64,000 bases of DNA from Schoenoplectus triqueter (taxonomy: Eukaryota > Streptophyta > Magnoliopsida > Poales > Cyperaceae). The stretch is from NCBI GenBank assembly GCA_964058805.1, contig CAXKVV010000004.1:310001-374000 (forward strand), given 5' to 3'. The notes beneath the pieces are model-generated. The model searched no databases, was not told the origin of the DNA, and saw only the letters and a list, made by a program, of their open reading frames with translations. Positions 1-64,000 of the stretch are shown here, piece after piece (position 1 is the stretch's first letter; each line of letters starts with the position of its first letter). Both the position numbers and the translations under genes were made by a program.

Positions 1-348
1 TTGCACCTTCCATTTTAAGTTTCACATGGTCCAGCTAATCAAATTTCAACCATTTTATCAAAACTATTTTGACCGTTCAATTTTTTATGGTGTACCGGAG
101 CAATTCTTTTTTTTTTTTACTTGCCGAATCACCTAGAGGCATTTCAAGATTGATGCTATTTAGGAAAAGTTATATGTACCAGGCTACGAGCCAATCTGAT
201 AGCAGGATATATTGTTACGGCTGGTGGTTCAATTTTTGTTGGGTTCTGGTATTTAGATTAATGTAGTAAATTATTACTTTTTAAGAAAACTACCTTTTCT
301 CAGTGACTACTTGTTACCCCATATTAATTCCATTGTTCTTACTTTCAG

Positions 349-2373
349 CTGTAACAGATAAATCACAGTCAGCAGGTAACAAGCTTTTATCAGAACCCTC
401 AGGCACTCAAGCTGGCGCTGCAGCTGTCAATGATAATAGAATACAACAAAATGGTGACTGGCCAAAGGGACCGCAGCCCAAAAAACCTGAGATTGCTAAT
501 GGATTGTTGCCTAATGCTGTTAGGCAAGCTGCTTCTAACCCACTGGACACATGCAGTCCTGCCAGGAGAGATGGCCATTCAGCTGTTTCTGCTCTTATGA
601 AAGAAGGTCGAGATTTGAAGCATACAGCTGACCGTATGAAGGTAATCAGACTTGACTCACTGAGGTATTGTTCATTATGCTTAAGGGTGTAACTATAACC
701 TAATTCATCACAGAGCTGGCTCTAACTTGAAGTTTTAGTTCATGTCTATTATACAAAAGGAACTTTATATATAGACCTAATCTCTGCACTCAAGATGTAA
801 GTACTTGTGTACTGACTTCATGAACGGGTTTGTCTTGTAGAATGATGGATCTGAGCTGGATAACATAAGAATATATTTTGAAGCGGCCTTAAAGTTTCTT
901 CAAGCGGCCTCTTTATGTGAGCCTGCTAGTGGGGACACTGCTAGGCAAGGAGAGGCTACCCAGGCTATGCAAATTTATTCAGACACTGCAAAACTGTGCG
1001 AGTAAGCTAACGATCATTTTTCAACAAATTTGTTGCATACCCTGAACGAACAACTGAGAGACCTAGCAGCTTCCTTTTCTTGTTTGCAAAATTGCAAAGC
1101 TGGTGGCATCGACCTACTATTTCCATCTCTTGGCAATATTATTGTGTTTTTTTCATTTAACATTTCAGTCAAGTCATTGTAAAAAAATGGGATCAGTATG
1201 TCTGCATTCTGTGTTCTTATATGCTTGGTTTGAAGGTTTGTTTTTGGTTGTCTGTCTTTCTTTGGCAGGTTCTGTGCACATGCATATGAGAGATGCAAGA
1301 AAATGGGTGCTGCTGCCTTGGCATACAAGTGTGTGGAGGTGGCTCATCTCAAGGCAGCCTTTTATAAAAACCCAGGTGCTAGCCGGGACCGCCATGAGTT
1401 ACAAACGACTCTTCAGATGCTCCAGCTTGGTATTTCATTTCTATGATCACTTGCAGTGTTTGCTAAAAGAATTCTTGACATAGCATCTGTTGCTAGAATT
1501 TTTTTTACTGTTTGCTAGCTTTCCATGGGAAATTAGTCCTTTCGTTCCATTTTCTTAATAACATATTTTATTCTGATTCATATTATGTTTTCTAGATTCA
1601 ACAGTAATTCTATTCATTGAGATATTATCAGTTTGTTATTTATTAAAAGAGCAGTTTTGTAAAAGTTTACTCAAGTGATCAGCACACCTTTAGTTAGTTC
1701 GTGTCAGGTTGAACGTTTTTTTTTTCATTTTCTTTTGTTTTTAACTGTGTTATGTCTGTTGTTATAGGGGAATCTCCATCATCCTCTGCATCAGACATTG
1801 ACAACTTGAACAACCATGGATTACCCAAGGTTGCTTCTGTCAAGGATTCCAATTCACCTCAAGTTGTTGGTGCTAACCATTTAATGGCTGCTCGCAACCA
1901 TCCTTACATGATGCGGTTACTTGCATATGTATGTTTCTTCTGTGATGCTATAACCAGATCTTTGGAATTTAATCACGACATGTTCTGTGAAAATAGTTTT
2001 ACCCAATACATTGCATGAACGTTTGGTGCCTTTGGTAGGAATATATTTTTTTAATTTAAAGCGAAGATACCTGATGGTATTGTTCATCTCCATACATATA
2101 TCCATATTTTCAGACTTAATTTTTTGACATCACTGTCCTGCACCATACTGGGTCTGACTCTGTTCCTTAAAATCATAACAGACAAGTGATCTAAACAGTG
2201 CATTTGAAGCAACTAGAAAGTCAATGGCTGCTCGCAGTGCCTTCAGTTCTGAAAATGGAGAGGTTGATGCAAACAGTATTGCCTCTATACGAAGTGCCCT
2301 TGATTTTGGTTTCCACAATGTCAGAGAGCTACTCCAGCTTGTGCGAGTTTCAATGGAGTCTGTTTGTCGCTAA
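349..2373 (+). CDS. CW-type zinc finger family protein, C-terminal part (5' end outside window)
   Basis: Five coding exons are seen at 349-641, 841-1001, 1269-1429, 1768-1928 and 2182-2373, all with GT-AG borders and compatible phases, giving about 321 residues and a TAA stop. The encoded segment starts near SQSAGNKLLSEPSG and contains the conserved blocks KEGRDLKHTADRMK, YFEAALKFLQAASL, FCAHAYERCKKMGAAALAYK, SRDRHELQTTLQML, ESPSSSASDIDNLN and ALDFGFHNVRELLQLVRVSM. These match what I know of the C-terminal region of plant CW-domain proteins (the Arabidopsis At3g62900/At4g15730 group), which are thought to read methylated histone H3. The CW zinc finger itself would lie upstream and is not in the window, so the chromatin role is inferred from family membership. 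The first exon begins in phase 2, so at least one more exon precedes it. Exons 2, 3 and 4 are each exactly 161 nt. Confidence 0.82.
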
Positions 2374-3560
2374 TAGAAGATTTTCTACTAATTAGGTAAA
2401 CCCCCAACCCCTTTGAAGTTTATTACTAATTCATTTTCACCTTTTACATAAATAAGATGTGCTAGATAGAGATATTTTAGCGTGTGTTTTGTTCTGTGTC
2501 ATCGTTGATGATAGTCAATGTTTTATTCAACATAGGGTGGTAAGTACATGAATAGTGTGAATACAACTAGACAAACTCACACCTCCTCACAGGCCAAAAG
2601 AAAAAGAAAAAAAAAAGAATGAACTGGAGAAAACCCACCCTTCTCATGTGCTAGATATTTTTAGTAGATAAGTAATTAGATGGTGCTCGCTGCAATAATT
2701 GTGTTAAAAGTTGAACAAATGGTAACATTTATAAGTATTTTGAATTTGAACATATTGCATCTGACACTTGTATTACAATGCAATTTTCCAGGTTAACATG
2801 GTTAAAATAAAGTGGTTTGCCCACTTCAAATCATTGTGTACAATTACTCAGGGAAATGCTATAGAAGTATATGGCCACGTTCTTGTGTATTCCAATAGTT
2901 TGATTATATGCGTACAAATGTCTGAGTTGAGCTGGTTCAAGTGTAAATATTACGAGATGAATTACAAAGCTTAGCTGTGCAGACTTGACAAGATTTTCAT
3001 GGTAATTTACTTTTATAGTGCATCTGACTTCTTATTTTTTTTACTAATCTATTTCTCTTGAGCCACAAAAGAATTGATATATGGGGTCTTGCATCAAGAA
3101 TCGGCAAAATGATTTAGAATTGTCACAAATAGCTCTTGTGAAATAACTGATGCTGATATAATCAAATTAACCAAAATTTCAGGTTTAAGATGGAAAGAGA
3201 GAGCTCAGACTAGCTGGCTGTCTATTTGGTAGATTTATGGATTATGCGGTTCAATGTTCTTGTGATGTCGCTGGCATGTGTACATTCATAGAAATTGTAT
3301 CATGCTGTCTTCTTTTTTTGTCAGTTGCTGCTGTAAATATCCCCCACTAGGTCGAGATCTGTTGAGTAGCCCATAATATTTTTTTAATTTTTATCCCCCA
3401 ACAATTTTGACGTGTAGTTGAGTTTGATTGCTGGATTAGAATTGGTACATTGTTTTAGATCTAATTGTAAAATCAAGCGCATTTAGTTTCTCTTTCTTGC
3501 ATGCTCCCTCATAAAACGTTGGTGCAAGCCAACTAAATAAATGTGTGGCGCTGTCTGGAC
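2374..3560 (+). other. 3' untranslated region and downstream flank of the CW-type gene
   Basis: No further coding sequence follows the stop at 2373. The stretch is U-rich plant UTR-like sequence, and a canonical AATAAA lies at 3536-3541. An intron in the UTR is possible (a TTTCCAG acceptor-like site near 2790) but unproven. The transcript end is not determined. Confidence 0.35.
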
Positions 3561-3900
3561 CCTACGAAGAAAAATAAGGTGTCACTGTTTATTTATTTTT
3601 TATATTTTTGGGGAATATGAAATTTAGAATGTGTGCTCGTTACCTGAAGGAGAGTATTGAAGCGCACTATTATTGTCAGCGGTTCAGGGTTTCAGAAAAG
3701 AAAAATGGAAACACAAAACGTAGTCTATGTTAATCATCATATTCATATTCTGGATATAAGTTGATTATCATCTTCGTATTCAATGAAAAGTGAAACATAA
3801 GATAGTTTCATTGCATTTTGGTATGATGAACAAAATATTATACAACATATGTTCGTAGAGAAGATAGAAATTTAACAGACTATCAATAAAAAAAAATAAT

Positions 3901-3950
3901 GAAGGTAAGATAAATTAAAGAATAGAAAGGTAAGATAAATTAAAGAATAG
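3901..3950. repeat. Short tandem duplication, two copies of about 25 bp
   Basis: The word AAGGTAAGATAAATTAAAG occurs twice in direct succession, each copy followed by AATAGA. Surrounding sequence from 3561 to 4050 is AT-rich and shows no gene. Confidence 0.7.
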
Positions 3951-4419
3951 AAAATTACACTTTTAAAGGTAAAACATAGGGTTATTTTTATATTAAAAAA
4001 ATAAAAAAATTATAAATTATAAAAAAATTACAAAAAACAAAAAACAACATCCTTGGTATGTGCCCACTCTTAGGCCGTATATCAGATCTGGGGCCCCAAT
4101 CTTATTCCCCTTTCTTTCTTTCCTTTCTTTCTTTCTCCTACCTGAGCCCTTCTGTTCCCACCCCTACCCGATGCATCCACCACCCTTTCACCCCTCCAAA
4201 CTAAAAAACGAGCTAACATACAACCTCTCCTCCTCTTCCTCTCTCAAATCCGACCATTCCTTCTCCAATCCACTCTCTTCTCCCTCTCCTTTCGACGGAA
4301 CAGCCAGCACAACACAATGCACCGATGAGGCAGCTGACGCAACACACCTCCATCGACGTTTTTGAACCTGCAAGAAGAGGTACATGCAAGTTCTATCAAA
4401 ATTTTCATAAATTGAGTAA

Positions 4420-4705
4420 TATGATAAAAAATAAGGGTTGAAATGTAAAATTGTCAATATATCTAAGAAATAACGGTTGTAATGTAAAATTGCCAATATA
4501 TCCAAGAAATAAGGGTTGTGATATAAAATTGCCAATATATGATAAAAAATAAGAGTTGAAATATAAAATTACCAATATATCCAAGAAATAAGGTTTGAAA
4601 TATAAAATTGTCAATATATCTAAAAATAAGGATTGAATATAAAATTGCCAATTTATCCAGAAAATAAGGATTAAAATGTAAAATTATCAATATATGTAAA
4701 TATAT
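4420..4705. repeat. Minisatellite of about 40-44 bp units, roughly seven degenerate copies
   Basis: Successive units carry AATAAGGGTTGAAATGTAAA followed by ATTGCCAATATATCCAAGA, with drift and small indels. Because the unit lacks stops on the minus strand, the array gives a set of spurious overlapping reading frames (NPYFLDILAILHY-type repeats) that I do not regard as genes. It lies directly upstream of a decayed plant mobile domain gene, and may be part of that element. Confidence 0.8.
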
Positions 4706-4855
4706 GGGTACAAATGTAAATTTCAGATAATTAAGTTAGAATTGATGAAATTATTATTTTTGTCAAAATATACGTGTATAAATGTAATGAAGCAAATTAG
4801 GGATAATTAACTTAGTGGATTATATTAAAATATCTATCTAATTAACTGAGAATTA

Positions 4856-6077
4856 TTGAAGATATCTAGAACACGAGGGGGCGGTGTTGGTAGCAGTAGG
4901 AGAGATGGAGATGCCAGTGCCGGACCATCGTCGAGTACACAGCCATCAAGTTCTCTTCTCTTACGTGTTTCTGATGTTGATTATTGTATTCATTTAGTTG
5001 ACAACTCGATAATTATTTCACAAATTTATTGCTATTTTTTAAAAAAAATTATAGGATATTTAGACACTGACTATGAGAGGATATACTCAGTGTGTGCTTA
5101 TCATCTTGATACGGCCCATATTCTCGTTAACATGGGATATATCAAGTGTCGCAAATGGATAGCTCCCAAATTGATCCGACACTTATCACTGCTTTGGTTG
5201 AGAGATGGAGACCAGAGACACACATTCCACATGCCTATGGGGAGAGATTACCGTTATTTTGTAGGATGTAGCGGTATTATGGAGTTTGCCCATTAGCGAT
5301 GATTCGATGACCTGAATAAGTGATAAGGATTGAAGTGCGAAGTTGGAGGCAGCATTCAGCTTTCCGATGGACAATACAGCCTTGAAGAATAAAAAAATGA
5401 TGAAAAAGGATGGCAGTCCAATTATAACTTAAGGTACGAGGATATCATTATGTTAATAATTACTTATTATATTTATTGTAATTTATCGTAACTAATATAA
5501 AAATAAATCTTTCAAGTTAAAATGGTTGAAAGAGATATTTTCAGACCTATGCCGGGCGAGATAGTAAGAGGATACACAATTGCATACATCATGGAGTTGA
5601 TTGGGCCTGTTTTACTCCTTGATGGTTCTGATGATTGCATGTCGGCGATATATGTTCAGTTTTTGGGGGACATGATACGCACCGAGCGGTACAATTGGAC
5701 ATCTGCAGTACTAGCATATCTGTATCGTAACTCATGCACGACATGTATGACATACACGTCAGGTATTTCAAGACTGCCAGAATTGTTGCAGATTTGGATG
5801 CGGACTCGTTTTCCGATGGGTCGATTGAGGCCCAGATTAGGTATGCCTGACCCTGTGCTTGGTGGGGTTTTATTTTATTTTCATAAATTGGGACGTGATA
5901 AATAAAATCACTTATGGAATTTGAAATTATTTTACAGATAGAGCGGTCGCTCAACATGGTGGTTTATGGGATGAAATTCGTATTGATGAAAGTGATGAAG
6001 AAGATGAGAAAATTCATGTTAAGGACTTGCCAAACATGACTTCTTCCGACACATCGAGACCGAGCCTGATAGCCTAG
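4856..6077 (+). pseudogene. Decayed plant mobile domain (PMD) gene, MAIN-like / transposon-derived
   Basis: Several blocks of a PMD protein survive in different frames. The N-terminal low-complexity part reads SRRDGDASAGPSSSTQPSSS. Around 5166-5220 one frame reads QIDPTLITALVERWRPETH; a shift is needed to continue with TFHMPMGE and another for ITVIL, which is followed by an in-frame TAG. The block at 5522-5760 reads GYTIAYIMELIGPVLL and then MSAIYVQFLGDMIRTERYNW and SAVLAYLYRNSC. The tail at 5938-6077 reads AVAQHGGLWDEIRIDESD and ends at TAG. PMD proteins include host genes (MAIN, MAIL1) and domains carried by Mutator-like and Ty3-type elements. The frameshifts and stop mean this copy is not functional. 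Gaps between blocks could be introns of the original gene. Confidence 0.72.
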
Positions 6078-6976
6078 GTGCGCGGTTCTTCATTTTATGT
6101 AATTTTTTTTATAATTTATAATTTTTTTAATATAAAAATAACCCAAATACATAATGTACATGATCTACACAGATGTTTCTTTTTACCGTACAACATACTA
6201 ATTAAAATATAAAATACTTGAAAATATAAAAAATGAAATGTTCGTTCATATATTGTGTACATTGTGTGACTTGTCCCAAGGAACAAAGGTACACACTACT
6301 ACCTTTGAATTGTATAGGTATCGCCGAGCCTTTTCTCATCCGTTAGTTTCTAATACATTTACATATCAAAAATAGAGTCAATTCTGGAGTACATTGCCAA
6401 AATTCCTGCTTCTACCTTCATTGGAACGCAGTTAAATGTAAACATTGATTTTTTATTTTTTTTCCCTCGTCTCTGCTTGCACAAAAAGACTGATTCAACC
6501 TTAAAAAACTATTTACAAAATTTACATTGATCCTCCGCTATTATTTCACCAAAATTTACACTGCTTACAAAATTTACTTAAGGAGTTTCACTTTATTTCA
6601 CTTAGTGACCATATTGCACAAAAGACTGACCCAACCTCACAAAAATAGTCTAGTGAGAAAACATCATCTAACCTAATTACAAATGGAATGAAAGCTAGTA
6701 AAATTTCTGATACAAGAATTTTCTCCAGGAAAAAAGTTTCTGTCATCAAATGCCTCCCTTTCCAGATCTGATACACGAGAAAAAGCACGACAAGTCGCAA
6801 AAAGTTGAGCATTCTATAAGCAAATCTTGTCCAAGGCCATATACTAAAGCTTCTTTCCTGCAAGAAGCAAGTTGTAATGGAGCAAGATATGTTTCATCAC
6901 AACAGAAAGAAAACAAAATAAAACATAAATAAGGTAGTCAAGTTATACTTTTAAAATTGAGTGTTAATTAATAAAA
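6078..6976. other. Intergenic stretch, no gene recognised
   Basis: AT-rich sequence. A minus-strand reading frame at 6588-6863 and a plus-strand one at 6750-6932 overlap each other, lack convincing composition and match no family that I know. Confidence 0.4.
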
Positions 6977-7459
6977 CTAAATTGTAACAATGCTTACATT
7001 AGGGGTAGCTAACCAATATATCCTTTTAGATACCCAAGGCAAAAGACCAGCAGTGGTGATACACGTCTTCATCCAGTTATCTCCATGCAAAGTACTTGTT
7101 CTCAAGCAAAATAGAGATAATAATCTACCAAAATTAAGGTAATGATGAGCCCATTGATCTTCTTTGAAGCTAGAAGCTATGTAGAGGCCGAGAAAACCAA
7201 GTGCGGGGAAAAGCCCGGAGTTCATTGCAGCAGATTTGAAATCCCGGTCGACGAAGGATAGATTCACATACATCATACAGCCAGCAATTACTGCACATAA
7301 ACCGATCCATCGGAATTGGAAGAGCTTTGGCATGATGGAATCACAGTTAATTTTAGTTTCAAAGTGAATTGTAGATCTCTTCCTTGTCACATTAACTAGC
7401 ACGGAGATGAGAGGTTTCCAATATTCTATTAAAGAAAGAAGGACAGTTTTGGTGGTCAA
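6977..7459 (-). CDS. Unrecognised ORF with a hydrophobic segment, possibly part of a split or decayed gene
   Basis: A 160-codon open frame. Its most protein-like part is in the middle: MPKLFQFRWIGLCAVIAGCM, then YVNLSFVDRDFKSAAMNSG, then LFPALGFLGLYIASSF, with two candidate membrane helices. That part begins at an internal Met and has better composition than its flanks. The C-terminal third (about CLRTSTLHGDNWMKTC onward) may be intron read-through or a second exon. I do not recognise the family. No clear promoter or polyadenylation signal was identified. It could be an exon of a multi-exon gene, a gene fragment captured by a transposon, or chance. Confidence 0.25.
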   Translation of the reverse strand: MTTKTVLLSLIEYWKPLISVLVNVTRKRSTIHFETKINCDSIMPKLFQFRWIGLCAVIAGCMMYVNLSFVDRDFKSAAMNSGLFPALGFLGLYIASSFKEDQWAHHYLNFGRLLSLFCLRTSTLHGDNWMKTCITTAGLLPWVSKRIYWLATPNVSIVTI

Positions 7460-8767
7460 GCAAAATATTTTTGCTAATTATAGTAAATTGATCAGACCAA
7501 TTATTCTTTTTTACTATTAAATTTGGAGGTTCTTTATCTCAGCTGCCAAGGCGCCTAGCTGCCCTGTCAGGCACAAATAAAAGACCTTTTTTTGTTCCCC
7601 TAAAAATTGTGTTAGTAAAAATAAAATATCTCTTTATAGTTTTATCTTTTGTTAGTTAACATTCTAAAATATTCAAAGTAATTGTCTATTTTATTTCGGA
7701 ACCCAAAATACTGAACTTTTAAATTCCTCAATACTGTTCAAAAAGCCTTCAAGATACACAAAAGAAATGCTTGAGTTTTGCTATAAAGTGAACAATATGA
7801 ACAAATGGACCCTGATTTAATTAACTGCAATTTACAATAATTCTCGTATCCCCTCAACTCTTCGTGATTGTCATATTTATCCTTCATAATTCGATATTTT
7901 TTTTATTCGCCACTTGTGGTCTTGTAGGCTTATTTTATTGCTAATCTAATTCGATTATTTAACTAATGAAGACGTTGAATATAGTATAAGTCAAGTTATA
8001 ATTATCCTAGGATAACTGCAGTTCCCCTTATAGGTTTTGCCAGCTATAAATATCATGCTTCAGAGAATAAATGAGACCCTCCCCCAAGTTGACTCGGATC
8101 AACCTAATTTATTAGAACTTAATTTATATAATTAAATATTATTAGATCATATAAATGCAAACTTTCAATTTTGTGGTTGAATATGAAAAGTTTGAATTAA
8201 ATATATATTTTGACCTTGGGACTTCAAAAAGACTACACATCCAATTTGGCCAATTAAATTATAGCTCTGTTTAATGTTAGTTTAATTAGGAGGATTGACA
8301 ACGTCAAAGACGCTATATAATAAGGCCTGTAAAATGGGGATCCATGTAACATGTGACAGAGTGGTCAACCACTGAGCCACCTGGCCCACCTCATAATGCT
8401 ATGTATGACTAATTAATGCATTGTTTGAACTCGCATACAAAGATCTACACAATTTCTACAATCGAAGATCCTACTGTAAGTTAAAGATAATTTAAGATTC
8501 AGAGTTATAAAAAATATTTTAATATTCAAGCTATTAAAGATTCAGAATCGTTTGATAAAAAAAAATAAAACTCTACTTTTAATCCTACTTTTAATTCAAA
8601 ATAATGATAGACTTAGGATTCATATTTACTATTATTTTGGATAAAAAGAGAGCCTATTGTTCTTTTCTCGACTGTGAGATTTCGGGTTTGAAATATTTTA
8701 AAATTCGAACTATAAAAAATATTTGCAAAAAAATAAAACCTAGATCCAAAATAATAGCAGATTCGGA
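7460..8767. other. Intergenic AT-rich stretch
   Basis: No coding sequence or delimited element was found. Short open frames near 8604-8792 overlap the left end of a MITE and look random. Confidence 0.4.
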
Positions 8768-9149
8768 CAGTTTTTTTAGTATAATTATTTAAATAATCCT
8801 AATTTTAATAATAAAAGTGATGAAATCAAAATTTTAAAAATACGAATGGCAGCGCGCCACTGTCAGTGGCGTGTTGTAAAGATTTCACCATCAGTAGCAC
8901 ATTGTAAAGACGTCACTGACAGTGACATATTTCGTTTTTTTTGTTTTCAATTTTTTTCTTAAAAAAATAAAATGGAAGATGTCAATGAGAATGACGTTTT
9001 TTTACTAGCGTCAACAACTCTAGCTTAAAAAAAAAAAACTGAAAGGTGCAAACTGAAAGGCACGCTCCTATTTGTATTCTCAAAAATTTAATTTTATCAT
9101 TCTTATTATTAAAATTAAAATTATTTAAATAATTATTATAAAAAAACTG
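8768..9149. mobile_element. Mutator-type MITE, 382 bp, with 10-bp target duplication
   Basis: The element begins CAGTTTTTTTAG and ends TAAAAAAACTG; the outer ~100 bp of each end are inverted copies (for example AATTATTTAAATAAT near both ends). The direct repeat CAGATTCGGA flanks it on both sides (8758-8767 and 9150-9159). The centre carries short palindromic words such as GCGCGCCACTGTCAGTGGCG and CGTCACTGACAGTGAC. It has no coding capacity. A second member of the same family is at 18144-18481. The 9-11 bp target duplication is what Mutator-like transposases make; that assignment is inference. Confidence 0.82.
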
Positions 9150-9412
9150 CAGATTCGGACCCTTCGTTTTATCATTTTCATCCGAATCATTTCTTTTCAA
9201 AGTGCTAAACCCTTGCTGCTGTCCAGAATTCGAGAAATTGGAAAAACCCAAATCCTTTCGTTGTTCCTAAATTTCTCTCTATAGCTGCGAAATCCTAAAT
9301 ACTTTCTGTAAGCCGAGGAAGGGTTTTGAGATATCTCCATTGCCGTAAAAAATATTGAAAAACAAAGAATCAAAATTTCCTCGCCAGATTGCAAACTAAT
9401 CCCAGCTCTCCA

Positions 9413-10046
9413 ATGGCTGGTGCTGAATCTAAGCTATTGTTCTTTGCGGACGCCTTGCTGCCCCATTATTACTGGAGAGCCTCAAATAAGGTAAATGCTT
9501 CAATTAGTTCCTTTCTTTCTATCTGTTAATCGCCTTAGAAAAACCCCATCCTTGAAAAAGAACTTGCCATGGTGTTCATTCGAACCGGCTATGAAGTTTG
9601 AAACTAATTCAGTTTGAGGGTGCCAATAAGATCTTTAAATTCTGTAAACAGGAACAGGAAGTTCCACTGGTAATCAAAATCTCAAATGAAGCAGCTTCAA
9701 ATGGTATATCAGACTTTTTTTTCCCTTTCATTTCGATTTTTTCTTCTTCTTTATGAAGCTGTATGCATCTTCTCAATCTTATCTTATTCTTGGCAAATCC
9801 TAATCAATTTCAGACCGGAAGCTATTGAAGCTCTGTACAGCAGCAACTGGTAGAAACAACATCAGCAAACTGAGAGCTTGTAACTCTACTTATACATCAC
9901 TTGCTGAAAGACTTCATTTCTCATTAAATTCAGGCTATACTGGTACACCACTGATCATGAATTCTGTTATTTTTGGTTATTGGATGGGTCCTGACGACGA
10001 GGATGGATGCGGCTATGTTGAGGCTTTAGTTCAAAGAATTAACTGA
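9413..10046 (+). CDS. Small three-exon gene of unknown family, 120 aa
   Basis: Coding exons 9413-9490, 9652-9703 and 9814-10046 join in phase across two GT-AG introns. The protein starts MAGAESKLLFFADALLPHYY, continues EQEVPLVIKISNEAASN and LLKLCTAATGRNNISKL, then LAERLHFSLNSGYTGTPLIM, and ends with an acidic patch (GPDDEDGCG) before EALVQRIN and TGA. No signal peptide or clear membrane helix is seen. The ATG is the first in good context after an apparent leader, and an AATAAA follows near 10460. I do not recognise the family and assign no function. The phase-compatible introns make a real gene likely; it could also be a shortened paralogue of a longer gene. Confidence 0.5.
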
Positions 10047-10778
10047 TTTTGTATAAAAACATAATTTTCCCCACTATGCTTCTGATTGTTTTGGTGGAAT
10101 CACTACCAGTTGATGGAAAACATAATTATTCGAGTCTTTTATGCTACAATTGTTGACAACATTTAACTTAACTTTTCATGGAAATATAGTTTGGAAATAC
10201 ATGAGCTTTTGTTTTGTGTTCATGTTGGCAGATGATTGGTTTTTTCTGCGAGATGTTTTATGACAAAGATGTGGCTGTCAAGGGAAGTATAAATTTGGGT
10301 TCCACGTGGATTGAATTATGAATTGTACATGGAAAATGACATTATTTAGATAAAAAGAATGTCTATTTTCTTACCTTACTAGTTATTAGTTTTCCCAATT
10401 TGTTTAATTATAATGCAAACTGGTTATACAATGCTGATGTAGGGTACATATTTGCCACTAATAAAATGAAATAATGTAGAATATGTTCCATTTTTATGAA
10501 CTGCATAACACATGATGTATTTGTCACAAATAAATACACTTATACTTTTTTTTCTGACAATACTTTTAGTGCATACATCAGGTTTTATCGTACTTGGAAT
10601 ATAGCATGAAATATTATATCTATACAAGTACATCGTACAGGAAGTATATCTTTTGTCAACATTTTATTAAATATCAAATATATTGTTTTAAATTAAGGCA
10701 TACATTTCCTTCAACTGCAAGCCTAGGTGGGAGCAATATTACTGGTGGCTTGATTAAGTGGCACAGCCGTTCTCTCTC
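10047..10778. other. Intergenic stretch between two plus-strand genes
   Basis: Contains the likely 3' end of the small gene ending at 10046 (AATAAA near 10460) and AT-rich sequence. Nothing else was recognised. Confidence 0.4.
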
Positions 10779-10804
10779 TGGGCTTTGATAGCCCTTAATG
10801 GGCT
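10779..10804 (+). promoter_or_regulatory. Pair of Site II-like TGGGCT motifs upstream of the lysine-rich protein gene
   Basis: TGGGCT is present at 10779-10784 and again at 10799-10804, with an AGCCC in between, about 110-130 bp before the start codon at 10912. Site II elements (TGGGCY) are bound by TCP factors and are common in promoters of ribosomal-protein, ribosome-biogenesis and other growth genes. Function here is inferred from motif and position only. Confidence 0.4.
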
Positions 10805-10911
10805 TAGCCTAGGTCGGAGCCGCTGAACAAATTGGAAATCCCCCAGGTCTCCACCCGTTCTCCAATCAGCTCTTCTTCTCGAACCTTCGGCTCGACGGAG
10901 GTGTGCGGTCC

Positions 10912-13508
10912 ATGGCGCCGGAGAACGACGAGCCCGCCGCTTCCTTGACGGAGGACGAACGGCGCGCGCTGCGTGGAAGCAAATTCGCACCTCTTCCTGC
11001 TCCCGCGCCCTCCTCCTCCCGCTCCGGTCCCAGGTTGGTGCGCCGTTACAAAACTTATAGTGCTTTGTTAGTGGAGAACATTTTGCTGACAATGCACATA
11101 AATGTTGTTTGAATCCGGGTATTCAAACTCTTTTCTTCCTATTTCATAAGTCGTGCATAGTTGTAAGCTCTTTACTCTGTTGTGCTGAAGACATTAAAGA
11201 ATCTCCTAATATTCCTGGATCCAGCTGCTAGGGTTTACTTGAATGAGATTAGTAATTTCAATTTTATTTGAATTATTGTGTGTGGCCTATGAATGGTGTC
11301 TTAGGCGTTTTAGGGAGACAATGGTACTGCTATGGCTAGAGATTCTTTTGTATCGGCTCAGATGCATTAAAATCTTTTATTTTGGTCACAGGTTTTGGAA
11401 CAGGCTATTTAACAACTAGGTTTGGTTAGTTAGTGTTACTATCCTATATGTTATGGAAATTACTGAAATGTAGAGATTGAAAATTTTATCTGGAGCAAAA
11501 AGCATGAAAAAATTGATAAAACTGACTAGATACCACTGTTCTGCATTTGCAGTTATTTTGTTTTTGCTTTCAGTCATAAGTGCTTTACTTAATTTTATTA
11601 AAAAATGTTTTTCTTTTATGGAAATAAAGTGCTCATCAAGTACTGTGGTTTTAACAAATGTCCCATGGCAGAAAGTTAGGAACTGTTAACAAAGGCATAA
11701 AACAATTGCAGTAGATAATAAACAAGCACTGCTGAAAAGGACTTTGCAGTCCTCAAGCCATCTAAATCTTCCAAAATTGTTCTGACACCAGCAGTGGCAG
11801 ATCATGGTACTAGGCAAAATCTTAAAAGGTCTGTTGACAAGAAAATAAAGGACATCTTACTGCTGTCAGAATTCAAGCCTGGGCATGGGCCTAGGATTGC
11901 CCATGCCTAGGTCTGCGCCTGGAAGTTAGTCAGCTATATTATCGTACAAGCCTCTGGTACAATATCAGTACCCTATGTTTATGTTTCCTTGCTCATTTCT
12001 TCTTTTTTTTCCCTCTTGTTGGTAAAGGTGCTTAAACTTATTTTCACTACAATTAAAAAGGCAATGTGTGAGGAAGGAGTACAACTCAGGAAACAACGCC
12101 TCTCACCTCTAAGCTATCCTCAAGTTATCATGCTCCAAACGGAATTAAAGTAGATAGTTCGATTTTTTTCTTCTTTGTCCCTAATGTATAGCATGTCCTT
12201 TTATTAAGACAATAATTTATCTTAGGTTGGCTCATCCTGGTGGATCTGTGAAGACAAACAAAGCTGCGGCCTTGGCAAAATTTTTGGAAAGGAAGCTTCA
12301 GCAACCTGATGGACTAATGTCTATCAACCCAGACTTGCTAGAGTTGGCTGTGGAAAATGCTAAAGAAACTGTGAAAGCTAGCAGCAGTAAGTCAATCACT
12401 TAATTCATATTTTTCTTCACAGGAAATACTCGTGATAGATTTTTCATACTATACCACCTTAAGATGTTTTGAAGTTTTGTGTTGCTTTGAGTTGGGTTAG
12501 ATCAGTAGGTCAGGGGCGGAACTGTGGTCGGTGCCAGCCGACGTCCGGGCACTCCCTTCACCCATTAAAAAATAAAGCTTATCCTTCTTAGTGTAGTGAA
12601 AAATAAAGTTTTTCTTGACCTGGGCACCCTATTTCCTTGGCCCGGGCACCCCCTACCGATCGTTTCTGGTTCCGCCCCTGCGGTTGGTTGTTTGCTTTAA
12701 AGTCTTTTTGGTTGTGTGAGAGAAAAATAAAAAAAAGATAGCCAACTTTTGTGCTATTTGGAGTTTCTGGGTTTGGCAGATTTAGGATGAACTGGGTTCA
12801 AGCAGGTCAAGTTAGTTTTAGAATATATATTGATCTTGACATTGACTTTAAATAAAAGTAATTTTGAGATCAAGTTCTGTTTCAGTTTATTACATAGTCA
12901 TTATTCTATTGGATGTAGATACAGCTTTATTAATGGAGCATTATCTCAAGTAAAATTGTGTGTATGAATTGTATATTTTTCAGGGCCTTCAACATCTGGA
13001 AGAAATGTGCGTCATGTTGCATCTTTTGAAGATTCATCAGAGGTGTCTATATATATATATATTTGGTTCATCTGACTTTATTTTGCAATTATTTGAGATA
13101 TGTGATGATGGAAGTAATACTTTGCAGGTTTACGGGGATGGCCGAGATGAAGTTGCAGAAATAAATAATAAGAAAAGAAAAAGGAAAAAGACTAAGGTTC
13201 TTGCTTCATTTGTCAGTTAATTAGTAAAATTCTTTTAATACCTTTAAAACATCTAAATATTGTAGGGTCACTAAATGAATATTTCAGTTTTCTGGAGATA
13301 TTGAAGAGCCTGGGGATGAAACAAAGAAAAGACAGAAAAGGAATAAGAAAAAGGAAAAGAAAAGGCTCAAAAAGAAGAAGGTACCAGACTGCTATTTTGA
13401 TACTTCAGTGAGCCATATTTAGTGATATTGCTTGATTATTATTGATATTATATGGTTACATTTTTTTTTCTCTAGGAGCTTAAGAAGCAAAAGAACTCTA
13501 AATCATGA
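10912..13508 (+). CDS. Lysine-rich basic protein, probably nuclear/nucleolar, 178 aa, function unknown
   Basis: Six coding exons join in phase: 10912-11033, 12226-12386, 12984-13042, 13128-13196, 13288-13380 and 13476-13508 (TGA). The N-terminus has MAPENDEPAASLTEDERRAL then RGSKFAPLPAPAP. It is followed by LAHPGGSVKTNKAAALAKF and LERKLQQPDGLMSINPDLLE, then a conserved-looking GRNVRHVASFEDSSE. The C-terminal ~60 residues are dominated by Lys/Arg runs (KKRKRKKTK, KKRQKRNKKKEKKRLKKKK), a strong nuclear or nucleolar targeting signature. I believe similar plant proteins exist without a known role, but I cannot name one with certainty. Two Site II-like motifs upstream would suit a growth or ribosome-related gene. 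An AATAAA lies at 13736-13741. The first intron (11034-12225) is long and holds an extra 62-codon open stretch; intron 2 holds a small MITE. Confidence 0.75.
12511..12680. mobile_element. Small MITE with CAGGGGCGGAAC termini, inside intron 2
   Basis: The left end reads CAGGGGCGGAAC and the right end GTTCCGCCCCTG, a perfect 12-bp terminal inverted repeat. Flanking octamers CAGTAGGT and CGGTTGGT agree at six of eight positions, consistent with an aged 8-bp hAT-type duplication. The interior carries GGGCACCCTATTTCCTTGG and a poly-A-rich middle. A decayed relative lies at 61409-61530, and elements with similar GGCGGAGC ends are at 55028-55170. It sits in the second intron of the lysine-rich protein gene and should be spliced out. 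Confidence 0.68.
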
Positions 13509-13907
13509 TTGAGGAGCCTCCAATATAGTAGGAAAAAAAATACATCTGTGATTCTATTAGGGACTAGAAGTTTTTGATGTAACATTAACTTTTGCAAATA
13601 GCTTGTCTTAGATTTCAGTCGTTATTCTCCTTGTCTGAGTCAGCTGGTCTAGTTATCCATCTTTTACGTGTGGGGTGACTTTGTTCTTTGTAACTGTGGA
13701 TTAGGTACATTCTTCCAAAACATTTTAGTTGTTATAATAAACTTTGTTCTTTGTAAATCGACTCTGTTCAGGAAGTAACTAATTTGATTACAATGATTTT
13801 TAATTTGTTTGTTAGATGTGAATTTATTTATTAACGATCTTGTGGGTCTTGATGTTGCTACAATTCTATATCAACATAATTATTAGTATTATTATGGGCT
13901 TTACAGG

Positions 13908-14460
13908 CCGAATTTTTTTAAATATTATTAATAATATTAATGATTAAATATTTAGGAAAAAGATATCTGAAATTTAAATCTATTTCTAACTGCATTCTCA
14001 GTAGATTTTTCATTTACAAAAAAAAAAAAAGTTATGGGAGAGCAACTCTCATTTGTGTTCCCAGAAGCTGCGCCCTGTCTGTGGTCTCATATTTTATTTT
14101 AAAAATAAAAAAAAAATTGGGACTTCAACCTCCATACGCGTTTTCAGAATACGCTAAATATTTTAATCTAATTTCTGCTCTCATGATTTCGAAAATGGGA
14201 GAAACTGAGAGTGCAGTTGGTAGGTGCGGTCTCAAAATATATATATTTTATATTTTTTCAGAAATGATGTGGAGCCGTGTGCCGAGCGCAGGTGGGGTTG
14301 AGCTCCAAATAATTTTCTATATATATATTTTTTAATTTTTCGGAAAAAAAAAATCTGATGAAAACGTAAGTGGAAGTTGTGTTCGAAGTAGATTTTAAAT
14401 TTTATATATTTTTTAAATATTTAATTCTTAATATTATTAATAATATTTAAAAAAAAATCG
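13908..14460. mobile_element. Mutator-type MITE, 553 bp
   Basis: The ends are inverted copies: the left starts with CCGA then seven or more T, the right is CGA then T on the reverse strand, and both continue TAAATATTATTAATAATATT. Flanking 9-mers CTTTACAGG (13899-13907) and CTTGACAGG (14461-14469) differ at one position, consistent with an old 9-bp target duplication. The 131-codon open frame across it (13940-14335) is a by-product of low complexity and is not called as a gene. Confidence 0.7.
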
Positions 14461-14469
14461 CTTGACAGG

Positions 14470-15578
14470 GCCTAGCATTATCCACGTAAATATAAAGTTG
14501 CAATCACGTTATGTTATTACCTCGTATTTCCCCTCGGAAAATGCACTTTTTGTTTTCACCAGAAAAGTTATATTGAAAGGTATTAATATTATTATCATAT
14601 ATATAAAAGAGAAGGATCTGATGCTCCAATTTCATTTAATTATTTCTTATTTATATTTCAAATTTTAATACTGAAATATTGATTATAAACCATCGATTTG
14701 TTAATTTTTATAATAGATAAATGTGAATATTTTTTTTTATTTTTAGAGGTTATTTTATGTTAGTTCAAATGGTAATAAAATGAGTGAATCTAGTTAATTA
14801 TGATTGATTATTTTTTATACATTCATGTTGTTATCATTTGTTATAGCATACAATCATTTTCAAAATTTTAAAATTTTATGAGTATATATCTATCATAAAA
14901 AAAATAAAATCTTTTAAATTTAAAATTTAAATATTAAATTTTAAAATAAATTATTAGTATGGATATATCGGATATAACTAAAATTAGCAGCGTGATATCC
15001 CTCTGTTTGAAATCATAATGATAGGGTCCCTAGTCGGTTAAGTCCCTTCGGAAAACCCTATCTTATGGCAAAATGCCAAAAATGTAATACTTTTGAGTTT
15101 ATCAACACTTCTCCTTGTCCTATAAATAATTCCAATTTCATCAGTAAGGCTAAGGGGAGGAAATCACAATTCTCTACTTGGACCTCACATTCGGCCAGTA
15201 ATTATGAAGGATAGCGAATAAAAAAAATGTGAAGTTCCATGAAAAAACAAGTACGTCTCGATCATATATATGTATGATTAAAATATTTTTTCACATAAAA
15301 AGTGATGTGATGTGTCAAAAAATAGAGGGAAGACTGGAAGATACATCATACATTATGCTTAGAGCATAGTACTCGTAAGATAGATCATAAAGAAATGCAG
15401 TGTTATATCATGAATTCATGATATGTCACTTCAAGATGTGATTTGATATATGTATGACATTTTATGTGATGTCCTGCATGTTTAATGTTGGCTACGTTTA
15501 ATCATGATTTTTTTTTTTAATTTTATCTTTTATTTGTATGTTTTGATGTAGTCACGTGCCGTATTACATGATGTATTG
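14470..15578. other. Intergenic AT-rich stretch
   Basis: No gene or delimited element was identified. Near 15360-15500 the sequence is rich in ATGTGATGT/ATGACAT-like words that recur beyond the adjacent hAT-like element (16370-16500), suggesting that element inserted into an older repeat made of these words. Confidence 0.35.
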
Positions 15579-16345
15579 TAGTGTATTAAAATCGGGACGG
15601 GTCGGGTCGGGTCGGGACGGGTTATGGCGGGTCGGCGGGTTTTGACGGGACGGGTCGGGACGGGTCAACGGGTTACGGCGGGGCGGGTTAGCACGGGTCC
15701 AATTCGGGGGGTTTGGCCGCGACCCGTCCTAGACCCGTCGGGTTGGACGGGTCGGCGGGTCGGGACGGGGCGGGTCCAACGCCGGGGCGGGTCGGGACGG
15801 GTGGGACGGGTCGGCGGGTCAAAATTTTTTTTTTTTTTTTAAATTCTGAAAAATCCAAATAAATTCTAAAAAAATCCGAAAAAATAAAAAATAAACACTA
15901 AAAATATTAAAAAAAATAAAACTTTTATTTTTTTCTGATTTTTTCCGATTTTTTTTGAATTTTTTTGAATTTTTTTGAATTTTTTTGAATTACAGCGGGT
16001 TTAACGGGTCGGACGGGTCGGGTTGGACGGGTAAAGTGGGTCGGGTCGGACGGGTTTTATTCCCGGGTTTCCCGGGTTTTATTCCCGGGTTTCCCGGGTC
16101 GGGTCGGGGCGGGTCGGGCACGGGTTATCCCGGGTTTGGCGGGTCGGGTCGGGTCGGGACGGGTCTAAAACGGGTCGGGTCTAAGACGGGTTTTTTTCAA
16201 ATTTTTTTGCCCGCGCCCGTGCTAGACCCGTCGGTTCTAACGGGTCACGGGTCCGACGGGTTTGAGCACGGGACGGGTCGGGGCGGGTCGCGGCCACGGG
16301 TCGGACGGGTCGGGTCTGACCCGGTCGGGTATTTTTAATACACTA
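15579..16345. mobile_element. hAT-like non-autonomous element, 767 bp, filled with GGGTCGGG/GGGACGGG words
   Basis: The left terminus is TAGTGTATTAAAATCGGG and the right terminus, read on the other strand, is TAGTGTATTAAAAATACCCG. A perfect 8-bp target duplication ATGTATTG flanks it (15571-15578 and 16346-16353). Inside each end lies an array of degenerate GGGTCGGG, GGGACGGG and GGGCGGG words, separated by an AT-rich core (15825-15990) with repeats of GAATTTTTTT. GC content of the arrays is far above the surroundings. No transposase is present, and open frames across the arrays are artefacts. hAT assignment rests on the 8-bp duplication and the terminal repeat; the word arrays may be transposase-binding subterminal repeats (inference). 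Confidence 0.85.
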
Positions 16346-16742
16346 ATGTATTGTAACGTTTTTAGACAAATTTATATGACATGACATGCTAATTTTAGTT
16401 AACAAGAGACATCATGTGAAAGGACATGACATGCAACACATGAGACACATCATATATTAAACACGGATCGTGACATTTCGTGATATGCTATGTCATTCCA
16501 CAACATGAGTAATTACAATGTGTCATTTTTAGAACTTTAATAACAGAAAAAAATCATTTTTATGATGTATAAAAAAGTTGTAGTAAAATTTTTTTGACAT
16601 ATATCTGTTATATGAAAAGAAGTATTAAAAAAAATACTCCGCTATGCTCACAAATGTACACTTTTTCCCCTTTACTTTGAATGTTATTTCCGAAATTTTT
16701 ATATATAAATAAAATTAAAATTAAAATTAAATATTGAGATAA

Positions 16743-17060
16743 ATTATAGATAAAATTCGAAATCTACACTTCACGGACTTAGCACCTACATGGAGTGCTT
16801 TCACTCCACGAGACTACCACCCACGTGAAGTGAGAGCACTCCACGTTTTGCCACCAACGTGGAGTCAATTTTCTTTATTCAGTTCAATGTGAGAGACATA
16901 GAGGAGAAAAATAAAATAAAATTTAAAATTCAGTCACGCTACGTGAGTGACAGTAACGTAGAGTATTTTCACTCCATATTGATGACAGTCTCGTAAAGTG
17001 AAAGCATACTCCACGTGAGTGTTAAGTCTATGAATTATAGATCCTGAATTTTATCTATCA
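16743..17060. mobile_element. Probable Mutator-type MITE with CTCCACGT words
   Basis: AGATAAAATTCGAAATCTA near the left and its inverted counterpart TAGATCCTGAATTTTATCT near the right define inverted ends. Between them are repeated words (CTTTCACTCCACG, GCACTCCACGT, ACGTGGAGTC) in both orientations, so the transcript could fold on itself. Outer borders and target duplication are uncertain; similarity may extend to about 16690 and 17078. Confidence 0.5.
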
Positions 17061-17379
17061 TTTCGGTGTTATTTACCATCGTTCTGCATCTCTGGTTATA
17101 TCCAGGCGTTGTAAGGCACTAACTATCAGCGTGCATACCACACTTCCACACCGTGGAAGATCACTAGCTAAGCTTGCAGAATGTCCTTACATTTCAACAT
17201 AATTTTCTTTTGCAGTATATTTCTGCTCATTTTCGCGAGGACGATGGTTACAATATGTTGACATTTTTATGTGAATTAGTGAATTTCACTGTAGTCTTTT
17301 TGCAGTTCAAAAAGTACATTTCCAGCTCTCCATATATTATTTTTTCTAAGACAACAAATGTATCATAACTTTTACTCTA

Positions 17380-17920
17380 GCTATCGGATTGATTTATACG
17401 GTTCAGATTTAGATGCAGGAGTTGATACATATCTTTGAGAACCCTTCGGACCTTAATGTCGGATATGAACTGGATTTGAAAAGAATTTTTATTATTTTTT
17501 ATTTTTTTTAGATTTTTTAATTATAACTAAAGTACAACACAAAATATTTAAAAAATAAAACAAATTTATGACAATAAATGTAGAGAACTATTTTTGTTAA
17601 ATATTTTGTGATTTTTAAATAAAATTAGAACATAAGAGTTTAAAAAATATCGACTTTAAAAAGAACTTAAGAGTTTAAAAAATACCGAATTTGATAAAGA
17701 CAGAATCAGATTTGTTAAGTGTCGAGTTTGATAAAAATCGGATCGGATTTAAAATACGAATTTAATAAAAACCGGACCGAATTTATTAAATCCGATCCTT
17801 TTTAAATCTGAAACTTACAAGAGAAAATAGTTGGACCGAATTAGAAAGGGGTCGGATAAGAACTGAATTTGTCAACGAAAAGACTGAATTTAAATGTTCG
17901 GTCTTGTAGATTATGTCTAA
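17380..17920. repeat. Degenerate word-array remnant (GGATCGGATTT / ACTGAATTT words)
   Basis: Words such as AATCGGATCGGATTTAA, AAACCGGACCGAATTTA and AAATCCGATCC recur in both orientations. This resembles the GC-rich arrays found in the delimited hAT-like elements, but no terminal repeat or target duplication could be matched here. Confidence 0.35.
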
Positions 17921-18143
17921 CGCAGAGGATGTGATTTTCCAGAAACCTCCCACTGTCTGGAAAGTCCGATTACCGCTGCTTTTGTGGTATTAAATGATAC
18001 GAAGTTGTTCAAGGAGCTAAACGCGAGTACATGCACAGGATGTTTATGTACGAAAAGCTGCGTCTATTCTCACCTGGCTGCCAGCCAACACTCGGGTTCA
18101 CAATTCACAATCATCCTGAATGGCCATAGCCTCTGCTAATATG

Positions 18144-18481
18144 CAGTTTTTAGTAATAATAAGTTTTATTAAATTAATATTATTAAAAATAAGTGTGAGA
18201 AACGTAAAATTTCAAATATACGAATGACAGCGTGCCACTGGCAATGACGCGTTTTAAACGCGCCACTGGCAGTGACGCGTTTTAAACGCGCCACTGGCAG
18301 TGGCGCGTTTGCTTCTTATATATACAAAACGCGCAGCGTCTCTCCATCTCACTTGCGCGGGATTTGAACGAAACGCGCCACTGACAGTGGCGCGCTGCCA
18401 TTTATATATTTAAAATTGTACGTTTCTCACTCTTAGTTTTAATAATATTAATTTAATAAAATTTATTATTACTAAAAACTG
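18144..18481. mobile_element. Mutator-type MITE, 338 bp, with perfect 9-bp target duplication
   Basis: The termini are CAGTTTTTAGTAATAATAA and its near-perfect inverse over about 100 bp. The 9-mer GCTAATATG flanks both sides (18135-18143 and 18482-18490). The core has tandem CGCGCCACTGGCAGTGACGC palindromes joined by TTTTAAA, and a perfect GCGCCACTGACAGTGGCGC near the right end. It has no coding capacity. It is the better preserved relative of the element at 8768-9149. As RNA it would form a long hairpin. Confidence 0.88.
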
Positions 18482-18911
18482 GCTAATATGATTGCAATTT
18501 TATACATACGAGAAAAATGCTGGGCAGTACTCTTGACGACTTCAAACTTTTTTCTATGATTTATTAGTTTATTGGTCCGTTTAATCATCTTGATTTATCA
18601 TACGATTCTTTCTGTACAATTGGATCGAATAGCCAAATCAATCGAGTAGTCTTAAGTACAGAAACTTTTTCCATTATTATGGAGACATCTTATCCATTCA
18701 TAAGATATACAGAGTGAATTTTCGCACTAAACATATCAATGGAAATGGATTTAACAAGAACCAAGGTTTTCAGAAAAAATCAAAACATAGTTTTTTTTAA
18801 CAATGTGCTTGCGTTTTCATTTTGGGTCGATGAAATTCTGTGTTAGCTTACTATATAATTGTGCTTGTGTAGATGTTGCATAAGAACGGTACTTTAGTTT
18901 TGAAAAACTAA

Positions 18912-19016
18912 CATTCAAGTGCGCTAAGTGTTATATTTGCCCATTAAAACCTCGGTTCTCAAGTGCGCTAAGTGTTATATTTACCCATGAAAACCTCGGT
19001 TCTCAAGTGCGCAGTG
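18912..19016. repeat. Tandem repeat of about 53 bp, two full copies and a partial one
   Basis: CAAGTGCGCTAAGTGTTATA followed by TTTGCCCATTAAAACCTCGG is repeated head to tail, and a third copy breaks off after CTCAAGTGCGCA. Confidence 0.7.
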
Positions 19017-19079
19017 TTTTGTATCCATGGTGATACTAATATTTCGTCCGTATTCCTATGGATGATGATTTTTAGAAAC

Positions 19080-19550
19080 ACAAAATTTTAAATTTTCATC
19101 AAAAAACAAAGGACATAACAAATAAAAATATATAGCAATTAATGTAAATTTTAATCATGAATACAAAATAATGTAAAACGAATGCAAAATTAAGAGGAAA
19201 GTTATCATTCAAAATTTAAGAAAAATTAATATTCATAAATGAGATGAATTTAAATTCAAAATTTAAGAAAAATTAATATTCATAAATGAGATGAATTTAA
19301 AGGAAAAAATAAATTAGAGCAATTATACTACTTTATTATTTTATGTAACAATTAAAATTGAAAAAAAAAAATTATAATTTAAACACAAATGAACATACAT
19401 ATAATAATACTATTTAAAAATAATTTAATCCGATGATTAATATTAATAATACTATTTAAAAAATAATTTAATCCGATGATTAATATTAACTGTAAAAATT
19501 CAATAAAAATTTAAACTGTTGTAGAATTAGATGATGTTTAATAAGAAGCA
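19080..19550. repeat. Dispersed AT-rich repeat, copy 1
   Basis: Shares long stretches in the same order and orientation with 41040-41440, for example TAATATAAATTTTAATCATG-like and AATCCGATAACTGATATTA-like blocks (here AATTTTAATCATGAATACA and AATCCGATGATTAATATTA). This copy also contains internal tandem duplications of about 54 bp (19207-19310) and 46 bp (19404-19490). No coding capacity was seen, and its class is unknown. Confidence 0.6.
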
Positions 19551-20246
19551 CAATTTTAAATTAATAACCAATGGCGGAGCTCTATCAGGTGACACTAGGT
19601 TGCAGCCCCTATCATTTTGAAAAAAAAAAATAGAAGAGGTAATAAAATAATGAGTGATTTATCTATTGGGTCTGCCCCCTCCTATGTTAGAGTATTAGAC
19701 TATATAATTAAGTTTTAATTTGTCATTTTGTAACTAAACTATTCAACAAGCAAAATTAGACCATCAATACCTTGCCGACTTGTCCGTGTAGTAATTAGAC
19801 CGTAATTTAGATCACTAAAATAATTTTCTGCCTCCTTAATTTTCTCTTGAAGCTCCGCACTGTTAATAACTAATTTGGGCGGGGGTGGGACAAGGATGTG
19901 TACAGAATAAGAAGCAGAGGTAAAGAAAAGACAAATTACCATGCACTGGGGATGAATAATCTCTCTTGAATAATTCGAGAAATTATTACAGTGGAACTCA
20001 GTAGCCTTCTGAATATACCTTGACATAATTTAAAAATTAAAAGTTTGAGCAAGAATTTACAAAAGACCAACAGTGATATTCCCTTGTGCTCGACTTGTTC
20101 CCAATATTAATCAGCATTAGGCTCTCTAATTGATAACTTGGCTCACAAAATTGAGATGAGCAGAGAGCTGGACATCTCTTTCATGTTTTCTCACATCTAA
20201 AAACCCTGTAGTACAACATCGTTAGGATCTCCATTTAGCTCATCTT
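19551..20246. other. Downstream flank of the CCCH gene
   Basis: Includes the probable 3' UTR of the minus-strand CCCH gene (below 20247) and a GGCGGAGC-type remnant near 19570-19690 (GGCGGAGCTCTATCAGG ... TCTGCCCCCTCC) resembling the small MITEs at 12511 and 55028. No additional gene. Confidence 0.4.
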
Positions 20247-20974
20247 TCAATTTGAAAATGAGCTACCAACACTAACAGGTGCATTGGAGCCACAACTGCT
20301 TACAGTTACTGAGAAAGTCAGTTGTGGAGAGACAGACTCAGTACTGGACGACATGTCAGACTGGATATCTCCACCGGCGGTTGTGTAGGGAAGGTTGACT
20401 GGAAAGATTGGCATGTCTGATAGAGCTGAGAGGGACGATGTTGAAGGGGTGTAGCTGAGGGTTCCCATTGGATGATCAAACTTACAAGTGGGCCCATATT
20501 TGCAGACCCCATGTTTTGCATAGTAGTTGCAAGGCTGAGCACCCTGGCACAATAAGCGTGGAGTTAACAGTACAAAAAAATATATATACAGTAATGAACT
20601 AATGATCCGTTTGGTACAAATCCTGTTCAATAGTAGTAATGATTTTTCCACGTAACTTACTACTCTGCAATATGGAAATGCCAAAATATAAAAAGGAAAA
20701 TAAGGAAATGCCCAGTGGTAACCAACCAGCATGGTAACCCATGACCTACCAAACTTCTATAGATATTAGTCACCTTATGATGCAGAATCAACATAGAAAA
20801 AACAATAAAACAAGAAAGAATCAACAATAAAAATTAAATAAGTGAATGATTAGTACTTAACTACTGAGTACAAACTACCACATATCTTGTACAGCAGTTT
20901 TTATGTTAAAGAGTGCAAGCGGAAATAAACCTTCCAGGAATATGAAAAATCAAAGCTTTTCTGAGAGAGGGAGG

Positions 20975-21005
<31 letters not shown>

Positions 21006-23858
21006 GTACCTGTCGAAGAGGGAGTCCGATAGGACTCAGCACACAATTAGTTTTCTGGAGGTTCAGGTCAGATGGCACTGGATGATGGTATCGACAACTT
21101 GTCCCATATTTGCAATAACCTTTGTTGATGAAATGATGGCACTCAGCCTGTCCTGGCCTCTGTGGCAAGAGTGAGAATTGATCTCTTGGACCACTGCATG
21201 CAGGTCCCATCAGGGACGGCACCACAGGCAGAGGAGGTACTTCATAAGGATTATGAGGTACAGGTGGAGGTACTTGCTGTTGCAAGTTATAAAATGGTGT
21301 TGCTTGTACCAGCTGCTGACCTGATGATGCTAATAAAGGACTGACGGATCCCTATTTACAATTAAAAACCTTGTTGACAGAATATATTGAAAACTTGCTC
21401 ACATTTCTTCGCATCAGATTTTCTTTCTTTAGGTACTTATTATGTTCAACAGAGGATCTTCAAGGAGTTGGGCAAAATAGGGATTTAGTCATACAATACA
21501 GCAACCAGAGAGCACCATTACCAACATTCATTTAGCAAGATATGTAGAAAAGATTGACCAAAATTAAAGTTACAAGGAATAATTGTATTGTGTGTAAACA
21601 AATATAAATGAAAGAAATGAAAATTTAAAAAAAATGTACCAGATAGGGGTTCCATCCTGGAGCTGGCACCACACCTGGTGGCATCAACATAGCACCATAA
21701 TTTCTCGACAGTACAGGATATCTCCCAACATTTAAATTCATGTTCATACTTGGCAGAGGTGGGTATAGGACTTGTGTGATGACAGATGATGACTGAACAG
21801 CTGAATAGTTCATTGGTAATGATGCTGAAGATGGGGCCTGGCTTGTCAGAGCTTTCTCTGGATGGTGGAACTTGCATGCTGAGTTATATTTGCAGTTGCC
21901 TGTTTTCAGATAGTAGTTGCACTCTTTCTCCCCCTGGTATAAAATTTCTATTGTCAATTGCCACAACTTTATGGGAACCTTTTGCAATACATTTAATATT
22001 GGGTTAAATCATTACACATCACATAGTAATATATCAACATTAACTTTTCTTCAAATCTTACAACATTCAGCAAAACCAACCTTTTATCTTCTACATATTA
22101 CAATTAAGAAGATAGGGCGTGTTGGTTTGACTATGATTATCCTAATTTCAGAATTTTGATACCATGATTTCAGTTTAGAATGGCAAAAAAATGATGGTTC
22201 ATTGGAGAATCAGCCTTTGGTCTGGTGGTTAAGGTTGCCATCTGTGGAAGGTCCCAAGTTTGAAACCTGGTTTGGGGGATCCATTGTGCGTTGAAAGCCG
22301 GGTTCCATGATCCCCCATCTTCATCTCAAAGAAAGAGAAATGAAAATGAATGATTCAAGGGTATTTATCATTTCCTGTGAAATATTTAACCGTCTTAATA
22401 GAAATTTGTGGTTAACATTGGATGGGAGCTAATGGTTGTGAAATTGTAGTTCGAGGCTGTTGAACATAAATTGAATGTTATTTCCAGGATTAAATAAAAT
22501 GTTGGCAAGCAGCCTAGCTGTATGTATTAAAAATGTTCTGGAAATAGAGTGAACTTCAACCTTTCTTGAATAACAAAAATACAGCTACAAGCCAGACTGA
22601 TACTTGTATGCAGCAAGGTGCATATTTAATTAAAATTCAACATATACGCAAACCGAACAACAAAATTACTGCTAAATTTCATTAGTGCTATGCTCACAAA
22701 TAACCACCTGTACAGCAAAGCAAAGGAAATTATCCAGTAGCAAACATATCAAAGAGTTTATACAAAACTAACCGGTCTAAGTGGAAATCCAAAACTATTT
22801 AATGTGACGAGCTGTTGAGCTGGTCGGCTATCTTGCTTTGGGTGGTTATACTTGCATGCAGACCCGAACTTGCAAGTCCCGTTTTTCATATAGAACTATA
22901 ATTAACGGTTAAATGCCAGCATCAATAAAATGTTGCATGAGAATGAGATAAAACATTAGATTTTAAAAATAAAAAACAAAAACCTCACAGACAGGTTGCC
23001 CTGGTCGCTCAGGAAATTCTTCAGCTCCAGATAGCTTCAGCAATGGGAAAATCATTCAACAATAGTCAGACGCTTCAAATGTGTTCTCTCATAATTAAAA
23101 ATATAAGTTTTCTTATGAAGCCACTGTGCCAATCATACAACTTTAATTTGGTCAACTTGAACAGAATTTGTTTTATTAAGGATATCATTGAGGTTAAAAA
23201 AATAATTTGAACATTGAGAATTAACAGGTGTAATGCCTACAAGACAGTAATAAATGAATATGCACTTCCTTACCGACAAGTTACTGCCACGTGGATGATT
23301 GTACCGGCACTTGTCACCATAGCCACAAGATCCATTACGAAGATAATAAACACAATCAGGCTCACCAGGTCGCTCTGGTAAATTGGATGCACCATCTCCT
23401 ATTTCCAGCCTCCTCATTGGTTCTATTAAGTGCAAACAAAGAACTAAGTGCATTTCACATGGACTCGAATCATTCCAAAAGAACAGGTCAAAACAGAGAA
23501 CAACTCAGTCAAATTTTACAATCACAGCTCAAGTAACACAACAAGAACCTAATGCACTGATTATTAGTCAAAACAAAAATAATTTTGAAGTCTGAGTATC
23601 CGCGTTGATTCGACCGAAAGAAAAGATTATAAATTCGAAAAGAAACTTGCATCAATTGAAAACTAGCAACAGATTCCATAAACCTCATATAAAACCTAAC
23701 TGCTGACAGCCCCAAATCGACACTATCTAACAATTCCTAAAGAAATAAAAGAGCAACTTGAAAGGAAACCACACAAGAAGAGTACCTTCAAGTGCAGTAT
23801 TAGGGCCCCCATGGCTGCCCTCTATTGCGACCGTCTTGCGGACGGTCGGTTGCTCCAT
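20247..23858 (-). CDS. Zinc finger CCCH domain-containing protein with five CCCH fingers, 442 aa
   Basis: Seven exons on the minus strand join in phase: 23858-23786, 23422-23274, 23034-22984, 22895-22773, 21933-21640, 21351-21010 and 20543-20247 (stop). Five fingers of spacing C-x8-C-x5-C-x3-H are at residues 48-67, 90-109, 137-156, 301-320 and 349-368; finger 2 is split by an intron after its first Cys. Each is preceded by the ERPGEPDC / ERPGQPVC / GEKEC / QRPGQAEC type lead. This five-finger layout (three N-terminal, two C-terminal, Pro-rich spacer) is that of the plant ZFN1-like CCCH family, whose members bind RNA or DNA and are usually nuclear. The first in-frame ATG ([14 protein letters not shown]) was chosen; upstream codons in frame have no ATG. 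The tail after finger 5 is Ser-rich. All key Cys and His are intact, so the gene appears functional. The 5' UTR holds a CT microsatellite, and intron 4 contains a SINE. Confidence 0.92.
20963..21004. repeat. GA microsatellite in the last intron of the CCCH gene
   Basis: A run of GA dinucleotides, preceded by GGGA tetramers, abuts the splice donor at 21009 on the minus strand (CT-repeat in the transcript). It lies only a few bases inside the intron. Confidence 0.85.
22212..22335 (+). mobile_element. tRNA-derived SINE inside an intron of the CCCH gene
   Basis: An A box-like segment TGGTCTGGTGGTTAAG (about 22218-22233) and a B box-like AGTTTGAAACC (22257-22267, consensus GGTTCGANNCC) lie about 24 bp apart, as in RNA polymerase III promoters. 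The 3' part (GGGGGATCC ... ATGATCCCCCATC) is unlike tRNA, followed by an A-rich tail near 22328-22350. It is oriented opposite to the host gene, in the intron between the exons ending at 22773 and starting at 21933. It is not a functional tRNA because it lacks the acceptor stem and a clear anticodon arm. Confidence 0.68.
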
Positions 23859-23969
23859 GACCCCTCTAAAAGCTTCGCGAAACTTCGGGATATGCGAACG
23901 ATCGCAGTGCAATGTCGATTTAGTACTATAGAAAGGAAGAGAGAACCCCTCTATACCAGTGCGATTCGA

Positions 23970-23992
23970 TCTCTTCTCTCTCTCTCTCTCTC
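23970..23992. repeat. CT microsatellite in the 5' leader of the CCCH gene
   Basis: TCTCTC runs just upstream of the minus-strand coding start (GA-rich in the transcript). GA/CT repeats are common in plant core promoters and leaders; a regulatory role here is only possible. Confidence 0.7.
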
Positions 23993-23999
23993 AGCTCTG

Positions 24000-26900
24000 A
24001 GCTAATGTGTGTGTCGGTTTGGCCTGCGAGTGTTTTATTATTATTATTTAGTTTCTAGATCTCGTCTCTTTGATCTGATAAATGGACCATTTCTTCGAAT
24101 GCGGGTCCCATATTAGCCTTGAGCCCTTAATGCCTTAACCTAAAATTAACTAGGATTCTAATTAGACATTTATTTCCAGACCGTGTCCAATAAACCGCTA
24201 TACGGTTTGGTCCGTGTAGTTTGTACCCGCCAAAGCTCTGGGGTAATAGTTTCAGTGAACCTGGTCTACAAGAACCAACAAGACTGAAAGGTGTTTGAAT
24301 GCCCGGTTTTTACGACAATTCGCTGGTCAAGTTTGCTCCGTGTTTTTTTTTTAATTTATTTTCCTGGTGGTAAAAGCTACGAGAATCTCAACTTTTTGAC
24401 GGTTTACTTTTACAATCATGCAAGATTTTGATTCCCCGAGGCTGGTTGAACACTTCATTCCGTATGGCGATTCACCATATCTAAGTGACCCCAAAATGTT
24501 AAGCACGTTAATGCGATCTGCATTTATTTTCACATAAAAAATGCCGTCATCATTGTTATAATTTCTGAGAATGAGATTTGAACAGTCTGATTTAAATAAC
24601 GAGACTCACTCATCATATATATATAACAAAAATCACTATCAAAATAATAATTATCGCGTCATCGCGACGGTGTTATAAAAAAACTATCGCGCTATGACGT
24701 ACTATAGCGGAATATATCATGCATTATATTTTCTCTAATTTAAAAAGTACAATATATATTTTTATTAATTTTTATATAAATTAGAGTTTTACAGAGTAAC
24801 TACATAACAATAAATTTATTAAGGAGTTATAAATTTATAATTAATCAACACAAAACCAAAGTTATTATTCAAAATATCATTGATACCGTAAAAATTAAAT
24901 AATTTTTCTATTCAAAATAATATAAACAATCGTAAATAATATAATTTTGTTCATTAAAATGACCGTAATACTATAATTACATAAGTTTGGGCATCTCAAA
25001 TTATATAAAATCAATTTTAAATAAAAAATAAATTATGTTGAATGACATGCTATGCTTTTATTTTATTCTCACTATAGCGATCATAGCTTGACACAATATA
25101 ATATTGATTCATAACATAACTTTTGAGATTAAAAAACCCAATAACGCTGTTATAACGCACTATTTTTAGAACCTTGCTTTCATAAAAAAAAATATAATAG
25201 CAAATACGTTTTCACGTTAATGAGCTTCCGAAGTTGTTGAGTTCTTGAATATCGCTTGAGGTCTGTGTCGCCACCGAAGATATGATTCTCATATTTTAGA
25301 TCTGCTTCTGAAATGATGGGCAAAAATTGTACGAATTAGACCTGGTTCTGTCATTCTGAACTCCAATTGACCCAAAATTTTATTGGATCCGAAATATGTG
25401 GGGGTTATAATAACGGAATCAACAAAAAAATAATGCACTGCATAAATCAACCAAAACAATACGTTGCATAACCACCCAACAATACATTTACATTGCATAA
25501 AGGAATCAACGATGGAGGACTGTTTTATACTGGTTTGTCCAGAGATAACTGTGCTTAGGGCATAAATCCTGTCACATGGGACTATATAAATGTTCTCTTT
25601 TGTGTTAAAGTATTCCATTCCATTAGATTAAAACATATAAAAATAAAAAAAAAACATCAGAGTTAATGATAATCCCTATTTAAAAAAAATAAAAATATAT
25701 ATAAAAAAATTTAGTGAAAATTTGCAGCACATTGCGAGTACGAAATCTTTCGTCTTTATAAACATTGCATGGCAAATCTTAATTGAACCTGCAGTACAAA
25801 AATATGATCCGATCCAATCCAATTCAACAATTTATTAGCACAACACCAAAAGCAGAAACGGTACCGACTTGAAATAAGTTGCAACCAAATTAGATGACAC
25901 AAATCTAAACTTAAATTTAAACGGTAGAGAAGACCACAATACTTGTGTTATAACGAGGGATCAGTGGACAAGTGGCCATATTATGTTGACAGCTATGATA
26001 ATGATTTTTCAAATAAATTCTAATGTTATTCAAACTTAAAAATAATTTTATAAATAGATAAAGAAATGTATAAATATAAACTAATAATAGAAAATTAGGT
26101 TTAGTCTAGGGACAAAAATAATAATCACAGTATGTGAGTTTGTGGGTTTCAAATTTGGATGAGGTCCTTGGTGCTTTATGGTACTCAAGTATGCAGACTT
26201 TTAAAATTTTTAATTAAAAGTGCTAAAGGACAATCAAAGTCAAACAAAATCTTATTTCAAACATAAATATACTTTTGAAGCGTGCTTAAAATTCTATCTC
26301 GTACTTCAGGGATGACTGATGTGTGCACCATCTTCAAGACTCTAATCGAGAAGTCCTCCATCGATATCCATCAAAAATCTGACTCAAAACACTGAACCAC
26401 CCTCTTGCTAGGAAGTATTGATCCGCTACTTATCTTTTGTTTCTAAGTTGTTGGGTTCTCAACACATGAGATATTAAATGAAAAAAAAAGTTTAAATATC
26501 AGTATAGTTTGACTCTCTGAAACAAGATTGATCAGTTCAAAATGAAGGAGAATCCTTTTTATGACGTTCAAACAATAGATAGAGTTGTTCGCACGTTATA
26601 GTGATTTTTCACAATTTTCTGAACAATCAAGCACTTTGGTTTCTTGAAATAAGTGAAAATCGTGCAAAAATCACCTACAAACCTGAACTGATATCATCTT
26701 GGGAGCTGAAAAAGCTCCGCAGATGTGGTTCTTTTGAACAGTAATAAACAATCTTGTACATCAAAAATCATGTTTAGACTTCCCAACAGCCGTTGTGATT
26801 TCTCTGCGGAGATCTTCGCATGAAAATTCTCCACAGAGAATACAGATCCTTACAAACCTACTATATAGTCCAATTTCAGCCCACATGGTTGGCTTATTGT

Positions 26901-27695
26901 GGCTTCCATGCGGCCTTAAACTTTTCTGTGGCCTGAGTTCAATTGTAGCCAGGTTGCATCCGGCCTCAACTTCCAATTTTGTGATATTTGAATTGTAATT
27001 AAACTCTTTAATAAGATCTAACAAATATCTATGATGAATCTCATGTTTAGGTTGGGAATCATGTTTATGTGACATATCTAACATATTAAATAAATTAAGA
27101 AGCTATTATAATATATATTTTTTTTCATTGTGGTTCTATGGAATCTATATTATTTAGCAATAGAATTAAAAACTCTTTCAACCCGATAGATTATAAGCAT
27201 CAACTAACAATGTGCATTATAATCATCTAAATAATAGAAGATATTAGTAATTACTATATTACAATCCTCAAATAATAATTGTCCCTGTGTCGATAAATCT
27301 AAGGTAGAAGTGTGTGATCCTTGTCGATCTTTTTTATTCTGAAATAATTTAATAATTTTATGATTAATTCCTTAATCATAATTGTGTACATTCTTGATCA
27401 CAACACTAACCGTCTTTTAAGAACATTTTGAAGTTGAGAGGCTTAGCCCTCATCATTTTTTTTTTCAAAAAAAGAAAAAAAATAGACTAATTACAAAATT
27501 TTGTACAATTAAAATATCCGTTTAATGATATATCAACAATTGTCGATGCATAGGAATATTTAAATTTCAAAGTCACCTGATTAATGATGAGCATGAATGA
27601 AATGTCATCACTGTTATAGACACCATACATCTACCATATAGATCATGTTTATAATGTTAGATTTCACATTTATATTCTATATATGTTTTAAAATA
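24000..27695. other. Intergenic region upstream of the CCCH gene
   Basis: The first few hundred bases hold the probable promoter of the CCCH gene. The rest is AT-rich with repeats of ATAACGCGATAGT-like words near 24640-24720 and 25080-25150 (in both orientations, suggesting an undelimited inverted-repeat element). No coding region could be supported. Confidence 0.4.
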
Positions 27696-28158
27696 CTAGC
27701 TATATACCCGCGCATTACAGCAGACTATTTTATTTAAATATTAAAATATTAGAAGATAAAAAAATTCATATGTATCTAATATTAAATTATAAATTCACCA
27801 AATTATAGAGAAAACCTATAATAAATACTATATTTAATCTTGGATGAGATTTTTGCACAATATGTGTTAATGATTCATTATTTTTATGGCAAGAAAAATA
27901 AATTATTCTAACATATATTATCACTATTAATTTCTTACCAAATATACACAAGGTTGCTAAATTAAAAAAATAATATTATGGAAATAATAGTATATAAGGA
28001 AAATAAATGGAGAGAAAGAGGGGATCAATGGACGCGATCACATACGTTCGATCAACCAAAAATAAATATTATCCGTCTAATTGAGGGATAAAACAGGTAT
28101 AATAAAAAATTACCATGATAAAAAATGGACCCTCCAATTCGTAGATGCTCTATATATA
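27696..28158 (-). mobile_element. Non-autonomous Helitron, copy 1 (5' end truncated at junction)
   Basis: On the minus strand the element ends with GCGCGGGTATATAGCTAG-type sequence (here ATGCGCGGGTATATAGCTAG) followed by T, which fits a Helitron 3' terminus (GC-rich stem then CTAG|T). It is about 90 percent identical to the adjacent copy 2 throughout (for example GGAGAGAAAGAGGGGATCAA, GGACGCGATCACATACGTT). Its own 5' TC terminus is missing, since it runs directly into the 3' end of copy 2. It has no coding capacity. Confidence 0.72.
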
Positions 28159-28628
28159 CTAGCTATATACCCGCGCGTTGCAGCAGAATTTTTTATTTAA
28201 ACATTAAAATATTATAAGATAAAAAAATTCATATTTATCTAATATTAAATTAAAAATTCACCAAATTATAGAGAAAACATATAATAAAGACTATATTTAA
28301 TCTTGGATGAGATTTTTGCACAATATGAGTTAATGATTCATGATTTTTATGGCAAGAAAAGTAAATTATTCTAACATATATTATCACCATTAATTTCTTA
28401 CCAAATATGCACAAAGTTTCTAAATAAAAAATAAAAATTATGGAAATAATAGTATATAAGGGAAAGAAATGGAGAGAAAGAGGGGATCAATGGACGCGAT
28501 CACATACGTTCAATCAACCAACAATAAATATTATCCGTCTAATTGAGGGATAAAATGGGTATAATAAAAATTTACAATGACAAAAAATGGACCCTCCAAT
28601 TCTTAGATGCTTTATATAATAGTATAGA
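28159..28628 (-). mobile_element. Non-autonomous Helitron, copy 2, 470 bp
   Basis: Minus-strand 5' end is TCTATACTATTATATAAAGC preceded by A; 3' end is CAACGCGCGGGTATATAGCTAG followed by T in two parts of which the last is CTAG. Insertion between A and T with TC...CTAG termini and no target duplication is the Helitron hallmark. It lies head to tail with copy 1, with CTAG directly joined to TATATATAGAGC of copy 1. Confidence 0.78.
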
Positions 28629-29164
28629 TTTTAAGATATAAGGAACAATGAAAATGATTAACTACCTGACAATTCTGACAATAAATTCTCCGATAAATAT
28701 AAAGAAAAACTTCAACATATGCAGTAACTTATAAATTAATTTGTTTTCAGAGATAATGTTGTAGTTTTTTTTAAATTTGATCTCTCTTCTGACACAATTA
28801 ATTTGATCTCTCTTGGGGGCTGTCCAGAAAACAATTATTTTGGGTCAAGACTCCATTGTCATGGGCTTTGTAACCTGCCAATTCTTGTCAGTGCCCCCAC
28901 AAGACGAGACGAATAAGCACGACTCCTGCCCGAGGTTAATTGTGCCATTTTTTTTTCGATTTCAACCTTTTAATCCAAGTATCTAACGCAGCCTAAACAA
29001 TTACGTACAAGGAATTCCAAAAAAAAATACATGATAAATATTATTCAAACATAAAGTGATACAACACAACATTCCATAAACCATGCGCCAATGGTGCACT
29101 CTACACCACCAGGATTAAATTAATACTCCTAAAAGAAGCAAAGATAAAAGAGTTAATTAACTTC
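28629..29164. other. Downstream flank of the SWEET gene
   Basis: AT-rich; the part nearest 29164 is the probable 3' UTR of the minus-strand SWEET gene. Nothing else was recognised. Confidence 0.4.
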
Positions 29165-30056
29165 CTACACCTCCGGTTTCTTATCAGCTTCAACAGTGTC
29201 ATAATTAGTTGTGTCAATTTCAGCATTGACAATTGCATTAGTTGTTTCATACATCTGTAAGTCCACTACATGTGCGATTGATTCTCCCTTCTTTGCATTT
29301 AGAGTTCTATATATGAAATATAGAACCATTTGTGCTGTGCCGAACATAAAGCCGATGACATTTGGTATCTAAGTTCAACAAAAAAAAATGAAAAGATTGT
29401 TAATTTTACCAAAACGGGAGAAAGGAATATATTAGAGGAATTTATTATATGTGTTGCTTTTATGCGCGTATTTTCTTTGTTGTTTTATTTAAATTGGAAA
29501 GAGAAACATGTCAGCCTGTCAGAAAAAAAAAAGACTTAGCACAAAAAAAAAATCTATAAGTTTCCCTTACAGCGACAAAAGTGTCTCTCCTTAGAAGGCC
29601 GTAGCAAAACCAGGCAATTGCACTTAGTGTGAGAAATAATGATAAAGAAAAAGGCATGTACTCCACACTCTTAGTCTTTATCACGTGTTTCTGCAACAAA
29701 TTAACAATAAAACGACTTATGAAAACTTGTTCATGAAAATCTATAACTTCTTATATACGACTGTATAATTGGAAAAAAAAACTGACAGAAATTAATGCAT
29801 TTTATGTGTTAATTTGTATTGATCTTACAATAACACTAAGAGGAGCTACAAAGACACAAACAGCCAATGAGGCAGAAATTGTTCCCATTGTTTCAATCCT
29901 CCTCTTTCCTTCGAGAAACAGAAGAGAAAAAACAACCAAACATCCGTACAACACAATATTTAGAATCGAAATCAGCTTCATTGCAAATACCTACATAGAA
30001 AAAAAAATAAAAAATTACATGTTATATTGGTAACAGAATTAATAAAGTCTTATTGC

Positions 30057-30108
<52 letters not shown>

Positions 30109-30893
30109 CAAAATGCCAGAGATAAGGTATCGTACCAAGGCATCTCTGGGAGCATAAACAATGAAGATTGCAAGGTAGATAGACTCAAACACGCATGCAG
30201 TGCCATTAATGGTGAGAAGAAGTACATCCTTTGTGAGGATGGCATAGTACAACCATAGCATGGCACTAAACAAAGCAACAATGTATGGCAGTGAGTGAAA
30301 TGACTCGGTTGATTTCTTCTTGTACACCCTGTAAAATGTTGGCCTTCAACAATAAAAAAAATAAAGATAAGTGAAGGCACTTTTAACTTATAATGAATCA
30401 TGCATGGATATAGAAATTGTTCCTGGTTTGGCATTCATTTTTAACAGTACCGGCTCAATAATGCATTTTTTTTTTCGGGGGGGGGGGGGTGGTTGATATA
30501 ATTAACTAGCTATGAAAAAGCAAAATCAGAGTGTAATAAATAGAATGTTTTAAGCACAAATAAAATAAAATAAAAACTTACAACGGGGCAAGGAAGACCA
30601 TAAATGATAATACGTTACCTGTAATTAGAATTAAAAGAAAATTTCATACTGTTTAGAACAATGACACCAAAAGGAATGAAAGATATTTGTTGAAGTCCTA
30701 ATTAATTAATGAATAACAAATAAATGGCACACTTTAGGTCCTTAGGTTCACTAATTGAAGAAGTATACATGAGGTTGTTAATTAAAAGAACATTTAAACA
30801 TGATATTTGGAATGCCTATATAGAAAGTGATAGAGATGCACCTAACAAACCAATGCCAAATACCAAAGGATTCTCAATTTTGATAACAAGCAT
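29165..30893 (-). CDS. SWEET: Bidirectional sugar transporter SWEET, clade III type, 260 aa
   Basis: Six exons on the minus strand join in phase: 30893-30842, 30618-30582, 30343-30136, 29990-29829, 29690-29571 and 29368-29165 (TAG). The protein starts [18 protein letters not shown] and has the two MtN3/saliva triple-helix bundles: [20 protein letters not shown] and [20 protein letters not shown] in the first, then [28 protein letters not shown] and [18 protein letters not shown] in the second, giving seven membrane helices. Pocket residues of the family are present (Trp in SAMLWLYYA, Asn in INGTACVFE, Trp in SAIAWFCYG, Asn in IPNVIG). The [20 protein letters not shown] pattern fits clade III (SWEET9-15), which mainly exports sucrose at the plasma membrane; the substrate is inferred. 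Start codon: first ATG giving correct phase into exon 2. The hydrophilic tail ([20 protein letters not shown]) is normal for the clade. An AT microsatellite lies in intron 3. All exons are open. Confidence 0.93.
30059..30106. repeat. TA microsatellite, about 24 repeats, in a SWEET intron
   Basis: An uninterrupted TA run sits about 30 bp inside the intron between SWEET exons 3 and 4. Likely polymorphic in length. Confidence 0.95.
30477..30489. repeat. Poly-G tract, 13 bases, preceded by poly-T
   Basis: Sits in the second intron of the SWEET gene. Such tracts are prone to sequencing or assembly error. Confidence 0.85.
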
Positions 30894-32578
30894 ATTTATC
30901 TGCGCTTTGGTTCTCTTGGTGAAGGTAACAAAAAAATTGTGAACAAGAATTAGTACATACAGAATGATGAAATATTACAGAACTTGATTGCCATCCCCTA
31001 TTTATAGTGGGCTTGACATTAATTATATGCAATTAATTAACACGAGTATCACAAGAAATCGATACGCCGATGCTGGAATCATATGCCATGTGTATGGTTT
31101 CTCTGTGAGACGTGTCTTGCCCATTCGTTGCAAAGAGTACCGGAGATTTCCCCTAGTTGAATTTATTAATAATAAGTGCATAGACCGCAAAAAGGACAAA
31201 GTTTGTAGAAAAATGTTACTTAAAAACATAATATAACATAATATAACATAATATAACACAATATTGAATTGTTGGCTTTAATATAATACTTCTTTGAATG
31301 ATTTAATTATACCTTTTCTTTTAAATATGAGATGAGGATCATGTCAATATTCTCAGTAATCTTATCTGCAAGGAATTGCCGACTTTAATATGTAGTTAAT
31401 ATTGTATATAACATGGTATGATGGTACTCTAGAGACATGAAATGTACAAACTACTGTACTATTTATATATGCTTAGTTAAATATAATTGTAACTAAAATC
31501 CAGGTAAAAAAATTAAATAGAACAAAAAACATCAGTAACTATTTACTTTGATAATAATTTCCAAATAATAAAAAAAACTTCTACAAACATAATCTACACT
31601 TATAAATTGATTATGTTCAATTTTCAACCAATTCGAGTGTCGTTTCATAATTAATCAATGACTGTCAAAATTGCATAACATTTTCAACAGTTCAAATTAA
31701 ATTAACGAGCTTTGATGTAATATTAAGGATACTGAAATTTTATAAAATTTGAAATACAATAAATCTATAAGTTCAAAAATATGTTTGCAAAAGTTTTCTT
31801 TTTTTCTTTTTTAATTTATTTGAAAAAATGTTATCAAGGTTGTAATAATAATAATCACTATTATCAAGGGTCCTCACCATCAAAATATTAGGTACAATTC
31901 ATTATTGTTCTCAGGCATAAACGGAACTAAAACACAATTTAGGGACAAAGAAGGGAGCTTTCAACTTTCTGCGTCAAGGAGAAGAGTTTAATATATTTAA
32001 TTCAATCAAGGAATTGTACTCTGGTTTACCTTGTGTGTTCTCTTTTGTAATGGCCCGTTGAAACTTACCTAGCTAGCCGCTTGTCATTATAGTAATAAAT
32101 TCTTGATTTGAAAAATGTTCGATGAGATTAAAAATTTGACATTTAGATATAATATGGATATAATTTCAAAATAGTTTGTTTTATATAATATAAATAAAAA
32201 ATATATTATAACGATAAAATATTTAAAATATAATAAAAATATAAAATTCTATTTAAAATTATATATAATGTGTTTCTTTTCAAATAATTTACGAATAAAA
32301 AAATTTGACCCAAAAAAAGTATTATATATTAAACTGAGGAATTATTTATGAAATATTTGACTATTGATAAAAATAAATTATTCACAAATAATTCACGAAT
32401 CATGTGATTATATCCAGCGAGGTGTCGCCTGCGCATACCTTTCCAAAAGCTAAATATATTTCTCATGTGACTATATCCAGTAAAATCAGAAATGACTGAT
32501 AGGAAGTGTCTGAAAAAAATTCAGTACGAGGAATTTTTATTTTTTTCAATGAATGGAGAGGCGTTCGGGTGCCGGGGC
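30894..32578. other. Upstream flank of the SWEET gene with MITE remnant
   Basis: The first ~500 bp are the likely SWEET promoter. A short ATAATATAAC tandem lies at 31229-31262. The segment about 31560-31830 resembles the interior of the MITE at 46319-46711 (ATAAATTGATTATGTTCAA, AATTCGAGTGTCGTTTCAT) and is a partial copy. No gene is supported. Confidence 0.4.
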
Positions 32579-33983
32579 TAGTGTTCTAAATTCGTGCCGT
32601 GTCGGACCGTGTCGTGTTCGGACACGTCGTGCTTTCGTGTCGTACCGTGCCGTGTCTTTTATTATTTTATTTTTTTTCGTGTCGTGCCGTGCCGTGCCCA
32701 AAAATGATAGAAGGAGGCACGACACGGATAAGGCACGCCGTGTCTAGCGTGTCGTGCCTTAATCATGTCGTGCTTTATTCGTGTTGTGTCTAATCGGAAC
32801 CGTGACCAACCGTGTCGTTTCCATGTGTCTTAATCGTGCTAAACGTGTCTTACCGTGTCTTATCGGAACCGTGACCAACGATGGTGATGGGGGGTATTTC
32901 GCGCCAATATTTAAGGAACTTTACCTTCATCGGTTCCAATGAATACCATAAAATGTCTTCTTCTGTTAGTTTGGTTAGTTGGCATTGATACCAATCAGAA
33001 ATGATTACAAGCTCCTCCAACAGTGCGATCGATATCGGTGTGTAAGATGCAAAAAGACTTACTGTCGCGGTATAAAAAATTTCTAAGAACGGAACCATTA
33101 GCTCCAATGTGCGTCACTCATTTTGTGTTAGAAGTTACTCTTGTCCCTGTTGAGTGCTACTTAGATGACGCTCCAAGGCTGGTCTAAGATGAGATGTTTT
33201 CCTCAACAACTGGTATGTGTTGTTCCAGCGAGTGTCGACATCCCAAGGGATCTTTGTTTTTTGAATACCCATAGACCTGCACAACTTTGCAAAATACTAT
33301 TTTTTTCGGATGCTCGAATCAACATACCTTAGAGCATCCTTGTACTTACCGATCAAATTCTGAATTGGGTCGACTTCCATACCAGCTTTCATAATTAAGT
33401 TTAGAATACGACATGCACATTTTGTGTGGAAAATGCACCATTCATTATGGGTTTGAGAATATTTGTTAAAAGTCTAATTGCGGCATTACAATTACTAGCA
33501 TTATCGAAACTAATAGAAATTTTTTTATCTCGACATTGATATTCCTCAATGATACTTAACACAAACCTAAAAATTGATTATGCATCATGCGGATATTCCA
33601 GTTCTCGAAAAGCAAGTAATCTTTTATTTAAAAACTATGTCCCAAAGTTGATATCATCAGTGATCCAATAAGCAGTAACAGTGCAATATGACTTATCATG
33701 TTTACCAGCCGATCAAATATCATAAGTTAATGACACTTTATATTTTGCATTTTTAAATTCATCATACAAATCTCCCCGTTCAGTTTCGTGTCGTGCCTGG
33801 TACCCGTGCCGTTCCGTATCGTGTCTAACACCTTAACCATGCCGGGCATGACACGGTTAAGACACGGCCACGGAACAGTACCGTTCCCGTTCCCGTACCG
33901 TGCCTTAACCCGTTCCGTTTCCAGCCATGTTTGTACCGTTCCGTACCGTTTCCGGCCACGGCGTGTCTAAATTTAGAACACTA
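32579..33983 (-). mobile_element. hAT element, 1405 bp, with transposase remnants and CGTGTCGTGCC word arrays
   Basis: Left terminus TAGTGTTCTAAATTCGTGCC; right terminus reads TAGTGTTCTAAATTTAGACA on the other strand. A perfect 8-bp target duplication GCCGGGGC flanks it (32571-32578 and 33984-33991). Arrays of CGTGTCGTGCC, CCGTGCCGTG and CGTACCGT words occupy about 32590-32880 and 33785-33965. The middle holds a broken hAT transposase on the minus strand. The 14-bp terminal repeat is nearly the same as that of the element at 15579-16345 (TAGTGTATTAAAAT), so they probably belong to one family with different internal words. Confidence 0.9.
32860..33790 (-). pseudogene. Decayed hAT-family transposase
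   Basis: Reading the minus strand from high to low coordinates, blocks of a hAT (RNase H-like, BED-finger group) transposase appear in shifting frames: YCTVTAYWITDDINF, RLLAFRELEYPHD, IEEYQCRDKKISISFDNASN with NAAIRLL, then WDVDTRWNNTYQLL, and finally MVPFLEIFYTATVSLFASYT to MKVKFLKYWREIP. The SFDNASN and DTRWNSTY-like signatures are typical of the family. Frameshifts and stops occur between blocks, the N-terminal BED finger is absent and the C-terminal hATC dimerisation domain is missing, as the reading runs into the terminal word array after KYWREIP. This copy cannot make active transposase. Confidence 0.8.
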
Positions 33984-33991
33984 GCCGGGGC

Positions 33992-34309
33992 CTAAGTTCC
34001 GCTCCTCATTATGTCGATTTAGCGACTTCTTATTTACTAATCATATCACTTATCACAGACCAAAAACTACGCAATTCAACTAGTGCTGTATTAGAGTATT
34101 TTTTTTAAATGTTATGAACAATTACTTTGATTGACATAATTACTTGGGTGGGGATATTGAGAACAAATAATCTTGATAACAAACTTTATATAAATTCAAA
34201 TAAGATCTTAAAAATAGAAAAAAAACTTTATAAATATATTTTTGAACTTATGAATTTATTGTGGAGTTTGTCTACGGTGCTATGCGTAGAACGGATGACC
34301 TGTGCGTTA
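33992..34309. other. AT-rich spacer
   Basis: No gene seen; a 66-codon open frame at 34127-34327 has no recognisable content. Confidence 0.35.
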
Positions 34310-34700
34310 CGGGTCAAAAAATCTTGATCTGAATCCGAACCCGATTAAATTCGAGTCAAAAAATCTCGATCCATACCCGACCCGACAGGTCACGGGTCGA
34401 CCCGACCAGATTCATGTAAAATAATTAAATATTTCTTAATTATTTTATATAATTTTAAGCAATAAAATATTGATTATTTTATAATTAATCTTAATTAGTA
34501 TATAATTAGTGTATATTTAAGTTTTAATTAGTATTAAATCATAAAATTACTTTAAAAAATATAATTAATCTGATCGGGTCGGGTCGGATTGACCCGAACC
34601 CGATCCGATCTAATTCGGATCAAAAAAATTAAACCAGTACCCGATCCATTTATTTTCGGGTCGTATCGGGTCAGGTCAAAAATTAAGACCCCTAATCTTA
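34310..34700. repeat. Orphan word-array element (CCCGACCCG / GATCCGATC words), one end recognisable
   Basis: Words ACCCGACCCGACAGGTC, GATCGGGTCGGGTCGG and ACCCGATCCGATCTAATTC flank an AT core. The right terminus on the reverse strand reads TTAGGGGTCTTAATTTTTG, a form typical of hAT-type ends. The left terminus and an 8-bp duplication could not be matched, so this copy is probably truncated on the left. Confidence 0.55.
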
Positions 34701-34744
34701 TTTGATATCCCATCAAAGCATGTGCGGAGCAAAAAAAAATGGGC

Positions 34745-34965
34745 TTAACTAACTTTTGTAAATAAATAATATTATAAAAAATCAAAATAATATTATAAAA
34801 TATTCACAAAAATATTATAAAATATTCAAAATAATATTATAAAAATCAAAATAATATTATAAAAAATTCAAAATAATAATAAAAAAAATCCAAAATAATG
34901 CAATAAAAAATATGAAAACAAATAATATTATAAAAATATTTGAAAATATTATAAATAATAGGACT
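34745..34965. repeat. Low-complexity tandem of AATAATATTATAAAA-type units
   Basis: The motif AAAATAATATTATAAAA recurs about ten times with variation. No coding sequence. Confidence 0.7.
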
Positions 34966-37957
34966 TGAGAGGTTGAAGGATTCTCTTACAGTAGCTACTG
35001 TTGGAGAAATTTCTTCATAAATAATATGTGATCAAAATGTCAAGATAAATTTAAAAGTTGAGATATATCTACAAAAGGGAGATGCATACATCAAGTGCTT
35101 GAGGTCTTGAGGTCCAAAAAATATTTTGTACTCACTTGCAAAAAAAAAAATGAATTTAGGGTTTTTCTGTTGGAGGATAGAGAATGAAGATCTTTTTTTC
35201 TCTAGCGTGGTTGTTTGTTGGAGAATGAAGAAAGGAGTGGAAAAGACAAATTGAAGTGATCTTAGAAAGGAGACTTGAGAACTACAAATTCATAAATTAT
35301 AATTTATTGTCTTTCTCTCTTTGTGATTCTCATTCAATAGTATAATTTTTAGTAAATTTTTATGGGGTTCACTTAATGTATGCGTAAAAACATTAATAAT
35401 ATATAATATAATTTAATGTATAAAGTAGCAGTATTTAAGAATTCATAGTAGCTCCTGGATTCAAATTATCCGATGACCGAAGTAATTAAAGGATGGTAAG
35501 TCCAGGTTGATCTAAGAAAATTTTCTTTGAAATAATTATAAAATTAACTCAAATTGTAAAGCCATAGACGGGCCGACGGTTTTTTTGTCCTTTATATTTA
35601 TGCACTTTGATTAGCATTTGCGTTAAAAAAATCCTCTTAAAAAGTTCATTTGTTCTACACAAGACGCTTTATATTGGGATGACAATAAACTAAATTGGAT
35701 GAGGTTAGTGCTCAGTTTTAGGTTTAATCCTTCGTCTCAATATCTTAAGGCTGGCTTGTTTTTTATCCCCACCATCGGGTCTAAAAATTATGATCTGATA
35801 TGTGCTGTGACATTTTTTAATTAAATCTGCCTTTATTTTAAATCGTCTTATTTTTTCCAAACAAAAATATTTAAACTAAATATTTTGTTTTCAATTTTAT
35901 AAAATTGTAGATGTTTTTTTCTAAACTATATTTGTAATCTAGTTTGATGATAATTTAATAAACCACCTGAAATTAATTATATATTAGTAGTAGTTAAGGA
36001 AAACTTAACGAATCAACAAATAAATGTAATACTTAATACTGCCTTAAAAATGTACAACAAGTTAATTTGCAAAAAATATAAAAAATGTTTTGATAATTTT
36101 TAAACAAATTTACATGTAATTTTGAATTTAGGAAAAGTTTTTTTATTAGTGTTAGATCAGACCTGTGTAAGAAAACTAATAAAATAATTCCGACTAAATC
36201 TGAAACCAAGTTATTGATCCAGTTGAAAGTCATGTAAATTTCTTGTAGTAGTTCTTAAGCAAGGACTGCAAATCTTTGCAAAAGCCTGGGTATTAATAAA
36301 AAAAATAAATGCATATGCCATTAGTGATGGCTAGATAATTATATAGTTTTCTCCTGGAATGAACAGAAGTGACTTAAATAATTAGGCTAGTGCTTAGGCG
36401 TTCTATAACTGATAAGATCTTATGCAATTAGGTATCTTATCGACTGAATGGGCCAGATCTGAACTTGACACCTGTAACCCACATCTTCACAAAACGACAT
36501 TCTTCTGAGGCATTAAAATTTGGACGCGATTAACGGGTCTCCCAGAATAAATTCCAAGAAAATCTCTCTATTTGATTTTTCATTTTTGACAAAAAAAAAA
36601 TCTTTTGCAATTATTTATTTATTTTTGATAAAAAATACATTCATCTACATAAATAAGTCGGATAAACAAATCAGATATTTATATAAGTGAGTCAAATATT
36701 TAGATATATGATTCAGATATTTAGATATAGATATGTGACTTAAGTGATCAATTTATAATAAAGACCAAATTTAAATAACCACCTACGAAATTTACCAAAT
36801 TAGAAAGAATGTTTAGACAAAGTTAGCTACAAGGGCGGAGGAAGACAAAGGCAATGGGGCCCACAAGATTTTGAAAATTCTGTACAAAATAGAGAAAGTT
36901 TCTCGTATTTAAAAAAAAATGTATATTGGTTCCCATAATTAAATTAGATTTATAGATTCATTTTAATTGTCCAATAAATCTTAAATAATTTTAACAATTC
37001 TAATAGTTTTACTTGTCAAAATTTAAATGAATTGATCTGTATGTGAGTTTGAGATAAGAAAATCGGAAGGGAGGAAACTGACGGGTGAAAAATAAAATTT
37101 TATGGGTTGTTGTTCTTTTATCGATGATTTTAAATATTTATATAATATTCTTTAATTGTAATTCAATTTGGTGAATATAGTTGGTTGTTAGTGTCTAAAG
37201 AGATGTTTCATCAAATAGTTTTTTTCTTTTTTTTCAACTTATAAGCTGTAAGGGCAAGAAGGAAACAAAATGAAATTACTTTATTATTTCTCTATTTTAA
37301 GATTTCAAAAGTGTGTTGTATACTTCATTCACATATTCAGATATATTAGATATGATTATCTTACTTATGATAGTTAAGAATGAGGTATTGATGAAATAAA
37401 AATATTTTTAGAATTTTAGTTATTTGTTGTGCATGTGAAATGAAAATATTCAATTCCTTTTTTGTTTGAAAATTTAACAGATGATTTTGAAAGCATCTTC
37501 TCGTGTCATATTATTAATCTATATATAATAAAGATTATATTTTTTAAATTATAATTTATATACATCAGAGATTCTACATATTAAAATAAAAATTATCACT
37601 TTGATTTTCTGAAATTTTATAAATAGAGGTGCATTTTAATATTACTTGATGTGTAGTAATTTTAATCTTGGCGAATTGATATCCTGATCGATTATAAAAA
37701 AATATGTTTCTTTGTAATTTGTATTATTAATTTTCTGTAAAAAAAATCATTGGTAATCGTTATGATAAACGATGATAAAAATTATATAATGTTATCATCA
37801 TCAATAATATTGTATATTTACAGTATTTACAGTATAATGTTATCATCATCAATAATATTCTATAAATAATATGTTTCTCTAATGGCACTGATAAATCACA
37901 ATTAAAGAATTTTAGATTGGTTTTATAGTTTAATACCAATAAAATAATATTAAATAA
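34966..37957. other. Intergenic AT-rich stretch
   Basis: No gene, RNA gene or delimited element could be supported. A possible GGGCGGAGGAAGAC remnant of the small GGCGGAGC-ended MITEs is near 36830-36870. Repeats of TTCAGATATTTAGATAT occur at 36680-36740. Confidence 0.35.
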
Positions 37958-38335
37958 AGGGAAGGGATAATTTGACAATGGTTATCTTGACAATCTTAAC
38001 AATGAACTTTTTAAATAAATATGAAAAAAATCTTAAAAATAGAAAAAAATCTTATGGATATGTTATTCTTCATATATATTGATGGTGCTTTCATTACCGT
38101 TTACTAGTTCATCAAAGACCAAAGTATTATGCACTTTGCAACTGTTCTAATTTAATGATTTTTAATTGACTATCAAATAATAATTAAATTACATAAAATT
38201 TAAATCACCAACAATGTATAAATAGAAAAATATATTTATAAGATTTTTTCTACTTTTAAGTTTTTTTTCATATTCATTTAAAAATTTTATTGTCAAAATT
38301 ATCAAAATAACCATTGTCAAGTGATCCCTTCCCTT
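37958..38335. mobile_element. MITE with GGGAAGGGAT termini, near-palindromic
   Basis: The left end AAGGGAAGGGATAATTTGAC and the inverted right end AAGGGAAGGGATCACTTGAC are followed by AATGGTTAT and similar sequence for about 90 bp on both sides. It belongs to a family seen again at 46319-46711, 52745-53066, 55654-57214 and 59487-59745. No target duplication was confirmed for this copy. It has no coding capacity. Confidence 0.72.
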
Positions 38336-39599
38336 CAAATAATCTCAACTGAAATGAAACGTGGGTGCATGCCATTGGCTGGTCAAACTTCTCCAACTTA
38401 CGGTCACGTCATGCTTTTGGTAGCGCACTATAGAAAGCCAATCATACTAAGGCGATTCCTTGTACAAGAGGGAAAATGGACATTTTTGTTCGTGAACAAA
38501 TAAATTTAAAATATAAGAGCATTCACATCATTTTATCAAATTAATTATCAATTTTTATTTGATAATTTTTATTATAATTTTAACGATATAGATAATATGC
38601 AAAATTAAACAACGTTCAGAATTTAACAATCTCTTTGATAAATCACGTCAACAATGATTCAGTGAAGGTCAAAAAATAAAAAAAAATGATTCTTTTTAAC
38701 AAACCATTTTGTAATTTTACTGATATATTCATTTTCTATTTGAAAGTTACTGTTTATTCAAAATCACATATCAAATTATAAATTCATTTGACAACTATAG
38801 TGATGCGGATGCTCTAAACGACCGAAGATCTATTTGGAGAATTGTTTGAGTTTGCAGGAGTACGTAAGTAAATACATTTATTTTTTTCAATTGTTCATGT
38901 AATAGTTGTTAGTCATTAAACATGGTTATGATATATCAAACTCAATAATCAAAATATATAGATTGAGACGAGTTTATCAACTGAATTGTATTTACAAATT
39001 TAGCATCTCTCTTGCCGTTATGTCAAATATATATATGAAAACGCAATTTTATTTGCGATCCTTATTTGCACTCTGAATATGTTTATTTTTAAATATAATT
39101 AGGATGTAAAAGTATTCATATCTTATATTTTTGGAAGCGCAATTATATTTTTCCTAAATCGAGCGAGCATGCCTTGAACATTTTTTTCACTTTTCTTTTA
39201 CAAAAGAAAAAATCTTTTTCTCCCCGGACCCTCCATCTCCTAAATAATTTTCGCGTTATTAGCGCTCATTTCTTTTAATTAAACACGTGCTAATTGAGTC
39301 TGACATCCCATATATATAATTTCTTTAATATTTTCCTTAATTAGATCTAGCGTGTAGCGCTTTCTTTTTGAATTATCTCTTCCTTACAATTTATGATGTT
39401 GAAATGTGTTTCATGTATTATAACTTTGATGTTGAACATAAATTAGAATGTTGTGATATTGAATATATTATTAGATTGATAAAATTGTATAAAGATATAT
39501 TTAAAGTATATTTTCTGCTTTATGAGAAAATATTTTTTTGTGAAATTTAATTTGTTTCGTGTTATTCAGTAAATAATTGAAAGAAATCGCATACTCCAG
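38336..39599. other. Intergenic AT-rich stretch
   Basis: No supported features. Short open frames at 38321-38503 and 39368-39550 show no recognisable protein content. Confidence 0.35.
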
Positions 39600-39611
39600 A
39601 TAATCACATAT

Positions 39612-40200
39612 AAATGATATTTAAATACCTAGAACACATATCTAAATACCTAAATAAAAAATCTAAATATCTAGATATTATACTTAAATACTCAGAACAC
39701 ATATCTAAATACCCAGAACACATATCTAAATACCCAGAACATAACTATAAATATCTAAATAAGAAATCTAAATACATAGATATTATACTTAAATACTCAT
39801 AACACATATCTAAATACTCAAAACAAATATCTAAATACCCAGAATATATCTATAAATACCTAAATAAAAAATCTAAATACATAAATACGTAAGAACAGAT
39901 ATCTAAATACCCAAGTAAGAAATCTAAATACCTAGATATTATATCTAAATTCCCAAAACACATATCTAAATATATAAGTAAGAAATCTAAATACCTAAAT
40001 AATATATGTAACTACCCAAGACATATATCTAAATACCCAGAACACATATCTAAATACATAAAGAATAAATCTAAATACCTAGAATATATATCTAAATACT
40101 CAGGACAAATATCTAAACACCCAGAACACATATCTAAATACCCAGAACACATATCTAAATACCTAAGTATAAAATATAAACACCTAAATATTTTTATCTA
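39612..40200. repeat. Minisatellite of about 21 bp units (CCCAGAACACATATCTAAATA)
   Basis: The unit CAGAACACATATCTAAATAC is repeated with variants (CTAAATAAAAAATCTAAATAC, ATATTATACTTAAATACTC), forming a higher-order pattern where 'CTAGATATTATA' type units recur every few basic units. The 62-codon open frame inside it (39614-39802) is an artefact of the repeat. Confidence 0.85.
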
Positions 40201-41039
40201 ATTACATATAATATATTATTACGCATGCATGACACATATCTCAATAAATAACATACATAATTATATAAAAATAGAAATCTAAATACCTATAATTTTTTTA
40301 AATATTTCTTATATATATAAAAATACATGTACAATATAATTACATAGAATACAGGATTGACGGTCTGAAAATTATAAATTTTCACGTGCACTTTTGCGCT
40401 AATGGTCTGTACGCGGCGGATTAATAATCGTGTGCGCACTTAAAAGGAAAGTTCGTTAAGCGAAGTTAAGCGAAACTTTCTGAAAATAAAAAAATATTTT
40501 CTGAGAAATTTTTTAGGGATTATCGCTGGGTACTGTTATCCGCGTCCTTTACAAAAATCCGTAGTGCTTCTGTATATCAATTACCAATTGAACGCGATAA
40601 GGACATTGTGGATCGTTCAAAGTAGTTGGCACAACCGCATAGACATAATTTTAATTGAAAATTAATACTAATTATCATCATCATATATATCATCATATTT
40701 AACATCGAATTCAACCAAATTATTATAAAGTTATTCAAATATAGTGCATTTTTAAGTCATTAAACTGAAATATTTTAAATCAAGTCTGTATTGGGGCTGG
40801 TAGGGGAATTCAACAAGCTTAAACAATGGGCTGATGTTGATAGTGAAAGAAACAAATGTGAGGAGTTTAAATTATTAAGGCATAGAAATAACCCTACTTA
40901 TTTATGATGAGGCCTTTTTCATGAACAACTACATTCAAAGACTTGAATTTGTGTGTAGATTATAGACAATTGAATGTCATGATCATTAAGAAAAAATGAA
41001 TTATTATATTATTAGTATCTTGTTCGTGCATTACTACGG
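40201..41039. other. Intergenic stretch
   Basis: Less AT-rich near 40370-40460 (TTTTCACGTGCACTTTTGCG, GGTCTGTACGCGGCGG) but no coding frame or element was recognised. Confidence 0.3.
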
Positions 41040-41440
41040 TGATGTCTTTTAAAAATAAAAATAAAAAATTTCATGAGAACAAAAATGAAATAAAAATAAA
41101 TATAATTTCATAATTAATATAAATTTTAATCATGAATACATAATTAATATAAAATAAATACAGAATTGAGAGAAAAATTGACATTCAGAATTTAAGAAAA
41201 GTTAAAATTCATAATTAGTAGTAATGTAAGAAAAAAATATAAATTAGAATAATTATATTCCTAAATTATGCACCATTTTGTGTAACAAACACAATTAAGA
41301 GGAAATTATAATTTCAACACAAATGACTACAAAGATAATAACATTATTTGACAAATAGCTCAATCCGATAACTGATATTAGCTCTGAAAATTCAATAAAA
41401 AATCTGAACCGTTGCAGGATCAAGATATTTACGTGGTTAA
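41040..41440. repeat. Dispersed AT-rich repeat, copy 2
   Basis: Collinear with 19080-19550 (ATAAATTTTAATCATGAATA, TTCAGAATTTAAGAAAAGTT, CAATCCGATAACTGATATTA). It lacks the internal duplications of copy 1. Class unknown; starts just after a GTTCGTGCATTACTACGGTG segment that might be a Helitron-like stem, which is speculative. Confidence 0.6.
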
Positions 41441-42314
41441 TAAAGAGTAGAGATGTAGAGATGCTAAATCATAAATTTTAAGCCATTTTTTTCTGTTACT
41501 ATTTTAATTCTTTACTCATTCGCTACATAATGATTTTTTCCATTTGAACACTTGGTAAAGATTAAATTCAAATAAATTCAGTTTTTTAACAATCAAGTTG
41601 ATTACAATTCAGTTAAGTTGGATTGTAAAAAATAATAGTAGTGAAAATAATTATACATTGGCTTTCATTATCGGGTTTGGTTTCACATATATTTAACGAA
41701 CTGTTTGATTTCATTAATTTAAATGTGATCTCCTATATGGACTTTCTTTTTTTGCCCCTTCAGATTTTTCACTTGCATATTTTTTTCATTTTAGTTAATT
41801 TATAAGTTATGAGCTTGATCCCTATTTTCATTTTTTTTTAATAAATAGAAGGAACCCCTAAACCAATAAAATAAACAAGAATAGGCATGCAGGCGCGCAC
41901 TATCATAATTAAGTAAGAGATTAACCTAAGATATTTTTGGAATCTAGGAGTTTATGCCGCCACTAATGAAAGCAGTTTTTCAATTATGGGGCAAAGTTTA
42001 TTAATTGCTTTCTTGTCGCATGTGCCTATGTGTCATGTAGCGCTGCAGTCTGGACTCTGAAGAGCACAAGTAAATGCTTCCTTTTTAGTTTTAGTAAATT
42101 TGCGCTTGGCAGATTAGAGAGGATATTATTATTAAATACATGAAGATATTAGACAGGTATTCACGGTTATCCCTACTCCACAATGAGAGTATAATCATAT
42201 ATACAAGCAATTTCTCTTATAAATTTTTAGATAACGAACCCAAGTGGCTAACATGTTCTATAACATATTCTTATTGATTTACTTATGTGTATAATTGTAT
42301 AAATGAGTTGTGAT

Positions 42315-43525
42315 TAGGGCTGTTATTCGAGCTAACTCGAGCGAGTTCATACCAACTCGAACTCAGATCGCAAGTTACATGAGTCGAGCTGACTCAAATT
42401 ATATACCTTCATCCGAGCTATATACTGAACTCAAACTCAGCTCAGTCCTAACTCGAACCAGCTCATAACTCGTGATTTTGACTCGCGGTTCATTTATAAG
42501 TAATAACTTCAGAAAAATATTTGTAGAGTAAAAGAAAATCGTGACTCTGTTTAGCATCTTAGGTAAAGTGAAATAAAAGCATTCTGATAAAAACAAAACA
42601 TTAATTAGTAAATATCAATACTGGCACCTCACGAACTGCAATCTCTTATGTATTAATTCCTGATTTTGCTGAGAACAATTGAAGAATCATAAATGACTAA
42701 AACTAAATTACAATTGGAACTAAAATAGAGATTAAAACAACAATCTAAATCAACAGAGTGACAAACTAACATTATAACAAAAGTCCAAAATACTAAAATA
42801 ATCACAGATACAATATAACCAGCATAATAGTGTTTAATGCTAACATACTTCAAAATTCAAAATACTAAAATCATATTGATAGTAACCAGACTCCAATTTA
42901 AGCACTAAGCCAACAATTTATGCGATTTGCTAACTGCTAGTCTGTGGATCTATGCTAAGTCGAAAGTCAGGAGCTTGCGCAATGGCTGAGGGAGGAGAAA
43001 GGTGTACTACTGACTGTCTATGCTAATTGCTGAGTCAAGAGTCGCAAGGTGCACCGCTGGTGTTGACTGTCTATGGCTCTACGCTGACTGTTCATGCAAT
43101 GGCCGAGAGAGGAGAAAAATGGCCTGAGCTGGATCAAGAGTCGAGAGATGGAGCCGGTGAGAGACTCTAAGTGGAGACACGACAAAATCATGGAGAATCG
43201 GTGGATCTGGAGAGAACTTCAGAGAGAGAGAGAGAAGAGAGTTAGAGAGTTAGGGCGGTTGATGAGAGAGAAGAGGTCATTATGAACTTTAGATCAATTT
43301 GGGGTTCAAGGTGGGCTAAATTAGCATCGCAAGAATTGCCACAGACACAAAGTGCGTATTGCACAACACAAATATTTTTTGCAAGTTTACGAGTCATCGA
43401 GCGAGTTGACCATGACTCATACTCGGATAAAAAGTTATGCGAGCCAGCCAACTCGAGTCAAACTCGAGTTATGACGAGTTAAAATCCGAACGAGTTACGA
43501 GTCACGAGTTATTTGTCCGGTCCTA
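42315..43525. mobile_element. hAT-like non-autonomous element, 1211 bp, with ACTCGAGT/GAGCTCG words
   Basis: Left terminus TAGGGCTGTTATTCGAGC; right terminus on the other strand TAGGACCGGACAAATAACTC. A perfect 8-bp target duplication GTTGTGAT flanks it (42307-42314 and 43526-43533). Within each end are degenerate words ACTCGAGC, AACTCGAACTC, GAGTCGAGCTG and, on the right, GCGAGTTG, CTCGAGTTATGACGAG. The middle has no transposase; it includes a diverged tandem of GCTGACTGTCTATGCT-type units (42990-43110) and a GA-rich segment. Open frames near 43094-43482 look accidental. Confidence 0.82.
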
Positions 43526-43924
43526 GTTGTGATGTATTTTCATCATGAGAGAAAATAACTTTGACAACGGTTATTGATTAAGTTTAACAACGATTATTGA
43601 ACCATTAGTAAAGGTGTTGTCAGCAAAACTATTGGAAACCGTTGCCAAATATGTAGTGACAACAAAACATGACGTAGGTTTTGGCACTGGTTCTTTATAG
43701 GAACCGTTGTTAAATATGATTTTAACAACGGTTTTAAGATGCTAACCGTTCTGAAAGATAATTTTTGCAACGGTTATAAGTTGTAACCGTTGCCAAATGT
43801 GCTTTTTTTAATTTAAATATTTTTTCACAACGGTTTTCTATTAGAATCGTTGTTAAATATATTTTAAAAAAATAGTTGTTTCTCGCTGCTAGCCCAAATT
43901 GCTAGCATATATTTTCAAATTATA

Positions 43925-44470
43925 ATTCATATATATATGCAACAAACATATATTTTAGAAAATAAATTTATATATGCATCACACATACATATAAATCACA
44001 ATCAATTAATATATACATCACACATACATATATCATAAATAATTAACATATACATCACACATGCATCACAAACAATTAACATATACATCACAAACAATTA
44101 ACATATACACCATACATGCATCACAATCAATTTATATATACATCACACACCTACATCACAAATAACTCACATATACATCACACATGCATCACAAACAATT
44201 AACATATACATCACAAACAATTAACATATACACCATACATGCATCACAAATAATTCATATATGCATCACACACCTGCACCACAAATAATTCACATATACA
44301 TCACACATACATCACAAACAATTAACATATACATCACACACCTGCATCACAAAACAATTGAGAGATATGTACAATATCACACACGCATCATAAATTAACA
44401 TGCATCACACACATGCATCAAAAATTAACAATTAACATATATAATCATCTAAATATATCAAAGTATCCAT
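43925..44470. repeat. Minisatellite inside the CACTA element
   Basis: Units built of ACATATACATCACACATGCA and TCACAAACAATTAAC, about 30-35 bp, occur more than ten times with higher-order duplication (for example the pair near 44040-44120 and 44165-44245). Confidence 0.85.
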
Positions 44471-44677
44471 GTATATCTCAAAATATAAAAGTTATCCATA
44501 TCACAATACCAAAGTACCCATAACACAGTTAGTAATTACATATTACAACACCAAATTTTGTCGATCTTTGTCTTTCCCGGATGACTCAGTGCCCTCTAAA
44601 CTCTCTCCACCCTGGTTGTAGTATGTTCGGATTCTATCTGTGCCCCAGTCCAGGGATTGGCGAGCTAAATTCTCAGT

Positions 44678-45340
44678 CTAAAACTTTTCCTGCCGGTTTT
44701 GCAAAAACTGATAGTCATTTTCAAGAGGGGTTGACAGGTCAATGGCGGTCATGTCGATGAAAGTGATGAAAACCTGCTCCCAGAAACCCCCTACGTGCAC
44801 CAACACTGATTTCGGTATCATCCGCCCATCATGACAGTCCACCACTGCGTATATTGCCATTCTATCCTGCCCATTAAAAGATACGTCATCGAGGAAGACC
44901 GGTTCATCGAAGTCTTCGAGAATCCTTATTGCCACCACCCTAGACCACAGTCTTAGCGGTATGTTCTTTAGGTGGACTATCATTCGGACGACAACTGACC
45001 TTGGTCGTTCAGGCTCCCCTTCAAACTTCTCAACAGTGACTCCGTAGGTGGGGCCCCACTCCCGCCTCTCCACAATAATGTCCCGTGGGGAGAGTTTGTT
45101 CGGTATGTCTATGATAAAATCCCTATCTGTGAATCTCACCACCGGAAGTACCTATTCTGAGGCTCCATATCGCCGTGCAATGTACCATCGAATGCGGTTT
45201 GTGGATCGATCGGTGCTGGTGTGTCGATATGTTACTAATATTGCTCGGTCCCAGGACGCGCCTTCATCCAGCAGATATGACCGATCTAGGTACAATGTCG
45301 AGAGGTTTCGCTGTCGTGGAGCGTTAATGTAGCGCTCCAT
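44678..45340 (-). pseudogene. ORF carried by CACTA element, ~220 aa, broken by one stop
   Basis: From ATG at 45340 the frame reads MERYINAPRQRNLSTLYLDR and on to RWYIARRYGASE, then an in-frame TAG (45152-45154), and continues without shift VLPVVRFTDRDFIIDIPN ... VHLKNIPLRLWSRVVAIRIL, GQDRMAIYAVVDCHD, ending QFLQNRQEKF. The LKNIPLRLWS-type segment recalls plant DUF4283-like proteins often found in transposons, but the link is tentative. Codon structure is intact over the whole span except the single TAG, so it decayed recently or the stop is read around. I assign no function. Confidence 0.5.
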
Positions 45341-45923
45341 CGTTTTGAGAAAGTTATGGTAAAAGAGGTAAGAAATTTCAACAAAACTTAAGAAAGGGAA
45401 GAGGATCAAAGTGGAGATCAACAACAAACTTGAAGAAAAGTGATCGAAGAGGCAGCACCAACTTGAATAGTGTCGTGAGAGAAAAGCCCTAGAGAGCCAT
45501 AGACAGAGAAGAGATAGAAAAAACGAAGCGGGAAGGAAAAGAGATAGAAAAAACGAAGCGGCGCAAATCTATAGGGTTTTGAGAATACATGTTTAACAAG
45601 GGTTCTTTAAAGGAATCGTTGTTAAAGACCTTATTTAGCAATGAGTTTTTGTGGCAACCGTTGTTAAAGTATTTCGCAATGGTTCTTCAGAGGAACCGTT
45701 GTTAAATGATTTCGCAACGGTTTATCACAAAAACCGTTGTTAAATAGGAGAGAGAAAAAAAGTAGATGTTACGGTTTATAATTTTAACAATGTCTTTTGT
45801 TAGAAAAACGTTATAAAATATGTTCTTCAATATTTCAAAATTATCACTCAACTCTTTTAGCAACAATTAGTACTTAAAACCGTTATTGAATAGGTGTTGT
45901 CGAAAGTCCATTATGTTGTAGTG

Positions 45924-46318
45924 TTTTTTTTAAAACAAAGATGGAGTTAATTAGTTCATTCAACTTTAATAAATGTTTATAAAGAATTTTTATTTAAGTT
46001 TCAAATTTATGACATTTTACAAGAAAAATATTTTTTATACTAAATGAATGACTGATTCTTGATATTGAAGTTAGAATTTAAAAAAAAAATCTTGTTTAAT
46101 TGGCGAAAGCAACGTAACCTCCATGCATATTAAATGTTTGCATGATAAAAATTTTGAATTTTCATACACACCGAGATTTTGGGGAAAAAAGAAGTGCCCT
46201 TCGTTCACTCTAAGTCCAACTATGTTCATTGCATTCCATGGTTGCTCTGGTCATGAGCATGCGCCTACTTTCAGCAAATTTATACATCGACTTAAATAGA
46301 TTTAGTTTGTTTAATTTA
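45924..46318. other. Short intergenic stretch
   Basis: AT-rich with no supported feature. Confidence 0.35.
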
Positions 46319-46711
46319 AGGGCGGGAATCCGTTGAAAACTATTTAGTTTGATAATCTTAATAGCTATTTAGTTTGACAATCTTGATAAACAACATAATG
46401 TAAATTCATACAAAAAAAATTAAAAATGTTTTTTTACAAACATATATTTAGGCTTATAGATTGATTGTGTTTCAAATTCAATACAATTTGAGTGTCATTT
46501 GATATTTCATCAAATATCCAAAATTGTATGATGATTTTAACGGTTAAATTTTATGGTATTTGATGGAATATCAAGTAATACATAGATTGCATCAAACTTG
46601 AAATACAATTAATTTTGAAGCTTAAGAATATGTTTGTAATTTTTTATTTTTAAGATTTTTAAGAATTTATTAAGTTGGTTTTCAAGATGGTTGTCAATGG
46701 ACCCCGCCCTT
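46319..46711. mobile_element. MITE with AAGGGCGGGAATCC / AAGGGCGGGGTCC termini
   Basis: The left end AAGGGCGGGAATCCGTTGA and the inverted right end AAGGGCGGGGTCCATTGAC define it; a TTTAATT heptamer close to both ends may be the remains of a target duplication. The interior near-palindrome (TCATTTGATATTTCATCAAA / TTTGATGGAATATCAAGTAA) matches the other members of the GGGAGGGATC-like family. Confidence 0.68.
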
Positions 46712-47810
46712 CATTTAATTAGCTCTTATTGTTGAACGTCTAATTAAAAAGTAGTTGATGCATATTATACTTCATTCAATTAATAGTACAATATCATGTC
46801 ATTTTCGGATGTACACTGCGAAATCAACTGCAGATCAATTACTGGTCTTGTCTCTACGAAATGCCATGAGTTTAATCACACCTGTAAATAACATAAAAAT
46901 AATAATAAATGCCAGGTCAGTGGAATGAAACCCTGCTTTTTTTCCTTAAAAGATATCTAACAAGCAACGGCGAAATTAGAATTTCAACTTGAAAGGTCGA
47001 GTGTTATATTAAATATTAGATATAAATATTGAAGGAGCAAGATACAACCTTAAAAAATACACTACGATTATTATTTTTTTGTATAAATTTTGATTTTATG
47101 AGAGATCATGCTGGTCCATCCTAGCTCCGTCACTGTTAAAAATGGAGGAAGGATAGGTTGAGCTATAATAAATTCAACGTTATGATTTCGTCAAGTAAAA
47201 AGAATGAAGCGGTAAAGCATAGATCACAGTATCACACCGTTCCATTAGGTCAAATCAATATTTAATTACGAGTTACTATCGGATGTCAGAGGATTGATTA
47301 TTTCATTTCCTCTTGATCTTTACGATAAAGGTGGTTGGGTGTATATGCATAAAATATGAAGATTTTAAATGATAATGATTTTTATCTAACTTTGGGTTGA
47401 CTAAGGTTCTGTTCTTTTTCTCTTCACACGCGTGAGAAAATTTTAAAGAATTAAATTAATTTTTACTGTGCGTGTGGTAAAAAATAATTTATTTAGACTC
47501 AATTTTTTTCCCACGCGTACAGTAACAACGTCAAAAATGTCCTAAAAGTCCATAACAAAGGTAATAAATTCCCCTGGGTAATTATCCCAGCTCTACAAGA
47601 GATTTGGGATTCCGAACGTCTGATTTGTGGGGTGTGCAATACGAATATATTTGTTTGTGTTTGCTCCATTCGTGATTCTCTCTTTTTCACTGACGGCGAG
47701 GATTTGAGCGAGGCGAGAAGTATTTATTCTTATAAATCTCATTCCCTATATGTTCTACTTCTTTCTTTTCGTTTTGAAATTTTCTTCCAAATTTACTAAT
47801 TTCAGAAATT
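46712..47810. other. Intergenic stretch with a GGCGGAGC-type remnant
   Basis: Near 46965-47140 a segment starts CAACGGCGAAATTAG and ends CTAGCTCCGTCACTG, resembling the small MITEs at 12511 and 55028. The rest shows no gene. Confidence 0.35.
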
Positions 47811-50800
47811 GAGCAGACTCCGATATTTTTATTAATAACATAAAAATAATTTGAAAATATGAAAATAATACTGCATGGTCAGAAATCATAAAACTAACTA
47901 ATTCGTGTTTAACAAACGCGTACCCAGATCCACATTCGTTAAAAACGGACTCAGGTCCGTACTTGTTAAGTGTAGATCTGATTTTTCTTTTTTACAGATT
48001 CGAATTTAAGAGTTGAATATGAATATGAATAATTTTTGTATTAAGAGTTTAAGTTAATAATTAAGTTTATTAATATTTAATTTAAAATATTAACTAAGTT
48101 TGTAATTTATTTTTCTGATAAATTGAGATAATAAACTTACTGAATGAATATGAATATGAATAATTCTTTGATGATAAAAATATTATAATTAGTACATAAT
48201 AATTTATTTTAAAAAATATATAAAGAGTTGCATTACAATACAATAGAATACAATAAAATACAATACAATACAACCGTTTTAATTTCGACGATTAGAATAG
48301 CATTTAAATAATGATCTGATTCTTTCAGCAAATGACTTCCGTGCAGTTTGATTACTGCGTTGACTTGATGATGCACCTATGATAGGAAAATGTTAGAATT
48401 ATTTGTAGATATTGTTATATTATAAATTAACTCATATAATTATCTGACTCATTAGTATTATGATGTACATTCAAAGATATAGCATGAGAGACATCGCTAA
48501 TTGAATGCCGTGCAGCGTCAAAAGTAGTATTGCTTATATTACTTCTCGATGGTAGAACGATGATGGAGTGACGGACAGATTGACTTACTTGCCGAGTATT
48601 TAATTTTTCTATTGTATGAAAATGTATAATGCACAATTATATATACATAGTAAAATAGAAGTCTTCATTTCATCTGCATACTAAAATATTACCTGAGTTG
48701 TTATTATTTGATGTAAGTCTTGATTCTCATTTCATCCTTATCCTTCTATTTCATTCATAACCAGGTAAACAAATATATTTTCTACGACCCCTTCGAATCA
48801 ATCGTTGCTCGAGAATGATTCTTGGACCGTTGCTCTTTGGTCAATCAATTTGATTTGGATATGAATAAAAACGTTCAGACCAGGTATCAAGAAGTGTTTG
48901 AGCACTATAAAGGGGATATATAAACCGATTTAACTCGATTTTTTTGAATCTTATTACCGCCAAAATATGAGAGCATGATATACTAGTTAGGTTTGATTTC
49001 AAGCACGTATATTTCGACATCATGATTCTTCATTGTGGATAGTGTATTTAAAATTTTTAAAGTCACCATTAGGTAATGTTTCACCACAGTGAATAACCTC
49101 GTAGTCCCCCCAATCAGAGCCATAAAGGTCAACCCTGTGTGGGCGTGATTTTTCAGCTCTTTTATTTAGTTTTTCGATAAACTTCGTTGACCATACTTTC
49201 CCTCCATTCACTAATACCATAGTTGTATTTCTTCGCTTGTCGAACCAATTAATGCATTTGTACCAAGTACCTTCAACTATTATTGAAATCAGTAAAAACA
49301 TATTTTGAATATACGATTTAGTGATTTTGATCCATTACTTATCATAATTTTTCAATGATAACTTTTATCTTTGCACTGAACCCATTTACTTGGATTTATC
49401 TTTTTTTTACTATTTTGATCTATTATAGTACCTACATTTAATAAAACTTATATTCATTCTGGTACTGTTGTTTCGATGAGATTTTTTCTTTGAAACTGTT
49501 CATTTGAAGAGATTTTTAATGTCCTTATTGGGATATGTTTTGTATAAATTCTCCAAAATATGTTGCATACAATATCGATGTACAACATCCCTATTTTTTC
49601 TGACCAACCATATTGTTGATACTCAAAAACCGCTTTGATTACTTTGTGTTAATAGGAAATTACACAAATCTGTCCAGGTCCGGTCACTTCGTGATGCAAC
49701 CAACTCATAAATCAACCTCAATTCTCCGGATTTTCTTTTTCAACCAATACAAATGCCAAGAGTATGAGTTGATTTTCAGCGTCATAACCACATATCATCA
49801 ATAATCTTCCCTCATAGCGTCCAGATAAAAAACAGCATCAATACTTATAACCGGTCGAAGGTACCGAAAAGCTTCGATGTAGGGACCCCAAGCCCATGCC
49901 GCACACTTAAAATAACAAACTTCCGGTCGAATGTTGGGCTCCGTCAAGATGATGTATTTTATTTCAGAATTTGTTAATTGAACGACATTGAATAATCGAG
50001 GTAGTATACCATACGAACCCTCCCAACTTCTAAAAATTTATATTATTGCTTCCTTGCGACCTCGTCAAATCTTAGAGTAGGAAGGATTAACACTCAAAAA
50101 AAAATTCTCTTAGTAATGCATGAATTATTTTAAATATTAATATCATATCCTCTGCCAACTCTCTTTTTATTACACCGGTTATCATTTTCGTAGTTAATTA
50201 TGCATGATCTAAACGAGTAATCTCTTGAACACATGTGTGATCGTAGAGATTAGTCTTGATAATCCAGAAAGGACTACCTTAGGACACACAACATATAATC
50301 TCTAAAAATATCTAGTTCGTTGTTTATATATCATCAGTAATATAGATTTACTACTTCTTTCTGTTTTCAACTCGATATTTCCTCTTATATGATATTCATT
50401 AATTGCCAATTGTAATTGTTCTTTAGTATTAAATGTTTGATTTTTTGACAGCGGATTATCGAATTGTGACTATGATGGAGCATTTATTTTATAAATCTCA
50501 GAAATATCACTAAAATCACGTGCCAGGTGATGCTTTTCTGATTTATTTTTCATAATTAATCGACGCTCTATATGTTTATGATGATCATAATTTAGGTCAT
50601 CATCTTTATTAGTCGAGTCACAATAATCTTCTCTAATTTTTCATCTATCTGTTGAAATGAGTACAAAATCATCATCACCCTCATCATCATCATTTTGCTC
50701 ATCTTTCTCTAACACATCAGTATCTTTATTACGAACATCATCATTCTCATCACAATCATTTTGCTCATATTCATCTATTACATTTGGACCTGCAAGTGTC

Positions 50801-51756
50801 GGATACAGGGGTCTTTGTGAGTTTGATTTATGTATTTAATGTGCTAAATTTATTGTGGAAGGTATAATATTCTTGGTTCTAATATTGATTTCGAGTAGAT
50901 TATTCAAAGATCCCCTTCATTATCAATTGACAATATTTCCACATAAAACTCAACCATTCTCTAATTCATTTCTGTTGTTGCCATTTAAAATATCATTCGC
51001 CACTCAACCTCATATCGGATAGAAATTAAACAAAAATGATAAGCACCGGTACCTCCTGTATTATATCAAGCACTGATACTAAAAAAAACATTAATTCTCT
51101 AGTAATTCGAGCTGTCTATATATCATAATTCTGACCTCGTCAAAATACGTATCTTCATTTTCAAGAAAAGAAAATCTAGGATGATTATCATAATCAATAC
51201 CCATTGATCATGTAATGATATTGCCATAATCACAATCAGAATCATGTGATTATCATAATCAATACCTATAATCATAATCAGAATTGTTCTGTCAAATTAT
51301 TAAAATTTTATTTGTTAATATATTAAATATGCTTTTAACTTTATTAATATAAAATAAATTAATATTTTCACTGACCTTTATTATGTTTGGAGAAAGTAAA
51401 AAATATAAATTTGAAAGAGCTGCGGATTTTTAATGGTTCTAAGTTCATATTTCTTAAAAGCGGACCTGGGTCCATATTTCTTAAAAGCAGACCTGGATGC
51501 ATATTTCTTAAAAGTAGACCTGGATTTATTAGTACATTATAAGATAATTTGAATTAAATACATTGATTAAAATTAATACAATTCAACTCTTCATTTTCTA
51601 AAATAAAAAAAATTTCTGGTTCGCATTTAATAAGTGCGAACCTGGGTACGTGTTTAATAAACGTGAATTTATTACTTTCGTGATTTCTGCCCATCAAGTG
51701 TTATTCTTGTGTTTTTAAATTTTTATGTTATTAATAAAAATATCAGTCATTGGCTC
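47811..51756 (-). mobile_element. Mutator-like element (MULE), about 3.95 kb, long terminal inverted repeats
   Basis: The left end (from about 47811) and the reverse of the right end (to about 51756) share GATATTTTTATTAATAACAT, AAAAAT, then after variable spacing CAGAAATCA and ACGCGTACCCAG / ACACGTACCCAGG, over about 150 bp. Inside both ends are word repeats with GGACCTGGGTCC-like cores; the right side has three tandem ~30-bp units of TTCTTAAAAGCGGACCTGG (51450-51530). The middle encodes a decayed MuDR-type transposase on the minus strand. No 9-bp target duplication could be matched, so the exact borders are approximate. Confidence 0.78.
48840..50790 (-). pseudogene. Decayed MuDR-type transposase with SWIM zinc finger
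   Basis: Minus strand, in order: an acidic stretch opposite 50657-50790 (Asp/Glu-rich, as in MULE N-termini), WH-like remnants near 50200-50300 (LDYQD, HMCSRDYS), the MULE catalytic region near 49660-49910 (AWGPYIEAFRYLRPVISIDA, LSGRYEGRLL, YDAENQLILLAFVLVEKENP, VTGPGQICVIS), then WSTKFIEKLNKRAEKSRPHR and the SWIM finger SISCSHILAVIRFKKI followed by FIYPLYSAQTLLDTWSERFY. The C-terminal parts (48841-49301) are in two overlapping frames. Stops and frameshifts mean it is inactive. The family is well defined by the order of these blocks. Confidence 0.82.
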
Positions 51757-51769
51757 ATTGCATCGTTAT

Positions 51770-52105
51770 AAATAAAATAGTAAAATCTAATCTGACTCGA
51801 GAAACTCATCTGATTTGTTTGAATCTGAATCTGTATCTAATTTGGTCCAACTTTTTTTTTAAAATCAAACTGATCTTACTCAATCTGATCCGAACCAAAA
51901 CCAAAATTAACTTACAATCAAATCAATCTAAAATCTAAAAAAATAATATATAAATTGAGCTAACTTACAATTAAATTAATCTAAAATCTAAATTAAATTA
52001 ATATGTAAATTGAGCTGATTCGACTTGAGTCGAATTCTTGTCAAATGAATCTGATCCCATTCGTCCGAATTTAAATTTAACCTGACCGGACTTGCTAGAT
52101 TACCA
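51770..52105. repeat. Degenerate word-array remnant (AATCTGATCC / ACTCGAGT words)
   Basis: AATCTAATCTGACTCGAG on the left, and ATGAATCTGATCCCATTCG to TAACCTGACCGGACTTGC on the right, flank an AT-rich middle. The reverse of the right end reads TAAAGGTGGTAATCTAGC, similar to hAT-type termini. No target duplication found. Confidence 0.4.
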
Positions 52106-52744
52106 CCTTTAATTATAAACCTGTAAGTTCTCACATAGATGACACGTGAGCACGAAAAAGAAAATGTTTGTCCTTGTTATTTTCAAGGACCGTTCCTTTG
52201 CCGTATTATTAATCGTGTTTATTACCGACTTTATTGGCTTCCTATCAACCTACAAATTATTTGTGTTGCTTTCTGATCAGGATAATGCACTGTGAGTCTG
52301 TGACAAAGCTGTACTCTTTTGTCCTGTGGTACACGTTCCCAATCCCAAGAAAAGAAACTATGAACTTAACATCCCCTAGTGGATATTGGACAAAAGCATC
52401 CAATGAAGTTCTTTTCCTTTTCTTTTCTTTTCTTTTTTGCAAGAATTTTTTCTTAATAGGACTCTACATCTGTTCGAAATTGGCATGAGAATTACATTAA
52501 CTTAAAGTTGAGTAACATGAATTTTCATTTTTTTTTATCTCAAAAAAATACTATATTTTTACTACAATCCTTGTCCAGATTGTGTTGATTGACGGTATGG
52601 TTCTTTAATTATCAAGCACAAAACTACACACACATCAGTGTTAAATTTGGCGTGTAAAATATCAAGTGGAAGTAGTCTTTCTTACAATGAATGATCATTC
52701 TCGGAATTACTATGTAGGTTGATTTATTTCACATATTTTGGATG
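52106..52744. other. Intergenic stretch
   Basis: Two overlapping open frames on opposite strands (52234-52488 and 52257-52442) have no recognisable content. No gene is supported. Confidence 0.35.
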
Positions 52745-53066
52745 ATTTGACTTGACAATGAGTTATTTTGACAATCTTGATAATTAATTTTTAAATAAAT
52801 ATTAAAAAAAAATTTATGGATATGTTCTTCTATTATAGATTGATGATGATTCAAATTTTATGTAATTCCATTATCGTTTGATACTCCATCAAGGTGATGA
52901 TTTTTGATGGATTATCAAACGATAATAAAATTATATGAAATTTAAATAATCATCAACTTATAAATAGAAGAACATATTCATAAGATTTTTTATTTTTAAA
53001 ATATTTTTCATATTTACTTAAAAATTTATTGCCAAAATTGTCAACTGATCCCTTAAATCATATCTT
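52745..53066. mobile_element. MITE of the GGGAGGGATC-like family, near-perfect palindrome
   Basis: TTGACAATGAGTTATTTTGA at the left is mirrored by AATTGTCAACTGATCCC at the right, and the centre is a symmetrical TTATCGTTTGATACTCCATC / GATGGATTATCAAACGATAA. Related to 37958-38335 and 55654-57214. Outer borders are approximate. Confidence 0.65.
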
Positions 53067-53182
53067 TCACTATTTATTACTCAAAAAATCTTCGAGGCAG
53101 CGGAACATCATGGTGGAGGTCGCTTTTTATATGTTCTAGAGAAAGTCATTTCTTTGGTAGTGAATTTATCAGCATCATGTCT

Positions 53183-53330
53183 AGGGATGGCAATGGGCCG
53201 GATCAGACCGGGTTTATATCAAATTCGGAGTCCGGCTCGTCTTTTAAAATTTTCGGCCCGGCCTATCCGATCCTTACCTTCAGACCTAAATTTGATGATC
53301 CGGCACTCCCATAATACTTGACGGGCCTAA
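53183..53330. repeat. Left end of a truncated hAT-like word-array element
   Basis: TAGGGATGGCAATGGGCCGG followed by GATCAGACCGGG, TCGGCCCGGCCTATCCGATC and related words. This terminus resembles common plant hAT-type ends. A right terminus could not be found, and the ATT microsatellite begins immediately after. Confidence 0.5.
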
Positions 53331-53332
53331 AT

Positions 53333-53347
53333 TTAATAATAATAATA

Positions 53348-53404
<57 letters not shown>
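53333..53404. repeat. AAT/ATT trinucleotide microsatellite
   Basis: Four to five AAT units followed by about nineteen ATT units. Borders the truncated word-array element. Confidence 0.95.
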
Positions 53405-55027
53405 GATTACAAAATTATATTGCACAAATATCATATTTCCATATTATTTCAATCAAATACCTTCAAATGTTAATAATATTTTATAGATTATTCAAATATT
53501 TTTAATGTGATTCATCATTTAATTGCCTCCACAACGAAATACTGACAGATAAACGAAGATAATTAAAATTAAAATTCTTCATTTTATGCTCAAACTTAAT
53601 TAAGAAAATATTTTATGAAATATATAAGGAGAAAGTCTAAAATACAACACATTGTATGGATGCATCTGTACACCATGTTAAAATCTCAAAATTCAAATAA
53701 AAAATGAACAATCCGAAATATTCAATATATTATCCATATCAAACTCTCGTAGAAAATCAAATTTATATTTTTTGATTTTTTTTTGCTATTTAATTGGGTA
53801 GGAAGAAAATCATTATTATTGGATGATCCAAAATCCTCAAATTAACTTTATCTTAACCAAAAAATAACACAAATTTTTAAAAAATATAAAATTTGATTTT
53901 CTAAAAGAGTTTAATATGAAGAATAAATTGACCAGTTCGGATCAATCATTTCTAACTTTAAGTTTAATATTTTGATACATTGTACAGATACATCTATACA
54001 AAGTGTTATATTTTAGACTTCCCATACAAAGTTGCAGTGTACAATATTATTAAATTTTTGTACACCGTAAGTGGTAAGCGTTGCAAATCCCCTCACATAT
54101 TTCTAGTACAACTATTAAAAACTTAAAGATATTTTATTATAACTATATTATAATCTTATTATTTCAGCCTCCCCTCCTATCAAGAATTTTAGACATGACA
54201 TGTCAGTTTTTTATCAAATTATTATTTTTTATTAAAAAAACGGAGGTCTATGTTTCCAAAATTTATTTATCTGCACTTGTTACAGTGATCATAAATTTTG
54301 TGTTAGAGATTTTCTATTAAAGACATGACATATATTCTAATTGTCTGTATCAAATTATTTTAGCTTTCTCCCCTAAGTTTTGTTCCAGTTTCGTTATTAT
54401 AATCTGTGTTATTAGAGCTATATATTCGGGTTGAGTCTCATGAACCTAGAGGGTTGTCGCCTCCTAATAAAAAAACTTTTAAAATAAACTTATGTTATTA
54501 TGTCTTTCAGGACAAAAATTTGCAATAATATGTTTGTTCTTCAAAATATTATAAGTTATATTATTCTAAAATTTTCTTCCATCAAGTACGTGCTCCTAAT
54601 ATCGTTAACTAATTATTATAGGAAGAACTTTTCTGGAAAAAAAATATGAAGAAGAGCGAAATGTGGAATAGTGTAAACCTTCAATATTGTTTGTTTAATT
54701 TTAACTCTGTTAATGATAAGTAGGTGAGGGAGGAGACGGCAGATGAGTGATATGACTCAATTATATTAGGTCTAGTCTCAGTTTAGATTCTGCAAGGAAC
54801 CAGTCTCAAATATTCAGTAAAGACTAAGCAGAAGAGCTGAATCACCTGGTCTAGCTTCTATTCCGATATATTTGTTGCTGATCTCAAAGGTCTATAAATA
54901 AGACCTCATATTTAAGGAAAAATTCACAACTTAATTTACACACAATTGTATTAGAGATAAACTTAGGGTTTTCGATATTTTGTACCAATACCGAATAGCC
55001 TCATCAATAATTATGTGCATGTGGGGT
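53405..55027. other. Intergenic AT-rich stretch
   Basis: A near-repeat of a sentence-like block occurs at 53640-53690 and in inverse at 53970-54020 (AAAATACAACACATTGTATG / CAAAGTGTTATATTTTAGAC), suggesting an undelimited ~390-bp inverted-repeat element. No gene is supported. Confidence 0.35.
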
Positions 55028-55170
55028 CAGGGCGGAGCCAAAAAAAATTGATAGGAGATATCCGGTTCAAATAAATATAATATTTAGGGGTCAAAAAAAT
55101 TATTTTTTATCATACGAGTTTTATTTTTCAGTAGGTGCCCGAACTGGCGCCTACCTTGGATCCGCCCCTT
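55028..55170. mobile_element. Small MITE with GGGCGGAGCC termini, 143 bp
   Basis: Starts CAGGGCGGAGCCA and ends GGATCCGCCCCTT. Flanking octamers TGTGGGGT (55020-55027) and TGTGGGTT (55171-55178) differ at one position, consistent with an 8-bp hAT-type duplication. Same style as the element at 12511-12680. Confidence 0.68.
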
Positions 55171-55653
55171 TGTGGGTTCCATTAATACTGGGAGAAAGGA
55201 TACAGCCGTGTGCGTTTGGGATCATATCATGAGGAAAGAGGGAAATTAGTTTAATTAGGATTATCCTATGTAACTAGTGGGACTCATATTCAGATAATAT
55301 TTTCTATGCTATCATGAAATGCAATTTAATCTATGCTAATGGAAGCTAACTGCATGGACCACATTTGGTTTCGTTGATGGTGGCAATATTAACATTACGA
55401 GATAAAAATAATATGAAATTAATTAAGAAATAATTGTTAAAATTAATAATCTAAAAAATATATTTTTTACAATTGTAAGAACGAAGATGGGTTACAAAAT
55501 ATTCTTTTTCAAAAACTGTCTCTAGATACGTTTATTTTTTAGATAACAAAATATTCTAGAGAAGACTGATAACAGAACTGTTTCTAACAGAAATTGGATT
55601 GTGTTAAAAATATAGTGTGATATGGCAGAATTACTTGGAAGCCTAAATTTGAA

Positions 55654-57214
55654 GGGGAGGGATCACTTCACAATGGGTTATTTTAATAATCTTGACAATG
55701 GAATTTTAAAATAGAAAAAAAAATATATATATATTTTTTACTTATAGATTATAAATTGATAGTATTTCAAACAACAACAACAACAACAAAGCCTTTAATC
55801 TCAAATAAATTATGGTAGGCTAGAAATGAAACCCAATCGAAAAGCATAAGATCAAAAATCTCAAATATCAATGATAATAATGAGGATAATGAAAATAATA
55901 ATAAATAAATAAATAAATAAAAATGATAATGATAATGGTGATGACAATATGATAATAATAATGATGATAATGATGTTGATAATATGCTAATAATAATAAT
56001 AATAATACAATAAAACTCTATTATAAAATCTATTTCTAAATGCTAAATTTTAAACTCTAAAATCCTAAAAATCTAAGAATTTAAAGTCTATAACTCTACT
56101 ACTAGACTCTAACTCCTAAATCATAGTTCAGATACATGAATCGCCATCTTCCAAGCACTCTTATCCAAAGCAAGCTCTTTGAATATATTTTATTCCTTCA
56201 AATCTCTTTTTATTGTTTCCTCCCATGTCAGTCTCGGTCGCCCTCTTCCTCTTCTTGTATTTTCATGACGACTTAGAATACCACTACGTATTGGTGCTTC
56301 AGGAGGCTTTCGTTGGATATGACCAAACAATCGCAAACGATGTTGGACTAGTTTCTCTTGAATTAATACTACCCCAAGTTTGTCCCGAATATCATCATTT
56401 CTGATTCGATCTTTTCTTGTGTGGCCACATATCCAACGCAACATCCGCATTTCAGCTACACTCATCTTCTGGATGTGTTGTCATTTTGTAGCCCAACATT
56501 CTGCGTGATACATCATCGCGGGTCTAATCATCGTCCTGTAGACTTTGTCTTTTATTTTGTTTGGGACCTTGTCACAGAGAATACCAGATGCTTGTCTCCA
56601 TTTCACCAATCCAGCTCTTATTATATGACTAACATCTTCATCGATCTATCCGTCACTCTGCAATATCGATCCAAAATATCAAAATGTGTCATTCATGGAT
56701 ACTACTCATCCGTCCAAACTAACATCTCCATCATCTGAATTTTTTCCGCTGAACTAACACCTCATATATTCGATTTTCGTCTTACTAAGTCTAAAACTTT
56801 TCGATTCTAAAGTTTGTCTCCACAACTCTATTTTTTGATTGACTCTAATTCTGCTCTCATCAATCAACACCACATCATTAGCAAATAGCATACACCAAAG
56901 AATATCTCTTTGTATGTCATTTGTGATCTCATCCATCAATAAGGTGAAAATATATGGACTCAAAGTTCATATAATTTTATTATCGTTTGACAGTTCATCA
57001 AATGTTATCAAAATTTTATACAATTTTTAATGGTTCTAATTTGATGATTTTTTATATAATATTAAATAGTAATGAAATTACATAAATTTTAAAACAACAT
57101 AAATATATAAGTAAAAAAAATATTTGTAATTTTTCTATTTTAAGATTTTTTTTTCAAATTTATTTAAAAATTCATTAAGTTTGTCAAAGTAACCATTATC
57201 AAGGTATCCCTCCC
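55654..57214. mobile_element. MITE with GGGAGGGATC termini, split by a LINE
   Basis: The left end GGGGAGGGATCACTTCACAA and the inverted right end GGGAGGGATACCTTGATAAT bound it. AAATTTGAA (55645-55653) and AAATTTAAA (57215-57223) flank it, a 9-bp duplication with one mismatch. The MITE body is interrupted at about 55770 and resumes at 56965 (GTTCATATAATTTTATTATC), exactly where an RTE LINE fragment is inserted. Confidence 0.75.
55771..56964 (-). pseudogene. 5'-truncated RTE-type LINE, reverse transcriptase C-terminal part
   Basis: On the minus strand, the reading starts at LSPYIFTLLMDEITNDIQRD, then CMLFANDVVLIDESRIRVNQ, and LESKSFRLSKTKIEYM (56754-56963). Frames shift, and the later block MSVAEMRMLRWICGHTRKDR to RLRLFGHIQRKPPEAPIR and GRGRPRLTWEETIKRDL is at 56190-56465. 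These are hallmark segments of plant RTE LINEs. The usual FADD catalytic motif reads FAND, so a catalytic Asp is replaced. The 3' end is a (TTG)n tail (seen as CAA repeats at 55771-55790), also typical of RTE. Region 55860-56010 is filled with AAT/GATAAT microsatellite. Confidence 0.85.
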
Positions 57215-57223
57215 AAATTTAAA

Positions 57224-59486
57224 TAACACAATTGCTTGTCAAATCTTGATGGGCTATGGAGACCCAACAGAGGTACCAAAAGCCTAAATTATAATTCGGG
57301 CCCGATTGTGATGGCATATAGTCCTTTCCTCTTAACAAGGAGAGAAAAATGAAGTTATGTCATGGGCAGTAATAGAGCTTGATTAAGCTAAATGCAAATA
57401 TAAACGTATGCAAATCTTAATATCTTACGACGTGACAAGACGCCCTAACAGGCACAAATCAAACACCAAAATTGCAAATTAAAGTGAAAAAGAAAGATCA
57501 TTTACTATGCAAAGAGGGAATAGGTACCAGTTATATAATATATACTCGACTGAGCCCATAGTTAAATCAGCTTGTGCTGGAAATGGGCATGTATTTATTC
57601 AATTTAGCTTCTACTCGTCCAACGTATACAACCTTTGTGGAATCCAAAACCGAATAATTAAAATAAAACTATCCAGTTTATCAAAATATATCGACTTTTT
57701 CCATTTCCCACCCCTTTCAAGTTTCAACATCAATCCCAGGTTCACATGTTAAATTTACCAGAAAAGTTCAGTGATTTCAAAAATCATTCAGTAATATAAG
57801 CTCAGTAGAGACAACAATAGATTACTGGTACAGCATCGATCTATCCCTGCAAAATTGCAAACCCTAACAAGAGAGAGAATCCGCCTTGTTTATCTCCTTG
57901 CCTCGGCTCCTCATGCAGTTGTGCAAGCCTCTCTATATATGACAACTCTGAACGGTAAAATATCTGAATTGAGAGAGAAGTGGTAAATGGCTGCAGTAAC
58001 AAGCCATTGCTGCTCTGACGACCATCTCCATTGGAACAACAGATGGACACAGGCTCACCGTGAGATGTTAAAGTTAATGTTTTTATATTTATGTTTGTTT
58101 TGGGTTTATATTTATGTGTTAGAATGGTAGAATAATCGGCTATTAGTTAGTACTTAGTATGACTATTGTGCCAAGCTTAAAGATTTTTAGATAGTAAAAA
58201 ATATGTGTAATATTTTTTTTTGAGGAGCTTCTATAATACATGCTGACGCGCAATATACAAGCATCATCCTCGACCGATGTTTAACTTGTTTCATTCAATC
58301 AAGTGATCTGCCTTTCAGCTCAGCCATGAAACCATCATCACTAAATTTTATATAACAAAAACGAGGCCTGAAATAAAAACAAAAAAAAAAAAGAGAGGAT
58401 TACTGTTGAGAAAAAATAGAGATTAGTATTTACTTAATTAACCTCATACCTATGAAGATATTTTCATCATTGGCTATTAGAAAGAATACATCCAACTTTT
58501 TCTAATTCAATTAATTAGAAAAAGGGTTACAAACTTTTTTTTATAATTAGACAACAGTATATGAGATAATAGTGGGTAGGTAGTATTCTAACGGTAACAT
58601 TTATTACCATTTATTTTTATTTCCCGTTTAAAAGCAGTAGCCTATAAAAAAATTGTAACTGTACAGCATAAATCAATAAGATATATAATAACAATCATCA
58701 TCTTTTCTCAACAGCCAACTAGTCTTAAAATCTAAACAATTACTAAATCAAACATAACAGATGATCTTGTCTGATCCCCAAAACTATGGTAAATGATATC
58801 ACGCTTATCGAGATGATCCTGCTTGGAATGATTACACGGCTTCTTTCTTTTAAAATACAAAGTGACATAACTAAAAGTTGGAAAATATGTTTTTATTTAT
58901 CATCAATAAAAGCCTGATGAAACGGTTGTTCATTCTTGTCGGTGGATGTAGCTACACAGTTAAACTACTAGTTAATCTGAGGTCACATTATGACTCGCAT
59001 GTAATAAAATAATTAATATCTGAACTTCCCGTCCAGTACACACATTGCTACATTAGTTCCTACTTCCTGCAAGTGGAAAGAGGGAAAAAATCAGTTACTC
59101 CTATCATTTTAATACACAGGATAGTGTGCATTTCAGTTATATATAAACAAATTGTAAATGCTATATGATAAATTTGCAACATTAGTTGTAGTAAATATAA
59201 AACAATTATTAATATACTTGATTTTTTTTTAGCAATTTAACTAAAATTGTCACAGAGGTAGTCGCAATTAATTTTCAAATCTTATTCCGGATGTGTAGAT
59301 AGAAAAATGTATCAAATAATTGAATGAGTCTCATAATTAAATAAAGGTTGATAGGGAAATCTATATAATTCTCCTACAGTCGATATCCCTATGCTTCAAA
59401 ATATGTAGCCAATATACAAAGTGTTCATTAGCAATTTATTTTATACAATATTGTTATTATTCAACTTAACTGAATTATTATATGGG
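57224..59486. other. Intergenic stretch, no gene supported
   Basis: A 69-codon minus-strand frame at 57841-58050 (MSICCSNGDGRQSSNGLLLQ) and an 81-codon plus-strand frame at 57507-57752 show no recognisable motif and lack splice or signal context. Both could be chance. Composition is a little less AT-rich at 57830-58070. Confidence 0.35.
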
Positions 59487-59745
59487 AGGGATCCATTCAC
59501 AATGGGTTATTTTGACAATCTTGATAATGGACTTTTAAATAAAAATAAAAATAATTCAAAATAGAAAAAAATACATAGATATGTTCTTTTACTTTAGATC
59601 GATAGTGTTTTAAATTTCATGTAATTTCATTATCATTTGGTAGTTCACAAAGACCATCATGATTTTATACAATTTGTAACGGTATTTGACGAATTATCAA
59701 ATAATAATAAAATTGTACTAAATTTGAAACACTACTAATCTAATG
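59487..59745. mobile_element. Partial MITE of the GGGAGGGATC family (left end and palindromic centre)
   Basis: Begins GGGAGGGATCCATTCACAAT then GGGTTATTTTGACAATCTTG, continuing through ATCGATAGTG and the central inverted repeat, but the right terminus is missing after about 59745. Confidence 0.65.
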
Positions 59746-61408
59746 ACATACATTTTGCTCTTTACAAAATATCTAATGACATACATTTTGAAACAAATCT
59801 TGCCCAAATCTTCAGTTGGGAACAAACAAAATATCTAATTAATGACATATATTTTGCTCAAATCTTCAGTTGGGAACCAAAATCAAAAGTATCCGACCAA
59901 GTATTTTCATCAGAACTTCCAATGACCTTAGAATGCATGTGTGGTTCTCCTTTTTTTTTCCTAAGAAAATCGTTCGAAATTTTTTTGCTCCCCCCTTCCG
60001 CCACTCCAATAAAACATTCCCTGCCAAGTTAAACGTAAATTATGTATAATTTTTTTCTGATAAAGTGTGAACTCTACAAAAATGTAAATTTACATGTGGT
60101 TCAAAACTTGGACCTGCTGTGTATTTACTCCAACGAACCAAGTGATTGCATTTTCTTTTCACAGGAATTCCTATGCTTTTCTCAACATTTTCTTTCTAAA
60201 ACCAGGCTCGCTGGCCCCACAATGCACAATCATAAAGCTCTAGATTCACTTTGCTAACTACCTTAAATAGCTTGCTTTCTGCTTAATCTACAATCATTAA
60301 AGCTAATTTGAGTAATTAACAAAAACAAAAACATCCTGGTTGCATCATGGGCACAATAGTTAAAGAATTTATTTGTACAACTTCTCTGGTCTGCCATTAT
60401 GAGCACCACGAGTCATTCTAGCCATAATTATTATTCAAATCACCTCTTACTGGCCCATTTTCTCTCCAGTCCCCATGAAACTGGAGACATACTTTGAAAA
60501 ATAAAGAAGGCCTGATAATCAGTAGGTGATAATGGAGATCAGAAGCTATGTAACCTAATGGAGACAAGATGAACCATGACATGATGCATCAAAATTTCCT
60601 GATTTTGTGGTGGGGATTGATTCACAAGTGAGAGACAGGCTCCAGTTATTGCCTCGCTCATTCAGGACAAGGGGTTACATGTTTCAATCAACTGATATCA
60701 AGTCTGGTAAAATGTATGGCGTGATTTTGGGTACCATGCTATTTGCAAGAAATTTGGTTTCTTACTGTTATTACCTATTTGGGTAGCAAAAGGCTTTTTA
60801 TGTACAGATTAGTGGGAAAAAAAACTGATAATTTCGTTCAAAATTCAGAAAAGAAAAAGCTCGAGAGATTTAATGTTTACAGATTAGTGAAAAAATACTG
60901 ATAATTTCATTGAAAATTCAGAAAAGAAAAGGCTCGACAGATTTTCTCTATCCGTCGTTAAATAGTTACCCATAAATTTGCAATAAAGTATAAATCGATC
61001 TTGAGCTTGCTGTTGACACCTCAGGGCCCAAAAAGGCCCAAAAATTAGGTGGAAGGCATAATGATGACTTGTTACCAAGCATATAGGCTTTCTATGTGCG
61101 CACCCAATTTGCCTTTGTTTAAGCTTACTTTTCCTCTGTGGCTTAACCAGAACCCCACTTTAATCTCTCTTTGTATTTTAATAAACCTCTAGGCTTAGTC
61201 ATGAACCAATTCCACCTTTGCATTTCATTAATCCCACCTTTTGTATTTTATTAAACACTTCTTCTAAACTTCACAACAGAATTTTGAAGAATCCGATCTC
61301 GCTGTAGCAGGACCCAACTCTTTTTGTTGCGGGTCGATTTGAAGAATCCAATGAAGATAATTAGGACGGCCCCAGATATCAGTGATTCACAATAATCCAG
61401 AGCCCATA
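59746..61408. other. Intergenic stretch, no gene supported
   Basis: Contains a tandem of CTAATGACATACATTTTG (59739-59790) and AAATATCTAATTAATGACAT (59828) and a direct repeat of AAAAATACTGATAATTTCAT / AAACTGATAATTTCGTTCAA with AAATTCAGAAAAGAAAA (60820-60930). No RNA gene or reliable coding frame was seen. Confidence 0.35.
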
Positions 61409-61530
61409 ACCAGTGACGCAAACACTAAAAAATAAAGTTTTTTTTTTGTAGTGAAAAATAAAATAAAAATTTATCTAGAAACTTTATTTCCTTGGTTCGA
61501 ACAATCTCCACCGATCGTTTTTTATTCTGC
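61409..61530. mobile_element. Decayed relative of the 12511-12680 MITE
   Basis: Matches its middle and right side: AAAAAATAAAGTT, TAGTGAAAAATAAA, CTTTATTTCCTTGG, CACCGATCGTTT and the ending CTGCACCTG in place of CCGCCCCTG. Starts CAGTGACGCAAAC. Confidence 0.55.
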
Positions 61531-62536
61531 ACCTGTTCATAATTGTATCACTGTGTAATTGAGGGGGGCGCAGGGATTGCAAAAGGTGATCCATAGAAGG
61601 CATCGCCACTAAAGATATCTAAATAAAAATACCAACTTTAAATGGCTGGAGAAAAAAAGGTTCAGCAACTGTTCTCTTTCTGTACAAAAGGTCTACTAAC
61701 AGACTAGTGCCTCTTAGCTTTGGAATTTAAATGAGAAGGTAGAGTTACACATGTAGAGATTTTATCCTCCAAAGAAGCTTTTAGTATCATTCTTATTTGT
61801 TGTTAGCTGTCAAATAATGCATGAAAGAATATCAACTCTTAAAAGATATCCACATCTTTTACTCCAAATAAAAAAAAAACAATCTTAAAATGCATGTATG
61901 TCCGTTGAAAGTGCACGTTTTTTCTAGTGTTAAATCAACCCTTTATTCTCCCCTCTAAAAGCAAACTTTCTTCTCAGTCCTTATTTTCGCATCTACAAAT
62001 GAATAATGTACTAATGTGTTTTTTCCATCACTGCAGTGTCTTTTTTTTTTGGCATTATCAAAGCATCAATCTCTAATAATTAGACTGCACATATGTCAAA
62101 ATATTGTTTAAAGCGTCCCTATGAGCTATATAGTATATGGTGTTATTCTCAAAGTTCTAAACGAATAAAAAGTTTTAGAGAAGAGATTCAGTGTCACTAA
62201 TTTTAGTGGTATATGAAACTTATCTTTTAAAGTTTAATACTTAAATTTTGAATCCAAATTATTGATCTTATTTATTTTTATGATAAATATATGCTTATAA
62301 AATTTTATGATTTTTAGAGATCATTTCATACTAGATCAAATGATAATAAAATGAATGCATAAAAATAAATTAATCATAGTTAATTAGGTTTACTCATTTT
62401 ATTATCATTTGATCTAATATGATATGATAGTTAAAAATTAGTAAAATTCTTTTATATTGGAAAATAATTATTTGTAATTATATGTTCGACTCCATGAAAG
62501 GTTAAATTATCCTCAACCTTAACAAAGTATCTGTCA

Positions 62537-62568
62537 CCCCCCCCCCCCCCCCCAAAAAAAAAAAAAAA
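62537..62568. repeat. Poly-C(17) followed by poly-A(15)
   Basis: Adjacent homopolymers followed by ACAACAACAACAG. Rare in natural AT-rich DNA and hard to sequence; length is uncertain. Confidence 0.85.
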
Positions 62569-63224
62569 CAACAACAACAGAAGAAGATTTTAATCAGGTT
62601 ACAGAGAGTGAAAGAATGTTGTCGACCATTAATTGGTGGCCTTTTATATGGTGTATTGTGTTTTAATTGTGGTCCATGAATCAAGATAAAATCTCTAGTC
62701 ACTACTCACAAATCAATTAACGCTGAGAACCTATCTTTAATCTGACAAAAACAATGCTCTCTATATAAAACACACGTTCGAAATACGAATGAAATTCTTT
62801 ATATATAATTAAAAAAATTCTAACTTAGACTACTAGTTTACTAAAAAGAGAAATCCAAGTTACTTAACCTTTATGATAGTAATTAAAAATGTTTAAATAA
62901 ACAAATGCATTGGAGAGAGCGAACTATATTATCCTTTTACTTTTTTTGGGTAGCTATAAGATTTTTCTGGTGGTAAAGCCTAAAACAGGGAGCATGTTTC
63001 AATTTGATCTCTCAAGCAGGACCCTGGAACTACTTATTTCTAGAATTTCCTGCACTTTTGCTCCACTTCTTATTTCTAGAAACGATTTTTCAATATGAAA
63101 AGTGGAGGAATAAAGTTTAAAAAATATATATATAATTATTACAAGGGAAATGTGTTTGATCTCTCTAAGTAACATTTGATTTTCCATCAAGCCGCCTTTT
63201 ATAATTGAGATAACATATCTAATC

Positions 63225-63440
63225 TGTACATATTTGAATCGGACTCAATTTAATTTTTTTAAAAAGTTAAATTGATTTGATTTTATCTAAACTTGATTTA
63301 ATATGATCCGACTTGAGATCAAATAATCTGTAATTCAATCAAAATTAATATAAAATATAACAAAAAAATTAACATTTAAATTAATCTGATCCGATCTGAC
63401 TTTGATTCGACCCGCCCGATTACCATCTCTACCTCAAGGT
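63225..63440. repeat. Orphan word-array element, right end recognisable
   Basis: GAATCGGACTCAATTTAA on the left and ATCTGATCCGATCTGAC, TTCGACCCGCCCGATTACC on the right, with an AT middle. The right terminus on the reverse strand is TAGAGATGGTAATCGGGCGG, again a common hAT-type end. The left terminus was not found. Confidence 0.5.
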
Positions 63441-64000
63441 TTAGCAAAGAGCGATGATATAATCCAGAAAAGAGTCAACTGATGTTAATAACATGCGCAT
63501 ATAACTTGATAAATCTTTTTTCTGCAATGCACTGTCAATTTTTTTCTTTTTTTTTTAAAAAAAGCAAATATTATTTTTTACAATGCTTTATGGATGGCAT
63601 ATCGATGAATGATGATTACTGCGCTAATACACCTGTCAGTAGAATTAAGAAATGCCTGGTCGGCGGTAGCACAATCAGCAATTTGCAGATTATAGTCTAT
63701 TTAATGTAGACCACCTACTTTTAGAAGGGTAAAATAAAACGTGAGATACCATTTAAAAGGTTACTGCCATTCACAAAGTACCATGTTGATGCAGTAAAAG
63801 AGAGACTTTTTTTCGCTCCTATCAGGCTCCCCTTTTTAATCCAACAAAAACAATGGATAACGCTCCTGCTATAAATCTCCAGGACAAACCCCTAAAAAGT
63901 TGTCATTGACATCAGCATCCAATTCGTAATATTAAGATGATGCTTGGTTTTTTTTTCTTCTTCAAATTAAATAAAATGAACCAATCGGATTGTGATACAT

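Follow-up and report, generated by a model that had tools for sequence, protein, structure and literature searches.

Do the short words crowding the ends of three transposons at this locus act as binding sites for the elements' own transposases, and does each lineage change its word together with its enzyme? The question arises from a window of 64,000 nt of Schoenoplectus triqueter (GCA_964058805.1, CAXKVV010000004.1:310,001-374,000, forward strand), the whole stretch analysed, to whose positions all coordinates refer. It has precedents in hAT elements: Ac transposase binds AAACGG (PMC3260210), and different hAT transposases are described as using different subterminal motifs (PMC3143072). A sequence-only reading of the window had suggested that both are so; its observation was partly confirmed, and its interpretation is partly supported.

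The three delimited elements that it claimed are borne out, as E1, E2 and E3 are each flanked by exact 8-bp direct repeats (Table 1). Their terminal inverted repeats are of the TAGNG/CAGNG type, with 0/11 mismatches in E1 and E2 and an imperfect match (5/11 mismatches) in E3. Eleven further E2-type elements have an 8-bp target duplication, exact in 10 and with one mismatch in C272. The Pfam domain Dimer_Tnp_hAT was found in a relative of E1 (C340, 78.3 bits), in relatives of E2 (e.g. C949 and C79) and in a relative of E3 (C1396), around which a target duplication was looked for and not found. Each half of E1 is 98% identical to one end of the domain-bearing copy at C340:3549-7130, and transposase-bearing copies elsewhere in the genome match E2, whose own interior gave zero domain matches in a Pfam search. 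Furthermore, the RNase-H fold catalytic domain was found in C300 and C22, and the E2 relative C1389 gave a match to DUF659 only, below the cut-off; among the eight loci with the best Dimer_Tnp_hAT matches, one (C2081) showed no tip by eye. By their 8-bp target-site duplications, their tips and the linked Dimer_Tnp_hAT domains, E1, E2 and E3 are members of the hAT superfamily. They fall outside the Ac/Ds family proper, their tips and main words differing from those of Ac.

Table 1. Transposon features of the window (window positions; TSD, target-site duplication).
Feature	Position	Strand	Sequence or remark
E1 left TSD	15571..15578	.	ATGTATTG
E1, non-autonomous hAT element, 767 bp, word CGGGT	15579..16345	+	tips TAGTGTATTAAAA
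E1 left word array, CGGGT, inward on + strand	15592..15820	+	limits approximate
E1 right word array, CGGGT, mainly + strand still	15992..16334	+	limits approximate
E1 right TSD	16346..16353	.	
E2 left TSD	32571..32578	.	GCCGGGGC
E2, defective hAT element, 1405 bp, word CGTGY	32579..33983	+	tips TAGTGTTCTAAATT
E2 left word array, CGTGT/CGTGC	32593..32880	+	limits approximate
E2 right word array, outermost CGTTC/CGTAC, CGTGY further in	33781..33970	+	limits approximate
E2 right TSD	33984..33991	.	
Truncated hAT element, TAGGGGT.. type, word ACCCGA/CGGGTC	34326..34694	-	scan, C52 relative; tip by eye
E3 left TSD	42307..42314	.	GTTGTGAT
E3, hAT element, 1211 bp, word CGAGY	42315..43525	+	tips TAGGGCTGTTA / TAGGACCGGAC
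E3 right TSD	43526..43533	.	
hAT-like tip, CCGG words	53182..53345	+	TAGGGATGGCAATGGGCC; by eye; below scan null, not significant alone
hAT-like tip, TCCGAT/TCTGAT words	63190..63431	-	TAGAGATGGTAATCGGGCGGG; by eye; below scan null, not significant alone

Relative to expectations drawn from the rest of the window, the words are heavily enriched in the elements: CGGGTC occurs 36 times in E1 (0.21 expected), CGTGTC 17 times in E2 (0.16 expected) and AACTCG 12 times in E3 (0.19 expected). When 300-bp segments were scanned for words against ten Markov-3 shuffles, whose top score was 13.7, E1 reached 59.7, the E2 ends 40.0 and 19.7, and the E3 left end 14.7; the E3 right end exceeded the null only as part of a merged segment. 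The scan is not hAT-specific, as 11 window segments rise above the null, several lying in other repeats and one in a CCCH gene region (21.0 kb, score 14.7). Of five truncated arrays that had also been claimed, the one at 34.3 kb stands above the null (24.2) and matches the complete element C52:343251-343698 with 81.6% identity across 353 bp, but those at 17.4, 51.8, 53.2 and 63.2 kb score below it. Because these four stay within the shuffle null, the five small arrays were dropped as equal evidence.

The words lie near element ends and are depleted inside the gene, a pattern seen at both ends in E1/E2-type elements and at one end in the gene-bearing copies C949 and C79. Both of the latter are E2-type and carry a transposase domain; one end of each was identified, where a single terminal 250-bp bin holds 22 words in C949 and 14 in C79, every other bin having 0-4. 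Equal abundance of the words outside elements, which would have spoken against the sequence-only reading, was not found; their density there is low. Genome-wide, the patterns greatly outnumber their reversed counterparts, by 3308:21 for CGGGTCGGGNCGGGTC, 184:39 for the CGTGYC triplet, 47:0 for the CGGTCC-type tip and 158:1 for the E1 tip. The words of an array are family-specific. The claimed homogeneity inside an element is imperfect, with CGTTC/CGTAC in the outer right end of E2.

The description of the words as present on both strands suits the E3 left end (forward:reverse 5:5; 10:3 at the right end) but not E1 and E2, whose words run mainly in one direction along the full length of the element. 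In E1 the ratios are 25:2 and 27:7 at the two ends, and a forward bias holds at both ends in 12/12 E2-type elements counted (C999, C52b and C949b were excluded from the strand counts, as from the word-position and third-base counts). Six E1/E2-type ends have a 5-bp period, with lag-5 z of 5.1-7.7 against base shuffles, a null that differs from a dinucleotide shuffle and against which E1 has a lag-1 signal too (z 5.2 and 4.6). Lags 10 and 15 are also raised in five of these six, the exception being the E2 right end, and TRF reports short-period units in E1. No 5-bp period was found in E3 (lag-5 z 1.9 and 0.2 at its two ends). Dense CpG had been attributed to the arrays generally; the o/e ratio is high at 1.70 in E1 and 1.33 in E2, whereas E3 lacks the enrichment (0.87; 0.79 window-wide).

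Lack of correlation between words and transposase clade was the result that could refute the proposal, and in the S. triqueter genome the two are correlated. The domain set comprised 150 scored of 254 candidates, 11 in the E2 clade and 139 others. For E1, a tip with at most 2 mismatches had to lie 300-2500 bp downstream of the domain in the expected orientation, with a mirror control, and 78 tips (0-2 mismatches, complete rows) of 158 matches were used; this oriented 3'-end rule replaced loose 6-kb proximity because the E1 DNA search scored 40/355 candidates. E1-type tips accompany 19/21 domains at 95-100% identity to the E1 domain, 9/15 at 89-94%, 7/13 at 82-88%, 2/15 at 79-81%, 1/24 at 74-78%, 2/41 at 64-73% and 0/10 below. 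Pooled, these are 35 of the 49 domains at least 82% identical, 5 of the 90 more distant and none of the 11 in the E2 clade, with 1/139 in the mirror control. CGGTCC-type tips occur with 7 domains at 59-74% identity, 0/49 at or above 82% and 0/11 in the E2 clade, a contrast that taken alone is borderline (p 0.052). Ends were thereby assigned for 35/49 of the closer domains and for 14/90 of the non-E2 domains below 82%, namely 5 E1-type, 7 CGGTCC-type and 2 that were read (C656 and C1923). C1923 appears identical to C656 over the printed sequence.

Arrays of the E2 word lie within 6 kb of at least 13/16 E2-clade domains as against at least 1/139 others, a cross-tabulation in which the DNA matches include coding stretches and are not transposase-independent, while the CGTGYC pattern matches are independent. 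With the C201 cluster counted once, the former figure becomes at least 11/14; the single non-E2 domain adjoins a separate E2 element at C201. Distances between ends and between domains are likewise related, with a Mantel r of 0.85 for the 16 ends for which end and domain were both available, and of 0.43 (p 0.007) for 8 author-chosen clade representatives. In this set the E1 row pairs the window end with the C340 domain, and C201's own E2 copy is omitted on account of a domain that is both repeated and broken. Two considerations qualify the correlation. CGGGT is the main word also of C22, whose domain is 46% identical, and of C52/C1843b, which have other tips, and its recurrence in distant clades means that the word alone does not identify the clade. 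Moreover, word and transposase travel in one element, and therefore common descent alone predicts co-variation within families.

The third base of the word CGNG separates the three families, being G in 64/76 words of E1, T in 34/40 of E2 and A in 23/28 of E3, against window-wide counts of A164, G160, T172 and C92. Across 13 E2 left ends, and with words chosen from the consensus, a choice biased towards conserved columns, this base is altered in 1/280 cells, as against 61/611 for A/T columns outside words and outside A/T runs (p 1e-9); the remaining four word positions are altered in 25/225, 17/228, 21/228 and 50/229. Between two E2 subfamily consensuses, one built from 4 of 9 other E2-type ends, 95/114 word columns are identical compared with 64/99 other columns. 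The one-letter difference CGGG/CGTG/CGAG and the near-invariance of the third base in E2 thus support the array-wide turnover of words between relatives that had been proposed. The CG-N-G frame is not universal: C907 uses CGAAC and C201a CGGTC, the main word of C656 is TACCC, without CpG, and the words of C63 are weak.

Together, these observations make it probable that the subterminal arrays are binding sites for each element's own transposase, with the word turning over array-wide by lineage, and each family's enzyme and DNA ends look like a matched lock and key. The co-variation is also what linkage predicts if the words are role-free pentamer tandems generated by neutral slippage, which would track the transposase only by hitch-hiking in a shared element, and the 5-bp period of the six E1/E2-type ends and the short-period units of E1 are in keeping with such an origin. 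Yet slippage alone leaves unexplained why the arrays are confined to element ends, why the third base is changed more than tenfold less than both the other word positions and the A/T sites outside words, and why word columns are better conserved between E2 subfamilies; we therefore regard it as unlikely to be the whole account.

Less probable again is the proposal that host proteins, be they silencing, replication or enhancer factors or readers of methylation, bind the arrays and that lineages differ through escape from host recognition. The CpG-rich words of E1 and E2 would suit it, CpG methylation of Ac/Ds inhibits transposition according to reviewed work (PMC3878927), and the authors of the Hermes study suspect that a cellular factor is involved at the inner end sequence (PMC10368747). 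However, repeats of this kind are described as being bound by the element's own transposase in Ac, Tag1, Tol2 and Herves (PMC3143072), and host factors are not expected to track transposase identity so closely. Nor was an excess of CpG decay, a trace that methylation would leave, evident in the 13 E2 left ends, where CpG transitions number 48/687 against 95/837 for other C/G, although the comparison is weakened by the word's toggling fifth base, which falls in the latter class; the CpG changes inside CGTGY words are mostly transitions (C>T 17/25, G>A 16/17). As for the part of the transposase involved, Pfam found no zf-BED match in the E1 fragment, as would be expected if the co-variation were real but another region bound the words and the zinc finger did not set them. 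This seems very improbable given that a CCHH-spaced segment is seen by eye in that fragment, that an E3-clade fragment truncated by the limit of its locus (C300) matches zf-BED at 19.4 bits and E 0.0011, below the cut-off of 20.6 bits, and that BED binding has been shown for Hermes (PMC10368747).

If the arrays are indeed transposase-binding sites, each lineage would use a short word, that of the three window families being CG-N-G-Y, its third base usually G, T or A; an N-terminal zinc finger may bind the word directly. With the E1/E2 sites mainly in one direction and in 5-bp phase, the transposase would meet arrays of different orientation at the two inverted tips, much as at the asymmetric Hermes ends. 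When a lineage's word changes, nearly all copies in the array would change; the simplest route would be the expansion and loss of pentamer tandems under selection for a transposase-readable word. The 5-bp period points to slippage as a possible homogenising process, conversion being another candidate; selection presumably holds the third base constant, and the CpG might allow methylation to be sensed.

A stricter version, which we put forward tentatively and would not rely upon, is a one-letter code: a CG-N-G-Y frame shared by related plant hATs, in which the third base names the lineage, the whole array, some tens of sites, switches with finger specificity, and the fixed CpG leaves each variant of the word legible as a replication (hemimethylation) switch as in Ac. 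Sister families would then be insulated against cross-mobilisation. Should the binding-site reading be right, one genome would offer a natural series of transposase/end pairs set apart by one defined letter, in which zinc-finger residues could be tabulated against base preference. It would become testable by what route multi-site DNA-protein recognition shifts specificity with no non-functional stage in between, and what keeps related transposons from mobilising one another, and the CpG-rich tips of such elements would have a reason.

The diversity between relatives had been called unusual, a judgement to be moderated, as differing hAT motifs and DNA-binding domains are already in print (PMC3143072, PMC8097297). 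Tag1 of Arabidopsis (AAACCC / TGACCC) and Herves (CGATTCAT) each illustrate a hAT transposase with its own short motif (PMC3143072), but they are single elements, whereas here graded relatives of one genome are compared, from sequence alone. Hermes resembles the present families in that its repeats are largely uniform in orientation at each end and asymmetric between ends; its BED domain binds these short subterminal repeats, the zinc-finger domains of several protomers contacting those of the left end (PMC10368747). Its motif, AAGT followed by AT-rich sequence, is in contrast without CpG. The zinc-finger domains of the CGGBP / hAT-19 group bind a range of motifs, most often containing CGG or CGC, and in the four hATs that were tested the subterminal regions hold motifs that match (PMC8097297). 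These proteins, unlike ours, are animal and fungal and mostly domesticated, and in the text consulted that report has no series of single-letter changes across whole arrays within one genome (PMC8097297). A literature search of open-licence papers by word sequence gave, among the matches listed, papers that all look unrelated by title.

Another close parallel is Ac/Ds of maize, which shares the 8-bp duplication, short tips and several short CpG-containing words inside the last 200 bp or so at each end; its words are bound by transposase (PMC3260210), those of the window families being candidate sites. It differs in its tips (C/TAGGGATGAAA) and its AAACGG words (PMC3260210). The arrays here, unlike those of Ac/Ds, are dense and, in E1 and E2, mainly one-directional and phased at 5 bp, and families of one genome differ by a single letter of the word. 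Some AAACGG is nonetheless present in the E2 right end.

The three delimited elements, E1, E2 and E3, are genuine hAT insertions. The window belongs to contig C4 of an 82-Mb assembly that also holds their relatives; judged by eye, its genes and repeats resemble those of a flowering plant. Each half of E1 matches, at 98%, a different end of C340:3549-7130, which is 3.6 kb long and contains a Dimer_Tnp_hAT domain, so E1 looks like an internal-deletion derivative. The E2 family includes 11 more delimited copies, ten with an exact target duplication and one (C272) with a single mismatch, and has transposase-bearing relatives. In the E3 relative C1396, the ends flanking the transposase domain match those of E3; a target duplication was sought around it and not found. 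Two E2-type elements (C449:2792-3808 and C1897:12100-13138), each within its own exact 8-bp TSD, end in two different tips, TAGTGTTCTAA and TAGGGAATCAA, and are perhaps an end-swapped form. At C345:1139-15854 the E2 tip pattern is matched six times, always identically and with three mismatches, at a spacing of exactly 2,939 bp, which suggests a long tandem repeat.

Features located in the window
Feature	Position	Strand	Details
E1	15579-16345		hAT insertion; flanks are exact 8-bp direct repeats
E2	32579-33983		hAT insertion; flanks are exact 8-bp direct repeats
E3	42315-43525		hAT insertion; flanks are exact 8-bp direct repeats
ACTCCA word array	16701-17050		6 copies, above null; outside any delimited element
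MULE-like element	18144-18481		338 bp; exact 9-bp TSD GCTAATATG; tip bases match 16/16; CAGTGGC/AACGCG word array of its own
CCCH zinc-finger protein gene	about 20250-23900	minus	two open frames each match zf-CCCH above cut-off; rest of extent by eye
Degenerate tandem array	39617-40165		21-bp unit ATATCTAAATACCTAGAACAC, about 26 copies
Probable CACTA-type remnant	about 43550-45925	tip on minus (by eye)	adjoins E3; tip CACTACAACATAATG; DUF4283-like ORF (PF14111 18.9 bits, below cut-off 27.2) with flanking AACCGTTG words left and right

The dominant subterminal words are CGGGT in E1, CGTGT/CGTGC in E2 and CGAGT/CGAGC in E3. CG-N-G motifs were tallied over the end regions, both strands included. 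Their usual third base is G in E1 (64 of 76), T in E2 (34 of 40) and A in E3 (23 of 28), compared with window-wide counts of A 164, G 160, T 172 and C 92. T likewise dominates in all 11 other E2-type elements, and A in both E3-type relatives counted. The outer part of the E2 right end carries CGTTC and CGTAC, plus AAACGG. In C949 and C79, E2-type elements with a transposase domain and one identified end each, a single terminal 250-bp bin holds 22 and 14 word matches, respectively, and every other bin 0-4. In a scan against Markov shuffles, the 11 segments of the window that pass include E1, E2 and E3, and some of them lie in unrelated repeats. Of five truncated arrays proposed by the sequence-only reading, the one at 34.3 kb passes; those at 17.4, 51.8, 53.2 and 63.2 kb do not.

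Using 78-79-residue domains from the E1-, E2- and E3-lineage transposases as queries, relatives were ranked genome-wide, with 150 of 254 candidates scored in one of these rankings. Under the rule that a tip must lie on the opposite strand, 300-2500 bp downstream of its domain, E1-type tips accompany 19/21, 9/15, 7/13, 2/15, 1/24, 2/41 and 0/10 non-E2 domains in bins of falling identity, and 0/11 E2-clade domains. This amounts to 35/49 domains at ≥82% identity versus 5/90 below (p 2e-16), where ends are known for 14 of the 90; the mirror control gives 1/139. At least 13 of 16 E2-clade domains, versus at least 1 of 139 others, have a CGTGYC array no more than 6 kb away; with the C201 cluster collapsed to a single count, this becomes at least 11/14 versus at least 1/139 (p 2e-13). 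Domain and word distances correlate over 16 ends (Mantel r 0.85) and with one member for each of eight clades (r 0.43, p 0.007). The oriented-tip counts, the CGTGYC counts and the Mantel correlation thus bear out, in this genome, the proposal that words correlate with transposase clade.

Some relatives carry other words. C201a, at 66-68% identity, has TAGAGATTTGCAAACGG tips and the word CGGTC; such tips occur at seven domains of 59-74% identity and at 0/49 of ≥82% (p 0.052). Within the E3 clade, CGAGC persists in C300 and C240 (about 90% identity to C1396), and C907, at 78%, has CGAAC. CGGGT is the main word of both E1 and C22, whose domain is 46% identical, and C52 and C1843b have CGGGTC/ACCCGA as main word with tips of other types. 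At C201:194649-195699, three copies of the C-terminal part of the E2 transposase follow one another in the same orientation at intervals of about 424 bp, with a CGGTC-type end nearby.

Since word and transposase reside in one element, descent predicts their correlation. Three results go beyond co-variation by descent: third-base stability, word-column conservation, and arrays that are uniform yet differ. In an alignment of 13 E2 left ends, third-base cells of the word (complement included) show 1 change in 280, versus 61 in 611 for A/T columns that lie outside both words and A/T runs (p 1e-9). Choosing words on a consensus favours conserved columns, yet the other four word positions, which share this bias, vary in 7.5-22% of cells. 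Within the E2 family, the position that sets families apart is the one that stays put. In an E2 subfamily pair, 95 of 114 word columns are identical versus 64 of 99 others (p 0.0025). Finally, each array in related families is nearly uniform, yet arrays differ between families, which independent point changes would not produce.

The words had been described as both-strand, but those of E1 and E2 are instead directional. Forward and reverse counts at the two ends of E1 are 25:2 and 27:7, and each of the 12 E2-type elements counted has a forward excess left and right. As the tips are inverted, array orientation differs as seen from each tip, an asymmetry comparable to that of the Hermes ends in excerpts of PMC10368747. 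In three E3-type elements, left ends are mixed or weakly biased (5:5, 7:6, 4:2) and right ends biased (10:3, 12:3, 5:0). Against base shuffles, six ends of E1-/E2-type arrays show a 5-bp period (lag-5 z 5.1 to 7.7), and E3 shows none (z 1.9 and 0.2). The opening units, TAGTGTATTAAAATCGGGACGGGTCGGG in E1 and TAGTGTTCTAAAATCGTGCCGTGTCGTG in one E2-type end, share the same register without gaps, differing within words only at the third base and the variable fifth.

Most likely, the words are subterminal sites for the N-terminal DNA-binding domain of the transposase, as excerpted accounts of Ac, Tag1, Herves and Hermes describe for their subterminal words (PMC3260210, PMC3143072, PMC10368747). A Pfam search of the E1 transposase fragment did not call a BED finger. 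Arrays might turn over if pentamers were born and lost in tandem with the transposase acting as a screen, which would account for uniformity, period and direction. Every clade examined has CpG in its words except C656 (TACCC). In the sections consulted of an Ac/Ds review, transposase binding prefers hemimethylated sites (PMC3878927), a preference that CpG-containing words would fit. CpG sites in the 13 E2 left ends show no excess decay against a C/G set that includes the toggling fifth base.

Distinct motifs for distinct hAT transposases are already published, according to excerpts of PMC3143072, and parts of PMC8097297 describe diverse, often CG-containing motifs of hAT DNA-binding domains, with counterparts in subterminal sequence. 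The literature searched held no series, within one genome, of pentamer arrays that are phased and one-directional and are set apart by a single family-defining base. One more distinct word pair, CGAAAC/CGTTTC, occurs in a 243-bp hAT-like element at C236:8847-9089, with an exact TSD (ATCCGCAC) and a CpG o/e of 2.82.
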